Assembly: GCA_018241185.1 (NCBI GenBank)
Contig: JAFEEH010000200.1
Location: 16,218-80,217, forward strand
Length of the DNA stretch: 64,000 nt
Source of the DNA: Pseudomonadota bacterium
GTDB lineage: Bacteria; Pseudomonadota; Gammaproteobacteria; Burkholderiales; Burkholderiaceae_C
Direction: 5' to 3'
Below, piece after piece: positions 1 through 64,000 of this stretch (its first letter is position 1; each line of letters begins with the position of its first letter). Under the pieces are notes generated by a model, which ran no database searches, was not told the DNA's origin, and saw nothing but the letters and a program-made list of their open reading frames with translations. The position numbers and the translations under genes were made by a program.

Positions 1-50
1 GGCGCAGGGGCCTCGGCCGGCGGCGCCTTTTTCTTGAAGAAACTGAACAT
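1..50 (-). CDS. ftsY: FtsY, signal recognition particle receptor (N-terminus only)
   Basis: Read leftward, the first codons give MFSFFKKKAPPAEAPA, the usual start of proteobacterial FtsY: a short amphipathic, lysine-rich segment followed by an Ala/Pro-rich acidic linker. FtsY is the membrane-associated GTPase that docks SRP-ribosome complexes at SecYEG. Only 16 codons are in the window, so the NG GTPase domain cannot be seen. The assignment is helped by the neighbourhood, since an M16 peptidase pair followed by rsmD and coaD commonly lies next to ftsY in betaproteobacteria. Only 30 bp separate its start from the divergent peptidase start. Confidence 0.75.
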   Translation of the reverse strand, partial: MFSFFKKKAPPAEAPA

Positions 51-80
51 TCGGAGGATTTCTAGAATCCGATCCATTCT

Positions 81-1541
81 ATGGAACACCCCTCGCCACG
101 CCGTTTCACGGCCGGCGTGGCGCTGCTGGCGGCCCTGGCGGGCCCGCTTGCGTCCGTCGCGCTCGCCCAGGCCCCGTCCCCCTTGCCGACGCCGGCCGCC
201 CCGTCTTCCCTTCCCACCGCCTCCGTCAGGCCCGTCCAGTACACCCTGGCCAATGGCATGACGCTGATCGTCCAGCCTGACCGGCGGGCGCCCACCGCGG
301 TGCAGATGCTGTGGGTGCGCGTGGGCTCGGTGGACGAGGTCGACGGCACCTCGGGCGTGGCCCACGTGCTCGAACACATGATGTTCAAGGGCACGGCCAC
401 CCTCAAGCCCGGCGAGTTCTCGCGCCGCGTGGCCGCGCTGGGCGGGCGCGAGAACGCCTTCACCACCCGCGACTACACCGGCTACTACCAGCAGATCCCG
501 GCCGAGAAGCTGGAGGACGTGATGAAGCTGGAATCCGACCGCTTCGCTCACAACCAGTGGCCGGACGACGAGTTCAAGCGCGAGCTCGAGGTGGTGAAGG
601 AGGAGCGCCGCATGCGCACCGAGGACCAGCCGCGCGCCCTGCTCGGCGAGCAGCAGAACGCCGCGGTCTTCATCGCCTCGCCCTACCACCGCCCGGTGGT
701 GGGCTGGATGAGCGACCTCGACGCCATGACGCCGCAGGACGCCCGCGCCTTTTTCCAGCGCTGGTACGTGCCGGCCAACGCCGCCGTCGTGGTGGCGGGC
801 GACGTCGACCCCGAGCGCGTGCGCGCCCTGGCCGAGAAGTACTACGGCAGCATCCCCGCCCGCGCCGTGCCCGAGCGCAAGCCGCGCACCGAGCCGCTGC
901 AGCGCGGCGTCCGCCGCATTGAGTTCAAGGCGCCGGCCGAGCAGGCGTATGTCTCGCTCGCCTTCCGCGTGCCGCAGATGGAGCAGCTCGACAGCCCGAC
1001 CGACGCCTGGGCGCTGGTGGTGCTGTCGGCCGTGCTCGACGGCTACACCGGCTCGCGCCTGGACCGCACGCTGACCCAGGGGCCGGGCCGCGTGGCCGAC
1101 AGCGTCGGCGCCGGCTATGGCTTTGCCGGCCGCGGGCCGCAGCTGTTCCAACTGGTCGGCGTGCCCGCCGCCGGCCAGACCACCGAGACGGTGGAGGCCG
1201 CGCTGCGCGCCCAGGTCGCGCGCATCGCGAAGGAAGGCGTGGGCGCCGCCGAGCTGGCGCGCGTCAAGACGCAATGGGTGGCCAGCGAAACCTACAAGCG
1301 CGACTCGGTGATGGCCCAGGCGCGCGAGCTGGGCAGCAACTGGGTGCAGGGCCTGCCGCTGGATGCGAGCGAACGCATCGTCAAGCACCTGCTCGCCGTC
1401 ACGCCCGAACAGGTGCAGGCGGTGGCGGCCAAATACTTCGGCGACGACCAACTCACGGTCGCCACGCTGCGGCCCCTGCCCATCGACCCCAAGGCCCGTC
1501 GCGGCCGCGGCTTCGCCGCCCCGCAGGGAGAGATGCGATGA
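81..1541 (+). CDS. M16 family zinc metallopeptidase, catalytic member
   Basis: A 486-residue pitrilysin/processing-peptidase-like protein. A signal peptide (residues 1 to about 30, ending ASVALAQ) predicts export to the periplasm. The inverted zinc motif HxxEH is intact at H95-x-x-E98-H99, and the distal glutamate falls in VVKEERR near residue 174. Two M16 lobes follow, as in family members of 430-500 residues. Its stop overlaps the ATG of the next gene (ATGA), so the two are probably translated together. M16 proteins of this type occur as a catalytic and non-catalytic pair forming a chamber that degrades peptides. The natural substrate is unknown. Confidence 0.88.
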   Translation: MEHPSPRRFTAGVALLAALAGPLASVALAQAPSPLPTPAAPSSLPTASVRPVQYTLANGMTLIVQPDRRAPTAVQMLWVRVGSVDEVDGTSGVAHVLEHMMFKGTATLKPGEFSRRVAALGGRENAFTTRDYTGYYQQIPAEKLEDVMKLESDRFAHNQWPDDEFKRELEVVKEERRMRTEDQPRALLGEQQNAAVFIASPYHRPVVGWMSDLDAMTPQDARAFFQRWYVPANAAVVVAGDVDPERVRALAEKYYGSIPARAVPERKPRTEPLQRGVRRIEFKAPAEQAYVSLAFRVPQMEQLDSPTDAWALVVLSAVLDGYTGSRLDRTLTQGPGRVADSVGAGYGFAGRGPQLFQLVGVPAAGQTTETVEAALRAQVARIAKEGVGAAELARVKTQWVASETYKRDSVMAQARELGSNWVQGLPLDASERIVKHLLAVTPEQVQAVAAKYFGDDQLTVATLRPLPIDPKARRGRGFAAPQGEMR

Positions 1542-2971
1542 ACCGGTTCACGCCTTCGTTCGCTATGAAAAATATAGCTGCTCGCGCAGCACTGGCGGGC
1601 GCTGCAGCCCTTTTTGGCTTGAATGCACAGGCCGGCGTGCCGATCGAGCGCTGGCAACTGCCCAACGGCGCGCAGGTCTACATGGCCGCCACCGATGCGC
1701 TGCCCATCGTCGACGTGCAGATCGACTTCGACGCCGGCAGCCGGCGCGACCCGCCCGCGCAGGCGGGCCTGGCCGGCGTGACGGCCGGCATGGTGGAGAA
1801 AGGCGTGCGCGCCGAAGACTGCCCGCCCTCGGCCGCGCGCAAGGCCACCTCGCCGGCCGACGGCGGCGGCTGTCGCGTGCCGGCGCTCGACCAGAACCAG
1901 CTCGGCGAGGCCTGGGCCGACCTGGGCGCCGAGTTCGACGTCGGCGCCAGCGCCGACCGCATGAGCTTCACCCTGCGCAGCCTGGCCGACCCGGTGCTGC
2001 TGGCCAAGGCCGTGGCGCTGGCCGCGCGCGAGATCGGCGAGCCGTCCTTCCCCGACGAGGTGTGGCAGCGCGAACGCGAACGCCTGTCCGCCGCCATCCG
2101 CGAGAGCAACACCAAGCCCGGCCCGGTCGCCAGCCGCACCTTCGGCCGCGACGTGTACGGCGGCCACCCCTATGGCGACGACGCGACCGAAGCCACGCTG
2201 GCCGCGATCTCCACCGCCGACATGCGCGCGCGCTACGCCCAGACCGTCCTGCCGTGCCGGGCCAAGCTCACGGTGGTGGGCGCCGTCACGCGCGCGCAGG
2301 CCGATCGCATCGCGACCGACCTGCTGGCGCGCCTGCCGGCGACCGCGGGTGCCTGCCCCGCACTGCCGCCCGTGGCCGAGGTGCCGCCGCTGGCGAAGGC
2401 CGTCACCGAGCGCATCCCCTTCGACTCGGCCCAGGCCCACGTGCTGATCGGCCAGCCGGGGTACGCACGCCGCAGCCCCGACCACTTCGCGCTCACGCTG
2501 GGCAACTACATCCTGGGCGGGGGCGGCTTCGTCTCGCGCCTGACGGACGAGGTGCGCGAGAAGCGCGGCCTGGCCTACAGCGTCTACAGCGGCTTCTCGC
2601 CGGGCCTGCACGCGGGCGCCTTCCGCATCGGCTTCCAGACCCGGCCCGACCAGGCCGACGAAGCCGTGAAGGTGGCGCAGGACGTGCTCGCCAGGTTCGT
2701 CGCCGAGGGTCCCACCGAGGCCGAGCTCAAGGCCGCCAAGGACAACCTCATCGGCGGCTTCCCGCTGCTGCTGGACAGCAACCGCAAGCTGCTGGGCAAC
2801 GTCGCCAACATCGCCTGGAACGACCTGCCGCTGGACTACCTCGACACCTGGACGGCGAAGATGAACGCGGTGACCGTGGCCGACATCAAGGCCGCGTTCG
2901 CGCGCACGCTGCAGCCGCAGAAGATGGTGACGGTGGTGGTGGGTGGGGCCGAACCGGCCGCAAAAAAGTAA
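1538..2971 (+). CDS. M16 family peptidase-like protein, non-catalytic partner
   Basis: A 477-residue M16 homologue without an HxxEH motif; the equivalent region carries no metal ligands. It keeps the C-lobe features of substrate-binding partners: a Gly-rich loop (LGGGGFVSRL) and an Arg-Tyr pair in REKRGLAYSV near residues 340-350. It is translationally coupled to the catalytic M16 gene, supporting a heterodimer. The exported N-terminus is odd: residues about 12-26 (NIAARAALAGAAALF) are encoded by a copy of the dispersed palindromic repeat, which therefore supplies the hydrophobic core of the signal peptide. An insert near residues 80-115 contains two Cys and is not typical of the family. Confidence 0.85.
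   Translation: MNRFTPSFAMKNIAARAALAGAAALFGLNAQAGVPIERWQLPNGAQVYMAATDALPIVDVQIDFDAGSRRDPPAQAGLAGVTAGMVEKGVRAEDCPPSAARKATSPADGGGCRVPALDQNQLGEAWADLGAEFDVGASADRMSFTLRSLADPVLLAKAVALAAREIGEPSFPDEVWQRERERLSAAIRESNTKPGPVASRTFGRDVYGGHPYGDDATEATLAAISTADMRARYAQTVLPCRAKLTVVGAVTRAQADRIATDLLARLPATAGACPALPPVAEVPPLAKAVTERIPFDSAQAHVLIGQPGYARRSPDHFALTLGNYILGGGGFVSRLTDEVREKRGLAYSVYSGFSPGLHAGAFRIGFQTRPDQADEAVKVAQDVLARFVAEGPTEAELKAAKDNLIGGFPLLLDSNRKLLGNVANIAWNDLPLDYLDTWTAKMNAVTVADIKAAFARTLQPQKMVTVVVGGAEPAAKK
1571..1617 (-). repeat. Dispersed Comamonadaceae-type repeat, copy 1 (inside signal peptide)
   Basis: A copy of the roughly 50-bp element described in the findings, oriented so that its GC-rich CTGCAGCGCCCG core reads on the minus strand. 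It lies wholly inside the second M16 gene and encodes the signal-peptide core. The terminal palindrome is reduced to TATAGC. Confidence 0.75.
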
Positions 2972-2996
2972 GAATCGACTTAGTAATTCTCCACAG

Positions 2997-3053
2997 GAAA
3001 AGTGCCTCTAGCGCCCGTTGGAAGGGCGCAACCAGCTATCGATTCGATAGTAA
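2997..3053 (+). repeat. Dispersed repeat, copy 2 (intergenic)
   Basis: It lies between the convergent M16 and LysR genes. The order is AAAAGTGCC, a diverged GC core (TAGCGCCCG), then GCGCAACCAGC and the terminal palindrome GCTATCGATTCGATAG. It may double as a transcription barrier between the convergent genes, but no U-run is present. Confidence 0.8.
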
Positions 3054-3071
3054 AGTGGAAGCCGTCCGCGC

Positions 3072-3968
3072 TCAGCGCAACGTCTCGCGCGCCGCCTGCA
3101 CCACCGCACGTGTGAGCCCGGCCAGCAGCGTCGACGCGGCGCGTGCGTGCTGCCAGTAGAGCGGCACGTCCAGCACCGCGCCGGGCACCAGTTCGACCAG
3201 GCTGCCGTCGGCCAGGGCCGGTGCCGCCAGCGCCTCGGGATGCAGGCCCCAGCCCATGCCGGCCCGTGCCGCCTCGACGAAGGCGTGCGACGAGGGCAAC
3301 CGGTGCTGCGGCAGCACCACGGCGCGGTGGCACACGCGCCGTGCCCAGCGCGCCTGCAACTGGTCCTTGTGGTCGAACAGCAGGCTTGGCGCCTCGGCCA
3401 GCGAACGTGCGCCCACGCCCTGTGCGAAATGCCGAGCGACGAAGTCCGGGCTGGCCGCCGCCACGTAGCGCATCGCGCCCAGCGGCTGCACGCTGCAGCC
3501 CGCGGCCGGCTGGGCCAGCGCCGTCACGGCGGCCAGCACGGCGCCGCTGCGCAGCCGCTCGGCGGTGTGGTCCTGGTCGTCGACGGCGATGTCCAGCAGC
3601 ACCGGCGCCTGTGCCGCGAAAGTCGCGATGCCGGGCGTGAACCAGGTCGCCAGGCTGTCGGCGTTGACGGCGACGGGCAGGGTCGCGCGGGCGGGCGCCG
3701 CGCCGTCGCCATCGACCGCGGGCAGGGCGGCACCGAGGTCGTGCTCCATCAGGCGCACCTGCTCGACGTGCTGGCACAGGCGCCGCCCGGCGTCGGTGGC
3801 GGTGCAGGGCTGGCCGCGTACCACCAGCGCACCGCCCATGCGCTCCTCCAGCAGCCGCACCCGCTGCGACACGGCCGAGGGACTCACGTGCAGCGCGCGG
3901 GCCGCACGTTCGAAGCTGCCCTCGCGGACGACGGCATGCAGGGCGGCGAGGGCGGCGTAGTCGAGCAT
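3072..3968 (-). CDS. lysG: LysR-family regulator of LysG/ArgP type
   Basis: A 298-residue LysR-type regulator. The N-terminal helix-turn-helix reads REGSFERAARALHVSPSAVS (residues about 15-34), followed by QRVRLLEERMGG, typical of the ArgP/IciA/LysG branch rather than CysB or GbpR. A periplasmic-binding-fold effector domain follows. It is divergent from a LysE-family exporter at 4045, the classic arrangement in which the regulator senses lysine or arginine and switches on the exporter. The 76-bp gap is nearly filled by a large dyad (3970-4017), a good operator candidate. The gene symbol follows the arrangement; argP is an equally valid name. Confidence 0.85.
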   Translation of the reverse strand: MLDYAALAALHAVVREGSFERAARALHVSPSAVSQRVRLLEERMGGALVVRGQPCTATDAGRRLCQHVEQVRLMEHDLGAALPAVDGDGAAPARATLPVAVNADSLATWFTPGIATFAAQAPVLLDIAVDDQDHTAERLRSGAVLAAVTALAQPAAGCSVQPLGAMRYVAAASPDFVARHFAQGVGARSLAEAPSLLFDHKDQLQARWARRVCHRAVVLPQHRLPSSHAFVEAARAGMGWGLHPEALAAPALADGSLVELVPGAVLDVPLYWQHARAASTLLAGLTRAVVQAARETLR

Positions 3969-3969
3969 G

Positions 3970-4017
3970 GATGAAGAAAAACTGAATCGAGTGAAGAAGA
4001 TTCAGTTTGTCTTCATC
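3970..4017. promoter_or_regulatory. Large inverted repeat between lysG and lysE, candidate operator
   Basis: Two 19-bp arms (GATGAAGAAAAACTGAATC at 3970-3988 and its complement at 3999-4017) match at all but one position around a 10-bp centre. The dyad begins two bases upstream of the regulator ATG and ends 27 bp before the chosen lysE ATG. Its AT-rich arms stand out from the GC-rich surroundings. LysR proteins bind such dyads as tetramers. Confidence 0.7.
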
Positions 4018-4044
4018 GCGCGGCGGAGGCAAGCTCGACCCCCG

Positions 4045-4674
4045 ATGACCGCCACTTCTTTCCTGCTTGCCTTCGGCCAGGGCCTGCTGCTGAGCCTGGG
4101 CCTCATCGTCGCCATCGGCGCGCAGAACGCCTTCGTGCTGCGCCAGGGCCTGCGGCGAGAGCACGTGGGCGAGGTTGTGCTGTTCTGCGCCCTGGCCGAT
4201 GCGGTGCTGGTGGCCGCGGGGGTGGCCGGCATGGCGCAGTTCCTGGCCGGGCGGCCGGACCTGGCACGCGCGCTCGCCATGGCGGGCGCGGCCTTCCTGG
4301 TCGGCTATGGGCTGCGCGCGCTGTGGCGCTGCCGGCGCGGCGATGCGCTGCGTGCACAGGCGGGTCACCCCGCCTTGCCGCGCGGCGCGGTGCTGGCACA
4401 GGCCGCTGCCTTCACCCTGCTGAATCCACACGTCTACCTCGACACCGTGCTCCTGGTCGGCAGCATCGGGGCGCAGCATCCGCCGCTGCAGCGCCTGGCC
4501 TTCGTCGCGGGCGCGGCGCTGGCGAGCGCAGGCTGGTTCGTGGCGCTGGGCTACGGCGCGCGCCTGCTGGCGCCGCTCTTCGAGCGCCCCCGGGCGTGGC
4601 AGGTGCTCGACGCCGGCATCGGGCTCACGATGCTGGCGCTGGCGGCGGGGCTGCTGGCGCGCGCGCTCGCTTAA
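4045..4674 (+). CDS. lysE: LysE/ArgO-family amino acid exporter
   Basis: A 209-residue inner-membrane protein with about six hydrophobic segments. The start MTATSFLLAFGQG leads into LIVAIGAQNAFVLRQGL, the conserved LysE/ArgO signature (GxQNAFVLRQG). The family exports basic amino acids, lysine or arginine, to prevent toxic build-up, for instance during growth on peptides. An upstream in-frame ATG at 3967 would add 26 charged residues and place the operator inside the gene. The start at 4045 matches family length. It is divergent from its presumed activator. Confidence 0.87.
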   Translation: MTATSFLLAFGQGLLLSLGLIVAIGAQNAFVLRQGLRREHVGEVVLFCALADAVLVAAGVAGMAQFLAGRPDLARALAMAGAAFLVGYGLRALWRCRRGDALRAQAGHPALPRGAVLAQAAAFTLLNPHVYLDTVLLVGSIGAQHPPLQRLAFVAGAALASAGWFVALGYGARLLAPLFERPRAWQVLDAGIGLTMLALAAGLLARALA

Positions 4675-4683
4675 GCTCGCTGC

Positions 4684-5307
4684 ATGCCCCGTACTTCTCC
4701 GCAGCCCGCCGCCAGGAGCACCCGTCCGCACGAAGTCCGCATCATCGGCGGCCAGTGGCGCCGCACACGGCTGGCCGTTTCAGACAAGCCCGGCCTGCGC
4801 CCCACGCCCGACCGTGTGCGCGAGACGCTGTTCAACTGGCTCGCCAGCCTGGCCGGCGCCACGGGCGGCGAGCTGCCCGGCTGGCATTGCATCGATGTCT
4901 TCGCCGGCACCGGCGCGCTGGGCTTCGAGGCCGCGTCGCGCGGCGCCGCCGTGGCCCTGCTGTGCGAGCAGGACCCGGCCCTGGTCGCGCAGATGAAGGC
5001 GACGCGCCAGAAGCTGCAGGCCGATGCCGTGCGCGTCGAGCGCGGCGATGGCGTGGCCCAGCTCGAGCGCGCGCTTGCGGGGCAGTGGCACGCCGTCTTC
5101 ATCGATCCGCCCTTCGACCAGGACGCGCTGTACGAGCGCAGCCTGCGTGCCGTGGCCCGCGTGCTGCGGCCCGGCGGCGTGGTGTACCTGGAAGCCGCGC
5201 GCGCCTGGAGCGACGAGGACCTGGCCCCTTTCGGCCTGTCGGTCTTCCGCCACCTGAAGGCCGGCGTGGTGCATGCGCATCTGCTGCGCGCCGTCGGGAG
5301 CGCCTGA
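4684..5307 (+). CDS. rsmD: 16S rRNA (guanine(966)-N(2))-methyltransferase RsmD
   Basis: A 207-residue SAM-dependent methyltransferase that modifies G966 of 16S rRNA. Visible motifs are the N-terminal VRIIGGQWRRTRL, LRPTPDRVRETLFNWL, the SAM-binding DVFAGTGALGFEAASRGA near residues 75-92, and the catalytic DPPF (FIDPPFDQDAL) near residue 142. Length matches the family. It sits nine bases after lysE and upstream of coaD. The rsmD-coaD pairing is widely conserved in proteobacteria and supports the call. Confidence 0.95.
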   Translation: MPRTSPQPAARSTRPHEVRIIGGQWRRTRLAVSDKPGLRPTPDRVRETLFNWLASLAGATGGELPGWHCIDVFAGTGALGFEAASRGAAVALLCEQDPALVAQMKATRQKLQADAVRVERGDGVAQLERALAGQWHAVFIDPPFDQDALYERSLRAVARVLRPGGVVYLEAARAWSDEDLAPFGLSVFRHLKAGVVHAHLLRAVGSA

Positions 5308-5406
5308 ATCCTGTGTGACAGGCCCGGCCCGGCCTCGGATGTTGCGCCGCAAGGCGGCGTACATAATGCGCCGAAAGACGAACCCGGTCCCCAGCAGGAG
5401 GAACTC

Positions 5407-5910
5407 ATGACATCCAACGTGATCGCGGTCTACCCCGGCACCTTCGATCCCATGACGCTCGGTCACGAGGACGTGGTGCGGCGTGCGACGCAGCTGTTCT
5501 CCAAGGTGATCGTGGCGGTGGCCGCCGGCCACCACAAGAAGGCGCTGTTCACGCTGCAGGAGCGCATCGACATGGCCCGCGAGGTCGCGCGGCCCTATGG
5601 CGACACGGTCACCGTCGAGAGCTTCTCGGGGCTGCTGCGCGACTTCGTCGTCGCCCGCGGCGGCAAGGCCATGGTGCGCGGCCTGCGCGCCGTGACCGAC
5701 TTCGACTACGAGTTCCAGCTCGCCGGCATGAACCGTTCGCTCATGCCCGAGGTCGAGACGGTGTTCCTCACGCCCAAGGACAAGTACCAGTTCATCTCCA
5801 GCACCTTCGTGCGCGAGATCGCCGTGCTCGGCGGCGAGGTCGGCAAGTTCGTCTCGCCGCACGTCGAGCAGCGGCTCGCGGCCAAGGTGCGCAGCCTCGG
5901 GCGGGAGTGA
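5407..5910 (+). CDS. coaD: Phosphopantetheine adenylyltransferase CoaD
   Basis: A 167-residue cytosolic enzyme for the penultimate step of coenzyme A synthesis (4'-phosphopantetheine + ATP to dephospho-CoA). The nucleotidyltransferase signature [19 protein letters not shown] lies at residues 9-27, and the second motif [10 protein letters not shown] at about 129-138. A strong AGGAGG lies at 5396-5401, six bases before the ATG. The 99-bp spacer after rsmD holds an AT-richer TACATAAT, a possible -10 region without a convincing -35. The stop overlaps the GTG of pxpB. Confidence 0.96.
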
Positions 5911-6587
5911 CGTTGGCCGATCGCGCGGCCGGTCCCGCACCACGCGTGCATGCCCTGGGCGACGCCGCGTTGCTCGTCGAACTGCCGCCGCCCGCCACAC
6001 TCGCCGTTCAGCGCAAGGTCTGGGCGCTCGGCAATGCCGCGCAGGCCTGGCCCGAGGTGGGCGAGGTGCTGCCGGGCATGAACAACCTCACCCTGCTGTT
6101 CGACCCCGAGCGCATCGACGCCGGCGAGCTGGAGCTGCGCGTGCTCACGCTGTGGCCCGAGCTGGGCGATGCCGCCGCGGGCCAGGCCCGCACGGTCGAG
6201 GTCCCGGTGGCCTACGGCGGCGAGCACGGCCCCGACCTGCACGACGTGGCCCGGCACACCGGCCTGCCGGCCGACGAGGTGGTGCGGCGCCATGCCGCGG
6301 GCGACTACGTGGTCTATCTGCTGGGCTTCCTGCCCGGCTTCGCGTTCATGGGCGGCCTGGCGCCCGAACTGGCCACGCCGCGACGCAGCGAGCCGCGCAC
6401 CGCGGTGCCGGCGCGCTCGGTGGGCATCGGCGGCGCGCAGACGGGCATCTACCCGCTGGTGTCGCCCGGCGGCTGGCAGCTCATCGGGCGCACACCGCTG
6501 GCGCTGTTCGATCCGCAGGCGGCCGAGCCCACCTTGCTGCGCCCGGGCGACCGCGTGCGCTTCGTCGTCGAAAGCGTCGAGCTGTGA
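5907..6587 (+). CDS. pxpB: 5-oxoprolinase subunit B (KipI-like)
   Basis: A 226-residue carboxyltransferase-domain (subdomain C/D) protein. Signatures are [18 protein letters not shown] (residues about 132-149), [17 protein letters not shown] and [17 protein letters not shown]. PxpB, PxpC and PxpA together hydrolyse 5-oxoproline (pyroglutamate) to glutamate using ATP. It starts with GTG overlapping the coaD stop (GTGA), and its own stop overlaps the GTG of pxpC, so translation is coupled. The operon context with pxpC, pxpA and a pyroglutamyl peptidase makes oxoprolinase far likelier than a stand-alone KipI kinase inhibitor. Confidence 0.93.
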
Positions 6588-7615
6588 GCGGCACCGTCCT
6601 CATCCACAAGCCCGGCATGCTCGCCTCGGTCCAGGACCTGGGCCGCGAGGGGCTGCGCCAGCGCGGCATCTGCCCGGGCGGCGCGCTCGACACGCTGGCG
6701 TTGCGCCTGGCCAACCGGCTGGTCGGCAACCCCGAAGGCGCGGCCGGCCTCGAGCTGACGATGGGCAATGCCGAATTGCGCTTCGAATCCGACACCCGCA
6801 TCGCCTACCTCGGCAGCGACTTCGACGCGCGCCTGGACGACCAGCCGTTGCACCCCGGCTGGAGCGTGCCCGTGCGCGCCGGCCAGCGGCTGCGCTTCGG
6901 CGGGGCCAACCGCGTGGCGAGTTCGGCCGGCCTGCGCAGCTGGCTGGCGGTGGCCGGTGGCATCGACGTGCCGCCGATGATGGGCTCGCGCAGCACCGAC
7001 CTGAAGGCCGGCTTCGGCGGACACGAAGGGCGTGCGCTGAAGAAAGGCGACCGGCTGCCGCTGGGGCCCTCGCCGCTGAGCGAAGCGCAGCGCACGCGTC
7101 GTGCCTTTGGCGTGCGTGGCCCCGATCCGTGGCGCGACGAGGGCGCCGATGCGCCGGTGGCGCCGTCCTTCGACGACGGTGCGACCGCGCTGCGCGTGAT
7201 GGCCGGGCCCGAGTCCCATCAGTTCACCGCCGCATCCCGCGCCGCGTTTCACGCCGCCGCCTGGCGCATCACGCCGCAAAGCAACCGCATGGGCAGTCGG
7301 CTCGAGGGCCCGGCGCTGCAGCGCGAGGCAGCGGGCGACATGCTCTCGGCCGGCGTCGTGCCCGGCACGGTGCAGGTCCCGCCCTCGGGCCAGCCCATCA
7401 TCCTCATGGGCGACGCGCAGACCACCGGCGGCTACCCGCGCATCGCCGTCGTGATTCGCGCCGACCTGTGGAAGCTCGCGCAGGCGCCCCTGGGTGGCCT
7501 GCTGCGCCTGGTCGAGGTCGACGCCGCCGCCGCGCTGGCGGCCTGGCAGGCGCAGAAGCGCTACCTGGCGTCGGTGGACCAGGGGCTGGCGGCGATGGGA
7601 TGGCCGGCGGGCTGA
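6584..7615 (+). CDS. pxpC: 5-oxoprolinase subunit C (KipA-like, biotin-dependent carboxyltransferase fold)
   Basis: A 343-residue carboxyltransferase-fold subunit of the ATP-dependent 5-oxoprolinase. It begins [20 protein letters not shown] with a GTG start coupled to pxpB. The family motif [17 protein letters not shown] lies near residues 20-36, and the late motif [19 protein letters not shown] near 268-286. After its stop comes a 206-bp gap with a long inverted repeat before pxpA, so the operon may be interrupted or tuned there. Confidence 0.93.
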
Positions 7616-7618
7616 AGG

Positions 7619-7782
7619 CGGACTTCCGCAGGCAGAGGTTTTGCAGAAGGCGCAGAAGCCATCCGTTTCCAGCCTGCAGCGCCGCTGCTCACGGCGTGGA
7701 CGTGGCCCGCGCGCAAATCCCTTGGTCTGTCTTTTTCGCGTCCTTTGCGTAACCTTCGCGTCCTCTGCGTCCGGAAGTCCGC
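7619..7782. repeat. Long inverted repeat, copy A (between pxpC and pxpA)
   Basis: Starts CGGACTTCCG and ends CGGAAGTCCG, the same termini as copies B and C. The right arm carries the repeated units GCGTCCTTTGCG and GCGTCCTCTGCGTCCGG. The left arm is more decayed (GCAGGCAGAGG). The centre differs from the other two copies. It begins just after the pxpC stop and ends 39 bp before pxpA, and no protein is encoded in it. Confidence 0.75.
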
Positions 7783-7821
7783 TTTTTTCTCCGACCTCCG
7801 TTTTCCTCAGAAGGTGGCCCC

Positions 7822-8562
7822 ATGCAAATCGACCTCAACGCCGACCTCGGCGAAGGCGCCGGCAACGACGAGGCGCTGCTCGCGCTCGTGAGTTCGGCCA
7901 ACATCGCCTGTGGCTGGCATGCCGGCGATGCCAAGACCATGCGCCAATGCGTGCGCTGGGCCATCGACAACGGCGTGGCCATCGGCGCGCACCCCAGCTT
8001 TCCCGACCGCGAGAACTTCGGCCGCAGCGCGATGCAGCTGCCGCCGGACGAGATCGTCGCCAACATGCTCTACCAGATCGGCGCGCTGGCCGCGATCGTG
8101 AAGGCCGAGGGCGGCACGCTGGTCCACGTGAAGCCGCACGGCATGCTCTACAACCAGGCCGTGAAGGAGCCCGAGCTGGCCGCGGCGCTGTGCGAGGCGG
8201 TGCGCAAGTTCGACCCGTCGCTCAAGTTCTTCGGCCTGGCCGGCAGCGGCATGATCGAGGCCGCGCGCCGCGCCGGCCTGGCGCCGGTGGAAGAAGTCTT
8301 CGCCGACCGCGGCTATATGCCCGACGGCAGCCTGGTGCCCCGCAGCCAGCCCGGTGCGCTGATCGAGGACGAGGAGGCCTCGCTCGCGCAGACGCTCTCG
8401 CTGGTGCGCGACCACCAGGTCACCGCCATCGACGGCAGCACGGTGGCAGTCAACGCCCAGAGCGTGTGCCTGCACGGCGACGGCGCGCATGCGCTGGCCT
8501 TCGCCAGACGCATCCGCGAGCGTCTCACGGCCGAGGGCATCGCGATCACGCCGCTGGCATGA
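7822..8562 (+). CDS. pxpA: 5-oxoprolinase subunit A (LamB/YcsF family)
   Basis: A 246-residue cytosolic TIM-barrel protein. It begins [19 protein letters not shown], the LamB/YcsF hallmark (NxDxGE with acidic metal-site residues), followed by [26 protein letters not shown] and [11 protein letters not shown]. It completes the PxpABC 5-oxoprolinase, probably carrying the ring-opening step. A usable ribosome site (AGAAGG) precedes the ATG. The last codons overlap the start of pcp (ATGA). Confidence 0.95.
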
Positions 8563-9215
8563 CGTCGCCGCGCGTGCTGCTCACCGGCTTCGAGCCCTTC
8601 GGCGGCGAAGCGATCAACCCCTCGTGGGAAGCGGTGCGCGCGCTCGATGGCTGTCGCGTGGGCGATGCGACGGTGCACTCGCGCCGCATCGCCTGCGTGT
8701 TCGGCCAGGCCCTGCGTGAGCTCGATGCCGCCATCGACGAACTGCAGCCTACCCTCGTGATCGCCGTCGGCCAGGCGGGCGGGCGGGCCGAGATCACGCC
8801 CGAGCGCGTCGCCATCAACGTCGACGATGGCCGCATCTGCGACAACGCCGGCTGCCAGCCGATCGACGAGCCGGTGGTGGCCGGTGCGCCGGCGGCGTAC
8901 TTCTCGACGCTGCCCATCAAGGCCATCGTGCGCGACCTGCGCGCGGCGGGCGTGCCGGCCTCGGTGTCCAACAGCGCTGGCACCTTCGTGTGCAACCACC
9001 TCTTCTTCGGGCTCATGCACCGGCTCGCGACGCGCGGGCCGGCAGGGCTGCGGGGCGGCTTCATCCACATTCCTTTCCTGCCCGAGCAGGCGGCGCGCTG
9101 GCCGGGCCAGCCCAGCATGGCGCTCGCGGCCGTGGTCGACGCGCTGCGCATCGCGGTGAGCACCTCGCTGGTGGTGCACCAGGACCTGCGCGGGACCGGC
9201 GGCGCGCTGCACTGA
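8559..9215 (+). CDS. pcp: Pyroglutamyl-peptidase I
   Basis: A 218-residue cysteine peptidase (family C15) that removes N-terminal pyroglutamate from peptides. The N-terminal [11 protein letters not shown] is diagnostic. The catalytic triad is visible as Glu79/82 ([11 protein letters not shown]), Cys145 ([14 protein letters not shown]) and His170 (GFIHIPFLP). It overlaps pxpA by four bases. Its product, free pyroglutamate, is the substrate of PxpABC, so the locus forms a self-contained route from pyroglutamyl-peptide to glutamate. Confidence 0.95.
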
Positions 9216-9318
9216 GCCGGCGGCGCACGCCGACACCGTCGACGTGACGGATGCCCTTGCCTCCCTGCCCGGTCGCTTTTACAAGCGGGCGATCAAAAGA
9301 AGTTCAGGGAGTTGCTTC

Positions 9319-9543
9319 ATGGAACTGCGCGACATCGCAGTCACCGTGCGCGAGCTGGCGCACGGCGGGTTCGGGTGGGTGCTGCTCGAAGGCACCGGCG
9401 AGGACGGCACCTTCGCCTCCTACGCGCGCCTGCAGGTTTCCGAGCGGGCGTACGACAGCTATTCGTCGGCGCTGGCCGCGGGCATCGGCGCACTGCGCAG
9501 CCTGGGCACGGCGGAGCAGGGGCCGCGCCGGCGGGTCGGCTGA
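9319..9543 (+). CDS. Small protein of unknown function
   Basis: A 74-residue protein starting MELRDIAVTVRELAHGGFGW, with no transmembrane segment and no motif I recognise. The start at 9319 is preferred over an in-frame ATG at 9244 because CAGGGAG lies seven bases upstream. It is followed directly by a copy of the dispersed repeat. The composition (alternating charge, WVLLEGTGEDG) looks like a folded cytosolic domain rather than noise. Confidence 0.55.
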   Translation: MELRDIAVTVRELAHGGFGWVLLEGTGEDGTFASYARLQVSERAYDSYSSALAAGIGALRSLGTAEQGPRRRVG

Positions 9544-9560
9544 TATTGGGGGCGAATTGG

Positions 9561-9607
9561 GCTGCAGCGCCCGTCCAGTGGGCGTGGGCAGCTATTGATT
9601 CGATAGC
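9561..9607 (+). repeat. Dispersed repeat, copy 3 (supplies a stop codon)
   Basis: GCTGCAGCGCCCGTCC core, then GGCAGCTATTGATTCGATAGC. The terminal palindrome encodes the last residues (Leu-Ser-Asn-Gln) and TAG stop of the alpha/beta hydrolase read leftward from 10305. Confidence 0.85.
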
Positions 9608-10305
9608 AGAAGACGGCGCAGCCAGTCGCCCAGGAAGGCGTTCACGGTGCCGGGCTTCTCCATGGTCAGCATGTGGCCGCAGGCCGGGACCCAGTGCAGC
9701 TCGGCCTGCGGCAGCAGCGCGGCGATCTCGCGCGAGGCGGCCGGCGGCGTCAGGCGGTCGCTGTCGCCGCACATCACCAGCGCCGGACAGCGCAGCCGGC
9801 CCAGGTGCTGGCGTGCATCGGGGCGCTGCATCATCGCGCGGTTCTGGCGGATCAGCTGCGCCGCGCCGGCGTCCAGGATGATGTCCAGGTAACGCTGCGT
9901 CAGTGCCCGGTCGGCGGCCTGCGCCGGGTGGAAGGCGAAGACGATGTTGGGCTCGATCACGTCGCGCACGTCGCCCTGCTCGAAGAGTTCGATGGCCGAG
10001 GCGCGCAGCTCGTAGGTCTCGGGCGTTTCGGGCGCGGCATTCGTGCCCAGCAGCGCCAGCCCGGCGATGCGCTCCGGCGCCTGGCGGGCCGCCTCCATGG
10101 CCACCATGCCGCCCATCGAAGCGCCGCACAGCACCAGCGGGCCGGCCGTCTCGGCCAGCACGGCGGCGGCCATGGTCTCGATGCTGGCGTGGCGCATGTG
10201 GGCGTCGCTCACGAGCGGATCGAGGGCGGGCGGGACGATGGGCAGCTGGGCTTCCCACAGCCGGGCATCGCAGGCCAGGCCGGGGAGAAAGACGAGGCGG
10301 GGCAT
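9592..10305 (-). CDS. Alpha/beta-fold hydrolase
   Basis: A 237-residue cytosolic hydrolase. It starts MPRLVFLPGLACDARLWEAQ, with the oxyanion segment FLPGLACD. The nucleophile elbow is GASMGG (Ser near residue 82), the acid lies in CGDSDRLTPP and the catalytic His in ACGHMLTMEKP. This resembles BioH/PcaD/menaquinone-type esterases but no specific substrate can be read. The chosen ATG excludes 34 low-complexity upstream codons. The C-terminal LSNQ and stop come from a dispersed repeat, so the original end was probably different. Confidence 0.85.
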   Translation of the reverse strand: MPRLVFLPGLACDARLWEAQLPIVPPALDPLVSDAHMRHASIETMAAAVLAETAGPLVLCGASMGGMVAMEAARQAPERIAGLALLGTNAAPETPETYELRASAIELFEQGDVRDVIEPNIVFAFHPAQAADRALTQRYLDIILDAGAAQLIRQNRAMMQRPDARQHLGRLRCPALVMCGDSDRLTPPAASREIAALLPQAELHWVPACGHMLTMEKPGTVNAFLGDWLRRLLLSNQ

Positions 10306-10418
10306 GGCGGCATTCTGGCATCCGCCGATGCTGCGGTGCGGCCCCCTCGACCATCGAATGGCCTTGGCTTGCGCGACATCATCCCGGCGACGCGTGCGTG
10401 TGGACAATGGCGAGGTCC

Positions 10419-11087
10419 ATGCCCACCGACCTGATCCTCATCCGCCACGGCGAGACCGACTGGAACCGCGAGCTGCGCTTCCAGGGCCACATCGACGTGC
10501 CCCTCAACGACACCGGCCACGAGCAGGCGCGCCGCCTGGGCCTGCGCCTGAAGGGCGAGCGCGTGGCGCACATCGTGTGCAGCGACCTGCTGCGCACACA
10601 ACAGACCACCGCGCCGGCCGCACAGCAGCTCGGCCTGCCGGTGCAGACCACCGTGACGCTGCGCGAGCAGAACTTCGGCATCGGCGAAGGCCTGCGCGGC
10701 GACGAGATCCAGGCGAAGCACCCGCGCGCCTGGGAGGACTGGCTGCTGTTCCAGGCCGACCGCAGCCTGCCCGGCGGCGAGACCACGCGGGAGTTCCATG
10801 CGCGCGCCATCGCGGCGCTGGGCAGCATCGCGGCGCAGCATCCGGGCGGCACGGTGCTGGTGGTGACGCACGGCGGCGTGCTCGACATGGTGTGGCGCAC
10901 CGTGCGCGGCCTGGGGCTGGACGGCCCGCGGCAGAGCGACATCCCCAACGCGGGCATCAGCCGCGTGCGGCTGGCCGACCCCGCGCAGCCCGAAGCCATC
11001 GAGATTCTCGACTGGGCCGACACGGCGCACCTCGTGGGCCTGGGGCCGCAGCCGACCTACGACCAGAAGCGGCACCTGGCGCGTTGA
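10419..11087 (+). CDS. Histidine phosphatase family protein (phosphoglycerate mutase-like)
   Basis: A 222-residue branch 1 histidine phosphatase. The catalytic motif LIRHGETDWN places the phosphorylated His at residue 10. FQGHIDVPLNDTGHEQARR follows, and the second His is in VVTHGGVLD near residue 152. Members include cofactor-dependent phosphoglycerate mutases, alpha-ribazole phosphatases and general phosphatases. The length fits a GpmB/CobC-like phosphatase better than glycolytic Gpm. An alternative ATG four codons upstream (10407) is equally possible. It is divergent from the alpha/beta hydrolase. Confidence 0.87.
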   Translation: MPTDLILIRHGETDWNRELRFQGHIDVPLNDTGHEQARRLGLRLKGERVAHIVCSDLLRTQQTTAPAAQQLGLPVQTTVTLREQNFGIGEGLRGDEIQAKHPRAWEDWLLFQADRSLPGGETTREFHARAIAALGSIAAQHPGGTVLVVTHGGVLDMVWRTVRGLGLDGPRQSDIPNAGISRVRLADPAQPEAIEILDWADTAHLVGLGPQPTYDQKRHLAR

Positions 11088-11093
11088 GCGCGA

Positions 11094-11960
11094 TCAGAGC
11101 AGCGGGATCAGCGCGTCCTCCCAGCGGCGTGCGAGCTTGGCGAAGCCGTCGCTGCTCGGATGAATTTCGTCCTCCCAGTCGGCGCTGGGAACTGTCGATC
11201 CTGCGGGCGCCAAGCTCAGGGTGCCACGCGTATCGACCACATGGACGTTGGGGCTGTCGATCCGCTTCAAGGCTTCGTTGAGGCTGTCGACTACCGCGCG
11301 GGCGGCTGCAGCCATCTGCCCGTCATTCAGGCCGGCCTGCTTCATGGCCGGGTACAGCCACGGCCCCGGCCCGAGGCGGGTCCCGGCGAAGACCCGTGCG
11401 CCGCAGGGACGCGGCTGAAAGTAGTCGTATCCGTGAAGCAGGACCGGGCAGCTTCTGTTCTTGCTGCTGGCCGCGTTGTCGCGCAGTGCGATCAACTGGC
11501 GGATCGATTGCATGATCGGCTGGAGCTGGGCGTCATAGCATGCCGGCGTCAGCGCATCGCCCACCGAAATCTGGCCGTCTGCAACGCTGCGGAACACGCT
11601 GGCGAACACGTTCTTCAGGTCATTCCCGCCGGCCGACAGCAAGATGGCGTCGAATTCGAAGCTGGGAAAGCCCAGAAGCGCGCGGGTCTGCCGCGCCTGC
11701 CATCCGTGCGCCATCTCATCGGCTTCGTCGCCCACGTGGGAGAGATCGTGCAATGCGACGACGAACGGCGTCTTGATCGCACTCAGCAGGTTGCTGCCGA
11801 CGGGCAAGGGCGTGAACTTGTCGAACCAGGAGTCGCCTTCCGCCAGGATGCGGCGTTCCGGGCCGATGGCTTGGTCTTCCTTGAAGGCCACCTGCACGGC
11901 GCCACCCGTGTTCTCGATGCGATACATGCCGAATCGACGCGGGTTCGGATCAGTCGCCAT
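11094..11960 (-). CDS. SGNH/GDSL-type hydrolase, cytosolic
   Basis: A 288-residue protein starting MATDPNPRRFGMYRIENTGG, with CCGGAG ahead of the ATG. SGNH blocks are visible: block I AEGDSWFDKF (Ser near residue 43), block III SAGGNDLKN, and block V DEIHPSSDGF near the C-terminus. No signal peptide is seen, unlike most esterases of this fold. The closest description I can give is an uncharacterised lysophospholipase/esterase-like SGNH hydrolase. Codon use is visibly less GC-biased than in its neighbours. It is unrelated in sequence to the GDSL enzyme at 12291. Confidence 0.72.
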   Translation of the reverse strand: MATDPNPRRFGMYRIENTGGAVQVAFKEDQAIGPERRILAEGDSWFDKFTPLPVGSNLLSAIKTPFVVALHDLSHVGDEADEMAHGWQARQTRALLGFPSFEFDAILLSAGGNDLKNVFASVFRSVADGQISVGDALTPACYDAQLQPIMQSIRQLIALRDNAASSKNRSCPVLLHGYDYFQPRPCGARVFAGTRLGPGPWLYPAMKQAGLNDGQMAAAARAVVDSLNEALKRIDSPNVHVVDTRGTLSLAPAGSTVPSADWEDEIHPSSDGFAKLARRWEDALIPLL

Positions 11961-12036
11961 GCTGTGCTCCGGTAGTGATGCGCCGACTGTGAACCTGAGT
12001 TCGCCCCAACGAATCCCTTTCAATGGGGAGCCGGGG

Positions 12037-12294
12037 CTAGCGCGTGGTGGCCCGTGCGTTGTTGTCTTCGGCGCGCAGAAGCACTGCTGCGTCCTCGCAC
12101 CAGAACTGCGCCGCGGCGTAGAAGCCGTCCCACACGCAGCCGTTGCAGCCGCGGCCGCAGCAGGTGGTCGGCTCGGGCGGCGGCGCGCGCAGTGCCACGC
12201 CCTGCATCTCGGCACGCGCCTGCCAGGCAGCGAAGCAGGCACGCGCGTGGGCCAGGTCGCCGGCGCGCGGTGATCCGGGCGGGGTGTCGCTCAT
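12037..12294 (-). CDS. Small cysteine-rich oxidoreductase-like domain protein
   Basis: An 85-residue protein with a compact Cys cluster, CCGRGCNGCVWDGFY at residues 45-59, preceded by a Pro-rich APPPEPTT. This matches the 'oxidoreductase-like' N-terminal domain known from small bacterial proteins and mitochondrial homologues. The four clustered Cys suggest metal or Fe-S binding, but no activity is established. Its ATG overlaps the stop of the upstream GDSL lipoprotein gene, so the two are coupled. Confidence 0.75.
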   Translation of the reverse strand: MSDTPPGSPRAGDLAHARACFAAWQARAEMQGVALRAPPPEPTTCCGRGCNGCVWDGFYAAAQFWCEDAAVLLRAEDNNARATTR

Positions 12295-12923
12295 CGCCAG
12301 CCCGCGGCGCGCAGCTGGTCTGCGATCTGCTTCGCAATGCGCGCGTAGCCCTGCGCATTGGCATGGATGCGGTCGGAGCGAAGCGCCGCATCCGACAGCA
12401 CGTCCGCATACACGCCCGGGATCAGCAGCGCCCCGCCGGCGCGCGCCAACTCGGCGTAGAAGGGCGCGTCGCTCAGCGCGCCCACGGCGGCGCGCATGGC
12501 GTCGGGCGCTGGCGTGGCGATCAGCGCCACATGCGCGGTATGGGCGCGCGCCTGTGTGAGCAACTCGGCGATGTGGCGTCGCGTGGCGTCGGCCGGCACG
12601 CCGCGCAGCATGTCGTTGCCGCCGATGCCGACCAGGATCGCGTCGAAGCGCTGCGCCGCCAGCAGCGGCGCGAGGCGTGCCAGCGCGCCTTCGGCGGTGT
12701 CGCCGTTCACGCCCTCGTTCACCACCTGCCAACCGGTGAGCGACGCCAGCTGCGCAGGCCACGCGGCCTCGGGCGGCGCGCCGTAGCCGAAGGTCAGGCT
12801 GTCGCCCAGTGCTAGCACGGTGGCGCTGGCCGGCAGCATCGCGGCCTTGGGCGCCTGGCGCTGGCAGGCCGACAGGGCCCAGGGTGCGGCGGCGAGCAGG
12901 GGGAGAACATGGCGGCGTTGCAT
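12291..12923 (-). CDS. Arylesterase/TesA-like GDSL lipoprotein
   Basis: A 210-residue SGNH hydrolase of the TesA/arylesterase group. The N-terminus MQRRHVLPLLAAAPWALSAC has a lipobox (LSAC, Cys20) after a twin-Arg start, predicting a membrane-anchored periplasmic enzyme. Block I ALGDSLTFGYGA holds the nucleophile Ser, block III is GIGGNDMLRG and block V DRIHANAQGY. TesA homologues act as thioesterase, protease and lysophospholipase. In many proteobacteria tesA lies divergent from a ybbA-type ABC transporter, which is absent here. A start at 12968 would destroy the lipoprotein signal. Confidence 0.85.
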   Translation of the reverse strand: MQRRHVLPLLAAAPWALSACQRQAPKAAMLPASATVLALGDSLTFGYGAPPEAAWPAQLASLTGWQVVNEGVNGDTAEGALARLAPLLAAQRFDAILVGIGGNDMLRGVPADATRRHIAELLTQARAHTAHVALIATPAPDAMRAAVGALSDAPFYAELARAGGALLIPGVYADVLSDAALRSDRIHANAQGYARIAKQIADQLRAAGWR

Positions 12924-12977
12924 GGCGCGAAGGAGTGTAGAGACCGGCCGACAACCCCACGGGTTCAAGCCAAATCG

Positions 12978-13025
12978 GCCTGCAGCGCCCGTCCCGCCTG
13001 CGCAAAGCGCTATCGATTTCGTAGC
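12978..13025 (+). repeat. Dispersed repeat, copy 4 (intergenic)
   Basis: GGCCTGCAGCGCCCGTCCC, then GCCTGCGCAAAGC and a palindrome GCTATCGATTTCGTAGC with one imperfect pair. It ends eight bases before the GntR stop and lies between that gene and the divergent side of the GDSL lipoprotein gene. Confidence 0.85.
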
Positions 13026-13033
13026 GCCGCGAT

Positions 13034-13780
13034 TCAGTGCCGTGCGTGGTGGCGTTCGTACAGCTCCAGCACGATGTCCTTCACACCGTTCACATGCGCG
13101 GCCACCGCCCGCGCCGCGGCCTCGGGATCGCCCTGGCGCAGGGCGGCCACGATGGCGCGGTGGTCCTCGTTGGAGCTGCGGTTGAAGCCCGCCAGCGAGA
13201 GCTGCATGAAGGACATGCGCTGGATGTGGCCCTGCAGCATCGCGAGGATCTGCTTGGACAGCGGCCGCTCGGCGGCGCGGTAGAGCAGGTCGTGGAAGCG
13301 CCCGTTGAGTTCGCTGAAGGCCCAGGCCGTGGGCGCGTCGTCCATCGCGGCCACCAGGCGCTCGGCCTCGTCCAGGTCGGCGGCCGTGAGCAGCGGCGCG
13401 GCGGTGCGCATGAGGTGCGGCTCGACCATCGAGCGCAGCTCGAAGGCGTCGCGCAGCTGCGCCAGCGTCAGTTCCTTGACCAGCGCGCCGCGGTTGAGCA
13501 GCAGCTCGACGAAGCCGTGCGCCTCCAGCGTGCGCAGCGCCTCGCGCACCGGGATCTTGCTGACGTGGAACAGCGCGGCCAGCTCGTCCTGGCGCAGCGC
13601 GCGGCCGGGCGCGAGCAGCCCGCGCACGATCGCCTCGTGCAGCACGCGCACGATGTCGTCGGTCGACAGGCGGCCGCCCGCGGCCGTGCGGCGCTCGCGC
13701 ACCAGCCGCTGCAGCGGCGTCTCGCCGGGCGCGGCGGCGGCCTCAGCGGGCGTCGGCGCGTCGGCTGTCGTGGCCTTCAT
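13034..13780 (-). CDS. GntR-family transcriptional regulator (FCD/FadR subfamily)
   Basis: A 248-residue regulator. The winged helix includes RALRQDELAALFHVSKIPVR followed by EALRTLEAHGFVEL (residues about 60-95). The all-helical FCD domain carries metal-binding His residues (EPHLMR, RFHDLLY, DHRAIV, AAHVNGV). Most FCD regulators are repressors released by a small carboxylate or metabolite. It overlaps the ABC ATPase gene by 38 bp at the promoter-distal end of the operon. The palindrome at 17204-17234 is a candidate site. Confidence 0.88.
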   Translation of the reverse strand: MKATTADAPTPAEAAAAPGETPLQRLVRERRTAAGGRLSTDDIVRVLHEAIVRGLLAPGRALRQDELAALFHVSKIPVREALRTLEAHGFVELLLNRGALVKELTLAQLRDAFELRSMVEPHLMRTAAPLLTAADLDEAERLVAAMDDAPTAWAFSELNGRFHDLLYRAAERPLSKQILAMLQGHIQRMSFMQLSLAGFNRSSNEDHRAIVAALRQGDPEAAARAVAAHVNGVKDIVLELYERHHARH

Positions 13781-14594
13781 GGATCGTCTCGCGCACGAAG
13801 GCGCAGATCTCGTTGAACAGCGGGTGCTCCTGCATCTGCGCGCGCCGCGGCCGCTCGAAGGGCACGCGGATGTCGGCCACGATGCGCGAGGGCCGTGCGT
13901 TCATCACCAGCACGCGGTCGGACAGGAACACCGCCTCGCGGATGCTGTGGGTGATGAACACGGCCGTCTTGTGCACCTGGTCCCAGAGCTGGGCGAGCAT
14001 CAGGTTCATGTCGTCGCGGGTGATCGCGTCCAGCGCCGAGAAGGGCTCGTCCATCAGCAAGAGGCGCGGGTCGTTCACCAGCCCGCGGCAGATGGCCACG
14101 CGCTGGCGCATGCCGCCGGAGAGTTCGGCCGGCCGCTTGTCGCGAAAGTCCCAGAGCCCCGTGAGCTTCAGCAGCCGCTCGGCCTCGGGCCGGTGGTCGG
14201 CGAGCACGCGTTTCTGCGTGCGGATCGGGAAGAGCACGTTGTCCAGCACGCTCTTCCAGGGCAGCAGCGTCGGGTCCTGGAACACGTAGCCGAAGTCGCG
14301 CCGCGGCCCGTCCACCGCGCGGCCGTCGACGGCGATGCGGCCGGCGGTCGGCAGCTCGAGGCCGCCGATCATCGACATCAGCGTGCTCTTGCCGCAGCCG
14401 CTCGGGCCGACCAGGCTCACGAAGTCGCCCTCGTCGATGTCGAAGTCGGCGCGTTCCACGGCGTGCACGTCGCCGTTGCGGGTCGTATAGGTCTTGCCGA
14501 CCTGCTGCACCGTGAGGTAGCTGCGGTCGCGCTCGGGCGCGGTGCTCCGCGGCAGCAGCCAGGGGTGCGTGGGGGTGTCCGGGGTCGATTCCAT
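13743..14594 (-). CDS. ABC transporter ATP-binding protein (SsuB/TauB/NrtD-like)
   Basis: A 283-residue importer ATPase. Walker A is GPSGCGKST near residue 65, the Q-loop is FQDPTLLPW, the signature LSGGMRQRV, Walker B RLLLMDEPFSALD and the H-loop THSIREAVFLSDRV. This pattern is shared by ATPases of taurine, sulfonate, nitrate and thiamine-precursor importers. It lies five bases after the permease gene. With the neighbouring permease and Tat-exported binding protein it forms a full importer for a small, probably nitrogenous solute. Confidence 0.92.
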   Translation of the reverse strand: MESTPDTPTHPWLLPRSTAPERDRSYLTVQQVGKTYTTRNGDVHAVERADFDIDEGDFVSLVGPSGCGKSTLMSMIGGLELPTAGRIAVDGRAVDGPRRDFGYVFQDPTLLPWKSVLDNVLFPIRTQKRVLADHRPEAERLLKLTGLWDFRDKRPAELSGGMRQRVAICRGLVNDPRLLLMDEPFSALDAITRDDMNLMLAQLWDQVHKTAVFITHSIREAVFLSDRVLVMNARPSRIVADIRVPFERPRRAQMQEHPLFNEICAFVRETIHEGHDSRRADAR

Positions 14595-14599
14595 CGTGC

Positions 14600-15358
14600 T
14601 CAGGCCCCGAAGGCGTGCCGGGTCCAGCGCTCCAGCAGGGCCACGACGCCGTAGAAGCCCAGGCCGAAGACGCACAGCACGGTGATGGCGGCGAGGATCA
14701 GCGAGGTGTCGGCCTGCGAGGACGCGAAGAGGATGAGGTAGCCCAACCCCGCCTGCGACGTAATGAATTCGCCGACGATCACGCCGATGATGGCGAAGGT
14801 GGTCGCGATCTTCATGCCGCTGAACACGTAGGGCAGCGCGTGCGGCAGGCGCACCGACACGAACACCTGCCAGCTCGATGCCGTGAGCGCCCGGCACAGG
14901 CGCAGCAGCGACTGGTCGACGTGGTCCAGCCCGGCCAGCGCCGCGATCACCACCGGGAAGAAGCTGATGAAGACCGAGAAGGTCAGCCGCGACTGGAAGC
15001 CGATGCCCAGCCAGACGATGAACAGCGGCGCCAGCGCGATCTTGGGGATGAGCTGGAACAGCACGACGTTGGGGTAGAGCATGCTGCGCATCAGCCTCGA
15101 GGCGCTGAGCAGCGCCGCCAGCGCCACGCCCAGCAGCGAGGCGATGGCGAAACCGGCCACGCTCTCCCACACCGTGGGCCAGGCATGTTCCATGAGGAGC
15201 GGGAAGGTCTCCACCAGGCGCCGGGCGATCGCGCTGGGCGTGGGCAGCAGCACCTCGCGGATGTCGAAGGCGCGCACCACGATCTCCCACAGCACCAGCG
15301 TGCCGACCGCGAAGGCGAGCGGCAGGCCGATGCGCTGCAGCGGGCCAGCCTCCGTCAT
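14600..15358 (-). CDS. ABC transporter permease (SsuC/ThiX-like)
   Basis: A 252-residue inner-membrane protein with about six transmembrane helices. The cytoplasmic coupling loop (EAA motif) can be seen in LCRALTASSWQVFVSVRLPH, followed by ALPYVFSGMKIATT. The C-terminal half matches BPD_transp_1 permeases of the SsuC/TauC/ThiX group. Its ATG overlaps the end of the amidohydrolase gene (ATGA), tying transport to hydrolysis of the substrate. Confidence 0.92.
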   Translation of the reverse strand: MTEAGPLQRIGLPLAFAVGTLVLWEIVVRAFDIREVLLPTPSAIARRLVETFPLLMEHAWPTVWESVAGFAIASLLGVALAALLSASRLMRSMLYPNVVLFQLIPKIALAPLFIVWLGIGFQSRLTFSVFISFFPVVIAALAGLDHVDQSLLRLCRALTASSWQVFVSVRLPHALPYVFSGMKIATTFAIIGVIVGEFITSQAGLGYLILFASSQADTSLILAAITVLCVFGLGFYGVVALLERWTRHAFGA

Positions 15359-16038
15359 GGCGCAGGCAGGCCGTCCAGCAGCGCCACGATGTCGTCGGTG
15401 CCGGCGGTCCAGCCGAAGAATTTCTCGACGTTGAACACGCTCGCTTCGAAGACCGCCGACGGGCCGGCGTGCAGGGTCGCGTCGGCCACCATGACGGCGA
15501 AGAACTCGCGATGGAAGGCGTCGCGCACCGCCGTCTCGACGCACACGTTGGTGTTGACGCCGACGAACACCAGCGTGGTGATGCCGTGCGCGCGGAGCAG
15601 CATCTCGAGGTTGGTGCCGGCGAAGGCGCTGTAGCGCGGCTTGTGCACCACGGGCTCGTGGGGCAGGGGCCGCATCGCATCGACGATGGCGTGGTCCCAC
15701 GAGCCGCGGATCAGCAACTGGCTGCCGGGGTGTGCGCGCATGTACTTGAGCGGGTTGGACTTGTGCCACATCGGCGAGGTCGGCGGACCGGCCTCGGCCA
15801 GGCTCTCGCTCCAGCCGTTCTGCGCATGCACGACCATCAGGCCGGCCCGGCGCGCGGCCTGCAGCACGCGGGCAGCGCGGGCGACCACGGGCGGCGTGCC
15901 CGAGATGTCGAAGCCGGCGAGGTCGAGGTAGCCGCCCGGCGAGAGGTAGCCGTTCTGCATGTCGATCACCACCAGCGCGGTCTGCGCCCGCGTGGCCTGC
16001 AGCGGCTCCGGGCGGGCCGGGATCGCGAAAGACGCCAT
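15355..16038 (-). CDS. RutB-like isochorismatase-family amidohydrolase
   Basis: A 227-residue cysteine hydrolase. The catalytic triad is visible: Asp26 (VVIDMQNGYLSPGGYLDLAG), a Lys in VVHKPRYSAFAGTNLEML, and Cys in GVNTNVCVETAVRDAFH. These blocks and the late segment NVEKFFGW follow E. coli RutB, the ureidoacrylate/peroxyureidoacrylate amidohydrolase of pyrimidine breakdown, rather than nicotinamidase or isochorismatase. No rutA, rutC or rutG is adjacent. The gene overlaps both the binding-protein gene and the permease gene by four bases. Family assignment is strong; the exact substrate is inferred. Confidence 0.82.
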   Translation of the reverse strand: MASFAIPARPEPLQATRAQTALVVIDMQNGYLSPGGYLDLAGFDISGTPPVVARAARVLQAARRAGLMVVHAQNGWSESLAEAGPPTSPMWHKSNPLKYMRAHPGSQLLIRGSWDHAIVDAMRPLPHEPVVHKPRYSAFAGTNLEMLLRAHGITTLVFVGVNTNVCVETAVRDAFHREFFAVMVADATLHAGPSAVFEASVFNVEKFFGWTAGTDDIVALLDGLPAP

Positions 16039-17144
16039 CAGGCGCCGCTCACCATCTTGCTGTAGGGGGCGACGTTCTTGCGGATGGCGTCCCACTCGGC
16101 GCTGGTCAGCTTGATCTTTCCGACGAAACGGTTGGTGGCGAGGTCCTCGGGCACCAGGGGCTTGGCGTCGGCCTTCAGCGCGCCGGCGCGGGCGGCCAGC
16201 GAGATCATGCCGGCCAGCTTGGGGATGCTGCTGTAGCCCATGCCGTGCTCGATGGCTTCCGGCGCCACCATGGTGGCCTGCGCGAGGCCCTGCGACAGCC
16301 TGGCGTTCTCCTTGCCGCCCTTGGCCAGCGCGATCTCGGGCTGCGCCTTGTAGAGGATCTCCAGCGACTCGTCGGGCTTCTTGAGCGTGTAGACCACCGA
16401 CTCCAGGATGCCGTCGACCATGGCCTGGCACAGGCCGGGGTCGGCGTGGATGGTCTCGGTGCGCGCGATGACCTGCGCCGCATAGAGCTCGATGCCGGAC
16501 TTGGCCCAGGGGATGAAGCGCGTCTTCACGCCCAGCGAATCGAGCACCGGAATGCTGGACGAGCCGATGGCGGTGATCGCGTCGACCTGCTTGTCCATCA
16601 GCGCGCGCTCGATCAGGCGCGCATCGAGCTGCTGGCGCGTGACCTTCGACAGGTCGATGCCTGTCTTCTGGGCGAAGGCGGTCCAGTAGGGCGATTCGGC
16701 CGAGGTGGCCACGGTGCCGACGCGCTTGCCCTCGAAGTCCTTGGGGTTGCGGATGGGCGAGTCGGCCAGCACCAGGTTGCCCATCAGCGAGTCGTAGCCG
16801 ACAGTGGCCAGCGCCTGCAGCGGCAGGCCGCGCGCCATGTTGACCAGGGTGCCGCCGAAGAAGACCACGCCCAGGTCGAACTGCTTGTTGGCCACCGCCT
16901 GCGCGGCCGCCACCGAGCCGTTGCCGCGCGAGACGGTGAGGTCGATGCCGCGCTTCTTGAAGTAGCCCAGCTCCTTGCCCACCATGGGCCAGTAGTTGGA
17001 GCCGTTGACCACCCAGGGCAGCGTGATGCTGATGGCGCGGGTCTGCGCGAAGGCGGGCAGGGCGAGGGTGCTGCCGGCGGCAGCGGCGCCGGCCGCCTGC
17101 AGCAGTCGGCGGCGGGACAGGGCGGGCGGGGTGCGAAAAGACAT
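16038..17144 (-). CDS. ABC transporter substrate-binding protein, Tat-exported (NMT1/THI5-like)
   Basis: A 368-residue periplasmic protein. The N-terminus has a twin-arginine signal (SRRRLLQAAGAAAAGSTLAL, ending PAFAQ). The mature part begins SITLPWVVNGSNYWPMVGKE and continues with GYFKKRGIDLTV, the usual opening of NMT1/THI5/SsuA-type binding proteins for nitrate, sulfonates, pyrimidines or riboflavin. The start is preferred over 17207 because it gives a clean signal peptide and has CCGGAG upstream. It is the first gene of the transport-hydrolysis unit after the candidate operator. Confidence 0.87.
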   Translation of the reverse strand: MSFRTPPALSRRRLLQAAGAAAAGSTLALPAFAQTRAISITLPWVVNGSNYWPMVGKELGYFKKRGIDLTVSRGNGSVAAAQAVANKQFDLGVVFFGGTLVNMARGLPLQALATVGYDSLMGNLVLADSPIRNPKDFEGKRVGTVATSAESPYWTAFAQKTGIDLSKVTRQQLDARLIERALMDKQVDAITAIGSSSIPVLDSLGVKTRFIPWAKSGIELYAAQVIARTETIHADPGLCQAMVDGILESVVYTLKKPDESLEILYKAQPEIALAKGGKENARLSQGLAQATMVAPEAIEHGMGYSSIPKLAGMISLAARAGALKADAKPLVPEDLATNRFVGKIKLTSAEWDAIRKNVAPYSKMVSGA

Positions 17145-17203
17145 GGCGGACTCCGGGAGGCCGTTCGGGTCCATCGCGGTGCAGCACGGCCGGGCGCGAT
17201 GCA

Positions 17204-17234
17204 CCAAAACGTATACGAAACAAGATACGAAAAG
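17204..17234. promoter_or_regulatory. Candidate GntR operator with GTATAC palindrome
   Basis: CGTATACG at 17210-17217 is a perfect 8-bp palindrome, and TACGAAA occurs twice 12 bp apart (17214-17220 and 17226-17232). This is the only AT-rich stretch in the 150-bp gap between the phosphoribosyltransferase and binding-protein genes. FCD-type GntR proteins often bind GT-N(2-3)-AC palindromes. Confidence 0.5.
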
Positions 17235-17294
17235 TGCGAACAGCCCGGTTCACGCAGTTTGCGTGCCAAGCGGCGCGATGCCGTGCGCGTTCCG

Positions 17295-18011
17295 TCAGTC
17301 GCGCAGGCCCCAGCCGCCGTCCACCGCCTGCAGCAAGGGCGAGTCGAACACGCCGACCAGGCGCGCCGCGCGCTCGGGCCCCAGGGTCTGCACCCAGCGG
17401 CGGCCCTGCCGCATCGCGACGCCGCAGGCCAGCACCTGCGCGCCGAGCGATTCGATGAGCGACCACGGCGCGCCCAGCGTGCTGCCGCTGCTCACCGCGT
17501 CGTCGACCAGCACCACCCGCTTTCCTCGCACCAGCGGCAGCAGGTTGGGGTCGAGGTAGACCCGCTTGCCGGCCGTGGGCGTGGTGATCGACTGCACGGC
17601 GCCCGACAGCGCCTCGTCGTACCAGAACTTGCGCGAGTAGCCCATGGGCACGTAGCGGCTGTGGCCCAGGTGGCGCGCGACCACGGGCGCGAAGGTCAGG
17701 CCCAGCGTCGGGATGCCGATCACCACCTCGGGCTGCAGCGGCGCGAGGCGCTCGGCCAGCATGCGGCCCAGGGTCTCGACCACCTCCAGCGAGGCCTGGT
17801 TGCAGATCAGCGAGGCGACGGCATGCGTCGGCTCGCTGTCCAGCGCGCGGATGGGCAGCACCAGCACGCGGCCGTCGGGCAGGCGCGCAGGGTAGCCGTA
17901 CTGCCAGGGGCCGTCGGCGGGAGCGGTTTCGTCGGCATCGACGATGTGCTGCCAGTAGGCCGTGGTGGGCTCGGTGAAGGGGGCCGAGGGCGTCGGCGAA
18001 GAGGTCGTCAT
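17295..18011 (-). CDS. Type I phosphoribosyltransferase
   Basis: A 238-residue protein with the PRPP-binding loop VVLVDDAVSSGSTLGAPW near residues 165-182 and an upstream VVIGIPTLGLTFAPVVARHL resembling orotate or adenine phosphoribosyltransferases. The N-terminal 60 residues are not typical of PyrE, and a separate housekeeping pyrE would be expected elsewhere. It is transcribed in the same direction as, and just upstream of, the RutB-like/ABC locus, suggesting salvage of a base imported or released by that system. The actual base is unknown. Confidence 0.75.
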   Translation of the reverse strand: MTTSSPTPSAPFTEPTTAYWQHIVDADETAPADGPWQYGYPARLPDGRVLVLPIRALDSEPTHAVASLICNQASLEVVETLGRMLAERLAPLQPEVVIGIPTLGLTFAPVVARHLGHSRYVPMGYSRKFWYDEALSGAVQSITTPTAGKRVYLDPNLLPLVRGKRVVLVDDAVSSGSTLGAPWSLIESLGAQVLACGVAMRQGRRWVQTLGPERAARLVGVFDSPLLQAVDGGWGLRD

Positions 18012-18025
18012 CCGGAGTTATGGAT

Positions 18026-18080
18026 AAAAAGTGCCTGCAGCGCCCGCCGGGCTTGCGCGAGCAGCTATGAATTCGATAGC
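18026..18080 (+). repeat. Dispersed repeat, copy 5 (intergenic, near-consensus)
   Basis: The complete layout can be read: AAAAAGTGCCTGCAG, CGCCCGCCGGGC, TTGCGCGAGCAGC and the palindrome GCTATGAATTCGATAGC. Within it GCGCCCGCCGGGCTTGCGC can form a small hairpin. It separates the TTC38-like gene from the phosphoribosyltransferase gene. Confidence 0.88.
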
Positions 18081-18083
18081 AAA

Positions 18084-19442
18084 TCAGTGCGCCGCTGCGA
18101 GCGGCGGCAACCCCAGCCCCGCATACACCGTGCCGGCCAGCCGGCGCAGCCGCCGCGACTCCGGCTGCCCGTTGAGCTGCTGCTGCACGATGCCCTGGGC
18201 GCCGGTGAGCGCGGCGGCCGTGCCGCTGCGCACCAGCGCATCGAGGTAGACCTGCTCGAAGAGGTCGCGCTGCGCGTGGCTGCCGCCGATCTCGACCATG
18301 CGCGGCAGGGCCGTGCCCAGGCCGTCGATGGCGGCGGCGTGGTCGCCGCGCGCGTGCGCCCGCAGCCCGCGCGCCGCCGGCACGCACACACGCTCCCACG
18401 CATGGCGTGTGGCCGCGGGCGCGGTGGGTGCATAGGCCTCGATGTGGCGCAGCAGCGTGTCGGCCTCGGGCCGGCCGGCGCGCGCCAGGCCGTAGAGGTA
18501 CTGCAGGTCGAGGAATGGCAGCACATGGTCGGCGGTGCGTCCGGACAGATGCGCCGCCACGTCCTGCCAGCGATCGCCCACGTCGATGCCCGCGAGTTCC
18601 AGCCGCGCAAGCAGCGACACGGCGCCGATCTGGTCCTGCGAGTAGTCCTTGACCACGCCCCAGCAATGGCGGTCGTACACCGCCAGCGCCTCGTCGTCAC
18701 GGCCCAGGTCGATGAGGAAGAGCGCCAGGTGCCACCAGTTGTGCGTGACCATGAAGGAGTTCAGGCCGGTCCAGGTCTCGCTCACGTCCTCCATGAAGGC
18801 CAGGCCCTCGCTGAGGCGGCCTTCGGTCAGCATCACGTGCGCCAGCGCATGGTGCGCCCATGGCTCCTTGCGCTCCATCGCGATGGCGCGGCGCGCGCTG
18901 GCTTCGGCCTCGCGCATCAGGTGGCACTGCTCGTAGCCGAAGGCCAGCATGCCATGCAGGTAGGGCACGTCGGCCGCGTGCGGCGCGGCCGCCAGCGCCA
19001 GGCGCAGCATGCCGGGGCAGTCGCCGAGGTTGAAGCAGTGGTACTGCCCGAGCTTGAGCGACACCAGGTCGCGCGGGAACTCGCGCGCCTGCTCCTCGTG
19101 CAGGCGGATCGCCTCGCGGAGGTCGCCTGCCACCCAGGCCGCCACCGCAGCGATGTAGCGGCGCTCGCGCGGCGTGGCGCGCGCGGCGCCGGCCTGTGCG
19201 CGGGCGATGAAAGGGCGGGCGTTCGCCACCGCGTCGGCCGACTCCGCGAACATCTGCAGCGTGGCGCAATAGGCCTGCACCAGGGGGTTGAGGTCGACGT
19301 TGGGCGTGAGCGCCAGGTTGGCGGCGCGCGCTTCGCAGGCGATGAAACCTTCGACGAAGTCCTCGACCAGCCGGTGGCTGGCGCTGTCGCTCAGGCTGAG
19401 CGGGTTGCCGAGCGGGTCGGCGGCAGAAGCGGCGTGGGGCAT
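18084..19442 (-). CDS. TTC38-like tetratricopeptide repeat protein
   Basis: A 452-residue cytosolic helical-repeat protein without signal peptide. Aromatic-rich blocks such as AWVAGDLREAIRLHEEQARE, YLHGMLAFGYEQCHLMREAE and HNWWHLALFLIDLGRDDEAL follow the TTC38 family (about 450-470 residues), an uncharacterised family shared with animals. Each block fits a TPR helix pair. It starts at ATG 19442 with the next gene upstream ending 43 bp away. A role in protein-protein interaction is inferred from the fold only. Confidence 0.75.
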   Translation of the reverse strand: MPHAASAADPLGNPLSLSDSASHRLVEDFVEGFIACEARAANLALTPNVDLNPLVQAYCATLQMFAESADAVANARPFIARAQAGAARATPRERRYIAAVAAWVAGDLREAIRLHEEQAREFPRDLVSLKLGQYHCFNLGDCPGMLRLALAAAPHAADVPYLHGMLAFGYEQCHLMREAEASARRAIAMERKEPWAHHALAHVMLTEGRLSEGLAFMEDVSETWTGLNSFMVTHNWWHLALFLIDLGRDDEALAVYDRHCWGVVKDYSQDQIGAVSLLARLELAGIDVGDRWQDVAAHLSGRTADHVLPFLDLQYLYGLARAGRPEADTLLRHIEAYAPTAPAATRHAWERVCVPAARGLRAHARGDHAAAIDGLGTALPRMVEIGGSHAQRDLFEQVYLDALVRSGTAAALTGAQGIVQQQLNGQPESRRLRRLAGTVYAGLGLPPLAAAH

Positions 19443-19485
19443 GCGCCGATTCTGCGCCGTGCAGCCGGCAGACTCCGCCCCTGCA

Positions 19486-19884
19486 TCACACTCCAGCGGC
19501 CTGGTGGCGGAACTCCTGCGTCCGGCCCCCGTAGCCGTAGGCCGCGGCGCGGGCGTCGATCACGTGCACGTAGCTCACCTCGTGCAGGTCGGGCCGCAGC
19601 CGCACGAAGGCCGCGTGCACTTCGGCCAGGTAGCGCGCTTTCTCGGCCTTGGTGTTGGTCTCGTCGGTGATGCTGATGTCCAGGTGGAAGGCGCTGCGCT
19701 GCTGCTCGGCCAGCGAGCGCCCGCCGACGAACCACAGCGCGGCGGGAATGAACTGCACCGTGGTGGCGATCACCTCGGGCTTCTTGCCCAGCACGCTTTG
19801 CGTCAGCTCGCCGACCACGGCAACGGACTCGCGGGCAAGGGCGGCATCGGGCTCGCCGGACAGGTGGATGACGATGTGGGGCAT
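19486..19884 (-). CDS. Tautomerase-superfamily protein (4-oxalocrotonate tautomerase-like)
   Basis: A 132-residue protein starting MPHIVIHLSGEPDAAL. Pro2, which becomes the N-terminal catalytic base after Met removal, is present as in the 4-OT/MIF superfamily. A pseudo-symmetric second half (AFHLDISITDETNTKAEKAR) suggests a fused-dimer member of about 130 residues. Substrate unknown. It is divergent from a LysR regulator, across a 111-bp gap with a palindrome, and is the likely target of that regulator. Confidence 0.82.
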   Translation of the reverse strand: MPHIVIHLSGEPDAALARESVAVVGELTQSVLGKKPEVIATTVQFIPAALWFVGGRSLAEQQRSAFHLDISITDETNTKAEKARYLAEVHAAFVRLRPDLHEVSYVHVIDARAAAYGYGGRTQEFRHQAAGV

Positions 19885-19966
19885 GGCGTATCTCCTTGGG
19901 AGTGGAATGACGATGGGGTCATTCTGGGCATGCCGTTGCCATCGGAAAAGCGGGAATCAATAATGT

Positions 19967-19991
19967 CATCCATCGCAATAGCCGATGGATG
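19967..19991. promoter_or_regulatory. Palindrome between tautomerase and LysR genes, candidate operator
   Basis: CATCCATCG (19967-19975) and CGATGGATG (19983-19991) are perfect 9-bp arms around a 7-bp centre, ending four bases before the LysR start codon. LysR regulators typically autoregulate through such dyads. Confidence 0.55.
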
Positions 19992-19995
19992 AGAC

Positions 19996-20862
19996 ATGCA
20001 GGGATTCGACCTCGAACAGCTGCGCACCCTGGTCGCCGTGGTCGACGCGGGCAGCGTCACCGGCGGCGCGCCGCGGGTGTTCCTCTCGCAGTCGGCCGCG
20101 AGCGAGCAGCTGCGCAAGCTCGAGGAGCGCGCCGGCCAGGTGCTGCTCCATCGCGGCAAGGCCGGCGTGTCGCCCACGGCCGCCGGCGAGCGCCTGCTGA
20201 CCCATGCCCGGCGCCTGCTCGCGATGAGCGACGAGGCCTGGCGCGACCTGCACGGCGTGACGCTGCAGGGTGAGCTGCGCATGGGCATCACCGACTACTA
20301 CCGACCGGCGGACCTGGCGCGCCTGCTGGCGCGGCTGGGTGAACAGTACCCGCAGGTGCGGCTGCACGTCACGGTGGGCAAGAGCGGCGAGGTCGAGGCC
20401 GCCTACGCGCAGGGCGAGCACGACGTCGGTGTGTCCATGCGCATCGTGGGGCAGAGCACGCCGGCGCGTGCGACCGGGCCCCTTCTGCGCCAGGAGCCCC
20501 TGCGCTGGATGGCGGCGCCGGGTGTGCGGCCGGCGCGCGGCGAGCCGCTGCGGCTGCTGGCCCTGCCCGACAGCTGCTCGCTGCACCAGTTCATCGTCGG
20601 TCTGCTGCGCCGGCGCAAGGTGCCGTACAGCATCGTGCACGTGGCCTCGGGTGTGGCGGGGCTTCAGTCGGCGCTGGCGGCAGGGCTCGGCATTGCCTGT
20701 CTCAACGAATCGGCGCTGGCTCCCGGTGTGGCAGCGCTGGCCGCACCGCACGGGCTGCCGACGCTGCCCAAAGTCGCCTTCCACGTGCTGCCGCCGCGCC
20801 AGGGCGAAGACCCATTCGTCGGCCGTGTGCGAGAGGAACTGACGGCGCTGCTGGCGGCCTAG
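19996..20862 (+). CDS. LysR-family transcriptional regulator
   Basis: A 288-residue regulator. The helix-turn-helix spans about residues 18-40 (GSVTGGAPRVFLSQSAASEQ), followed by LRKLEERAGQVLL. The usual Ala-rich recognition segment is slightly altered (GGAPRVFLSQ). The effector domain starts near LRMGITDYYRPADL, like the LrhA/YusT branch. It is divergent from the tautomerase gene. The effector is not predictable from sequence. Confidence 0.88.
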   Translation: MQGFDLEQLRTLVAVVDAGSVTGGAPRVFLSQSAASEQLRKLEERAGQVLLHRGKAGVSPTAAGERLLTHARRLLAMSDEAWRDLHGVTLQGELRMGITDYYRPADLARLLARLGEQYPQVRLHVTVGKSGEVEAAYAQGEHDVGVSMRIVGQSTPARATGPLLRQEPLRWMAAPGVRPARGEPLRLLALPDSCSLHQFIVGLLRRRKVPYSIVHVASGVAGLQSALAAGLGIACLNESALAPGVAALAAPHGLPTLPKVAFHVLPPRQGEDPFVGRVREELTALLAA

Positions 20863-20902
20863 CCGCGCCCCCGCGTGCCGACAGCGCCGCGGCGGCCCGG
20901 GG

Positions 20903-22321
20903 CTACGCCGCCGGCGGCTGCGGCCACGGCCGTTGTTCGCCCCGGATCTGTTCGAAGGCGCGCGCGACCTTCAGCACGCCCAGGTCGTCGAAGCGCTGGC
21001 CCGCGATCTGCAGGCCGATGGGCAGGCCCTGTGCCGAGTAGCCGCAGTTGACCGAGGCGGCCGGCTGCTCCGACATGTTGAAGGGCACGGTGAAGCCGAT
21101 GTGCTCCAGCGGGCGCAGCGGGTCGTTGGTGGGCGAGGCGTCCTCGGCCGGCGCCGGCATGTTGGGCGACACGGGCGAGATCACGTAGTCGAAGCGTGCG
21201 CAGGCGGCCACCGTGGCCACGCGCGTGACGTGGAACTGGCTCGCGGCGCGGAACATCTGCTCGCCGGAGAAGCCGGCCGCGCTCTCGGCCCAGGCGCGGA
21301 TGTAGGGCAGCACCTTGTCGCGCTGGTCGGCGCGCAGGGCCTTCATGTCGACGAAGGAGCGCATGCGCCAGAAGTGGTCCATGCCGTCGAGCATGGCCTG
21401 CGACATGAAGGGCTGCATCGGCTGCACGCTGGCGCCGGCGCGTTCGAAGAGGATCGCGGCATGCCGCACCGCGGCGACGATCTCGGGATCGACGGCCAGC
21501 CCGCAGCCCGCGTCCAGCAGCAGGCCGATGCGCAGGCCGCGCAGGTGATCGGGCCCGACGGCGTGTTGCGACCAGGGGATGTCCTGCGCCGGCAGTCCCA
21601 TGCTGTCGCGTGCGTCGGGCAGTGCCAGCGCCTGCATCATCAGCGCGGCGTCGGCCACGCTGCGGGTCATGGGGCCGGCGACGCGGCCGGTGTAGCTGTT
21701 GTCCAGCGGGATGCGGCCCAGGCTGGGCTTGAGGGTGACGATGCCGCACCACGAGGCCGGAAGCCGCAGCGAGCCGCCGATGTCGGTACCCACGTGCAGC
21801 GGTCCGTAGCCGGCCGCCGCGGCCGCGCCGGCGCCGGCGCTGGATCCGCCCGGCGTGCGGGTGAGGTCCCACGGGTTGCGCGACAGGCGGTGGAAGCTCG
21901 ACAGCCCGGAGGACAGCATGCCGAAGTCGGGCATGGTGGTCTTGCTCACGAGCACCATGCCGGCTTCCTGGAGGCGGGCGGCGGCGGGCGCGTCGGCCGC
22001 GGCCGGGCGCAGGTCGACCGCGGCGGTGCCGGCGGGCATCGGGTCGCCGGCGGTAGTGATGTTCTCCTTCAGCGTGCCCGGCACGCCGTCGAGCGGGCCC
22101 AGTGCCTCGCCGCGCTGCCAGCGCGCCTCGCTGGCGCGGGCCTGCGCCAGCGCCGCTTCGGGGCGGTAGAGGTAGGTGGCCTGCAGGGCCGGCTCCCAAC
22201 GCTCGATGTGGTCGATCACCGCCTGGGTGGCGTCGACAGGGGACAGCGTGCCGGCGCGGTAGGCGTCGGACAGGTCGGCCGCGCTCCAGTCGTGCAGCGG
22301 GCGGGCGGTATCAGCGGTCAT
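20903..22321 (-). CDS. Amidase (amidase-signature family)
   Basis: A 472-residue cytosolic amidohydrolase. The Ser-cisSer-Lys triad is complete: Lys85 (GTLKENITT), Ser160 (TPGGSSAGAG) and Ser184 (GTDIGGSLRLP), spaced 75 and 24 residues apart as in the family. The start at 22321 removes 14 Arg-rich codons and has no competing start with a better site. It is downstream of, and co-directional with, an oligopeptide-type ABC importer, suggesting that the imported solute contains an amide. GatA is unlikely because gatB and gatC are not adjacent. Confidence 0.9.
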   Translation of the reverse strand: MTADTARPLHDWSAADLSDAYRAGTLSPVDATQAVIDHIERWEPALQATYLYRPEAALAQARASEARWQRGEALGPLDGVPGTLKENITTAGDPMPAGTAAVDLRPAAADAPAAARLQEAGMVLVSKTTMPDFGMLSSGLSSFHRLSRNPWDLTRTPGGSSAGAGAAAAAGYGPLHVGTDIGGSLRLPASWCGIVTLKPSLGRIPLDNSYTGRVAGPMTRSVADAALMMQALALPDARDSMGLPAQDIPWSQHAVGPDHLRGLRIGLLLDAGCGLAVDPEIVAAVRHAAILFERAGASVQPMQPFMSQAMLDGMDHFWRMRSFVDMKALRADQRDKVLPYIRAWAESAAGFSGEQMFRAASQFHVTRVATVAACARFDYVISPVSPNMPAPAEDASPTNDPLRPLEHIGFTVPFNMSEQPAASVNCGYSAQGLPIGLQIAGQRFDDLGVLKVARAFEQIRGEQRPWPQPPAA

Positions 22322-22394
22322 GGCGTGCGAAGAAAAAAGCCGTGTCCCGCGGCGGCGGAACACGGCATGGGCAGGAGTCAGTCCGTCGGAAGGT

Positions 22395-23885
22395 TCAGGA
22401 CCACGACAGCGCGGCCAGCTCGTTGGCCGAGATCGGCATCGCGGTCCACAGGCCCTTGACGGTCTTCTTCGCGATGATCGGGAAGGTCGGCTGGAACAGG
22501 AACCCGTTGGCCGCGTCGTCGGCCAGCATGCGCTGCGCGTCGCCCAGCAGCTTGTTGCGCTCCGTCGCGTTGCCGGTGGTCTTGATCTTGTCGTACAGCG
22601 CCTGGAAGGCCTTGTTGTTGTAGCCCCAGTAGTACTCCGGCTTGGCGTAGTTGCCCAGGTCGAAGGGCTCCACGTGCGAGACGATCGTCAGGTCGTAGTT
22701 GAAGCCGCCGCCATAGGTGCCGCTGAGCCACTGCGCCCATTCGACGTTCTGGATCTTCACGTTGATGCCGATCTTGGCGAGCTGGGCCACGATCACTTCG
22801 CCGCCCTGGCGCGCGTAGGGCGGGGGGGGCAGGGTCATGGTCAGTTCGAGCGGCGTCTTCACACCGGCCTCGGCCAGCAGCTTCTTGGCTTTCTCGATGT
22901 CGAAGGGGTTCACGCCCGTGGTGTCGACGTAGCCGGGTGCACCGGGCACATAGTGGCTGCCGATGGGCGTGCCGAAGCCGTCGGCGGCGCCTTCGATCAC
23001 GGCCTTGCGGTCGATGGCGGCCAGGATGGCGCGGCGTACCCGCACATCGTCCAGCGGCTTCTTGCGCTCGTTGATGGCCAGGATCGTCTTGGCGCGCGAC
23101 CCCCCCAGGATGACCTGGAACTGCGGGTTCATCTTGAACTGCGGCACCACGCGCGTCGCGATGCGCGGGAAGGCGTCGACGTCGCCGGCCAGCAGCGACG
23201 CGGCCTGCGCCGCCGGGTCGGAAATGAAGCGGAAGGTGACCTTCTGCAGCTTGGGCTTCTGCACGCCCTTGTAGCCCGGCCAGCGGCTGACCACCAGCGA
23301 GGAGCCCTTGGCCCAGCTGTCGAGCTTGTACGGGCCGGTGCCCACGGGCTGCGTCGCGTTGGTGCCGGCGCTCTTGGGCTCGACGATCACGGCCGTGGCC
23401 TGGCCCAGGATGAAGGGCAGGTCGGGGTCGATCTCCTTGTTGATCACGACCACCGTGTGCGCGTCCACCGCCTGCACCGAGAAGTTGGCGAAGGTGCGCT
23501 TGTCCTTGTTCGTGCTCTTCTCGCCGCCGGCGCGCTCGAAGCTGAACTTCACGGTCTCGGCGTTGAAGGGTTCGCCGTTCTGGAAGGTGATGCCCTGGCG
23601 CAGCTTGAAGGTGTAGGTCTTCAGGTCGGGAGAGATTTCCCAGCTCTCGGCCAGCAGCGGCGACACGCTGCCGTCGGCGTTGATCTTGGTGAGCGTCTCC
23701 ATGATGTTGTAGAGCACGATCTCGCCGATGGCCGAGGCGGCATTGGCGGTGGGGTCCAGGCCCGGCGGTTCGAGCGTCATGCCCAGCACCATGGAATCCT
23801 TCCTTCCCTGCGCCAGGCTGGCCAGCGGCGTGGCGAGCGCGGCGGTGGCGCTGCCGGTGAGAAGAAGGGTGCGGCGGTTCAACAT
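22395..23885 (-). CDS. ABC transporter substrate-binding protein, family 5 (DppA/OppA-like)
   Basis: A 496-residue periplasmic protein. The N-terminus MLNRRTLLLTGSATAALAT with LASLAQG is a Tat-like signal peptide. The mature region shows SBP_bac_5 features: PPGLDPTANAASAIGEIVLY, LAESWEISPDLKTYTFKLR with GITFQNGEPF, and VGTGPYKLDSW. These bind peptides, nickel complexes, glutathione or opines. It is the last transporter gene before the amidase in a dppB-C-D-F-A order. Confidence 0.9.
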   Translation of the reverse strand: MLNRRTLLLTGSATAALATPLASLAQGRKDSMVLGMTLEPPGLDPTANAASAIGEIVLYNIMETLTKINADGSVSPLLAESWEISPDLKTYTFKLRQGITFQNGEPFNAETVKFSFERAGGEKSTNKDKRTFANFSVQAVDAHTVVVINKEIDPDLPFILGQATAVIVEPKSAGTNATQPVGTGPYKLDSWAKGSSLVVSRWPGYKGVQKPKLQKVTFRFISDPAAQAASLLAGDVDAFPRIATRVVPQFKMNPQFQVILGGSRAKTILAINERKKPLDDVRVRRAILAAIDRKAVIEGAADGFGTPIGSHYVPGAPGYVDTTGVNPFDIEKAKKLLAEAGVKTPLELTMTLPPPPYARQGGEVIVAQLAKIGINVKIQNVEWAQWLSGTYGGGFNYDLTIVSHVEPFDLGNYAKPEYYWGYNNKAFQALYDKIKTTGNATERNKLLGDAQRMLADDAANGFLFQPTFPIIAKKTVKGLWTAMPISANELAALSWS

Positions 23886-24113
23886 ATCGATGGATCTCCG
23901 AAGGGATGGGCGTGGGCGCGCTGCGGTTGCCCGTGGCCGCAGGTCGCGGCACGCAAAGGGCAGCCCTCCAGCAGGAACGATGCCATGCCTTGGTCCATTC
24001 TCTCGCACGGCCCCCGCGCCGTGCGGGTCGCGAAGGGCGTTGTGCCTCCGGAGCTTCCCCAAGGCGGGGCGCGGTGGCCCCAAGTCGGGGCTGGTGGCGC
24101 AGCCCTGCGGTGC

Positions 24114-25010
24114 TCAGCCGTGCAGCACGCCCCCGGCCGGCGTGTGCTGCACGGCCTCGAGCAGGGCGCGCGTGTAGGGGTGCTCGGCCTCGCGGAACAG
24201 GCGCTCGGGCGCGCCGCGCTCGACGATCTGCCCCTTGAGCACCACGCACACGTCGTCGCACAGGTGGTTGACCACCGCGAGGTCGTGGCTGATGAGCAGA
24301 TAGCTGATGCCGAACTGCTGCTGCAGGTCCTGCATGAGGTTGAGCACCTGCGCCTGCACCGACACGTCGAGCGCGCTCACCGGCTCGTCGGCCACGATGA
24401 GCCTGGGCCGCGTGATGAGCGCGCGCGCGATGGCAATGCGCTGGCGCTGCCCGCCCGAGAACTCGTGCGGGTACTTGTCGAGGTCGGTGGTTCGCAGGCC
24501 CACGGCGGCCAGCGATTCGGCGGCGCGTTCGCGCTGTTCGGCGCGCGTGGCCGCTTCGGCGGTGCCGGCCAGGGCCTCGAGCGGCTCGGCGACGATGCGT
24601 GCCACCGTCTGGCGCGGGTCGAGCGAACCGTACGGGTCCTGGAAGACCATCTGGAAGTCGCGCCGCGCCACGCGCAGGTCGTGCTTCGACAGGGCGTTGA
24701 TGTCGCGGCCCAGCATCCGGATGCTGCCGCTGGTGGGCGTGTCCAGCGCCATCACCAGGCGCGCGATGGTCGACTTGCCCGAGCCCGATTCGCCCACGAT
24801 GCCCAAGCTGCGCCCGGCCTCGACCGTGAAGCTCACGCCGTTGAGCGCCTTCACCAGCGGCGGCGGGCCGAGCAGCTTCTCGCGCGGCAACGCGTAGTGG
24901 CGGACCAGGTCGGTGACTTCGAGCAGGGGCGGGTTCTTCGAGCCAAAAGTGCCTGCAGCGCCCGTCCCGCCTGCGGAATCAGCTACGGAATTGATAGCGG
25001 AATCACTCAT
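24114..25010 (-). CDS. Peptide-type ABC transporter ATP-binding protein (DppF/OppF-like)
   Basis: A 298-residue ATPase. Walker A is GESGSGKST near residue 75, the signature is [15 protein letters not shown], Walker B IVADEPVSALDVS and the H-loop LISHDLAVV. The C-terminal REAEHPYTRALLEAV is the usual oligopeptide ATPase tail. The first 25 residues are unusual: SAINSVADSAGGTGAAGTFG is encoded by a copy of the dispersed repeat, so the true ancestral start probably lay nearer LLEVTDLVRHY. The ATG overlaps the stop of the DppD-like gene. Confidence 0.92.
   Translation of the reverse strand: MSDSAINSVADSAGGTGAAGTFGSKNPPLLEVTDLVRHYALPREKLLGPPPLVKALNGVSFTVEAGRSLGIVGESGSGKSTIARLVMALDTPTSGSIRMLGRDINALSKHDLRVARRDFQMVFQDPYGSLDPRQTVARIVAEPLEALAGTAEAATRAEQRERAAESLAAVGLRTTDLDKYPHEFSGGQRQRIAIARALITRPRLIVADEPVSALDVSVQAQVLNLMQDLQQQFGISYLLISHDLAVVNHLCDDVCVVLKGQIVERGAPERLFREAEHPYTRALLEAVQHTPAGGVLHG
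24944..24998 (+). repeat. Dispersed repeat, copy 6 (inside the N-terminus of an ATPase gene)
   Basis: AAAAGTGCCTGCAGCGCCCG, TCCCGCCTGCGGAATCAGC, then GCTACGGAATTGATAGC with one imperfect pair. It is in frame with the downstream ABC ATPase and forms codons 4 to about 22. Confidence 0.85.
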
Positions 25011-26005
25011 GCCGCGACCTCCCGTCCCGCGGCCTCGGCGGCCACCGCCTCGATCCGGATGCAGCGCACCTGGTGCCCATGCGCCAATGGTGTGGGCGGT
25101 GGTGGCGTGGTGTGGCAGGCGTCGATGGTGAAGCGGCAGCGGCCCGCAAAGGGGCAGCCGGGCGGCAGGTCGACCAGCTCGGGCACGCTGCCGCGGATGG
25201 TGGCCAGGCGCCCGCCGCGTGGTGCGCCGAGCACCGGGCGCGCGGCGAACAGGCCTTGCGTGTAGGGGTGCGCGCGTTCGGCGAACACGGCACCGGTGGG
25301 GCCGCTCTCGACCACGCTGCCGCCGTACATCACGAGCATGCGCGACACGTTGTTGGCGATCACGCCGAGGTCGTGCGAGATCAGGATCATCGCCATGCCA
25401 CGCTCCTCGACCAGGCCGCGGATCAGGTCGAGGATCTGCTTCTGGATCGTGACGTCGAGCGCGGTGGTGGGTTCGTCGGCGATCAGCAGGTCGGGGCCGC
25501 AGGCCAGCGCCATCGCGATGCCGATGCGCTGGCGCTGCCCGCCCGAGAACTGGTGCGGGTAGGCGTCGAGCTTGGCTGCCGCATCGGGAATGCCCACGCG
25601 CTCCAGCAGCGCCAGCACCTCCTTGCGCGCGTCGGCCGCCGTGAGCCCGCGGTGCAGCCGCAGCGGCTCGCCGACCTGGCGCGCAATGGTGTGCACCGGG
25701 TTGAGCGCCGTCATCGGCTCCTGAAAGATCATGCCGATGCGGTTGCCGCGCACCTGGCACAGCGCCTTGTCGGGCAGGCCCACCAGTTGCTGGCCGTCGA
25801 AGCGGATGCTGCCCGTGACCTTCGCATTCGAAGGCAGCAGGCCCATGAGCGACATGACGGTGATGGACTTGCCGCAACCGGATTCGCCCACGATGCCCAG
25901 CGTCTCGCCGCGCTCGAGCGAGAAGCTGATGCCGCGCACCGCTTCGGCGGGGCCGCGCTGCGTCTGCAGGCCGATGTGGAGGTCGTTGACTTCGAGGAGT
26001 GCCAT
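25007..26005 (-). CDS. Peptide-type ABC transporter ATP-binding protein (DppD/OppD-like)
   Basis: A 332-residue ATPase. Walker A is GESGCGKSI near residue 40, the Q-loop [11 protein letters not shown], signature [15 protein letters not shown], Walker [14 protein letters not shown] and H-loop LISHDLGVI. The C-terminal oligopeptide-ABC domain is present with its Cys pattern ([18 protein letters not shown]), which can hold an Fe-S cluster in related proteins. It is coupled to the DppF-like gene by an ATGA overlap and separated from the permease gene by an inverted repeat. Confidence 0.93.
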
Positions 26006-26016
26006 GGAATCGGGAT

Positions 26017-26142
26017 CGGACTACCGGACGCAGAGGACGCGAAGGTTTCGCAGAGGACGCAAAAGGGTCAGAAAGAAATTCTTTATGGAAGTTCTTCTGC
26101 GTCCTCCGCGGAACTTCTGCGTCCTCTGCGTCCGGAAGTCCG
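26017..26142. repeat. Long inverted repeat, copy B (between dppD- and dppC-like genes)
   Basis: 126 bp from CGGACTACCGGACGCAGAGG to its complement ending CGGAAGTCCG. The 49-bp arms match at about 42 positions by eye. Each arm carries GCAGAGGACGC-type units twice. A short AT-rich centre (AAGAAATTCTTTATGG) separates the arms. It lies in the 149-bp intercistronic gap and is noncoding. Confidence 0.85.
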
Positions 26143-26154
26143 TATTCGTGTTCA

Positions 26155-27024
26155 TCACCGTGCCCTCGCCAGCTTCGGGTCGAGCAGGTCGCGCAGGCCG
26201 TCGCCGAGGAGGTTCAGGCCGAGCACGGCGAAGGCGATGGCCAGGCCGGGCCAGACGGCCAGCAGGGGCTGCTGGAACATCAGCGTCTGCGCCTCGCTCA
26301 GCATGCGGCCCCACGAGGGCTGCGGCGGTTGCGTGCCCAGGCCGAGGTACGACAGCGCGGCCTCGGCCAGGATGGCGATGGCGAAGCGGATGGTGATCTG
26401 CACGATCAGCACGGCCGAGATGTTGGGCAGCACGTGCTGCATCGTGATGGCGAAGGGGCCCTTGCCGCAGGCGCGCGCCGCCGCGATGTACTCGCGCGAC
26501 CAGATCGCATTGGCCGAGGCACGCGTGATGCGCGCGAACGTCGGGATGTTGTAGATGCCGATGGCGATGATCGCGTTCACGATGCCGGCGCCGAACACGG
26601 CCGTGAGCATGATGGCCGAGAGGATGGCCGGGAAGGCGAGCGAGAAGTCGGTCAGCCGCATGATGGCCTCCTCCACCCAGCCGCGCCGGGCCGCCGCCAG
26701 CAGGCCGAGCGCCGTGCCGACCACCAGGCCGATGCCCACCGCGATCACGCCCACCAGGATCGACGCGCGCGCCCCCACCAGCAGCAGCGAGGCCACGTCG
26801 CGCCCGAAGGCGTCGGTGCCCAGCCAGTGCCGCGCCGAGGGCGACTGCATCTTGGCCGCCATGTCCATCTCGTAGGGCGACCAGGGCGTCCACACGTACG
26901 ACACGGCGGCGGCCGCAACGAGCAGCAGCGTCAGCACGCCGCCGATGACGAAGCTGCGGTGCCGCAGGGCGCGTTGCCAGAAGCCGGGGGCGGAGCGAGC
27001 CGAGGAAAGGGTCGTGGTGGTCAT
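26155..27024 (-). CDS. Peptide-type ABC transporter permease (DppC/OppC-like)
   Basis: A 289-residue inner-membrane permease. It has an N-terminal helix (FVIGGVLTLLLVAAAAVSYV) and the OppC_N region HWLGTDAFGRDVASLLLVGA. The EAA coupling loop is in REYIAAARACGKGPFAITMQ and is followed by HVLPNISAVLIVQ. It pairs with the DppB-like permease to form the channel. It is bracketed on both sides by long inverted repeats B and C. Confidence 0.93.
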   Translation of the reverse strand: MTTTTLSSARSAPGFWQRALRHRSFVIGGVLTLLLVAAAAVSYVWTPWSPYEMDMAAKMQSPSARHWLGTDAFGRDVASLLLVGARASILVGVIAVGIGLVVGTALGLLAAARRGWVEEAIMRLTDFSLAFPAILSAIMLTAVFGAGIVNAIIAIGIYNIPTFARITRASANAIWSREYIAAARACGKGPFAITMQHVLPNISAVLIVQITIRFAIAILAEAALSYLGLGTQPPQPSWGRMLSEAQTLMFQQPLLAVWPGLAIAFAVLGLNLLGDGLRDLLDPKLARAR

Positions 27025-27036
27025 GGGTTGTGAATA

Positions 27037-27163
27037 CGGACTACCGGACGCAGAGGACGCAAAGGTTTCGCAGAGAACGCAGAAGGAAGCAGATGAAGTT
27101 CTTCTTTGCTTTTACTTCTGCGACCTCTGCGGAACTTCTGCGTCCTCTGCGTCCGGAAGTCCG
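27037..27163. repeat. Long inverted repeat, copy C (between dppC- and dppB-like genes)
   Basis: 127 bp with the same ends and arm structure as copy B, in the same orientation (left arm with CTACC, right arm with GGAAG). The centre differs (AAGTTCTTCTTTGCTTTTAC). It fills the gap between the DppC-like start and the DppB-like stop. Confidence 0.85.
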
Positions 27164-27180
27164 CTCCCGATTTCAGGGCC

Positions 27181-28131
27181 TCACACATCGCTCGCCTTAA
27201 TGCGCGGATCGATCACCGCATACAGCACGTCGACCACGAAGTTCACGATGACGACGAAGGCGGCCAGCAGCATCACGCAGTTGCGCACCACGATCAGGTC
27301 GCGGTTGCTGATGGCCTGGAAGATCAGGCGGCCCAGGCCGGGCAGGTAGAACACGTTCTCGACCACGATGGTGCCGGCCAGCAGCTCGGAGAACTGCATG
27401 CCCATCACGGTCACGACCGGGATGAGCGCGTTGCGCAGCACATGGCGCCAGAGCACCGCGCGCTGGCCCACGCCCTTGGCGCGCGCGGTGCGCACGAAGT
27501 CCTCGCGCATCACCTCCAGCACCGCCGAACGCGTGATGCGCGCCAGGATGGCGGCCTGCACCACGGCCAGCGACAGGGCGGGCAGCAGCAGCGACTTGAT
27601 GCCCGCGCCGATGCCTTCGCCCCAGCCGTCGAAACCGCCGGCCGAGAACCACTGCAGCTTCACCGAGAACAGCAGGATCAGCAGGATCGCGAACCAGAAG
27701 TTGGGAATGGCCACGCCGACCTGGGCCAGGCCCATCAGGCCCACGTCACCCAGCTTGTTGTGGCGGGCCGCGGCGGTCACCCCGACCAGCAGCGCGATGA
27801 CGGTGGTGAAGGCCATGGCCATGAAGGCCAGCGGGATGGTCAGCTGCAGGCGCTCGAGGATCAGGTCGAGCACGGGCGAGCCGTAGGTGTAGCTGTCGCC
27901 GAGGTGGCCGGTGAGCAGGCCGCCGATCCATTGCCAGTAGCGCGTCCAGGCCGGCTGGTCCAGGCCCAGCTTGGTGGCCAGGGCGGCGACCGCACTGGGG
28001 TCGGCATCCGGGCCCATCAGCATCTGCGCGGCGTTGCCGGGCAGGATCTCGAGCACGAGGAAGACGATGACCGAGGCGCCGATCAGGGTGCCGACGAGGG
28101 TCGCGAGGCGCTTGAGGAGGAACAGGCTCAT
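27181..28131 (-). CDS. Peptide-type ABC transporter permease (DppB/OppB-like)
   Basis: A 316-residue inner-membrane permease and the first gene of the importer operon. The N-terminal helix FLLKRLATLVGTLIGASVIV and the loop LEILPGNAAQMLMG are typical of DppB. The coupling loop lies in REDFVRTARAKGVGQRAVLW and leads to HVLRNALIPVVTVMG. The start at 28131 fits family length; longer frames extend into the Arg-rich leader. Order dppB-C-D-F-A then amidase. Confidence 0.93.
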   Translation of the reverse strand: MSLFLLKRLATLVGTLIGASVIVFLVLEILPGNAAQMLMGPDADPSAVAALATKLGLDQPAWTRYWQWIGGLLTGHLGDSYTYGSPVLDLILERLQLTIPLAFMAMAFTTVIALLVGVTAAARHNKLGDVGLMGLAQVGVAIPNFWFAILLILLFSVKLQWFSAGGFDGWGEGIGAGIKSLLLPALSLAVVQAAILARITRSAVLEVMREDFVRTARAKGVGQRAVLWRHVLRNALIPVVTVMGMQFSELLAGTIVVENVFYLPGLGRLIFQAISNRDLIVVRNCVMLLAAFVVIVNFVVDVLYAVIDPRIKASDV

Positions 28132-28224
28132 GGTGGGGCGTGGCGCGCTGCTTGCGCCTCGGGCGGCGTGGCCGGAAGGCGACTGCGAAGTGCGCGGCGG
28201 GTCGCGGGGGCGGCCGCAGCATAA

Positions 28225-28614
<390 letters not shown>

Positions 28615-28638
28615 GGGCCTGCGCGGCGCTGGCCGGGC

Positions 28639-29103
28639 TCAACCCTTCTTCTTGCGCTTGCCACCCGCAGCGGCCGTCGACGGATCGCGCGCGGTGAAGG
28701 CGTCGGTCTCGCCTTTCGTGTGCTTCTTCGGCTTGTGGGTCTTCGGCGGCTTCGCCATCGTTTCGCGCGGCACGGGATTCGCCGCTGGCGCGGGCGGCGC
28801 CGCAATCAGGGCGGGGCGCTGTCGGCCAGCCTCGCGCTCCAGTGCGCTGCGCTCGCGGGCCATCGCATCGGCCTGTCGCTGCACATCGCGGGTGCGCCGG
28901 TCCTGTGCCTGGCGGTCGGCGCTGCTGCGTGCGTCGTCCACTGCCACCGGTCGCCCGTCGGGGCAGGGCTGGTCGCTGTAGCTGCTGCCGCAGCGCCAGG
29001 TCTGGCTTCCCAAGCCATTTGGGCCTGCAGCGCCCGCCGGATGGGCGCAAGCCGCTATCAAAAGTGAAGCAATCGTGTGAGCGGCGCGGTGTTGTGTGCG
29101 CAT
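28639..29103 (-). CDS. Small exported (possible lipo-) protein of unknown function
   Basis: A 154-residue protein. The signal region (SLLIAACAHPAGAAG, residues about 13-27) is formed by a copy of the dispersed repeat. LIAAC gives a plausible lipobox at Cys19, with signal peptidase I cleavage after AGA as an alternative. The mature part opens with WRCGSSYSDQPCPDGRPV, resembling the SDxPC segment of DUF4124-type periplasmic proteins. An Arg/Ala/Gln-rich helical stretch and a Lys-rich tail (HKPKKHTKGE, GGKRKKKG) follow. Function unknown. Confidence 0.62.
   Translation of the reverse strand: MRTQHRAAHTIASLLIAACAHPAGAAGPNGLGSQTWRCGSSYSDQPCPDGRPVAVDDARSSADRQAQDRRTRDVQRQADAMARERSALEREAGRQRPALIAAPPAPAANPVPRETMAKPPKTHKPKKHTKGETDAFTARDPSTAAAGGKRKKKG
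29018..29062 (+). repeat. Dispersed repeat, copy 7 (inside a signal peptide)
   Basis: GGGCCTGCAGCGCCCGCCGG, ATGGGCGCAAGCC, then GCTATCAAAAG, with the second half of the palindrome lost. In the minus-strand gene it reads Leu-Ile-Ala-Ala-Cys-Ala, a lipobox-like sequence. Confidence 0.8.
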
Positions 29104-29131
29104 CGTCTCCTCCTCCCTGTGGTGCTCGGCG

Positions 29132-29773
29132 CTAACCCGGCACCGCGGCGGGCGGCCCGCCGTCGCCCGGCTCGCGCCGGGGCGGTTTGGGCCGGGGCGG
29201 CTTGCTGGTGTGGATCAGCAAGGTCGCCTTGTCCATCTCGCCGGCCACCAGGGCCGGCACCGCATGCAGGGTGCGCACGATCGTGTCGTCGATCGCCTCG
29301 CGCTGCTCGCGCAGCGGCTTCTTGAGCACCCAGTTCACGACTTCGCTCTTCACGCCAGGATGGCCGATGCCGATGCGCAGACGCCAGTAGTCGCCCGTCC
29401 CGAGCTGTGCATGGATGTCGCGCAGGCCGTTGTGGCCCGCATGGCTGCCGCCGAGCTTGAGCTTGGCTTGGCCGGGCACGATGTCGAGCTCGTCGTGCAC
29501 CACGAGGATCTCCTCCGGTGCGATCTTGAAGAAGCGGGCGAGGGCGCCGACCGCCTTGCCCGAGAGGTTCATGAAGGTCTGCGGCTCGAGCAGCCAGACG
29601 TTCTGGCCATGGATCGAGGTGCGCGCCACCAGCCCGTGGTAGCTGCGTTCGGGCTGCAGCGTCAGCTTCCAGTCGCGCGCCAGCGCATCGATCCACCAGA
29701 AGCCCGCGTTGTGGCGCGTGGCCTCGTACTCCGGGCCCGGGTTGCCCAGGCCGACGAACAGCTTGATGCTCAT
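29132..29773 (-). CDS. pth: Peptidyl-tRNA hydrolase
   Basis: A 213-residue enzyme that recycles peptidyl-tRNAs released from stalled ribosomes. Signatures are [20 protein letters not shown] with the catalytic His in the RHNAGF motif (near residue 20), [20 protein letters not shown], and [13 protein letters not shown]. The family is about 190-200 residues; here a Pro/Arg-rich tail ([17 protein letters not shown]) extends the C-terminus. The ATG at 29773 is chosen over a TTG two codons earlier. In many betaproteobacteria pth follows rplY directly; here two lipoprotein genes lie between them. Confidence 0.95.
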
Positions 29774-29909
29774 GGGCAAATTATCACGGCAAGGCCAGTG
29801 TGCCCTTCGGCACCGACAAGCTGCGCACTGGCGGCGCTGCTAGGCTCGCCCACCGCCGCGCCGCCAACGCGGCGGCAATCGAACAACATGGCAACAGCAG
29901 GAGAAGAGC

Positions 29910-30533
29910 ATGTCCATTTCCCCCGGTGCGTCGGTGCGCCTGTCTTTCACCCGACTGATTGCGGCTGCAGCGGCGGCGGCGGTTCTCGTCCTCACCGGCG
30001 GATGTGCGTCGCACTACGTCGACGCCGCGACCCGAGACCGCACCGCCGAGTTCCAGCGGCCGGCGTCGCCGGCACCGGTTCAGCTGGTATTCCAGTTCGA
30101 AACCAAGGGCGCGGCCAACAGCAGGGCCACCGATCACCTCAAGCCGCGGGTGAGCGAGCAGGTCAAGAGCAGCGGGCTGTTCTCCAGCGTGCAGGACACT
30201 GCGGCGCCCGGCGTCGCCTTGCTGTCGGTCACGATCAACAACGTGCCGATGAACGACGACGCCTTCAGCAAGGGCTTCGTGACGGGTCTGACCTTCGGCC
30301 TCGCAGGCTCTCAGGTGTCGGACGGCTATGTGTGCACCGTCAAATACATGCCCGGCAGTGGCGAGCCCATCGTGAAAACCGCCCGTCATGTCATCCATAC
30401 CACCGTGGGAGCGAGCGCGTCACCGGGCAACGCGGTGAAGGCCAAGAACATCGAGGAAGCCGTCACGCTCATGACCAAGCAGCTGCTGAGCACAGCCTTG
30501 AACGATCTGTCTCATGATCCGGCATTTCGCTGA
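29910..30533 (+). CDS. Lipoprotein of unknown function, first of a tandem pair
   Basis: A 207-residue protein. The signal peptide ends in LVLTGGCASHYVD, with a lipobox Cys near residue 32. The mature part is largely beta/alpha (VQLVFQFETKGAANSRATDH, VALLSVTINNVPM) with a Gly-rich hydrophobic segment (GFVTGLTFGLAGS) that could contact the membrane. It resembles small outer-membrane lipoproteins with a YajG- or LptE-like fold, but no family is certain. It ends 10 bp before the second lipoprotein gene. An AGGAG lies about seven bases before the ATG. Confidence 0.7.
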   Translation: MSISPGASVRLSFTRLIAAAAAAAVLVLTGGCASHYVDAATRDRTAEFQRPASPAPVQLVFQFETKGAANSRATDHLKPRVSEQVKSSGLFSSVQDTAAPGVALLSVTINNVPMNDDAFSKGFVTGLTFGLAGSQVSDGYVCTVKYMPGSGEPIVKTARHVIHTTVGASASPGNAVKAKNIEEAVTLMTKQLLSTALNDLSHDPAFR

Positions 30534-30543
30534 GCTGCTGACC

Positions 30544-31131
30544 ATGACACTCAAGCAACGCATTGGCCGTTCCACGGCGATGGCCGCGACGGCCGCCATG
30601 CTGCTGTTCACGGGTTGCGCGCAGGTCAAGCTGGGTGCAGTCAATCCCAGCATCGACAACATTCAGGCCGCCAAGGCCTCCGGCATGCCGGCAGTGGCGG
30701 TCGGGACCTTCGCGCTCGCCGAGGGTGTGCCTCGCAGCGTGGACCAGTCGGTCAGCATCCGCAGCAACCGCTTCTTCTCGCCCTACGACAGTTCGTTCGC
30801 CAAGTACCTTCAGGAAACCCTGGCAGCCGAACTGCGCGCCGCCGGACTCCTGGATGCAAACGCGGCGACGCGCATCAGCGGCCAGCTGACGCGCAGCGAA
30901 GTCGAGGCTGGCACTTCGACGGGCACGGCAAGCCTGGGTGCCTGGTTCGTCGTGCATCGCAACGATGCCGTCGTCTATCGCAAGCAACTGGTGGAGCAGG
31001 ACAACTGGCCGTCGAGCTTCGTCGGTGCCGTTGCCATCCCTGATGCTGCGAACCACTACGCGGCGCTTTACCGCCGGCTGGTGGCGCGATTGCTGACGGA
31101 CGAGGACTTCCGCAAGGCCATGAAGCCCTGA
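30544..31131 (+). CDS. Lipoprotein of unknown function, second of a tandem pair
   Basis: A 195-residue protein with a signal peptide ending AAMLLFTGCAQVKLG (lipobox FTGC, Cys near residue 24). The segment VGTFALAEGVPRSVDQSVSI followed by FAKYLQETLAAELRAAGLLD resembles YajG- or GNA1162-like lipoproteins, in which a conserved beta-alpha unit binds envelope partners. An in-frame ATG at 30514 is less likely because it overlaps the upstream gene. The pair is followed by a strong bidirectional terminator. Probably both proteins act together at the outer membrane. Confidence 0.7.
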   Translation: MTLKQRIGRSTAMAATAAMLLFTGCAQVKLGAVNPSIDNIQAAKASGMPAVAVGTFALAEGVPRSVDQSVSIRSNRFFSPYDSSFAKYLQETLAAELRAAGLLDANAATRISGQLTRSEVEAGTSTGTASLGAWFVVHRNDAVVYRKQLVEQDNWPSSFVGAVAIPDAANHYAALYRRLVARLLTDEDFRKAMKP

Positions 31132-31145
31132 CGTCGGCCGCTGAA

Positions 31146-31178
31146 CGAAAAAAGCGCCCGGGGGGGCGCTTTTTTTCG
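31146..31178. terminator. Bidirectional intrinsic terminator
   Basis: AGCGCCC and GGGCGCT form a stem around a short G loop, with A-runs on the left and T-runs on the right. It works for the lipoprotein pair on the plus strand and for rplY on the minus strand. Confidence 0.9.
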
Positions 31179-31216
31179 TCCGATGCGGCCGGGAATCCGA
31201 TCGCTGGATGATCGGC

Positions 31217-31855
31217 TTACTTCTTCTTGCCGCCCTTGGCAGGCGCCGGCGCGGGTGCAGCCGCTGCGGCTTCGGCCGGTGCGGGCTCCTCCTCGACCGC
31301 CGGGGCAACGGCCGACGCCACGACGGGGTTCGGCTTGCCGTGCAGGATGACCTTGGCGCCCTTGGGCAGCTTCAGGTCGCTCACGTGCACCGTGGCGGCG
31401 TTGGTCAGGCCCGACAGGTCGACCTCGATGAACTCGGGCAGGTCGGCCGGCAGCACGCTGATCTGGATTTCGGTCATCACGTGGTTGACCAGGTTGTGAT
31501 GCAGCTTGACGGCTTCGGACTCTTCCTCACCCTTGAAGTGCAGCGGCACCTTCACGGTCAGGCGAGTGCGGGCGTCGACGCGCTGGAAGTCGATGTGCTG
31601 CACCAGTTGCTTGAAGGGGTGGTATTGCACATCGCGCAGCAGGACCTTGCTCACGCTGCCGCCCAGTTCCATCTCGAGGATGGAGGAGTGGAAGGCTTCC
31701 TTCTTGAGGGCGTGCCACAGGGCGTTGTGATCGAGCTCGATCAGTTGGGGCTGGCCATCACCACCGTAGACGATGCCGGGCGTCTTGCCGGCATTGCGCA
31801 GACGGCGGCTCGCACCCGTACCCTGCTTGGCGCGCTCGAAAGCGACGAATTTCAT
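31217..31855 (-). CDS. rplY: 50S ribosomal protein L25 (CTC form)
   Basis: A 212-residue L25 of the long, general-stress CTC type that binds 5S rRNA. The N-terminal domain shows [20 protein letters not shown] and [16 protein letters not shown]. The C-terminal TL5-type domain includes [19 protein letters not shown] and [12 protein letters not shown]. An Ala/Pro/Glu-rich tail ends in GGKKK. It is downstream of prs, as in many proteobacteria. Confidence 0.95.
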
Positions 31856-31955
31856 ATCGATTCTCCAGATGGAACCGGCCGCGACCAGCCTGGCTCCGTT
31901 TCAAAAAGCCCCGAGGGGCACGACGAAGGGCAGGCGGAGCCTGCTCCTTCAAATG

Positions 31956-31981
31956 TCTGAAGAACGCGAAGCGTTCTTCAG
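31956..31981 (-). terminator. Hairpin between prs and rplY (attenuator or terminator)
   Basis: TCTGAAGAACGC and GCGTTCTTCAGA form a 12-bp stem with a 2-nt loop, starting in the last prs codons. On the minus strand it is followed by ATTT rather than a long U-run, so it may only attenuate transcription into rplY or protect the 3' end. A second GC-rich stem (31926-31950) follows. Confidence 0.6.
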
Positions 31982-32952
31982 AACAGGTTTTCCTGGTCCG
32001 AGAACAGGCTCATCACCGACTCGCCCTTGGCGATGCGCTGGATGGTCTCGGCGAACAGCGGCGCCACGGACAGCTGGCGGATCTTGCTGCAGCCCAGTGC
32101 GGCATCGGACAGAGGGATCGTGTTGGTCACGCAAACCTCGTCGAGCGCGGTGCCTTGTGCGATGCGCTCCATCGCCGGGCCCGAGAAGACCGGGTGCGTG
32201 CAATACGCGTACACGCTCTTGGCGCCCCGTTCCTTGAGCACCTCGGCCGCCTTCACCAGCGTGCCGGCGGTGTCGATCATGTCGTCCATGATCACGCAGT
32301 TGCGGCCTTCGATCTCGCCGATGACGTTCATCACCTCGCTCACGTTCGCCTTGGGGCGGCGCTTGTCGATGATGGCGAGGTCGCAGTTCAACTGCTTGGC
32401 CAGCGCACGGGCGCGAACCACGCCGCCCACGTCGGGCGAGACCACGATCAGGTCTTCGTAGTTCTTGGCGCGCAGGTCGCCCAGCAGCACTGGCGAGGCG
32501 TAGATGTTGTCGACCGGGATGTCGAAGAAGCCCTGGATCTGGTCGGCATGCAGGTCCATCGTGAGGACGCGATCGACGCCGACGGTCTGCAGCAGGTTGG
32601 CGACCACCTTGGCCGAGATCGGCACACGGCTGGAGCGCGGGCGGCGGTCCTGGCGGGCATAGCCGAAGTAGGGGATGACGGCGCTGATCCGCTCGGCCGA
32701 GGCGCGCTTGAGCGCGTCGACCATGATCAGCAGTTCCATCAGGTTCTCGTTCGTGGGCGCGCAGGTCGACTGGACGACGAACACGTCGCGGGCACGCACG
32801 TTCTGGTTGATCTCGACGGTGACTTCGCCGTCGGAGAAGCGGCCGACGCGGGCGGCGCCCAGCGTGGTGCCCAGGTGCTGCGCGATCTCGGCCGCGAGGC
32901 CGGGATTGGCATTGCCGGTGAAAACCATGAAGTCAGGGTGATGCGCCTGCAT
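31978..32952 (-). CDS. prs: Ribose-phosphate pyrophosphokinase
   Basis: A 324-residue PRPP synthetase supplying PRPP for nucleotide, His, Trp and NAD synthesis. Conserved segments are [58 protein letters not shown], the PRPP loop [12 protein letters not shown] near residue 225, and [17 protein letters not shown]. Length is standard (about 315-325). It precedes rplY and follows tRNA-Gln and ispE on the same strand, a conserved betaproteobacterial cluster. Confidence 0.97.
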
Positions 32953-33036
32953 GCGTGTTTCCCGGCGGTCTGAGCGATTGGGCCTTGAAGGCCCGCACCT
33001 TGCGGCGCGGCGCCGTTCTTTGTCGTGGAAAGAATT

Positions 33037-33113
33037 TGGCAGGGGAGAAAGGATTCGAACCTTTGCATGCCGGAATCAAAATCCGGTGCCTTAACCAGCT
33101 TGGCGACTCCCCT
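33037..33113 (-). tRNA. tRNA-Gln (anticodon TTG)
   Basis: Read leftward, the acceptor stem AGGGGAG pairs perfectly with CTCCCCT. The D-arm is GCCAAGCTGGTTAAGGC, the anticodon loop carries TTG between CGGAT and TTCCGG, and the T-arm contains GGTTCGAATCC. The discriminator is G and CCA is encoded (33037-33039). It lies between ispE and prs. Confidence 0.96.
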
Positions 33114-33184
33114 ACACAGGAGAGTGGTCAAAGACCACTCACCGATGAATGTCGCACCCAGCCACCTCTCGGCGACTGGCTTTT

Positions 33185-34051
33185 CTAGACCGCCCAGCCT
33201 GCGAGAGGATGGACTGCCAGATTGCTGCACTGCCGAAGCTGCCAACCCGGGGGAGGGTCGTCGAGCAACAGGCCGTGCGGCGCATTGTCCCTCTGTTCCA
33301 GCGGCGCGAACACCGCGCTGCCGGACCCGGTCATCCGTGCTTCCAGTCCCTGGCTGCCGAGCCACTCGATGGCCTGGCGCACCTCGGGGCAGAGCCTCTG
33401 GGCGACCGGCTGCAAGTCGTTGTGGCCGAATCTGAAGATTTCGGCTGCATCGTTTGCAGCAAAGCCAGAGAGTATAGCAGGACTTGTTGCGCGCTGAAGG
33501 TCTTCGGCGGCAAAAATGAGACGCGTGTCCAGCCCGGCTGTCGGTTTGAGCACCGCGAAGCGGCCGCCCGGCAGGGCCACCGGCGTGATCTCCTCGCCGA
33601 TGCCCTCGACCCAGGCGTTGTGCCCACGCAGGAAGAAGGGCACGTCGGCACCCAGCGTGAGGCCGATGCGTTCGAGCCGCTGCAGCGGCAGGCCCAGGCC
33701 CCACAGCCGATTGAGCGCCAGCAGGCAGGTGGCCGCGTCGGACGAGCCGCCGCCCATCCCGGCCTGGGCCGGCACATGCTTGGCGATGCCGATGTGTGCA
33801 CCCTGGCCCGGGCCGGCGAAGGCCTGCAGCGCCCGCGCGGCCCGCAGCACCAGGTCGTCCGCGGGCAGCGGCGTGGTCAGGTCCTCGCGCGAGAGCTGGC
33901 CGTCATGGCGCAGTTCGACATGCAGCACGTCGCTCCAGTCGATCAGCATGAACACCGACTGCAGCAGGTGGTAGCCGTCGTCGCGGCGGCCGGTGATGTG
34001 CAGGAAGAGGTTGAGCTTGGCCGGCGCCGGCAGGTCGTACAGGGCGTTCAC
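33185..34051 (-). CDS. ispE: 4-diphosphocytidyl-2-C-methyl-D-erythritol kinase
   Basis: A 288-residue GHMP kinase of the non-mevalonate isoprenoid pathway. It opens NALYDLPAPAKLNLFLHITG, the GHMP ATP loop is VPAQAGMGGGSSDAATCL near residues 95-112, and the late motif is ARMTGSGSAVFA. The start is GTG at 34051, overlapping the lolB stop (GTGA). The family pairing with lolB upstream and tRNA-Gln/prs downstream supports the call. Confidence 0.95.
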   Translation of the reverse strand: MNALYDLPAPAKLNLFLHITGRRDDGYHLLQSVFMLIDWSDVLHVELRHDGQLSREDLTTPLPADDLVLRAARALQAFAGPGQGAHIGIAKHVPAQAGMGGGSSDAATCLLALNRLWGLGLPLQRLERIGLTLGADVPFFLRGHNAWVEGIGEEITPVALPGGRFAVLKPTAGLDTRLIFAAEDLQRATSPAILSGFAANDAAEIFRFGHNDLQPVAQRLCPEVRQAIEWLGSQGLEARMTGSGSAVFAPLEQRDNAPHGLLLDDPPPGWQLRQCSNLAVHPLAGWAV

Positions 34052-34578
34052 GGCCGGCGGCTCTCGACGCCGGCGCGCGGCACGGCCTCGAAGACCACGC
34101 GCAGGTCGGCGGTGGGCTGTGGCGATTCGCGCACCGCCTGCAGTCGGCCCGAGGCGACCTGGCTCAGGTCGGCGCGCCAACCTGGCACCGCAGCCGGCTG
34201 GCCCGCCAGCCATTGGAAGAGTGCATCCACCGGCAGGGCGGCACCGGTCACGCGTTCGGCCAGCGCGTCGATGGAGTCGTAGCGTTGCGTGCGCTGCCCG
34301 TCGCGCAGCAGCGCTTCGCCCGGCGACCACTGCAGGATGCCCAGCGTGCTGCCGATGGGGCTGGTGAGCGTGAGTTCGCCCCGCCCGGGGGCGCCGCGCA
34401 GTTCGAACAGGGCGGCGAAGGACTGCACCGGCTGGCTGTCCACGCGCAGCGACAGGCGCCCCGTCCATTGACCGTCTTGAGGGTCAAAAGAGCCGCTGGG
34501 GTGCATGGGTGTTGCGCAACCAGCTATCAAAAAAGGAGCAACAGCCGCCGCGGCGGCCAGGGCCGTGCGGCGCTTCAC
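34048..34578 (-). CDS. lolB: Outer-membrane lipoprotein insertase LolB
   Basis: A 176-residue lipoprotein with signal KRRTALAAAAAVAPFLIAGC (lipobox Cys21). The mature part shows LolB features: WTGRLSLRVDSQPVQSFAAL, FELRGAPGRGELTLTSPIGS, and the mid-protein WLAGQPA. LolB receives lipoproteins from LolA and inserts them into the outer membrane. The start is GTG overlapping the TPR gene stop. The codons for the lipobox itself (LIAGCATP) lie within a diverged copy of the dispersed repeat. Somewhat shorter than the usual 190-200 residues. Confidence 0.87.
   Translation of the reverse strand: MKRRTALAAAAAVAPFLIAGCATPMHPSGSFDPQDGQWTGRLSLRVDSQPVQSFAALFELRGAPGRGELTLTSPIGSTLGILQWSPGEALLRDGQRTQRYDSIDALAERVTGAALPVDALFQWLAGQPAAVPGWRADLSQVASGRLQAVRESPQPTADLRVVFEAVPRAGVESRRP
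34483..34533 (+). repeat. Dispersed repeat, copy 8 (diverged, inside lolB lipobox)
   Basis: TCAAAAGAGCCGCTGGGG, then GTGTTGCGCAACCAGC and GCTATCAAAAAAGG. The GC core is heavily diverged, and the right half still aligns well with the consensus. On the minus strand it reads Leu-Ile-Ala-Gly-Cys-Ala. Confidence 0.6.
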
Positions 34579-36389
34579 AGCTTCACGCGCAGGCGCTTGA
34601 GGGTTTCCTGCAGGGTCTGGTTGTCGGCATCGGCCAGCACCGCTTCCTTCCACACCGACACGGCGCGGTCGCGCTGGCCGCTGGCCCACAGCACCTCGCC
34701 CAGGTGGGCACCGATCTCGGGATCGGGACGCTTCTTGTAGGCGGCTTCGAGGATGCGCTGCGCCTCCGCGACGTTGCCCAGGCGGTACTCGACCCAGCCC
34801 AGGCTGTCGGCGATGAAGGGATCGTCCGGTGCCAGCGAGACGGCCTTGCGGATCAGCTCGCGCGCTTCCTCGAGGCGGATGTTCCGATCGGCCAGCGAGT
34901 AGCCCAGCGCGTTGTACGCGTTCTGGTTGTCGGGCTTCATCGCCATCAGCTTGCGCAGCAGCCGCTCCATTTCGTCGAGGCGATCGAGCTTCTCGGCGAC
35001 CATGGCCTGTTCGTAGATCAGGTCGCTGTCGGCGGGGTCGGCGGCGCTGGCCTTGGCCAACATGTCGTAGGCGGCCTGGTACTCCTTGGCCTCGCGCAGC
35101 AGCTGCACCTCGGCCATGAACTTCTGCTTCTTGTCGGCGTCGCTGCGCTCGGGCAGGTTGCGGATCAGCTCGCGCGCCTGCGGCAGCTTGCCCTGGCGAG
35201 CCAGCAGCAGGGCGCGGCGCGTCTGCGCAGCGACCAGCTGATCGGTGCCGTCGATGCGCGACAGCCAGCGCTCGGCACCGGCGAAGTCCTTGCGCCGTTC
35301 GGCGAGCTGCGACAGCTGGATGTAGGCCTGTGCCATGCCGCGCGTGCGCTCGTCGGCGTCGCGCTGCTGGCTCGCCAGTTCGAGGTAGCGTTGCAGCGAC
35401 GCCTCTGCCGCGCTGTCCTGGCGCGCCTGCACCTGCAGCGAGCCCAGCAGGAGCCAGGGATCGGGCAGGTCGGGACGGGCTTTCGTGACTGCCTCGAGTT
35501 CGGCCGTCGCTTCTGCGTAGCGCTGGCCCTCGGCCAGCACCCGTGCATAGGCCACACGGGCCTCGGGCAGGGCCTTGGGGGTGGCCAGGTAGCGTTTGAC
35601 CATCGCCTCGGCCTCGGGCCTGTCCGGATCGATCAGGTCGAGCGCGAGCACCGCAGGTCCATCGGCGTCGGGATCGGCGGCCTGGCCCTGGCGGGCGGCT
35701 TCCATGGCGCCGGCCGCATCGCCGGCCACCAGGCGCAGGCGGCCGACCGTGGTCCAGGCCAGGCCGGCGGTGGCGGGGTTCTTCAGGTCGTCGACCAGGG
35801 CCTGCTCGACCACGGAGGCAGCGAGCTTCTTGTCGGTGGCGCGGCTGTAGTTGCGCGCGATGACGGCCATGAGCAGCGGGTGCTCGACCACCGGCGTGGC
35901 CGCGAGTTCCGCCCGCAGCGGCTCCACTGTCTCGCTCAGGCGGCCGAGCACGATCAACACCTGAAGTTCGAGGCGCCGCGCATCGCGCGAATCAGGGATC
36001 GATTGCTTCCAGGCGCGGGCCGCGGCCAAGGCGGCCTCGGGAGAGCGCGCCTGCACCGCGACGTCGACCGCACGCTGGAACAGCTGGGGGTCGCCCGTGC
36101 GGCGCGCGGCGTCGAGGAGCAGCTGGAAGCCTTCGACCGGATCGCCGCCGGCACGCGTGTTGAGTTCGCCCAGCAGCACCTCGTAAAAGAGCTGCGCGGT
36201 CATTGCCGAGGCACGGGCGGTGCTCTCCTCGGGCTTCTCGGTTTTCCCGGCGGCAGGTGGGCGAACGGGGGTGGACGCCGGGGCCGAAGGGTCCGCTGGC
36301 GCCGGGCCGGGCGACTGCGCGTGGGCGGTCAGTGCGGCAAGTGCGAGGGCGGCCGCCGCAAGGCGGTGTCGGCGGAGCGTGGGGTGCAT
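34575..36389 (-). CDS. Exported tetratricopeptide repeat protein
   Basis: A 604-residue protein with a signal peptide (RRHRLAAAALALAALTAHAQ) and a Pro-rich linker, then at least ten helix-pair repeats. Clear TPRs occur near the C-terminus (NQNAYNALGYSLADRNIRLE, DPFIADSLGWVEYRLGNVAE, DPEIGAHLGEVLWASGQRDR). It is the first gene of the TPR-lolB-ispE operon and is coupled to lolB by a GTGA overlap. The same order is common in betaproteobacteria, suggesting a role in outer-membrane or lipoprotein biogenesis, but no activity is known. Confidence 0.85.
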   Translation of the reverse strand: MHPTLRRHRLAAAALALAALTAHAQSPGPAPADPSAPASTPVRPPAAGKTEKPEESTARASAMTAQLFYEVLLGELNTRAGGDPVEGFQLLLDAARRTGDPQLFQRAVDVAVQARSPEAALAAARAWKQSIPDSRDARRLELQVLIVLGRLSETVEPLRAELAATPVVEHPLLMAVIARNYSRATDKKLAASVVEQALVDDLKNPATAGLAWTTVGRLRLVAGDAAGAMEAARQGQAADPDADGPAVLALDLIDPDRPEAEAMVKRYLATPKALPEARVAYARVLAEGQRYAEATAELEAVTKARPDLPDPWLLLGSLQVQARQDSAAEASLQRYLELASQQRDADERTRGMAQAYIQLSQLAERRKDFAGAERWLSRIDGTDQLVAAQTRRALLLARQGKLPQARELIRNLPERSDADKKQKFMAEVQLLREAKEYQAAYDMLAKASAADPADSDLIYEQAMVAEKLDRLDEMERLLRKLMAMKPDNQNAYNALGYSLADRNIRLEEARELIRKAVSLAPDDPFIADSLGWVEYRLGNVAEAQRILEAAYKKRPDPEIGAHLGEVLWASGQRDRAVSVWKEAVLADADNQTLQETLKRLRVKL

Positions 36390-36505
36390 CGAACCATAAT
36401 AATCCAAGCGTCTTAGGCCACGGCCCCGGTGGGCTTCCTCGCAAACATGGCCTTCCGGGCCTTTGCGGCACGCCGCTCCGAACGCCTGGCACCCCTCCCT
36501 GACCC

Positions 36506-37321
36506 ATGCCTGAACTCCCCGAAGTCGAAGTCACGCGGCGCGGCTTTGCCGACCGCATCGCGGGCAGCCGCATCACCGCCGTGCGCACCGGCAAGCCGCT
36601 GCGCTGGGCGCTCGCCGTGGCGCCCGAACTCCTCGTCGGCCGCGTCGTGCGAGGAGTGCGCCGGCGCGGCAAATACCTGCTCATCGACCTCGACACCGGT
36701 CTGCTGTTGCTGCACCTGGGCATGTCCGGCAGTCTGCGTTTCGGGGCCGATCTGCCGCCGGCGCAAGTGCACGACCACTTCGATCTGGTTACGACGCAGG
36801 GCATGCTGCGGCTCAACGATCCACGCCGATTCGGCGCCGTGGTCTATGTGGAGGCCGAGGATTCGCCGCTCGCCCACAAGCTGCTGGGCGGGCTGGGCAT
36901 GGAGCCGCTCGATGGCAGCTTCCATCTGGCCGAATTCCAGGCGGGGCTGCGGCGCCGGCGCGCGCCGATCAAGCAGGTGCTGCTGGCCGGCGACGTGGTC
37001 GTGGGCGTGGGCAACATCTATGCGTCGGAGGCACTGTTCCTGGCCGGTATCCGGCCGACGCTGGCGGCCTCGCGCATCTCGCGGCCGCGGGCCGCCCGGC
37101 TGCATGCGGCGGTGCGCGAGATCCTGGCGCGTGCCGTGGAACGTGGTGGCAGCACCTTGCGTGATTTCTCGCACGTGGATGGGCAGAGTGGCTACTTCCA
37201 GCTCGATGCAATGGTCTATGGTCGGGGGGGCGAGCCATGCCGTGTCTGCGCCACGCCGATCCGCCAGATCCGCCAGGGGCAGCGCTCGACGTTCTTCTGC
37301 CCCGTGTGTCAAAAAAGCTGA
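36506..37321 (+). CDS. mutM: Formamidopyrimidine-DNA glycosylase
   Basis: A 271-residue base-excision enzyme removing 8-oxoguanine and ring-opened purines. The N-terminal [13 protein letters not shown] carries the catalytic Pro2 and Glu3. Lys in [11 protein letters not shown] near residue 57 is the conserved beta-hairpin base. The helix-two-turn-helix is [19 protein letters not shown], and the C-terminal zinc finger has CRVCATP and FFCPVCQKS. Divergent from the TPR operon. It lies one gene away from mutY, its partner in the GO system. Confidence 0.97.
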
Positions 37322-37380
37322 AACAGGCCGAACGGTCGCCGCAGTGCGCCCGAAAGGCCGCGCCGCTCGCGGAGTGGCAA

Positions 37381-37389
37381 TGTTATATT
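37381..37389 (+). promoter_or_regulatory. Possible extended -10 promoter for the dynamin-like gene
   Basis: TGTTATATT forms an extended -10 (TGnTATATT type), 25 bp upstream of the TTG start and AT-rich in a GC-rich context. No clear -35 box is seen. Confidence 0.35.
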
Positions 37390-37413
37390 TTGTAAACCCA
37401 ACGAGCCGCCGCC

Positions 37414-39384
37414 TTGAGCCGATCCTTCAACCAGCAATTCGACCAGCACGGTGCCTGGCGGCGCAACTTCGCGCACCGGCTCAAATGGCTGGCCAGCTGG
37501 TTGCGCGAGAACGACCTGATGGACCAGTCGGTGTCCGATCGCATGCGCGAGCTCGAGGCGCAGATGCGCACGAGCAAGGTCATGGTCGCCTTCGTCGCCG
37601 AGTTCTCGCGGGGCAAGTCCGAACTCATCAACGCCATCTTCTTCGCCGGCTACGGCCGTCGCATCATGCCGGCGAGTGCCGGGCGCACGACCATGTGCCC
37701 GACCGAGCTGGGCTATGACGCCGCGTATCTGCCGGGCCTGCGGCTGCTGCCCATCGAGACGCGCCTCGAGCCCCATTCGCTGACCCATTGGCGAGATCAG
37801 ACGGAGCGCTGGACCGAGGTGCCGGTCGACGTGCAGGACGCCGAATCGCTCTCCGGCGCCATGCACAAGGTGGCCGAGGTGGACTGGGTGCCGGTCGAGC
37901 GGGCGCGTGCCCTCGGCTTCTGGAGCGACGAGACGCCGCAGGACAACCCCATGGTCGACGCCGAAGGCCGCGTCGAAGTCCCGCGCTGGCGCCATGCGCT
38001 GCTGAACATGCCGCATCCGCTGCTGGAGCAGGGCCTGGTCATCCTTGACACGCCGGGCCTCAACGCCATCGGTGCCGAGCCCGAACTGACCGTCAGCCTG
38101 ATCCCGCAGGCCCACGCCGTGGTGTTCATCCTGGGTGCCGACACGGGCGTGACACGTTCCGACCTCGCCATCTGGCGCGAGCACCTCGTGACCGAGGGCG
38201 ACCCGGGCGAGACCCGCATCGTCGTGCTCAACAAGATCGACACGCTCTGGGACACGCTCAGCGCACCGGGGCAGATCGACGCGCAGATCGAGCGCCAGTG
38301 CACCCTCTCGGCCGACACGCTGGGCGTGCCGCGCGAGCGCGTGCTGCCGGTGTCGGCGCAGAAAGGGCTGCAGGCCAAGATCGCCAAGGACGCCGCGCTG
38401 CTGCAGGGCAGCCGCCTGCCGGCGCTCGAAGCCACGCTGGGCGACGGCCTGCTGGGCCGGCGCGAGACCATGCTTCGGCTGGCCGTCGAGGCCGGGGTGT
38501 CCGCCCTGCGCGCCGAGGCGTCGCGCATCCTGAGCGTGCGCGAGCGCGATCTGTCGGAGCAGGCGCTGGAATTGCAGGGGCTGCGCGGCAAGAACAGTTC
38601 CGTGATCCGCCACATGCGCTCGCGCATCGAGCAGGAACAGTCCGAGTTCGAGACCAGCAACACGCGCATCCTGGCTCTGCGCTCGGTGCAGGGCAAGTTG
38701 CTGCGCGAGGTGTACGCCGTGCTCGGCAGCACCGCGCTCAAGTCCGACCTCGCCCGGCTGGCCGCCACGCTCAAGCGCCCCGGTATCAAGCTCAGCGTGC
38801 GCAAGGTGTACGGCGCCACCTTCGACGTGCTGCGCAGCAACCTGCGCGAGGTGCAGGCCACCACGAGCGAGATCCAGGCGATGCTGCACGCCACCTTCCG
38901 CCAGCTCAACGCCGAGCATGGCTTCTCCCTGCAGGCACCGGCGGAGCCCGACCTGTCGGGCTTCGTCCGGGAGCTCGACGGCATCGAGCGCAGCCACCTG
39001 CACTATCTGGGCGTGGGCAACCTGCTCAAGCTCGCGCAGGGCGACTTCTGCGACCGGCTGGTCCGCGCGCTCGGAAGCCGGGTGCGTACCGTGAACGAAG
39101 CCGCGATGACCGAGGTGGAGCGCTGGAGCAAGGCGGCCGGCGCGCAGCTCGACGCCCAGCTCAAGGAGCGCCGTCGCAACTTCGTGCGCCGCATCGAATC
39201 GGTGGAGCGCATCCAGAACGCGGCCGGAGGCCTGGACGAACGGCTGGGCGAGATCCGCGCTCAGGAGCAGGAACTGCAATTGCTCAACGAGCGCCTGCAG
39301 GAACTCACCGCCCTGCTGACCAGCCACGAGCCGATCCCGCCCGCCGTGCCCGGCGAGCCGCGCGGCGAACTGCGCGCCGCGTGA
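37414..39384 (+). CDS. Bacterial dynamin-like GTPase
   Basis: A 656-residue large GTPase. The P-loop is AEFSRGKSELINAIFF near residues 62-77 (first Gly of GxxxxGKS replaced by Ala). G2 Thr lies in SAGRTTMCPTEL, G3 is LDTPGLNAIG near residue 213, and G4 is VLNKIDTLWD. Long helical regions with heptad character follow (EQALELQGLRGKNSSVIRH, a C-terminal EQELQLLNERLQELTALL), as expected for a dynamin stalk. No transmembrane helix is seen. The only in-frame start after an upstream stop is TTG at 37414. Its stop overlaps mutY (GTGA). Cellular role unknown. Confidence 0.82.
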   Translation: MSRSFNQQFDQHGAWRRNFAHRLKWLASWLRENDLMDQSVSDRMRELEAQMRTSKVMVAFVAEFSRGKSELINAIFFAGYGRRIMPASAGRTTMCPTELGYDAAYLPGLRLLPIETRLEPHSLTHWRDQTERWTEVPVDVQDAESLSGAMHKVAEVDWVPVERARALGFWSDETPQDNPMVDAEGRVEVPRWRHALLNMPHPLLEQGLVILDTPGLNAIGAEPELTVSLIPQAHAVVFILGADTGVTRSDLAIWREHLVTEGDPGETRIVVLNKIDTLWDTLSAPGQIDAQIERQCTLSADTLGVPRERVLPVSAQKGLQAKIAKDAALLQGSRLPALEATLGDGLLGRRETMLRLAVEAGVSALRAEASRILSVRERDLSEQALELQGLRGKNSSVIRHMRSRIEQEQSEFETSNTRILALRSVQGKLLREVYAVLGSTALKSDLARLAATLKRPGIKLSVRKVYGATFDVLRSNLREVQATTSEIQAMLHATFRQLNAEHGFSLQAPAEPDLSGFVRELDGIERSHLHYLGVGNLLKLAQGDFCDRLVRALGSRVRTVNEAAMTEVERWSKAAGAQLDAQLKERRRNFVRRIESVERIQNAAGGLDERLGEIRAQEQELQLLNERLQELTALLTSHEPIPPAVPGEPRGELRAA

Positions 39385-40475
39385 GCGGCCCGCCCCCCGC
39401 GGTGGCGTCGGCGAAGTCGCTGACTCCTGCCTTCGCTCCCCTGCTCGTGGCCTGGCAGCGAAGCCACGGCCGCAGCACCCTGCCATGGCAGAACACGCAC
39501 GACCCCTACCGGGTGTGGCTGTCCGAAGTCATGCTGCAGCAGACGCAGGTGGTCACCGTGCTGGGCTACTACGCCCGCTTCCTGGAACGCTTTCCCACTG
39601 TGGCTGCGCTGGCGGCCGCCCCCGAGGACGAGGTGCTCGGCCTGTGGAGCGGGCTGGGCTACTACAGCCGCGCCCGCAACCTGCACCGCTGTGCGCAGGA
39701 GGTGGTGGCGCGTTTCGACGGCGCCTTTCCGCACAACGCGGCCGAACTCGCCACCTTGCCGGGCATCGGGCGTTCGACGGCGGCGGCCATCGCGGCCTTC
39801 TGTTTCGGCGAGCGGGTGGCGATCCTGGACGGCAACGTCAAGCGCGTGCTGGGTCGTGTGCTGGCCTTCGAGGGCGACTTGGCGAGTGCCGCGCAGGAGC
39901 GCCTGCTGTGGGACGCTGCCACCGAACTGCTGCCGCCCGAGGGCGAATGCGAAGCCATCTCCGCCTACACGCAGGGGCTGATGGACCTGGGCGCCACCGT
40001 GTGCCTGCCGCGCCAGCCCAACTGCCTGCTGTGCCCGGTGCAGTCGCTGTGCCGCGCGCGGGCACTGGGCGCCACGGACCGCTTTCCGGTCAAGACGCGC
40101 AAGCTGCGCCGCAGCGCGCAGGCGCTGTGGCTGCTGCTGGCGCGGCGGGACGATGGCGCCGTGTGGTTGGAGAAGCGGCCGGACAGCGGCATCTGGGCCG
40201 GGCTCTACGGCTTGCCCGCCTTCGACAGCCATGGCGCGCTGCTCTGCGCCTGCGGTGCGGCCGACGACACGGGCTTCGAGGACCTGCCGGCCTTCACCCA
40301 TGTGCTGACACACAAGGATTTGCACCTCCACCCGGTCGAGCGGTGGGCAGCCGTTGACGTGGTGCCCGTATCGGGCGCCGGGCAGTGGGTGGCGGCCGAT
40401 GCCTGGCAGCGGTTGGGCCTGCCGGCACCGGTGCGCAAGCTGCTGGAGCAGCGATTGGGCGCCGCTGGCGTCTGA
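39381..40475 (+). CDS. mutY: A/G-specific adenine glycosylase
   Basis: A 364-residue enzyme removing adenine mispaired with 8-oxoguanine. WLSEVMLQQTQVVTVLGYY and the helix-hairpin-helix LATLPGIGRSTAAAIAAFCF precede the catalytic Asp in ILDGNVKRVLGR. The [4Fe-4S] ligands follow the C-x6-C-x2-C-x5-C pattern in CLPRQPNCLLCPVQSLC. A C-terminal NUDIX-like MutT domain recognises 8-oxoG. The start is GTG overlapping the dynamin-like gene stop, so repair and the GTPase are translationally coupled. Confidence 0.96.
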   Translation: MSGPPPAVASAKSLTPAFAPLLVAWQRSHGRSTLPWQNTHDPYRVWLSEVMLQQTQVVTVLGYYARFLERFPTVAALAAAPEDEVLGLWSGLGYYSRARNLHRCAQEVVARFDGAFPHNAAELATLPGIGRSTAAAIAAFCFGERVAILDGNVKRVLGRVLAFEGDLASAAQERLLWDAATELLPPEGECEAISAYTQGLMDLGATVCLPRQPNCLLCPVQSLCRARALGATDRFPVKTRKLRRSAQALWLLLARRDDGAVWLEKRPDSGIWAGLYGLPAFDSHGALLCACGAADDTGFEDLPAFTHVLTHKDLHLHPVERWAAVDVVPVSGAGQWVAADAWQRLGLPAPVRKLLEQRLGAAGV

Positions 40476-40480
40476 GTGCC

Positions 40481-40534
40481 AAATCGGGCTCCAGCGCCCG
40501 CCCCGCCTGCGTGAGCAGCTATGAAATTGATAGT
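40481..40534 (+). repeat. Dispersed repeat, copy 9 (between convergent mutY and rapZ)
   Basis: AAATCGGGCTCCAGCGCCCG, CCCCGCCTGCGTGAGCAGC, then GCTATGAAATTGATAGT. Both the GC core and the terminal palindrome are recognisable. Confidence 0.85.
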
Positions 40535-40548
40535 AATTCGATGTCGGT

Positions 40549-41418
40549 CTATTCGGTGTCGAGCTCGCGGTGCCGCTTCAGCGCCGCCCAACGGTCGCCG
40601 AACGCGCGTGCCAGTTGCTCGACCAGGAACACCGAGCGGTGCTGGCCGCCGGTGCAGCCGATGGCCACAGTGACGTAGCTGCGGTGGTCGTCGGCCAGCG
40701 CGTCGAGCCAGTGCTGCAGGAAGCCCTCGATGTCCGCATACATGCGTGCCACCGCGTCGTGCTCGCGCAGCCACTCGGCCACCGGCGCGTCCCGGCCGGT
40801 GAGCGGCCGCAGCTCCGCCACGTAGTGTGGGTTGGGCAGCATGCGCACGTCGAACACGAAGTCCGCGTCCAGCGGCAGGCCGCGCTTGAAGGCGAAGGAC
40901 TGGAACACCAGCGTGAGCTGGCGCTGCGGCGCGCCGATCAGCGCCTTGATGTAGGTGCGCAGCTGCGCCGGGCGGATCAGGCTGGTGTCGATCACATCGG
41001 CGCCGTCGCGCAGGTCGGCCAGCAGCTCGCGCTCCAGCTCGATGGCCTGCGCCAGCGCCCGTTCCTGCTCCGGCGCGTCGACCCGGCCGTCCTGCCGCGA
41101 CAAGGGGTGGCGGCGCCGCGTCTCGGAGTAGCGTCGCAGCAGCGCATCGGTGGTGGCGTCGAGGAAGAGCGAGCGCAGCGCGATGCCTTCGCGCCGCAGC
41201 GTGCCCAGTTGCAGCGGCACCAGCGGCAAGGACACGCCGCTGCGCACATCGATGGCGACGGCCACGCGCGCGGCGTTCTGCTGCGTCTGCAGCGTGATGA
41301 AGGGTTCCAGCAGCTCGGGCGGCAGGTTGTCGACGCAGTAGTAACCGGCGTCTTCCAGCGCGTGCAGCGCGACCGATTTGCCGGAGCCGGACATGCCGGT
41401 GATGAGGACGAGGTCCAT
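40549..41418 (-). CDS. rapZ: RNase adapter protein RapZ
   Basis: A 289-residue protein with N-terminal Walker A ([20 protein letters not shown] at residues 5-24) and a C-terminal domain with [17 protein letters not shown] and the RxHREL-type end (KRHRELD). RapZ binds small RNAs and directs RNase E to control glucosamine-6-phosphate synthase in enterobacteria. In other bacteria the role is less clear. PTS genes usually near it in betaproteobacteria are not in this window. Convergent with mutY. Confidence 0.95.
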
Positions 41419-41447
41419 GTCAGTCGCGCTCGGCTGCCCGAAGCGAC

Positions 41448-41510
41448 TGACGCGCTCCCTCGGGGGGCAGCGGACCGCGCGAAGCGGCGGAGCGTGGGGG
41501 CTGTTTCATT
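41448..41510. repeat. GC-rich spacer repeat flanking recN, copy 1
   Basis: The rapZ-recN gap contains CTCCCTCGGGGGGCAGCGG and GGCGGAGCGTGGGGG. A related run occurs on the other side of recN (43214-43290). I associate such spacers with intergenic regions of this bacterial family, but only two copies are supported here. Confidence 0.4.
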
Positions 41511-43211
41511 TCAGGAAGTCGCCTTGGCGCGCGCCTTGCCGCCGGTCGGCGGCCGATCGAGCATCTCGCGCGCATGGGCCAGCGAGGTGGCGGACACGCG
41601 CTCGCCTCCGAGCATGCGCGCGACCTCGCGCGTGCGGCCCTCACCGTCCAGGGGCTGGACGCTGCTTTCGGTGTGGGTGCCGCCGTCCTTGGCGTTGGCC
41701 ACGGCGTGCTTGGCCACGAGCAGGTGATGATCCGCACAGGCTGCCACCTGGGGCAGGTGGGTCACGGCGAGCACCTGACGGTCGCGGCCGAGCTGCTGCA
41801 TGAGTCGGCCGACGGTTTCGGCCACGGCACCGCCGACGCCGGAGTCGACCTCGTCGAAGATCAGCGTCTGCGCAGTGCCCAGTTCACTGGTCGTCACCGC
41901 GATGGCCAGCGCGATGCGCGACAGCTCGCCGCCGGACGCCACCTTGCCGATGGGGCGCGGCGTGCTGCCGGCATGGCCGGCGACGAGGAAGGTCGCCTCT
42001 TCGAGCCCCGCGCGGCCGGGCTGCGGCAGGGGCTGCAGGCTGACCTCGAAGCGCCCGCCTTGCATGCCCAGCCCCTGCATGGCCTGCGTGACCGCTGCCG
42101 ACAGCTTGGGTGCGGCCTGCTGCCGGGCCTTGGAGACGGCGCGTGCCGCCTTGAGGAAGGCCTGCTCCGCCGCGTGCTCCTTCGCTTCCAGCGCGGCCAG
42201 GTCGCTCTGCGCATCGAGCGTCTGCAGCTCGGCGCGCCAGCCGGCCAGCAGAGCGGGCAGTTCGGCCGGCGTCCGCTTGTAACGCCGCGCGAGCGACATC
42301 CACAGACCCATGCGCTCGTCGAGTTCCGTCAGGCGCTGTGGGTCGACGTCGGCGCGCCGCAGGTAGCTGTGCAGCGAATGGGCCGCGTCGGCGGCCTGGG
42401 CGACGCTGGAGGCCAGCGCCTCGCCGAGTGCCTTGAACTCGGGCTCGATGTGTTCGCAGTCCTGCAGCAGCGAGGCGGCGCGCGACAGCGCGGAAAGCGC
42501 ACCGGCCTCGTCGTCCTCCAGGGCCGCGGCGGCGCCTTCGGCGGCATCGATCAGCGCCTGTGCGTTCGACAGCCGCGAGTGCTGGGCCGAGAGTTCGTCC
42601 CACTCGTCCTCGCCCGGTGCCAGCTTGTCGACCTCGCCGACCTGCCATTGCAGGCGCTCGCGTTCTCTCTGCAGCGTGTCCTGCGCCTGGCGCGCGGACT
42701 CCAGCGCGCCCAGGGCCTGTCGCCACTGCTGCCAGGCGTCGTCCATCGCGGCGGTCTGCACACCGGCGTAGGCGTCGAGCAGTCCGCGCACGGACTCGGG
42801 CCGCGTGAGGCTCTGCCAGGCGTGCTGGCCATGGATGTCGAGCAGGCGGTCGCCCAGTTCGCGCAGTTGCGCGGCGGTGGCCGGGCTGCCGTTGATCCAG
42901 CCGCGGCTGCGGCCCTGCAGGTCGACCGTGCGACGCAGGAGCAGTGTTTCGTCGGCCTCGAAGCCGCCTTGGTCAAGCCAGGTGGCAAGGGCCGGGTCGG
43001 CGTCGAACTCGGCGCTCACGTCGAGACGCTCGGCGCCTTCACGTATCGCACCCGCATCCGCACGGTTGCCCAGCGCGAGTTGGAGTGCATCGATGAGGAT
43101 CGATTTGCCGGCGCCGGTCTCGCCGGTCAGCACGGTAAAGCCCGCTCCGAGGTCGAGTTCGAGCGCGCGCACGATCACGAAATCGCGCAAGGCGATGCGA
43201 CGCAAGGCCAT
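41511..43211 (-). CDS. recN: DNA repair protein RecN
   Basis: A 566-residue SMC-like ATPase acting in double-strand break repair. Walker A is TGETGAGKSILIDALQLALG near residue 30. The coiled-coil middle (ESARQAQDTLQRERERLQWQ and later segments) separates it from the C-terminal signature GKVASGGELSRIALAIA and Walker B TLIFDEVDSGVGG. The length equals the family norm (about 550-560). It lies between nadK and rapZ on the same strand, the conserved nadK-recN order divergent from hrcA. Confidence 0.96.
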   Translation of the reverse strand: MALRRIALRDFVIVRALELDLGAGFTVLTGETGAGKSILIDALQLALGNRADAGAIREGAERLDVSAEFDADPALATWLDQGGFEADETLLLRRTVDLQGRSRGWINGSPATAAQLRELGDRLLDIHGQHAWQSLTRPESVRGLLDAYAGVQTAAMDDAWQQWRQALGALESARQAQDTLQRERERLQWQVGEVDKLAPGEDEWDELSAQHSRLSNAQALIDAAEGAAAALEDDEAGALSALSRAASLLQDCEHIEPEFKALGEALASSVAQAADAAHSLHSYLRRADVDPQRLTELDERMGLWMSLARRYKRTPAELPALLAGWRAELQTLDAQSDLAALEAKEHAAEQAFLKAARAVSKARQQAAPKLSAAVTQAMQGLGMQGGRFEVSLQPLPQPGRAGLEEATFLVAGHAGSTPRPIGKVASGGELSRIALAIAVTTSELGTAQTLIFDEVDSGVGGAVAETVGRLMQQLGRDRQVLAVTHLPQVAACADHHLLVAKHAVANAKDGGTHTESSVQPLDGEGRTREVARMLGGERVSATSLAHAREMLDRPPTGGKARAKATS

Positions 43212-43213
43212 CA

Positions 43214-43290
43214 GGACTCCCGACGGACCGCCCCGAGGGAGGCCTGCACCCCTTGGAGGGGCAGTGGAGACACGCAGTGGGAAGCGTGGG
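43214..43290. repeat. GC-rich spacer repeat flanking recN, copy 2
   Basis: The recN-nadK gap holds CCCCGAGGGAGGCC, GGAGGGGCAGTGGAG and GGGAAGCGTGGGC, matching the blocks of the 41448-41510 spacer in the same order with changes. No gene fits in this gap. Confidence 0.35.
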
Positions 43291-43299
43291 CGCGCATGC

Positions 43300-44202
43300 T
43301 CAGGAACCTCCTTCGTTCCAGTGGAGTTTCTTGCGCAAGGTGTCGAAATAGCTCCAGCCACGCGGATGCAGGAAGCGCACGCGATAGTCGGAGCGTCGCA
43401 CCACAATGCGGTCGCCATGCACCAGCGAGGCCAGCGACTGCATGTCGAAATTGGCGCTGGCGTCGCGGCCACCGACCACTTCGATCGCGATCTCCTCGGC
43501 ATCGGGCAGCAGGATCGGCCGGTTCGACAGCGTGTGCGGAGCGATCGGCACCAGCACCCAGCCTGGGATCGACGGGTGCAGCAGCGGCCCGCCGGCAGAC
43601 AGGGCATAGGCCGTGGAGCCTGTGGGGGTGGCAATGATGAGGCCGTCCGCGCGCTGGTTGGCCACGAAGTTGCGACCCACCGACACCCGCAACTCGACCA
43701 TGCCCGAGGTCGCGCCACGGTTGACCACGACGTCGTTCATCGCCAGGGCGTCGAAAACGACGGCGCCGTCGCGCACCACCTGCGCATGCATGAGGCTGCG
43801 GTGGTCTTCTTCGTATTCGCCGGCCAGCATGGGGGTGAGCGTGGCCTGGTAGTTGTCCAGCGGGATGTCGGTGATGAAGCCGAGCCGGCCGCGGTTGATG
43901 CCGATCAGGGGAACGCCGTAACGCGCGAGCTGGCGGCCGATGCCGAGCATCGTGCCGTCGCCGCCGACCACCAGTCCCAGGTCGCACTGCTCGCCGATCT
44001 GCTCCACGGTCAGCACCGGATGGCGGCAGGTCTTGGCCGGCAGCCCGTCGGAATCGCTCTCGGCACTGCTGCGCTCCAGGACCACCGAGCAACCCTGAGA
44101 GCGCAGGAAATCGCCGATGTCGTCCATCACCCGATCCTGCGCGCGCGCCGCCTGTGCCTGGTACTTTCCGATGAGGGCAACGTGGCGAAAGGGCGGGGTC
44201 AT
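43300..44202 (-). CDS. nadK: NAD kinase
   Basis: A 300-residue enzyme making NADP from NAD. The [15 protein letters not shown] motif (near residue 82), the [13 protein letters not shown] segment, [16 protein letters not shown] and the substrate loop [20 protein letters not shown] are all intact. Only 30 bp separate its start from that of divergent hrcA, so their promoters must overlap. Confidence 0.97.
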
Positions 44203-44232
44203 GGCTACAAATTACAACACTAAAATCTTTCA

Positions 44233-45237
44233 ATGCTGGACGACCGCGCCAAGTTGTTGCTCAAGACTTTGGTCGAGCGATACATCGCCGACGGCACACC
44301 CGTCGGTTCGCGCACGCTCTCGCGCGCGCCCGGGCTGGAACTCTCGCCCGCGACCATCCGCAACGTGATGGCCGACCTTGAGGAACTGGGCCTCATCGTC
44401 AGCCCGCACACCTCGGCGGGCCGAATCCCGACCGCGCGTGGCTACCGCCTCTTTGTCGACACCATGCTCACCGCGCAGCGGCCGCAGCTTGCGGCCCCAA
44501 GTCTGCCGGCCGACCAGCCGCAGAAGGTGATCGCCAATGCGGCGCAGCTGCTGTCGAACCTCTCGCAGTTCGTCGGCGTGGTCATGGCGCCGCGGCGCAC
44601 CTCGGCCTTCCGCCACATCGAGTTTCTTCGGCTGTCCGACAGGCGGCTGCTGGTCATCATCGTCTCGCCCGATGGCGACGTGCAGAACCGCGTGATCTTC
44701 ACCGACCGCGAGTACTCGCAGTCCGAACTGGTCGAGGCGTCGAACTATCTCAATGCGAACTACAGCGGCCTGTCGATGGAACAGGTGCGCGACCGCTTGA
44801 AGACCGAGATGGACACGTTGCGTGGCGAGATCGCCTCGTTGATGCAGGCGGCCGTGCAGGTCAGCTCCGAGGCCATGACGCAGGCACAGGAAGAGGTGGT
44901 CGTTGCCGGTGAGCGCAACCTCCTGGCGGTGAGCGATTTCTCCAGCGACATGGGCCAATTGCGGCGTGCCTTCGAGCTCTTCGAGCAGAAGGCGCAGTTG
45001 CTGCGGCTGCTCGACGTGTCGAGCAAGGCCGATGGCGTGCGCATCTTCATCGGCGGCGAGAGTCAGGTCGTTCCCTACGAGGAACTGTCCGTCGTGAGCG
45101 CGAACTACGAGGTCGATGGCGAGGTGGTGGGCACGCTGGGCGTGATCGGCCCGACGCGCATGCCCTACGACCGCATGATCCAGATCGTGGACATCACCTC
45201 GCGCCTGGTGAGCAACGCGCTCAGCCATCACAAATAG
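44233..45237 (+). CDS. hrcA: Heat-inducible transcription repressor HrcA
   Basis: A 334-residue repressor of groES-groEL-type genes. The winged-helix N-terminus includes [20 protein letters not shown] followed by [14 protein letters not shown]. The GAF-like and dimerisation regions follow ([40 protein letters not shown]). HrcA binds CIRCE inverted repeats; none is seen in the 30-bp nadK-hrcA gap or nearby, so hrcA does not appear autoregulated through CIRCE here. Confidence 0.96.
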
Positions 45238-45284
45238 GCGGGCCCGAAAGTCGGCGAGTGGGCGCCTAGAATCCCGCGTCGCGC

Positions 45285-45361
<77 letters not shown>

Positions 45362-45416
45362 CGCGAGGCTTCGACAAGATATTTTCGCGAGTCCAGGATG
45401 CGCCAAAAACGCGTGC

Positions 45417-45422
45417 TATACT
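45417..45422 (+). promoter_or_regulatory. -10 box of a tRNA-Arg promoter
   Basis: TATACT, 10 bp ahead of the tRNA and followed by the GC-rich GCGAGCT, as in stable-RNA promoters under stringent control. No strong -35 is visible 16-18 bp upstream. Confidence 0.45.
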
Positions 45423-45432
45423 TGCGAGCTTA

Positions 45433-45509
45433 GCGGCTGTAGCTCAGCTGGATAGAGTACTTGGCTACGAACCAAGGGGTCGTGGGTTCGATTCCTGCCA
45501 GCCGCACCA
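45433..45509 (+). tRNA. tRNA-Arg (anticodon ACG)
   Basis: 77 nt with encoded CCA. Acceptor GCGGCTG pairs perfectly with CAGCCGC. D-arm GTAGCTCAGCTGGATAGAGTAC, anticodon ACG within TTGGCTACGAACCAA, T-arm GTGGGTTCGATTCCTGC. A34 would be deaminated to inosine by TadA. Confidence 0.96.
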
Positions 45510-45512
45510 CTC

Positions 45513-45547
45513 AAAGCCCGCAACGGAAGTTGCGGGCTTTTCTTTTT
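45513..45547 (+). terminator. Intrinsic terminator after tRNA-Arg
   Basis: AAGCCCGCAAC and GTTGCGGGCTT form an 11-bp stem with a GGAA loop, followed by TTTCTTTTT. Confidence 0.93.
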
Positions 45548-45578
45548 GGTTTTTCCCTCTGCGTGCATAAGCTCCCGT

Positions 45579-46148
45579 ATGAGCAAAGCCTTCACCAAGG
45601 AAAGCGACGCCGACGACGAGGATGGCGAGGCCGGCGGCCTGCCACCCTTGCCCCCGGGCGGCAAGAACTACATCACGCCGCAGGGATACGCGCGCCTTCG
45701 CGCGGAGTTGCTCGATCTCATGGACAACGAGCGGCCGAAGGTGGTCGAAGCGGTGCATTGGGCCGCGAAGAACGGGGACCGCTCCGAGAACGGCGACTAC
45801 CTCTACGGCAAGAAGCGCCTGCGAGAGATTGACCGCCGCATCCGGTTTCTGACCAAGCGACTCGAGATCGCCGAGGTCACCGACCCGTCGGTTCACCATG
45901 GCGGTGAGCAGGTGTTCTTCGGTGCGAAGGTGTCCTATGCGGACGAAGACGGCGTCGAGCGTACGGTGACCATCCTGGGCATCGACGAAGCCGAGAGTGC
46001 GCGCCAGCAGGTGAGCTGGATCTCTCCGGTGGCGCGCACCCTGCTCAAGGCACGGGTCGGCGATCTGGTGAAACTGGTGACCCCGGGCGGCACGCAGGAG
46101 GTCGAGGTGCTGCGCGTCGAGTACCCGGCGCCCGGCGCACCCGTCTGA
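45579..46148 (+). CDS. greB: Transcription elongation factor GreB
   Basis: A 189-residue factor that rescues backtracked RNA polymerase. The coiled-coil domain begins NYITPQGYARLRAELLDLMD and carries the acidic tip AAKNGDRSENGDYLYGKKR, with the GreB-type tyrosine-rich sequence. The FKBP-like domain ends with SWISPVARTLLKARVGDLV. An acidic N-terminal extension of about 28 residues (SKAFTKESDADDEDGEAGG) makes it longer than the usual 158. Convergent with spoT. Confidence 0.94.
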   Translation: MSKAFTKESDADDEDGEAGGLPPLPPGGKNYITPQGYARLRAELLDLMDNERPKVVEAVHWAAKNGDRSENGDYLYGKKRLREIDRRIRFLTKRLEIAEVTDPSVHHGGEQVFFGAKVSYADEDGVERTVTILGIDEAESARQQVSWISPVARTLLKARVGDLVKLVTPGGTQEVEVLRVEYPAPGAPV

Positions 46149-46164
46149 TCGGGCACAACGCCCC

Positions 46165-48423
46165 TCAGGGTGCCGGAACGATGCGCACGGCCGCCAGCAC
46201 CGAAGGCGTCCGCTTGGCGGCTCGCAGGACGGCATCGAGGTGCGTGCGGTCGCGCACGGCGATCACGAAGCGAAGGTCCGTCGAATCCTGGCGCGTTTCT
46301 TCGGCCATCTCCACGTGCGTGATGTCGGCCTCGGCGTTGGCCAGCGTGGCGGCGACCCGCGCCAGCACGCCCTTGTCGTTGCGCGCCGTGACGACGATGC
46401 CCGTTTCGAAAGAGCGCACGGGTTCATCCGCCCACTCGACGGCGAAGAAGCGCTCGGCGTCTTTGTGGCGCAGGCGTTGGCCGACGCCACAGGCCTCGGT
46501 ATGCACCACCAGGCCTTCGCCGTGGCCCAGATAGCCGACGATCGGGTCGCCCGGGATGGGGCGGCAGCACAGCGCAAAGCGCACCGAGGAGTTCTCGCTG
46601 CCATCGAGCATGACCGCGCCCTGCGACAGGCTTTCGTGCGCCGTGAAGCGCTCGCGACTGAGCATCAGCGCATCGGGCTTCAGCCCGCGTTCCGCCAGCA
46701 GGCCCATCAGGCGCTTGGCCACGATGCTGGCAATGCGCTTGCCCAGACCGATGTCGGTCATCAACTCCGAGCGCGTGCGGTTGCCGGTGAAGCGCAGCAG
46801 CTTCTCCCAGGTGGGCTGGTTCTCGGCATCGTCGTCGGGCAGCTTGCCCAGGCCTTCGGCGCGAAGGGCCTGGCTCAGCAGTTTCTCGCCCAGGCGTTCG
46901 GATTCGGCCTGCGCCAGGGTCTTGAGGTAGTGGCGGATCTTGGAGCGTGCCCGGCCGGTGCGGACGAAGCCCAGCCAGGCCGGATTGGGCGTGGACACCG
47001 GTGCGGTGATGACCTCCACCACGTCGCCGTTCTTGAGTTCGGTGCGCAGGGGCACCTGTTCGCCATTGATGCGCGCCGCCGAGGTGTGGTCGCCGATGCG
47101 CGTGTGGATGGCGTACGCGAAGTCCACCACCGTGGCGCCGCGCGGCAGCGCCATGATCTCGCTGCGCGGCGTGAATACGTAGACCGCATCCGGGAAGAGG
47201 TCCACCTTCACATGGTCCCAGAACTCGGTCGCGTCGCGCGTCTCGTCCTGGATGTCCAGCAGCGACTGCAGCCACTTGGCGCTCAGGCGGTCGCTGTTGT
47301 TGCCGGCCGCGTCGGAGGCCTTGTACAGCCAGTGCGCTGCGACGCCGGACTCCGCGACCACGTGCATCGCTTCCGTGCGCAGCTGGAACTCGACGCTCAC
47401 GCCCGACGGACCGACCAGCGTGGTGTGCAGCGACTGGTAGCCATTGAGCTTGGCGATCGCGATGTGGTCCTTGAATTTGCCCGGCAGCGGCTTGTACATC
47501 TGGTGCAGGATGCCCAGGCCGGTGTAGCAGGCGATCACGTTCGGCACGATGAGCCGGAAACCGTAGATGTCGGTGACCTGGGCGAAGCTCAGGTGCTTCT
47601 CCTCCATCTTGCGATAGATCGAATACAGCGTCTTTTCTCGGCCGGCCATGCGCACGCTCATCTGCGCGTTGGCGAAGGCGGTCTCGACGTCGCGCTGCAC
47701 CTTCTGGATCAGGTCGCGGCGACGGCTGCGGGCCTTGGCCACGGCCTTGGCCAGGATCGCGTAGCGCCAGGGCCGCAGGTGCCTGAAGGCCAGGTCCTGC
47801 AGCTCGCGGTACGTCTGGTTCAGGCCCAGCCGGTAGGCGATGGGCGAGTAGATGTCCAACGTCTCGCTGGAGATGCGCGCCCATTTCTCGCGCGGCGCAT
47901 CGTCCAGCGTGCGCATGTTGTGGGTGCGGTCGGCCAGCTTGATCAGGATGACGCGAACGTCGCGCGCCATCGCCAGCAGCATCTTGCGGAAGGACTCGGC
48001 CTGGCCTTCTTCTCGGGTGTTGAACTGGAGCTTGTCGAGCTTGGTGAGGCCGTCAACCAACTCGGCGACCGGAGCGCCGAAGCGTTCGATCAGGTCGGTC
48101 TTGGTAACGCCGCAATCCTCGATCGCGTCGTGCAGCAGGGCCGCCATGAGCGCCTGCGCGTCGAGCTTCCATTCCGCGCATTGCGCGGCCACGGCGATGG
48201 GATGCGTGATGTAGGGCTCGCCGCTGTTGCGCAGCTGGCCCAGGTGCGCCTCGTCGGCGAAGCGATAGGCGCGGCGCACCTGTTCCACATCTTCGGCACT
48301 CAGGTAGTCCAGCCGGTCCGTCAGGGCCGCGAAGCTGGCGGCGGCCGCGTTCAATGCCGCCGGGTGCGGGGCGCGCGGGCCGGCGGAGCGGGGCGAGGAC
48401 TGTGGCTGGACGACCGCACTCAT
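46165..48423 (-). CDS. spoT: Bifunctional (p)ppGpp synthetase/hydrolase (SpoT/Rel type)
   Basis: A 752-residue stringent-response enzyme. The N-terminal HD hydrolase motif is ALLHDAIEDCG near residue 87, followed by KLADRTHNMRTL. The synthetase domain has GREKTLYSIYRKMEEKHLSF and PLPGKFKDHIAIAKLNGYQS; the basic KFKD motif (Rel/SpoT RxKD type) rather than RelA's acidic one favours a bifunctional enzyme. TGS (VYVFTPRSEIMALPRGATVV) and ACT domains follow. Downstream of rpoZ, but separated from it by an intrinsic terminator. Confidence 0.95.
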   Translation of the reverse strand: MSAVVQPQSSPRSAGPRAPHPAALNAAAASFAALTDRLDYLSAEDVEQVRRAYRFADEAHLGQLRNSGEPYITHPIAVAAQCAEWKLDAQALMAALLHDAIEDCGVTKTDLIERFGAPVAELVDGLTKLDKLQFNTREEGQAESFRKMLLAMARDVRVILIKLADRTHNMRTLDDAPREKWARISSETLDIYSPIAYRLGLNQTYRELQDLAFRHLRPWRYAILAKAVAKARSRRRDLIQKVQRDVETAFANAQMSVRMAGREKTLYSIYRKMEEKHLSFAQVTDIYGFRLIVPNVIACYTGLGILHQMYKPLPGKFKDHIAIAKLNGYQSLHTTLVGPSGVSVEFQLRTEAMHVVAESGVAAHWLYKASDAAGNNSDRLSAKWLQSLLDIQDETRDATEFWDHVKVDLFPDAVYVFTPRSEIMALPRGATVVDFAYAIHTRIGDHTSAARINGEQVPLRTELKNGDVVEVITAPVSTPNPAWLGFVRTGRARSKIRHYLKTLAQAESERLGEKLLSQALRAEGLGKLPDDDAENQPTWEKLLRFTGNRTRSELMTDIGLGKRIASIVAKRLMGLLAERGLKPDALMLSRERFTAHESLSQGAVMLDGSENSSVRFALCCRPIPGDPIVGYLGHGEGLVVHTEACGVGQRLRHKDAERFFAVEWADEPVRSFETGIVVTARNDKGVLARVAATLANAEADITHVEMAEETRQDSTDLRFVIAVRDRTHLDAVLRAAKRTPSVLAAVRIVPAP

Positions 48424-48467
48424 TGACGCTACTTTAGCCTGCGCCTCGAAACAAGGCGTCCGGGCAC

Positions 48468-48492
48468 AAAAAAAGCACCGCATGCGGTGCTC
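48468..48492 (-). terminator. Intrinsic terminator between rpoZ and spoT
   Basis: GCACCGCATGCGGTGC is a perfect 16-bp palindrome (48475-48490). On the minus strand it is followed by seven T, giving a strong terminator just after rpoZ. Confidence 0.85.
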
Positions 48493-48517
48493 TTTTCTGT
48501 AGCAGAAAGGCCTCGGT

Positions 48518-48721
48518 TCAGCCCGGCACCTTCTTCAGCATCTCCAGGCCGACCTTGCCTTCGGCGATCTCGCGCAGGGCCGTGACCGCCGGCTTGTTCT
48601 TGCTCTCGATCTTCGGGGCGTGGCCCTGGCTCAGCATGCGGGCACGGTAGGTGGCGGCCAGGACGAGCTGGAAGCGGTTGGGGATCTGCTGCAGGCAGTC
48701 TTCGACGGTGATGCGGGCCAT
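48518..48721 (-). CDS. rpoZ: RNA polymerase omega subunit
   Basis: A 67-residue subunit that helps assemble beta' and forms part of a ppGpp site. It starts [20 protein letters not shown], continues [13 protein letters not shown] and [20 protein letters not shown]. Length is typical for betaproteobacteria. Order yicC-gmk-rpoZ-spoT is conserved, but an intrinsic terminator follows immediately. Confidence 0.97.
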
Positions 48722-48758
48722 GACGTTCTCTTTCGGATGGGTGGCACAGGTGCCGGTG

Positions 48759-49388
48759 TCAGGGGATGTTGAGTGCCGCGAAGGTGTCGGCACGGGCGCG
48801 GCGCTGGGCCGAATACCGCAGCCGCTGCGCGTGAACGATCGCCTTGAGGTCAAAAAGCGCGCGTTCAAATAACTCATTGATTATAACGAAGTCGAATTCG
48901 CTGGCCCTGGCCATCTCGTCCGCGGCATTGCGCAGGCGCAGTTCAATGATGTCCGGAGCGTCCTCGCCACGGCGCTCCAGGCGCGAACGCAACTCTTCCC
49001 AGCTGGGCGGCAGGATGAAGATCAGCACCGCATTGGCGAACACCTGGCGGATCTGCAGCGCGCCCTGGAAGTCGATCTCCAGGATCACGTCCGCGCCCAT
49101 GGCCACGCGGTCTTCCACCGCCTTCTTCGAGGTGCCGTAGCGCTGGCCGTGCACATGGGCCCATTCGACGAAGGCGTCGCCGACCACCATGGCATCGAAC
49201 TCGGCCGGCGACACGAAGAAGTACTCGCGCCCGTGCTTTTCCTGTCCGCGCGGCGGCCGCGTGGTGTGCGACACGGAGGGCTGCACGGCCGAGTCCAGTT
49301 CCATCAGCGCCTTCACCAGGCTGGATTTGCCGGCGCCACTGGGCGCGGCCACCACGAAGAGATTGCCGGGATAGTCCATGGCGGTCAT
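48759..49388 (-). CDS. gmk: Guanylate kinase
   Basis: A 209-residue GMP kinase. Walker A is [18 protein letters not shown] at residues 12-29, the GMP-binding region [20 protein letters not shown], and the core [13 protein letters not shown] is present as [13 protein letters not shown]. The ATG overlaps the yicC stop; an ATG three codons later (49379) is an alternative start. Part of the yicC-gmk-rpoZ cluster. Confidence 0.97.
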
Positions 49389-50311
49389 TCGATGTTCTGC
49401 ACCTGCTCGCGCATCTGTTCGATCAGCACCTTCATGTCCACGCCGATGCGCGTCAGTTCCAGCGCGGCCGACTTGGAGCCGAGGGTGTTGGCCTCGCGGT
49501 GCAGTTCCTGGATCAGGAAGTCCAGCCGCTTGCCGATCTCGCCGCCCTTGTCGAGCAGCCGCTCGATCTCGTCGAGGTGTGCCGTCAGTCGCGTGAGTTC
49601 CTCGGCGACGTCGATGCGGATGGCGAATGCCGTGGCTTCGCTCAGTGCGCGGTCCTGCGCCGCCTCGGGCGTGACGCCGCCTGCCAGGCCCATCGCGTCC
49701 TGCCAGCGTTCCAGGAAGCGAGCGCGCTGCTGTTCGACCAACTGCGGCACGATCGGGCCGGCCTGCTGTGCCAGCGCGCGCAGGCTGCCGAGACGATCGT
49801 GCAGCGTGACGGCCAGGCGCTCGCCCTCACGTGCGCGCGCCGCGATCAACGCGTCGACCACGCCGGCCACCGTGCCCACGACATCGAAATCGCCCTGGGC
49901 CGGCCGGCCGGCCTCGCTGGCCGCCAGCCGCAGCACATCCGCCACGCTCAGTTCGCTCGCACGTGGCAGCCAGGCCTTGACGGCGTCCTGCAGGCCGTTG
50001 AGCCGCTGGAGAAGACGGGCGGACGGTTCGGCAAGAGACGCTCCAGCCTGCAGGTCGATGCCCGCACGCACCTCGACCTTGCCGCGCTTGAGCCGTTGCG
50101 TCAGCAGTTCGCGCAATGCCGGTTCGTGCTGCCGCAGCTCTTCCGAAAGCTTGAAGCTGAGGTCCAGGAATCGGCTGTTGACCGAGCGGATTTCCACGCC
50201 CAGGCGCCCGCCGGGCTGGCCCATCGTGGGCGTGCGTGCCTCGCTGTCCGCGGGGGTGCCGGCCGGGCCGCTCTGGCCACTGGCGTAGCCGGTCATGCTG
50301 TAAACTGGCAT
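49385..50311 (-). CDS. yicC: YicC-family endoribonuclease
   Basis: A 308-residue protein starting [13 protein letters not shown], the YicC opening. [19 protein letters not shown] and the C-terminal [20 protein letters not shown], continuing into [15 protein letters not shown], are diagnostic. E. coli YicC acts in sRNA (RyhB) decay. A Gly/Pro/Ala-rich insert near residues 13-35 is unusual. First gene of the yicC-gmk-rpoZ cluster, divergent from the kinase gene at 50425. Confidence 0.94.
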
Positions 50312-50424
50312 CGAGCCTCGCTGTTGTTCGTCCGCTGAATCGCCCCGTGTGATCGGCATGTGCAGGAGGTTCCGGCACCGCGTTCGCTTGCCGCTCCGTC
50401 GCCTTGGGGCGAAACTCCCGGATT

Positions 50425-51432
50425 ATGTCAAAGGTCAAACCGTCGCCCCTGTTGCCCGACACGGTCATCGGTGGCTACCGCGTCGTGCGGCGGCTGTCGG
50501 CGGGGGGCTTCGGCGTCGTCTACCTGGCCGTGGATTCGTCGGGGCAGCAGGTCGCGATCAAGGAGTACCTGCCCTCGTCGCTGGCCACGCGTGCCATGGG
50601 CGAACTGGCGCCTCAGGTGCCTCCTGAAAAGCTGTCGCTCTACCGCCTGGGTCTCAAGAGCTTCTTCGAGGAAGGCCGCTCGCTCGCGCAGATTTCGCAC
50701 GCCTCCGTCGTGAGCGTGCTGAACTTCTTCCGCGAGAACGAGACCGTCTACATGGTGATGAACTTCCTCGACGGCGCCACGCTGCAGGACTTCATCGTCA
50801 CCGCCCGCGACCTGAAGAAGGCCAAGGTCTTCCGCGAATCCACCATCCGCTCGCTCTTCGACGAGATCCTGCGCGGCCTGCGAGTGGTGCACCAGCACAA
50901 GATGCTGCACCTGGACATCAAGCCGGCCAACATCTTCGTGACCGAGGACGACCGCGCGGTGATGATCGACTTCGGCGCCGCGCGCGAAGTGCTCAGCAAG
51001 GAAGGCAACTTCATCCGCCCCATGTACACGCCGGGCTTCGCGGCCCCGGAGATGTACCGCCGCGATTCGTCCATGGGGCCGTGGACCGACATCTACGCCA
51101 TCGGCGCGTGCATCTACGCCTGCATGCACGGCTATCCACCCAACGACGCGCCCCAGCGCATCGAGAAGGACCGCCTGGGGCTGTCGCTCTCGCGCCTGCG
51201 CGGCGTGTATTCGGACGACCTGATCGAGGTGGTGGAGTGGTGCATGTCGCTCGATCCGCTGTCGCGCCCGCAGTCGGTCTTCGCGCTGCAGAAGGAGCTC
51301 AGCCGCGAAGGCGAGCGCCGTTACACCAAGCTGTCGGTGGGCGAGAAGATGCGCCTGTCGATCGACAACATGCGCTCCTACGAGAAGAAGGCGCTGCCCA
51401 AGGCCGTGGCGCCCACCACCCGACCCGCATGA
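50425..51432 (+). CDS. Serine/threonine protein kinase (Hanks type)
   Basis: A 335-residue soluble kinase. The glycine loop LSAGGFGVVYLAVD and the ATP Lys in VAIKEYLPSSLA lie near residues 24-52. The catalytic loop is LHLDIKPANIFV (HLD instead of HRD), followed by metal-binding DFG in MIDFGAAREVL and an APE equivalent in PGFAAPEMY. No transmembrane segment or sensor domain is seen. It is followed by a PP2C phosphatase gene, a classic kinase-phosphatase pair. Targets are unknown. Confidence 0.92.
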   Translation: MSKVKPSPLLPDTVIGGYRVVRRLSAGGFGVVYLAVDSSGQQVAIKEYLPSSLATRAMGELAPQVPPEKLSLYRLGLKSFFEEGRSLAQISHASVVSVLNFFRENETVYMVMNFLDGATLQDFIVTARDLKKAKVFRESTIRSLFDEILRGLRVVHQHKMLHLDIKPANIFVTEDDRAVMIDFGAAREVLSKEGNFIRPMYTPGFAAPEMYRRDSSMGPWTDIYAIGACIYACMHGYPPNDAPQRIEKDRLGLSLSRLRGVYSDDLIEVVEWCMSLDPLSRPQSVFALQKELSREGERRYTKLSVGEKMRLSIDNMRSYEKKALPKAVAPTTRPA

Positions 51433-51499
51433 ACGCCCCCACATTCCCGTCCCGCACCGCGCGTGCGTCGATCGCCGCCCGCCGGGCCGCGCGCCTGCC

Positions 51500-52405
51500 G
51501 TGAAGTTCTCCGTCTTCCAGGTCAGCCGCAAGGGCGGCCGCGTCAAGAACGAAGACCGCATGGGCTACTGCTACACGCGCGAGTCGGGCCTGTTCCTGCT
51601 CGCCGACGGCATGGGCGGCCATCCCGAAGGCGAGGTCGCGGCCCAGCTGGCACTGCAGACCATCGCTGCGCTCTACCAGCGCGAGGCGCGTCCCACGCTG
51701 AAGGACGTCAAGACCTTCCTCGCCTCCGCCGTCATGGCTGCGCACCAGCAGATCATGCGATACGCGAGCAACAAGGCCATGCTCGACACGCCGCGCACCA
51801 CCGTGGTCGCGGCCGTGCTGCAGGGCAACACCGCCACCTGGATCCATTGCGGCGATTCGCGGCTGTACGTTGTGCGCGACGGGCAGATGCTCACGCGCAC
51901 GCGCGACCACTCGCACGCCGAGCGCCCGCGTCCCAATGCGGGCAACGAGCCCGTCAACCGCAACCTGCTGCTCACCTGCCTCGGCTCGCCGAGCACGCCG
52001 CTGTTCGAAGTGTCTGCACCACTCACGCTGCAACAGGGCGACCGGCTCATGCTGTGCTCCGACGGCTTGTGGGGCGTGATGGACGACCTGCTGCTCGTAC
52101 GCACCCTGTCCAACGGCAAGGTGTCCGACGCGGCACCCGAACTGGTCGAGATGGCGCTGCGCCGCGGTGGCCCGAGCGGCGACAACGTCACCTTGATCGC
52201 CATCGAGTGGGAAACGCCCGACGTGCCGGGCGCCGACGCCGGCGTCTCGACCGACGGCATCAGCGACGACGTGTTCGCCTCCACCATCCAGGCCGGCATG
52301 CCCGCCGACGGCGAGATCGACGACCTGGACGACGACGCCATCGAGCGCTCGATCGCCGAGATCAACGAGGCCATCCGGCGCTCCGCGGCCTCGCGCAAGA
52401 GCTGA
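51500..52405 (+). CDS. PP2C-family Ser/Thr protein phosphatase
   Basis: A 301-residue phosphatase with metal-binding acidic residues in [12 protein letters not shown] (motif 1), [15 protein letters not shown] (motif 2), [20 protein letters not shown] and [12 protein letters not shown]. The last 55 residues form an acidic Asp/Glu-rich helical tail. The start is GTG at 51500. Presumed to reverse the action of the upstream kinase. It precedes rph by 34 bp. Confidence 0.93.
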
Positions 52406-52439
52406 TCGCTTTCTTCTCCTTTTTCTTCTCCGTTCCAGA

Positions 52440-53168
52440 ATGACTGCTTTCACCCGAAGCGGCGGCCGCGCCGCCGACCAGCTGCGCCCCGTGCGCATCA
52501 CCCGCGGCTTCACCATCCATGCCGAGGGCTCGGTCCTCATCGAGTTCGGCCAGACGCGCGTGCTGTGCACCGCCTCGGTCGAGGAGAAGGTGCCCCCGCA
52601 CAAGAAGGGCAGCGGCGAAGGCTGGGTGACCGCCGAGTACGGCATGCTGCCGCGCGCCACCCACACCCGCAGCAGCCGCGAGGCGGCCAAAGGCAAGCAA
52701 ACGGGCCGCACGCAGGAGATCCAGCGCCTCATCGGCCGCTCGATGCGCGCCGTGTTCGACCTCGCCGCGCTGGGCGAACGCACCATTCATCTGGACTGCG
52801 ACGTGCTCCAGGCCGATGGCGGCACGCGCACCGCAGCCATCACCGGTGCCTTCGTGGCGGCGCAAGACGCCGTGAACAAGCTGATCGCCGCAGGCAGCCT
52901 CGCCGCGTCGCCGATCAAGGGCCCGGTCGCCGCCATCTCGGTCGGCATCGTCGGCGGCACGCCGTTGCTCGACCTGGAGTACACCGAGGACTCCGCCTGC
53001 GACACCGACATGAACGTCGTGATGACCGGTGCCGGCCATTTCGTCGAGGTGCAGGGCACGGCCGAAGGCGTGGCCTTCACGCGCGACGAGATGAACCAGC
53101 TGCTGGCCCTGGCTGAGAAGGGCATCGGCGAACTGGTCGGACTGCAGAAGAAGGCGCTATCGAATTGA
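52440..53168 (+). CDS. rph: Ribonuclease PH
   Basis: A 242-residue phosphorolytic 3'-5' exonuclease trimming tRNA precursors. Motifs are [60 protein letters not shown], and [17 protein letters not shown]. The C-terminal end KKALSN and the TGA stop come from a copy of the dispersed repeat, so the natural tail was probably replaced or trimmed. It lies between the kinase/phosphatase pair and rdgB. Confidence 0.96.
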
Positions 53169-53210
53169 TAGCTGCTTGCGCCCGTCCGGCGGGCGCTGCA
53201 GCCTCTTTTT
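53156..53210 (-). repeat. Dispersed repeat, copy 10 (supplies rph stop codon)
   Basis: GCTATCGAATTGATAGC palindrome, then GCTGCTTGCGCCCGTCC, GGCGGGCGCTGCAGCC and TCTTTTTG. It contains the rph stop and reaches to within five bases of the rdgB start, so it forms the whole spacer. Confidence 0.88.
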
Positions 53211-53214
53211 GTCT

Positions 53215-53841
53215 ATGAAACTGGTCCTCGCCTCGAACAACGCCGGCAAGCTCGCCGAGCTGCAGCAGCTCTTCGGCGCACTCGGCGTGCAGCTCGTGCG
53301 CCAGTCCGAACTCGGGGTGGGCGAGGCCGACGAACCCTTTCGCACCTTCGTCGAGAACGCTCTGGCCAAGGCGCGCCACGCCAGCGCCGCCACCGGCCTG
53401 CCCGCGGTGGCCGACGACGCCGGCCTGTGCGTCGATGCATTCGGCGGGCTGCCCGGCGTCGACACCGCCTACTACGCGACGCAGTTCGGCTACGAGAAGG
53501 GCGACGCCAACAACGTGCGCGCGCTGCTCGAGCAGATGCAGGGCGTTGCCAACCGGCGTGCGGCACTGGTCAGCACATTGGTCGCGCTGCGTCGGCACGA
53601 CGACCCCGAGCCGCTCATCGCCGTCGGCCGCGTGGTCGGCGAGATCATGCGCGAGCCCGTCGGCGACCAGGGCTTCGGATTCGATCCCGTGATGTTCCTG
53701 CCCGCCTTCGGTTGCACCTTCGCGCAGCTGTCGCCCGAGGTGAAGAACGCGAACAGCCACCGGGGCCACGCGGCGCGGGCGATGGTCGAACTGATGCGCG
53801 ATCGCTGGGCGCTGTCGAGCGCCGGCGCCACCCGCGCCTGA
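53215..53841 (+). CDS. rdgB: dITP/XTP pyrophosphatase (HAM1/RdgB)
   Basis: A 208-residue house-cleaning NTP pyrophosphatase. It starts MKLVLASNNAGKLAELQQLF, with the family SNNxxKxxE motif, followed by TFVENALAKARHASAATGLP, VADDAGLCVDAFGGLPGV and GFGFDPVMFLP. The ribosome-binding region is provided by the dispersed repeat (no clear purine-rich site in TTTTTGTCT). Ends five bases before hemW. Confidence 0.95.
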   Translation: MKLVLASNNAGKLAELQQLFGALGVQLVRQSELGVGEADEPFRTFVENALAKARHASAATGLPAVADDAGLCVDAFGGLPGVDTAYYATQFGYEKGDANNVRALLEQMQGVANRRAALVSTLVALRRHDDPEPLIAVGRVVGEIMREPVGDQGFGFDPVMFLPAFGCTFAQLSPEVKNANSHRGHAARAMVELMRDRWALSSAGATRA

Positions 53842-53845
53842 CACC

Positions 53846-55093
53846 GTGAGCATCCCGATCCGGCACGCCGACGCCGCCCTCGCGGGCGCGCCACAGGCCA
53901 ACGATGTGCTGCACATGATGCGGCCCGGCCCGCTGCAGCTGGCTGCGCTGCCGCCGCTGTCGCTCTACATCCACCTGCCGTGGTGCCTGCGCAAGTGTCC
54001 GTACTGCGACTTCAACTCGCACGAATCCAGGACTGGCGAGGCCGTCCCGGAACAGCGCTACATCGATGCCGTCATCGCAGACCTCGATGCCGCGCTGCCG
54101 CTGGTGTGGGGCCGGCCGGTGCACACCATCTTCATCGGCGGCGGCACCCCCAGCCTGTTCTCGCCCGAAGCCATCGACCGCCTGCTGGGCGACGTGCGCG
54201 CGCGCCTGAAAGTCGAGCCCGACTGCGAGGTCACCCTCGAAGCGAATCCGGGCACCTTCGAGCGCGACCGCTTCCGCGCCTTCCGTGCCGCCGGGGTCAC
54301 CCGTCTGTCGGTGGGCGTGCAGAGCTTCGACGACGCGCACCTGAAGGCGATCGGCCGCGTGCACGACCGTGCCCAGGCCATCGCTGCGGTCGAAGAGGCC
54401 GCGAGCGCCTTCGACACCTTCAACCTCGACCTCATGTACGCGCTGCCGGGCCAGACGCTGCAAGGTCTGGATGCGGACCTCGACCAGGCGCTGGCGCTGC
54501 AACCGCCGCACCTGTCGATCTATCACCTCACCATCGAGCCCAACACCTTCTTCGCCAAGCACCCGCCCGCGCTGCCCGACGACGACATCGCCTACACGAT
54601 GCTCGACCGCATCACCGAGCGCACGGCGACGGTGGGCCTGAACCGCTACGAAGTGTCGGCCTATGCGCGCGCCGGCCATGCCTGCGCCCACAACCTCAAC
54701 TACTGGCAGTTCGGTGACTACCTCGGGCTGGGCGCGGGCGCGCACGGCAAGCTCAGCTTCGCGCACCGCATCGTGCGCCAGGTGCGCTTTCGCGACCCGC
54801 AGCGCTACATGGCCAACGCGATGGCCGGACAGGCCGTGGCGCAGAGCGAGGAGGTCGCGCTGGCCGATCTGCCCTTCGAGTTCATGCTCAATGCGCTGCG
54901 GCTGAAGGACGGCTTCACGCTCATGCAGTTCGCCGAACGCACGGGCCTGGCCATCAGCGCCATCCAGCGCCCGCTCGAAGAGGCCGAGCGCCTGGGCCTG
55001 CTGGCGCGCGACCTGCACCGCGTATGGCCGACCGAGCGGGGCTTCGATTTTCTGAGCGACCTGCAGGAACTCTTCCTTCCGCCGGCCGGCTGA
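53846..55093 (+). CDS. hemW: HemW, radical SAM heme chaperone
   Basis: A 415-residue radical SAM protein. The cluster motif is PWCLRKCPYCDFNSH (CxxxCxxC) near residues 48-55, followed by FIGGGTPSLFSPEAIDRLL and GVQSFDDAHLKAIGR. The C-terminal HemN-type domain is present (LPFEFMLNALRLKDGFTL). It lacks the extra N-terminal Cys of true HemN and was often misannotated as oxygen-independent coproporphyrinogen oxidase. The start is GTG at 53846. Conserved order rph-rdgB-hemW. Confidence 0.94.
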   Translation: MSIPIRHADAALAGAPQANDVLHMMRPGPLQLAALPPLSLYIHLPWCLRKCPYCDFNSHESRTGEAVPEQRYIDAVIADLDAALPLVWGRPVHTIFIGGGTPSLFSPEAIDRLLGDVRARLKVEPDCEVTLEANPGTFERDRFRAFRAAGVTRLSVGVQSFDDAHLKAIGRVHDRAQAIAAVEEAASAFDTFNLDLMYALPGQTLQGLDADLDQALALQPPHLSIYHLTIEPNTFFAKHPPALPDDDIAYTMLDRITERTATVGLNRYEVSAYARAGHACAHNLNYWQFGDYLGLGAGAHGKLSFAHRIVRQVRFRDPQRYMANAMAGQAVAQSEEVALADLPFEFMLNALRLKDGFTLMQFAERTGLAISAIQRPLEEAERLGLLARDLHRVWPTERGFDFLSDLQELFLPPAG

Positions 55094-55114
55094 ACAAAAG
55101 TGCAATCGGGCGCT

Positions 55115-55146
55115 GGCGCAGGCGGGGCGGGCGCTGCGGCCAAAGT
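55115..55146 (-). repeat. Dispersed repeat, copy 11 (truncated)
   Basis: GCAGGCGGGGCGGGCGCTGC matches the reverse complement of the element core exactly, but the palindromic arm is missing and replaced by unrelated sequence. It lies 22 bp after hemW. Confidence 0.65.
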
Positions 55147-55201
55147 CGTCACGTTCGTTACCAATTGGGCTGCGCCGTCATCGGCCTAGAATCGGCGGCT
55201 C

Positions 55202-55286
55202 GGAGAGTTGGGTGAGCGGTTTAAACCAGCAGTCTTGAAAACTGCCGACGGGCAACCGTCCGTGAGTTCGAATCTCACACTCTCCG
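55202..55286 (+). tRNA. tRNA-Ser (anticodon TGA)
   Basis: 85 nt. Acceptor GGAGAGT pairs with ACTCTCC; D-arm GGGTGAGCGGTTTAAACC; anticodon TGA in AGTCTTGAAAACT; long variable arm; T-arm GTGAGTTCGAATCTCAC. The bases after the discriminator G are CCG, so CCA is not encoded. Its 3' end faces foreign-looking DNA. Confidence 0.95.
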
Positions 55287-55360
55287 CCGGATGGTCAATA
55301 AAATCAATGAGTTATGAGGGTTTTTGTGGTTTGTCCCACAAAGATGCCCACAAAAAACAT
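55262..55360. other. Candidate attachment site region at tRNA-Ser
   Basis: The tRNA 3' end (GAGTTCGAATCTCACACTCT) is the usual crossover target of tyrosine integrases. Just beyond lie TTTTTGTGG (55321), CCCACAAA (55335) and CCCACAAAAAA (55347), an arrangement like integrase arm sites. No integrase gene remains in the window. The second copy needed to confirm an att site would be outside. Confidence 0.45.
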
Positions 55361-55768
55361 AGCCGCTGTGTCATTCATACTCCACCAAGTCTTAGTGGGC
55401 ACGCAACGGCAGCTGTGGCGATGGCTGGCGGTATTGATGTAAACCTGTTGCGTTGCTGCGTGCGCGATTCGGAGATCCAGCCACATGGTGTTGGTCGATC
55501 AATGTGCGGAAGGCCTTGCCTAGTGCCGCCCCATCAGCGGCATTCAGCAGAATCGTGTCTGCGCAACTCCCGACGCTGGCTGAGACGCATACGCCTCCAG
55601 GCGGACATCCGTATGCAGGTGCGCCGCGGCGCGGTGCATGTCTTCGGCGCCGCCAGACTTCGCCCTGCTTTTGGGTCGCGAGCCGGCACGCATGACGGAA
55701 GCCCACGCGGCGATATTTGTTCACCGCCGCGTTGAGCACCATGGGAGCGACCCCTTCCACGTCCGCCG
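55287..55768. other. Decayed non-coding stretch after tRNA-Ser
   Basis: About 480 bp without a supportable gene. Open frames exist on both strands (for example minus 55392-55781) but have no recognisable domain, uneven composition and overlap the next gene. The base composition is less GC-rich than the chromosome core. Likely remnants of an integrated element. Confidence 0.5.
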
Positions 55769-57856
55769 TTATCTCCTCCACTGAACGACGGCGTCAAGCG
55801 CGATGACGCCTTGGCCCGCTTTCCGAATCACGAGTGGGTTGAGATCGACCGACTCAAGTGCTTCAGAGAACTCTTCGCCAAATCGGCTGAGCGCGAGAAT
55901 CGCGGCCTCAAGCGCGGCAATATCCAAGGGCGCTGATCCTCGGTAACCCGAAAACACTACGGAGGACTTCAGACCACTCACCATTTCTCGGGCCTCCGCT
56001 TGGCATAGCGGCAATCTTCGGACTGTCACGTCCGCAAGGAGTTCGGCTTGGATGCCTCCCATTCCAAAGACGGCGACGAGTCCGAACTGAGGGTCGCGGT
56101 GCAGGCCCAGGATGCACTCGAGGCCCCCGGAAATCATGGATGCCACCACCACGCCCTCGAACGGTCGTCCGGGCATGTGCGTCTCCCAGCGTTCGCACAA
56201 CAAGCGGAACGCGGCCTGGACAGCGGCCTCATCCGTGACGCCCAGGATCACCCCGCCGATCTCCGTCTTGTGCTGAATGTCTGCGGACAACACCTTCATG
56301 ACCACCGGAAAGCCAAGGTGTCGCGCGGCCTCAACAGCCTCCATGGCAGTTGCAGCGAGCGCGGCTGGCGGCGTTGCAATCCCATAGCGGCCCAGCAGCT
56401 GCATGGCCTCAAGCTCGTTCAGTGCACCTAAAACCGCGGGTGAGACAGCGCTGCGCACTGCGGCAGCCACCAGGGGTCGTTTCGCCGCAAAGTGACTTAG
56501 CGCAGCAATCGCATGCATGGCCGAAGATGGATCTTCGAAAGACGCACATCCCAGCGCGTCTAATGCCTGAGTGCGCTCTGACGTGCTCAGCGCGGAGAAC
56601 ACGACTGCTCGATCCGGAAATTCTCGGCGAAGCGTGACGGCAAGATCCTGCTGCAGCCGCCACCCCGCGTCCGTGCGCACGCCGTTGGCCAGGAAGACCA
56701 GCAGGCTGCCATAGCCCCCTTGGTCCAGCATGAGCCGAGCCGTCGAGCCGAGCAGTTCGGGCCTGTGCATGACTTGGGCGGTGATGTCGACGGGGTTCGC
56801 CGCCGAAGCAAAGGGGACTTGATCCAGCACCAGGTCCTGCGCGTCTTGTGGCATGGGCGGCATCGCGAGACCCAGCCGAGCCGCGTCGTCGGTCACGAGG
56901 GCGCCAACGCCGCCGGAGACGGTCAGTACTCCGACGGTCTGGTTGGACGGCCTCGGGAGTGTCGAGAGCGCATAGCCGGCGTTGAAGAGCTCCTCGATCG
57001 AACCTACTCGCCAGGCGCCGTACTGCTTCAGGACGGCATCGAATACCCGGTCATCTCCCGCCAGCGCCGCGCTATGCGAGCTGGCTGCTCTGGCGCCTCG
57101 TGCAGTGGCGCCGACCTTGATGACCACCACCGGTTTGCACGCGGCTTGCGCCGCTCGCAACGACCGGACGAAGCGGTCGCCGTCGCCACACCCCTCCATG
57201 TAGGCGAGGATGGCATCGGTGCGATCGTCGCCCGCCAGCCACTCGATGCAGTCGGCCACATGGAGGTCGGCCTCGTTACCGGTCGTGATCCAATGCGACA
57301 AACCAAGATCGCGTCTGCATGCCATGGCGTATGCGTAGCCGCCGAAGGCGCCGCTCTGGCTCACCATGGCTACGCTGCCCGCGCGTGCCTGAGCGCTCAT
57401 CATGGCTGGGCTGAACGTCGCGTACACCGAGCGCGCGACGTTCACGTAGCCAAGGCAGTTGGGTCCAAGCAGGCGGATCCCGGCTTCCTGCAGCGCGCTC
57501 ACGACGCGCCGCTGCAGCACGGCGCCAGCTTCGCCGATCTCCGCAAAGCCCGCCGAGAACATCACCACATTGCGCACCCGTGCCTGAATCGCATCAAGCA
57601 CGGCCGCCTCGATCTGCTCCGCCGGCACCGCAAGAATGGCCAGATCAATTCCCGTTTGCGCTTCGCGCAGACTCGGCACACACTGCAGGCCGTCGATCTC
57701 GGCGCGGCCCGGGTTTACCAGGACGAGAGCGCCGCTGTAGCCGAAGTGCCTCTGGTAGTGCAGCGGGTAGGCGCCTATTTTTCCGGGTGTGCCCGATGCG
57801 CCCACGATGGCGATCGACCGGGGGGCGAAGAATCCGTCGAGAGAATGCGAGGCCAT
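55769..57856 (-). CDS. Acetate-CoA ligase (ADP-forming) family protein
   Basis: A 695-residue fused acyl-CoA synthetase of the NDP-forming type. The CoA-binding domain begins SIAIVGASGTPGKIGAYPLH near residue 15. The phosphohistidine segment is SSHSAALAGDDRVFDAVLKQ near residue 255. The C-terminal ATP-grasp domain includes KVLSADIQHKTEIGGVILGV. The family interconverts acyl-CoA + ADP + Pi with acid + ATP + CoA. The acid is unknown; location next to a Bug binding protein and a TauD-type dioxygenase suggests a small carboxylate. Ends within the decayed stretch after tRNA-Ser. Confidence 0.87.
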   Translation of the reverse strand: MASHSLDGFFAPRSIAIVGASGTPGKIGAYPLHYQRHFGYSGALVLVNPGRAEIDGLQCVPSLREAQTGIDLAILAVPAEQIEAAVLDAIQARVRNVVMFSAGFAEIGEAGAVLQRRVVSALQEAGIRLLGPNCLGYVNVARSVYATFSPAMMSAQARAGSVAMVSQSGAFGGYAYAMACRRDLGLSHWITTGNEADLHVADCIEWLAGDDRTDAILAYMEGCGDGDRFVRSLRAAQAACKPVVVIKVGATARGARAASSHSAALAGDDRVFDAVLKQYGAWRVGSIEELFNAGYALSTLPRPSNQTVGVLTVSGGVGALVTDDAARLGLAMPPMPQDAQDLVLDQVPFASAANPVDITAQVMHRPELLGSTARLMLDQGGYGSLLVFLANGVRTDAGWRLQQDLAVTLRREFPDRAVVFSALSTSERTQALDALGCASFEDPSSAMHAIAALSHFAAKRPLVAAAVRSAVSPAVLGALNELEAMQLLGRYGIATPPAALAATAMEAVEAARHLGFPVVMKVLSADIQHKTEIGGVILGVTDEAAVQAAFRLLCERWETHMPGRPFEGVVVASMISGGLECILGLHRDPQFGLVAVFGMGGIQAELLADVTVRRLPLCQAEAREMVSGLKSSVVFSGYRGSAPLDIAALEAAILALSRFGEEFSEALESVDLNPLVIRKAGQGVIALDAVVQWRR

Positions 57857-57861
57857 CGGCT

Positions 57862-58848
57862 TCAGTTGGCGGCGATGTGGTTGGTGGTGACCACCTGGCT
57901 CCAGAACTGGATGTCGGACTGGAGGATCTTCTGAAAGTCCGAGGGGCTGGTCGGCGTGGATGACCCGATGTTCAGCTGAGTCAGCCGCGCCCGCATGTCC
58001 GCGTCCTTGAGGATCGCGTTGATCTCGTGGTTGAGCCGCACGACGATCGCCTCGGGCGTCCGCGCGGCAACGAAGACACCGTGCCATCCGTTCGCGTCGA
58101 AGCGGTACCCCTGTTCGTTCATTGTCCGCACCTCGGGCAGCAATGGGCCTTTGACGGTCCCGATGGCACTCACAACCTTGATCGAGCCGCTTCGGATGAA
58201 CGGCAGCGACGACACCGGGTCGACCACTGCCACCTTGACGGTGCCGGCCTGAAGGTCCTGCAGCATCTGGGGTATCGACTTGTAGGGAATGTGGCGCAGC
58301 TGGATGCCGGCCTGGTTCTCAATGGCGGCCATGGTCAGGTGGCCGGGAGAGCCGACACCCCACGAGGCATAGGCGAGCTCTTGCGGTCGCGCCTTGGCAT
58401 AGCGAACGAATTGGTTCATGTCCGCGATGGGCATGTCCGCGGCGACGACCAGGTAGTTTGCCCCGACCCCGATCTGGGTGACAGGTTGCAGGTCCCGCTG
58501 CACATCGAACGGCAGGTCGGTCCGCAATGCCTGGTTCAGCGCGGTGCTCGATGCGCCGGTATAGAGCAGGGTGTAGCCGTCTGGCGCGGAGCGTGCAACC
58601 TCCGACACGGCGATGATGCCGTTGGCGCCGATCTTGTTTTCTACGATCACGGGCTGGCCTACAGCGCTGGAAAGCTTCTGGGCAATCTGCCGTGCAAGGA
58701 TGTCGGGACCGCCGCCTGCGGCGCTGCTCACCACTATCTTGATCGGGCGCTCGGGCCATGGCCCGGCAGCCGCGGCCGCTGCGACCAGACCGAAAGCCAG
58801 CGACACAAGCAACGCGCGCGCCCGCTTGAACGTTTCCAGGTAGTTCAT
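57862..58848 (-). CDS. Bug-family periplasmic solute-binding protein (TctC-like)
   Basis: A 328-residue exported binding protein. Signal peptide RARALLVSLAFGLVAAAAAA, then the Bug hallmarks WPERPIKIVVSSAAGGGPDI (first ligand loop) and QPVIVENKIGANGIIA with APDGYTLLYTGAS. Bug proteins bind carboxylates and are hugely expanded in Burkholderiales. No tctA/tctB membrane genes are adjacent, so transport would use distant partners or the protein acts as a sensor. GGAGAC lies seven bases before ATG 58848; an upstream ATG (58860) overlaps that site. Confidence 0.9.
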   Translation of the reverse strand: MNYLETFKRARALLVSLAFGLVAAAAAAGPWPERPIKIVVSSAAGGGPDILARQIAQKLSSAVGQPVIVENKIGANGIIAVSEVARSAPDGYTLLYTGASSTALNQALRTDLPFDVQRDLQPVTQIGVGANYLVVAADMPIADMNQFVRYAKARPQELAYASWGVGSPGHLTMAAIENQAGIQLRHIPYKSIPQMLQDLQAGTVKVAVVDPVSSLPFIRSGSIKVVSAIGTVKGPLLPEVRTMNEQGYRFDANGWHGVFVAARTPEAIVVRLNHEINAILKDADMRARLTQLNIGSSTPTSPSDFQKILQSDIQFWSQVVTTNHIAAN

Positions 58849-58888
58849 CGTTGTCTCCATCTGATTTTTTTGGCCTACAGAATGCATA

Positions 58889-58910
58889 AGGCCGTCCACA
58901 AGGACGGCCT
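58889..58910 (-). other. Intercistronic hairpin
   Basis: AGGCCGTCC and GGACGGCCT form a 9-bp stem with a 4-nt loop just after the dioxygenase stop. No T-run follows on the minus strand, so it is more likely an mRNA-stabilising hairpin or a weak terminator. Confidence 0.5.
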
Positions 58911-58915
58911 GAAAA

Positions 58916-59797
58916 TCATGCAGCCATCACGTCCAGCGGCCTGGCCACCGACTCGACGGTGCCGGAGCGAGCCGAAACAGGTGGCGCACCGGAAATGGTG
59001 ACTCGGTGCCCGGTGCGCACCTGCGGGAAGTAGTCGAAGATAGCGTAGTGCTGCGTGCAGCGATTGTCCCAAAACGCGATGGAGTTCGCGCGCCAACGGA
59101 AGCGACAGTTGAACTTGGGTGACTCGATGTGGTGGAAGAGGAAATCCAGCAGCGCGTCGCTCTCCGGCCGCCGCATGCCCTTGATGTGGGTGGTGAAGCC
59201 CTTGTTCACGAACAGCACCTTGCGGCCCGTCGCGGGATGAACCGTCACCACCGGATGCTCCGATCGAGGAAAGCCCCCCTCCGGTACCTTGGCCTTGTAA
59301 TGCCCGATGTAGGGTTTGCCGCCATCGTGCACCGCGGTCAGTGTTTCGAGGTAGGCTTGCATTGACGGCGAGAGCGCGTCGAGCGCCGCGTACATGCTGG
59401 CCCACATGGTGTCGCCGCCGACAGGCGGCACCACCTTGAGGTGCAGCATGCTGGCCATGGGCGGCGCGACGTCGCAGGTAATGTCGGAGTGCCAATCTTC
59501 TCCGGCCACCACCTTCGAGTTCTCGTCCGCATGGACGACGAGCAGCTCCGGGTGAACCGGGTGCCGCGCCCGTGCGATCGGATGCTGCTGGAGATTGCCG
59601 AACAGCCGCCCGACCCTCATGTGTTGCTCGAAGGTGACCTCCTGGTCGCGAAAGAAAATGACAAGGTTGTCGTGCAGCGCACGGGTCAGCTCGTCGAGAA
59701 CTTCCCCGCGCGGCTCCTCGCGCAGATCGATGCCGTGGACTTCTGCTCCGATCGTCGGCGTGAGTTTGCGTACGTCCAGGTGGCGGTAATGGCTCAT
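58916..59797 (-). CDS. TauD/TfdA-family Fe(II)/2-oxoglutarate dioxygenase
   Basis: A 293-residue cytosolic dioxygenase. The iron triad is visible: HxD in AGEDWHSDITCDVAPP (near residue 105) and the distal His in WDNRCTQHYAIFDYFPQ, with the 2-oxoglutarate Arg in RTGHRVTI. N-terminal LTPTIGAEVHGIDLREEP is typical of TauD/TfdA. Members oxidise taurine, alkylsulfonates, alkyl sulfates or aryloxyalkanoates. The substrate cannot be read from sequence. Divergent from a LysR gene at 59946, which probably controls the dioxygenase-Bug-ligase operon. Confidence 0.9.
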   Translation of the reverse strand: MSHYRHLDVRKLTPTIGAEVHGIDLREEPRGEVLDELTRALHDNLVIFFRDQEVTFEQHMRVGRLFGNLQQHPIARARHPVHPELLVVHADENSKVVAGEDWHSDITCDVAPPMASMLHLKVVPPVGGDTMWASMYAALDALSPSMQAYLETLTAVHDGGKPYIGHYKAKVPEGGFPRSEHPVVTVHPATGRKVLFVNKGFTTHIKGMRRPESDALLDFLFHHIESPKFNCRFRWRANSIAFWDNRCTQHYAIFDYFPQVRTGHRVTISGAPPVSARSGTVESVARPLDVMAA

Positions 59798-59945
59798 CAG
59801 GTCTCCTTGGGTGTTGCCGTTGCTGCGGAACCCGGCAATGTGATCCGGGCCGCTCGACGCCAGTTTTGAGCACAACCTGCCGAATGCCATCATCACTTTT
59901 GCGGCTGGGATATAACCAGAAGCTCATGCCCGGAGTCGATGGCCT

Positions 59946-60887
59946 ATGAACTTTGAACGCTACGCACGCAGCTCGCTCAAGACGCGGCACCTCAAGCTGA
60001 TCGACTCGCTTGCGCGTCACGGCAGCATCGGAGCCGTGGCCAAGGTCATGTTTGTGACGCAGCCGGCCGTCTCAAAGGCGCTCGCCGAGTTGGAGGAGGG
60101 CATCGGCATCCGCCTGTTTGAGCGGACGGCCGGTGGGGTGGTGCCTACGCCTGCAGGTGCGTGCCTCGTGTCGTATGCACGCAGGATCCTGGGGGAGATC
60201 GACCGCGCCGGCGATGCACTGGCAGCGATATCCGACGGCGTGTCCGAGACGGTGGTCGTGGGCGTCATGCCCGGGCCCGCACGGTCGATGATGGCGCAGT
60301 GTCTAAGCCGCGTGCGCTCGCTCGCGCCACACATCCGTCTTGTCGTTCGCGAAGCACCGATGCCTGCACTGCTGAGCTTGCTGCAGCAGGGCAAGATCGA
60401 CTTGGCGATCGGTGCCGTCATGGACTCATCGTTGCCCGCTCACGCCTGGCTCGAAACACTCTATGAGGACACCATCGTGGTTTGCGCATCGCCGGCATTC
60501 AAGCCTGCCCGTCGGCGGTCTGATCTCTGGGCCGGGTTGTCCACCATGGAATGGATCCTTCCCCCGCGCCAAAACCTCCTGCGCTCGACTTTCGACGAAT
60601 ATCTTGAGCGACGCGCGTTGGGTCCGTTCCGCGCAGTCGTGGAAACCGCGTCGGTCGACGTGACGACCGGGCTGCTGGGATTGTCGACGGCGGCGACGGT
60701 CGTGCCACGACGCCTGGCCGAGCATTGTCAGCGCGCCGGGCTGTTGCGCATCCTCTTCGAACTCGAAGATGTGGGCATGCCCGTGTCGATCTGTGCGAGT
60801 CGTGAACCGGGCCCGGCCGCGGCGATCGTCGTCGGTGCCGCAAAGAGCGCTTCCCAGGGCGCCGTACGTGAAGTTCGTGATGGCTAG
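59946..60887 (+). CDS. LysR-family regulator (GbpR/CbbR-like)
   Basis: A 313-residue regulator. It starts MNFERYARSSLKTRHLKLID; the HTH is HGSIGAVAKVMFVTQPAVSK with ALAELEEGIGIRLFERTAGG following. This opening (LKTRHLKL) is seen in the GbpR-like branch controlling sugar and aromatic catabolism. The 148-bp gap to the divergent dioxygenase gene contains GGGATATAACCAG, and a similar ATATAACC occurs ahead of the second island LysR gene. Likely activator of the dioxygenase operon. Confidence 0.88.
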   Translation: MNFERYARSSLKTRHLKLIDSLARHGSIGAVAKVMFVTQPAVSKALAELEEGIGIRLFERTAGGVVPTPAGACLVSYARRILGEIDRAGDALAAISDGVSETVVVGVMPGPARSMMAQCLSRVRSLAPHIRLVVREAPMPALLSLLQQGKIDLAIGAVMDSSLPAHAWLETLYEDTIVVCASPAFKPARRRSDLWAGLSTMEWILPPRQNLLRSTFDEYLERRALGPFRAVVETASVDVTTGLLGLSTAATVVPRRLAEHCQRAGLLRILFELEDVGMPVSICASREPGPAAAIVVGAAKSASQGAVREVRDG

Positions 60888-61104
60888 AAGGCAGATCGCC
60901 CAGGCGGCCGGTGCAGGTCGGTTGAGTGACGAACGGGGGTGATCGCTTTAACGTTTCCGACCGCGTGTTGGCGGGGCCCTGAATCGACGTCCATAGCGCT
61001 TGCGCACTCGCCTCACGGCACAAGCTTGGAGATTGCGCTTTGCGCTTCTGTCGCTACGACAGGCAGTTTGCAAGCGCACGTTGCGCCGGATCAAATTCGC
61101 GCGA

Positions 61105-62220
61105 TTACTTTAGGAGCGCGGTGATGCCCGCATTGATGGCGAAGCCGCCCAATACCAGCCAGATGAAGAGCACGGCGGCGAGTGCGAGCGGCTTGATCCC
61201 GGCTTTGCGGATGGCCGAAACGTGCGTTGTCAGGCCAAGTCCAGCCATGGCCATGGCCAACAAAACGGTGTCGATGTCGATCATCTGCCTCACTGCTGCC
61301 TTGGGAAGCAGTGCAAGGGAGTTGAAACCGGCGACTGCCACGAAGCCGAGGGCAAACCACGGAATCACGACGCCGCGACGCGGTGATTCCGTCGCGCTGT
61401 TGATGCTGTCAACTCCTCCTGCGTGGCCGACACTCGTGCGGGAAAGATAGCCTGACAGGAGGATCAGGAAGGGCGCGAGCATGATCACGCGGACCATCTT
61501 GGCGATGACCGCGGCGTTCGTGGCTTGCTCGCCGACGGCACGGCCGGCCGCGAGCACCTGAGCGACCTCGTGGATGGTTGAGCCGGCGTAAATGCCGTAC
61601 TCCGTCGGCGACAGGTCGAACAGCCTGTATTTGGCGACCAAGTGGTAAAGCAGCGGGTACAGGAAGATGGCCAGCGTGCCGAACACCACCACTGCGGCCA
61701 CCGCAACCATCACCTGTTCGGCGCGTCCGCGAACCACTGGTTCTGCTGCCATGACCGCCGCCGCACCGCAAATCGAACTACCGGCTCCGATGAGCATCGC
61801 CGTCCGGCGGTCCAGGCCGAACACTCGCGTGCCGAAAAAGCAGGCGAGCCCGAAGGTACTGCATAACACGGCGGCGTCGATCGCGACCCCCGTCCAGCCC
61901 ACATTCCCAATGTCCTGAAAGGTGAGACGCAGGCCATAGAGGATGACGCCCAAGCGCAGAAGAGTAGTTTTCGAAAGCTCAACGCCTGGACCAGCTATTG
62001 CACCAAGGCGGGGATACACGGTATTCCCCAGCACCATTCCCAGTCCGATGGCTACGGTCAATGCGCTGATGCCGTTCGATTCCAGCCAGCGGACTTTGCC
62101 CAACTGGACCGACGCGTACGCCAGTAGTCCCGTCAGCACAAGGCCGGGAGCAACTGTCCAGAGGCGGCGCATCGCACCGGACCGATGCGTGCCTTGTTGC
62201 GCCGAGATAACTGTTTGCAT
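61105..62220 (-). CDS. YeiH-family putative sulfate exporter
   Basis: A 371-residue membrane protein with about ten hydrophobic helices (UPF0324/YeiH). Signatures are LTVAIGLGMVLGNTVYP, LLRLGVILYGLRLTFQDIG, ICGAAAVMAAEPVV and the late YAGSTIHEVAQVLAAGRAVG. The family is annotated as sulfate/sulfite exporter from its links to sulfonate catabolism; direct evidence is limited. Divergent from a LysR gene, as in the yeiE-yeiH pair of enterobacteria. Its presence near a TauD-type gene hints at sulfite disposal. Confidence 0.9.
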   Translation of the reverse strand: MQTVISAQQGTHRSGAMRRLWTVAPGLVLTGLLAYASVQLGKVRWLESNGISALTVAIGLGMVLGNTVYPRLGAIAGPGVELSKTTLLRLGVILYGLRLTFQDIGNVGWTGVAIDAAVLCSTFGLACFFGTRVFGLDRRTAMLIGAGSSICGAAAVMAAEPVVRGRAEQVMVAVAAVVVFGTLAIFLYPLLYHLVAKYRLFDLSPTEYGIYAGSTIHEVAQVLAAGRAVGEQATNAAVIAKMVRVIMLAPFLILLSGYLSRTSVGHAGGVDSINSATESPRRGVVIPWFALGFVAVAGFNSLALLPKAAVRQMIDIDTVLLAMAMAGLGLTTHVSAIRKAGIKPLALAAVLFIWLVLGGFAINAGITALLK

Positions 62221-62334
62221 TGGGTCTCCATCACATGCTGCCGATACGTGGCTCTACTGTGAACCGAGAGCAAATACCTGCCAAACGGATACATCAGATA
62301 TAACCTATCGAAAAAGCAGATAACCGGACAACCA

Positions 62335-63267
62335 ATGCGATTGACGTTCCGTCAACTTCTGATCTTTTCCGCCGTAGCCGATGCCGGCAGCACCACCGCC
62401 GCAGGAGAGCGTGTCGCGCTCTCTCAGTCGGCAACGAGTAGTGCGCTGATCGAGCTGGAGAGTTTGCTCGGCGCACAACTGTTCGATCGCATCGGCAAGC
62501 GCTTGCTGCTGAATGACAACGGCCGGATGCTGCTTCCTCAGGCTAGGGCATTGCTCGACGGCGCTCGTGAGATCGAATGCCAGTTCGGGCTATCGAGCCC
62601 AGGAAAGAGTTCCGCGCCGCCGATCACACGACTTCGCGTCGGCGCCAGTACGACGATCGGCAACTATGTGTTGCCAGCGCTGGTCGCTGACTACCAAAGG
62701 GCATGGCCTGAGGCGCAGATTGACGTCGTCATCGGCAACACGCGCGACACCGCCGCATCCGTCAGTCGTCTCGAAGTGGATTTCGGTCTGATCGAAGGGC
62801 CTTGCCATGAGGCCGAGCTCCGTGTGGTGCCCTGGCTTCAGGACGAGTTGGTCATTGTGGCCGCACCGACGCATCAGTTGGTGCGGGCGGGGGGGCGGGC
62901 AGGTGTGCCGCTAAAAGCATTGCGCCATGCCCGTTGGCTGCTCCGGGAGCCGGGGTCTGGGACACGAGAAGCGGTGGAGCAACTGCTCCTGCCGCATCTG
63001 CACTACCTTGAAGGCGACATGCAGCCGGGCAGCACCGAGGCGATCAAGCAGGCGGCTGCGGAAGGCCTCGGCCTGGCCTGTCTGTCACTGGGTGCCGTGC
63101 AGGACCTCGTGACGCTTGGCAGACTGGTCGTGCTGCGCACTACGTTGCCCAGCCTGTCACGGCGCTTCTACCTTGTGCACCACCGGAAGAAACGGTTGTC
63201 CGCCAGTCTGCAAAGGTTCGTCGCGCACTGCGAGCGTCGTGCGTTGTTTGATGCCAAGCAGCCATAA
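62335..63267 (+). CDS. LysR-family regulator (YeiE/CysB-like group)
   Basis: A 310-residue regulator starting MRLTFRQLLIFSAVADAGST, with HTH TTAAGERVALSQSATSSALI followed by ELESLLGAQLFDRIGKRLLL. The effector domain begins LRVGASTTIGNYVLPALVAD, as in YeiE/CbbR relatives. It is divergent from the yeiH-like gene, the same pairing as in other proteobacteria where YeiE responds to sulfite. The intergenic ATATAACCTATCG and AGATAACCGG at 62297-62327 are possible half-sites. Confidence 0.88.
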   Translation: MRLTFRQLLIFSAVADAGSTTAAGERVALSQSATSSALIELESLLGAQLFDRIGKRLLLNDNGRMLLPQARALLDGAREIECQFGLSSPGKSSAPPITRLRVGASTTIGNYVLPALVADYQRAWPEAQIDVVIGNTRDTAASVSRLEVDFGLIEGPCHEAELRVVPWLQDELVIVAAPTHQLVRAGGRAGVPLKALRHARWLLREPGSGTREAVEQLLLPHLHYLEGDMQPGSTEAIKQAAAEGLGLACLSLGAVQDLVTLGRLVVLRTTLPSLSRRFYLVHHRKKRLSASLQRFVAHCERRALFDAKQP

Positions 63268-63705
63268 CGCCTAATCATGGTGGGGGTGCTCAGACAATGA
63301 GCAATTGGTGAAGGCATGTGTGCCAAGCGTGGCAAGTCAGGGCAGTGCAGTCAGGGCTGAGTGTTCGTGCACATGGGCGGTGGCCGTCCGCTCTGCAGCG
63401 ATTGCGGCAGCCTGCTCCAGCCGAGTCGGTGACCGCTAAAGGTCAGGTCGCCGTCACCGAAGTGCGCGCCCAGCAGTCGCGGGATGCGGCAGGCAGCAGG
63501 CGGCAAGTCACTGCAGCTATGCAGACGGAGCAGGATTGAACTGCTCGTGAATCCGGCTGGCAATCATCACGTCAGACGCCCTTTAACCGAAGGAATCCGT
63601 GTCCGTTGCTTATCAAGCGGCCAAAATCGGCCGCTCATACCTTGCCCGTCGTGGGACGAGGGTGTTCCGTGGCCTTCCGGAGCGGAGCAGCGACGCGGGA
63701 TCTAA
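63268..63705. other. Non-coding stretch before the IS element
   Basis: About 440 bp with no supportable gene. Short frames have no recognisable domains. A hairpin AGCGGCC/GGCCGCT (63616-63635) is present but lacks a T-run. Ends with the tetranucleotide CTAA abutting the insertion sequence. Confidence 0.5.
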
Positions 63706-64000
63706 GGAAGGTCTGGACAAGCCGGCTTGGCCCGCATGTTGGGAGCAGTGAACCGGCGCCTGACCGAAAAACGCGTCCTCGGGGGCGCGTCATTCGGCCT
63801 TTTCAGGCTTCTTGCTCACCTCACGCTGCTCTTGGACGCACTGCTCCCATCGCCGCCATCAACTGCTTGCGCACCATCCACAGATTCGACAGCGCAAACA
63901 AGGTGACCACATGGGCCGTGTTCTTGGCCAGACCGCGGAACCGGACCTTCACCAGACCGAACTGCCGCTTGATCACCCGAAACGGGTGCTCCACCTTCGC
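63706..64000 (-). mobile_element. IS5-family insertion sequence, 3' part (cut by window end)
   Basis: The outer end starts GGAAGGTCTGGACAAGC immediately after CTAA, which fits the YTAR target duplication of IS5 elements. About 115 bp of end sequence precede the transposase stop. The other end and second target copy lie outside the window. Confidence 0.8.
63821..64000 (-). CDS. IS5-family transposase, C-terminal part
   Basis: The last 59 codons read [20 protein letters not shown], then [20 protein letters not shown] and [11 protein letters not shown]. The HPFRxIKRQFG segment with the preceding Glu is the conserved C-terminal block around the catalytic Glu of the IS5 DDE transposase. The stop is TGA at 63821. 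The reading frame is open to the window edge, so the gene may be intact beyond it. Confidence 0.88.

Follow-up and report, generated by a model that had tools for sequence, protein, structure and literature searches.

The DNA analysed here, hereafter the window, is a stretch of 64,000 nucleotides from a Xenophilus-like member of the Comamonadaceae. It contains ten copies of a repeat of about 66 bp, nine strong and one diverged, found with an nhmmer profile whose seeds are the same nine strong copies (E below 1e-15 for each of these nine). One end of the repeat is an AT-rich palindrome (GCTAT..ATAGC); the consensus continues with GCTGCTYGCGC, a variable centre, GCTGSAGGC and a T-rich end. An open frame of the repeat encodes FAI-x-LIAA(C/R)A..., which resembles a Sec h-region or lipobox. 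Like bacterial MITEs and other intragenic small mobile repeats, it is short, dispersed and gene-less and also occurs within protein genes in open frames; 409 copies were counted in a sample of 2.05 Mb drawn from four genomes. It is abundant in some Comamonadaceae, with few or no copies in 25 of 60 genera; the per-genome counts, which read as at least 83 at their upper end, come from a model trained on G000, G013, G089 and G065. The copies and the genes that three of them enter are as follows.

1538-2971, + strand: M16-family protein, 477 aa (Pfam PF05193 and PF00675; orthologues)
1559-1624, + strand: repeat copy forming most of the predicted M16 signal peptide (..KNIAARAALAGAAALFGLNAQA) (nhmmer, frame, recoding test)
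2988-3054, - strand: repeat copy between called genes (nhmmer)
9545-9610, - strand: repeat copy, part of it over the 3' end of called gene 9592-10305 (-) (nhmmer)
12964-13026, - strand: repeat copy between called genes (nhmmer)
18019-18084, - strand: repeat copy between called genes (nhmmer)
24935-25001, - strand: repeat copy between called genes (nhmmer)
28639-29103, - strand: small predicted secreted protein, 154 aa (predicted signal peptide)
29008-29073, - strand: repeat copy in the small protein's predicted signal peptide (..LLIAACAHPAGAAGP) (nhmmer, recoding test)
34048-34578, - strand: LolB, outer-membrane lipoprotein, 176 aa (Pfam PF03550)
34476-34542, - strand: diverged repeat copy, LolB lipobox and following linker (FLIAGC21ATP) (nhmmer, recoding)
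40472-40538, - strand: intergenic repeat copy that touches a called gene at its end (nhmmer)
53154-53219, + strand: repeat copy at the 5' end of called gene 53215-53841 (nhmmer)

According to the initial annotation, three copies lie in frame within signal peptides, those of the M16 protein, the small protein and LolB. This placement is borne out by profile matches and the recoding test, and a frame comparison confirms that one common reading frame is used by all three. Cys21 in LolB, Cys19 in the small protein and Arg replacing Cys in M16 are as it described, and Pfam supports its identification of M16 and LolB. The small protein has no match in the Pfam search, so that its export is predicted from the signal peptide. 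The seed profile matches the LolB copy weakly (13 bits, E 0.0026 over the 64 kb); once the profile is refined on 453 kb of the genome, the score is 26 bits. For the recoding test, a profile was trained without the copies in the signal-peptide frame. With this profile the LolB copy scores 19.8 bits, and its own peptide, recoded synonymously 200 times, reaches at most 4.3; the corresponding values are 47.9 and 12.6 for the M16 copy and 43.1 and 25.4 for the small-protein copy. The resemblance of all three to the repeat is homology of DNA and no mere convergence of peptides, and the comparison supports the repeat as the DNA source of these predicted signal peptides. Cys19 of the small protein is a doubtful working lipobox, because two of its seven repeat-bearing orthologues lack Cys at this position (present in the other five) and several of them terminate in a site of AxA-like type.

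An orthologue counted as passing the recoding test if it scored at least 12 bits and higher than each of 200 recodings of its peptide. The repeat occurs in the same register across genera in 27 of 60 M16 orthologues (the best 60 of 112 genomes with any match, many of these being distant M16 relatives), 16 of 60 genomes for LolB (best 60 of 119), 7 of 28 for the small protein (best 30 of 42, two lost in realignment) and 13 of 30 for a fourth family, SCO1/SenC (best 30 of 59); as best matches of larger sets, these lists are biased toward near relatives. Counted by locus, 20 of 65 LolB genes pass (the best 60 of 119 genomes plus five extra records), four of the 20 coming from the extra records; two of the extra records belong to one strain, and LolB of the remaining record, DSM 19424, fails the test.

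The signal copies depend on the presence of the repeat family. Among the best 60 of 112, M16 carries a copy in 27 of 35 repeat-rich and none of 25 repeat-poor genomes, and SCO1 in 13 of 17 versus 0 of 8 (best 30 of 59); the small protein (7 of 12 versus 0 of 2, best 30 of 42) gives no significant difference. The comparison of lolB orthologues proposed in the initial annotation yields a copy in 16 of 30 repeat-rich versus 0 of 20 repeat-poor genomes (best 60 of 119). Repeat-rich genomes without a copy number 8 of 35 for M16 and 14 of 30 for LolB, in the same respective sets. The same annotation had named identical codons outside element-bearing genomes as evidence against its reading. This outcome did not materialise: none of the 25 repeat-poor genomes passes the M16 DNA test, although two of them, G043 and G056, keep the ATAGCT codons and G109 keeps the peptide via other codons. 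Of the 27 M16 signals with the motif in repeat-rich genomes, 23 have ATAGCT (best 60 of 112), and in mature M16 of the same genomes ATA makes up 3.9% of Ile and GCT 5.9% of Ala codons. Of 547 predicted signal genes in four genomes, 13 score at least 15 bits and 8 at least 20 bits; among 27,350 controls recoded with signal-region codon usage, the numbers are 17 and 2. Some of these 13 high scorers (such as L241, L247 and L235) look unlike true signals. Repeat-host families recognised by Pfam are M16, LolB, SCO1-SenC, DUF2145, HlyD, Peripla_BP_6 and DsbB.

The suggestion that copies in general create signals is not supported: 303 of the 409 sampled copies are intergenic, and the 77 internal to proteins lie mostly (61) in two open frames of the six and for the most part outside signal peptides. 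Overlaps with predicted signals exceed random placement overall, though not in every genome. Ten overlaps are found in the four genomes versus 1.8 under random placement, or 8 versus about 1.76 with the window left out (Poisson 0.0005, the expectation being scaled by hand). By genome, P is below 0.0005 in G065, 0.018 in G089 and 0.57 in G013; in the window's own genome it is 0.044, with both overlaps inside the window and none outside. All ten same-strand overlaps use one frame. Signals were called by a home-made rule and the repeat frame is itself hydrophobic, so this enrichment is partly circular; it is modest and uneven between genomes. In the window's genome, the gene caller of the placement surveys overlooked the small protein and the start of SCO1. 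Among the ten overlaps, L243 looks cytoplasmic and DsbB represents a membrane segment and no signal peptide; L241, one of ten in the separate survey of the 409 copies, looks like an upstream artefact.

Signal copies of unrelated genes appear, from their sequences, to evolve in concert with the repeats of their own genome. Signal identity between M16 and SCO1 is 0.646 within and 0.564 between genomes, and between M16 and LolB 0.501 and 0.446 (0 of 5000 permutations each). Among 1000 control pairs made from mature segments, none reaches either same-genome excess, for all positions as for third codon positions alone, where the likeness is greatest. A direct best-own-genome test (6 of 11, permutation P 0.15) is not significant, and the later tests, with more genomes, were chosen after this result. 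Physical linkage as sole cause of the M16-SCO1 likeness is made less likely by six genomes in which the genes lie on different contigs or far from each other (P 0.003); of these genomes, five are drafts, where closeness is possible on different contigs, and one is G013, with a distance of 1.8 Mb. Signal copies also resemble the other copies of their genome (M16, P<1e-4 in 16 genomes; SCO1, 0.005; LolB, 0.0013), with no significant match for the small protein in four genomes (P 0.25). This likeness is concentrated in the variable centre (residual 0.133) and is smaller in the conserved block (residual 0.047, P 0.005). The M16 and SCO1 signals of the window genome have an exact run of 31 nt in common; exact shared runs amount to 31 and 21 nt, with long M16-SCO1 runs in G000 and G057, and in G057 one unusual centre is common to M16, SCO1 and a third copy. 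M16 and LolB possess no long shared runs (mean 7.4 in the same genome, 6.7 otherwise).

Six of the ten window sites are fully comparable with congeners, the other four not, and all six align through. No empty site is present among them, hence recent mobility is without a direct sighting. At 2988-3054 the congener L075 aligns through while the seed profile gives no match, and its copy may therefore be decayed. One of the six comparable sites has an insertion of about 150 bp beside it in two loci. Mobilisation by RAYT was considered and is not supported, the repeat adjoining a Y1_Tnp gene in just 3 of 12 loci looked at. A role as RNA structural element likewise finds little support: RNAalifold on 60 copies yields three pairs at -0.12 kcal/mol, a weak support for a hairpin, and in the 64-kb window four tRNAs alone reach an Rfam gathering score, with no family for the repeat.

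The account that we consider likely is that copies which ended up in a signal-like frame at the 5' end of exported-protein genes were retained, and then rewritten within each genome. They would supply most of the signal peptide in M16, the hydrophobic core in SCO1/SenC, the lipobox region in LolB and the end of the signal in the small protein. We infer that the repeat preceded the signals and that its encoded peptides act in export. The signal copies would remain members of the family, exchanging sequence with other copies of the genome, most likely by gene conversion, and the export signals of unrelated proteins would thereby track the repeat dialect of the genome. The initial annotation had proposed that insertion or conversion could create or replace signals; the within-genome likeness speaks for its conversion part, and the use of the same site in many genera against each signal being a fresh insertion.

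DNA uptake sequences, too, have lineage dialects. A less likely alternative is a lineage-specific trans-acting factor that reads the repeat as a DNA or RNA motif, such as a protein-binding, uptake-like or processing site, selection matching each copy to the dialect without DNA exchange. The retention of ATAGC across genera in most copies, signal copies included, the 25 of 60 genera with few or no copies, and the gene-end bias described for uptake sequences in the available text of PMC2346458 agree with such a reader; however, the dialect is strongest in the variable centre rather than the conserved block, exact runs of 31 and 21 nt exceed what a motif reader needs, and with its roughly 66 bp the repeat is long by the standard of uptake sequences. 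Refilling of the same signal sites by each genus from its own pool, with no conversion, explains the shared dialect equally well and fits the many state changes on the unrooted M16 tree (15, shuffled mean 19.9), but the same M16 register in 27 genomes would demand site-specific re-insertion and the six comparable window sites align through in congeners, which makes it improbable. Slightly less probable still is a family derived from signal-peptide sequence that then spread: the unrooted tree leaves the direction not directly visible, but at least four unrelated families carry the repeat, so that at most one could be the source, and in repeat-poor genomes the M16 signals do not pass the DNA test. 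Chance or convergence between an A/L/I-rich repeat with an intrinsically signal-like frame and equally A/L/I-rich signal peptides, among which lipoboxes of this type are common, has next to no probability; the recoding tests, run with gene or signal-region codon usage, and the rare codons ATA and GCT in the signals speak against it.

Signal peptides are usually viewed as diverging gene by gene; here the export signals of several conserved envelope proteins are tied at the DNA level to a genome-wide repeat. These proteins probably include an essential one, LolB. If retention followed by rewriting is correct, signal peptides are interchangeable parts under concerted evolution, and the repeat is a testable case of a non-coding sequence becoming and staying a protein-targeting one. 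Where unrelated proteins of these genomes have similar signal peptides, this is then not evidence for common function.

No published description of the repeat was found among the top-ranked literature results, subscription papers lying mostly outside these. REP/RAYT systems are likewise short, palindromic and high-copy, and a Y1_Tnp gene is present in the window genome, but REPs measure 20-40 bp (PMC3733652, the available text of which contains none of six Comamonadaceae genus names) and the repeat here is longer. DNA uptake sequences also have many copies and a within-gene bias, but comprise 10-12 bp (PMC2346458, available text) compared with about 66 bp and a variable centre. Rickettsia palindromic elements similarly lie in frame within unrelated protein genes; they are about 105-150 bp long and the consulted text gives no signal-peptide description (PMC2229807, PMC10969869), whereas about three quarters of the copies sampled here are intergenic. 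A signal peptide supplied by a mobile repeat was proposed earlier by Delihas 2007 (PMC2759123, review PMC2229807) for YPAL/RU-2 of Yersinia, an element of 168 bp with one signal-peptide locus detailed in the available text; in contrast, the repeat of about 66 bp described here occurs in at least four exported families and many genera, with evidence for concerted evolution.

The repeat consensus contains, in order, an AT-rich palindrome (GCTAT..ATAGC), GCTGCTYGCGC, a centre varying between genomes, GCTGSAGGC and a T-rich end. In the consensus of all three first-sampled genomes the signal-coding strand has a single open frame, FAIxLIAA(C/R)A (the signal-like frame), and the opposite strand one open frame too. 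Within the window, the nine-copy profile recovers its own nine seed copies plus a weak tenth copy in lolB, which reaches 26 bits with the refined profile built on 453 kb of G000, the genome of the window and a Comamonadaceae near Xenophilus. The LolB encoded there is 92-94% identical to LolB of five public records, three of them titled Xenophilus. A second repeat family (GGACGCAGAGGACGC...) is present in the window, where inverted copies flank the gene called at 26155-27024:

Window 7726-7781: copy of the second repeat family
Window 26001-26147: copy of the second repeat family
Window 27032-27179: copy of the second repeat family

The initial annotation held that copies of one repeat lie in frame in the signals of an M16-family protein, a small predicted secreted protein and LolB. 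This is borne out, and the recoding tests show homology at the DNA level. The profile for these tests was built from 191 copies and leaves out 22 signal-frame copies near or in genes. The N-terminal DNA of each orthologue was compared with 200 synonymous recodings that follow the codon usage of the mature part of the same gene; a pass requires at least 12 bits and a score above every recoding. Passes are found in 27/60 M16 orthologues (best 60 of 112), at 20/65 LolB loci, i.e. in 16/60 genomes (best 60 of 119) and 4/5 extra records, and in 7/28 small-protein orthologues (from the best 30 of 42, two lost in realignment). SCO1/SenC is a fourth repeat-bearing family, with 13/30 passes (best 30 of 59), and was met in two sampled loci:

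L144, on the window's own contig (G000): SCO1/SenC with repeat
L230, in genome G065: SCO1/SenC with repeat

The register of matching copies is nearly constant inside each of these families. In a screen of 547 predicted-signal genes from four genomes against 27350 recodings with signal-region codon usage, 13 genes vs 17 recodings reach at least 15 bits, and 8 genes vs 2 recodings at least 20 bits. Together, the tests passed in four families and this screen show that these M16, LolB, small-protein and SCO1 signals are copies of the repeat.

Placement was surveyed in 2.05 Mb of four genomes (G000, G013, G089 and G065), all placement and overlap counts resting on a home-made gene caller and a home-made signal rule. 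Among 409 copies, 303 are intergenic and 77 lie inside proteins; a further 22 sit near gene starts (roughly the first 40 codons) and 7 span gene ends. One reverse frame is used by 42 internal copies, the signal-like frame by 19 and the other four by 16, two of six frames accounting for 61/77. In the signal-like frame, 10/11 N-terminal copies (one of the ten, L241, probably an upstream artefact) are in predicted-signal genes, against a background of 547/1878 genes (Fisher 3e-5). The proposal that signal overlaps exceed chance stands under a shuffled-position control for the four genomes together (10 observed vs 1.8 expected; without the window 8 vs about 1.76, Poisson 0.0005), but the excess is uneven (P 0.044 in G000, 0.57 in G013, 0.018 in G089 and <0.0005 in G065). 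All ten same-strand overlaps use the signal-like frame, and three additional ones are on the opposite strand. Both G000 overlaps fall in the window; elsewhere in this genome, 373 kb of sampled sequence has no signal overlap in the placement survey and just two doubtful upstream extensions in a refined-profile search. On G000 contig C112 (L144:11152-11775 plus the window), the four genes with repeat-derived signals, for SCO1, M16, the small protein and LolB, lie inside about 40 kb.

Pfam names for the examined host proteins are M16, LolB, SCO1 (two hosts), DUF2145, HlyD, Peripla_BP_6 and DsbB, with no match for the small protein or the host at L128. A hydrophobic segment of the DsbB (L234:4608-5033) and the N-terminal anchor of the HlyD-type protein (L131:5833-7008) coincide with repeat copies. 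Ten of the 77 internal-copy proteins were picked for Pfam and include ABC_tran, DNA ligase, polyA polymerase and an Lhr-type helicase. In-frame internal copies are held by conserved cytoplasmic-type proteins, e.g. L108:17771-19600, L111:4682-7030 and L139:7670-11569, and the repeat is thus also an RPE-like intragenic element, like RPEs in lying in frame inside proteins, mostly in two of six frames.

Copies were counted in 60 genomes (highest counts at least 83), of which 35 are repeat-rich (at least 35 copies) and 25 repeat-poor (at most 13). Copy number is bimodal between genera, and repeat-rich and repeat-poor genomes neighbour each other on the M16 tree. Signal copies occur in 27/35 repeat-rich vs 0/25 repeat-poor genomes for M16, 16/30 vs 0/20 for LolB, 13/17 vs 0/8 for SCO1 and, not significantly, 7/12 vs 0/2 for the small protein. 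The fetched flanks agree with a dependence of signal copies on the repeat family: where a signal copy is present (30 genomes) they contain 20 more copies, with at least one in 15 of these genomes, and where it is absent (53 genomes) none. Exact ATAGCT is present in 23/27 motif-bearing M16 signals of repeat-rich genomes; in the mature M16 part of such genomes ATA makes up 3.9% of Ile codons and GCT 5.9% of Ala codons. In four repeat-poor genomes the M16 signal also has the motif; G043 and G056 have ATAGCT there, and G109 retains the peptide with different codons, as expected of decaying copies.

If copies were inherited with the gene only, that of one gene should be no closer to another gene's copy in its own genome than to those in other genomes. 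The copies are in fact closer: M16-SCO1 identity is 0.646 in the same genome vs 0.564 in others, and M16-LolB identity 0.501 vs 0.446 (13 genomes and 0/5000 permutations each). Same-genome likeness is also found for M16-small protein (P 0.0046, 7 genomes), LolB-small protein (P 0.004, 6 genomes) and LolB-SCO1 (P 0.039, 7 genomes); row means, column means and G+C difference are removed in all five comparisons. No control pair of mature segments (0/1000) reaches the M16-SCO1 or M16-LolB value. The effect is greatest at third codon positions, which alone are again matched by 0/1000 controls for both pairs; at second positions alone M16-LolB is not significant (P 0.13). For M16-SCO1 it persists in six genomes whose two genes lie on separate contigs or 1.8 Mb from each other (P 0.003). 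M16 and SCO1 signals have 31 identical bases in common in G000, and in G057 the peptide PAIFYWAAA and an unusual centre, the latter also in a nearby third copy; no long shared run was found for M16-LolB.

A likeness to the rest of the genome's copies is also seen for the signal copies of M16 (P<1e-4, 16 genomes), SCO1 (P 0.005) and LolB (P 0.0013), and is not significant for those of the small protein (P 0.25). This likeness is mainly in the variable centre (0.581 vs 0.439) and smaller in the ATAGCTGC block (P 0.005); neither end of the repeat reaches significance (P 0.16, 0.087). The whole-copy value is reached by 0/1000 mature M16 segments. An earlier test in four genomes, with 6/11 copies best with their own genome, was not significant (P 0.15).

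We read the signals as domesticated repeat copies that are still members of the repeat's pool. Copies would exchange DNA within a genome, most simply by gene conversion, and such exchange would account for the genome dialects of the signals. The main rival is a lineage-specific reader of the repeat that selects copies to match, which would also account for genera with almost no copies. As to direction, four unrelated families carrying the repeat suggest that it came first and the signal second; the M16 tree is unrooted, with 15 state changes vs a shuffled mean of 19.9 (7/500 shuffles as low). The principle of a repeat supplying a signal peptide is already known; what is new here, as far as the literature searched shows, is how many conserved families are involved, how widely the case extends across genera, and that the copies evolve in concert.

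A Y1_Tnp (RAYT-like) gene has its 3' end abutted by a repeat copy in 3/12 loci of the genus:

L268:3667-3722: repeat copy by the Y1_Tnp ORF 3717-4412
L269:2293-2345: repeat copy abutting a Y1_Tnp gene
L275:2334-2394: repeat copy abutting a Y1_Tnp gene
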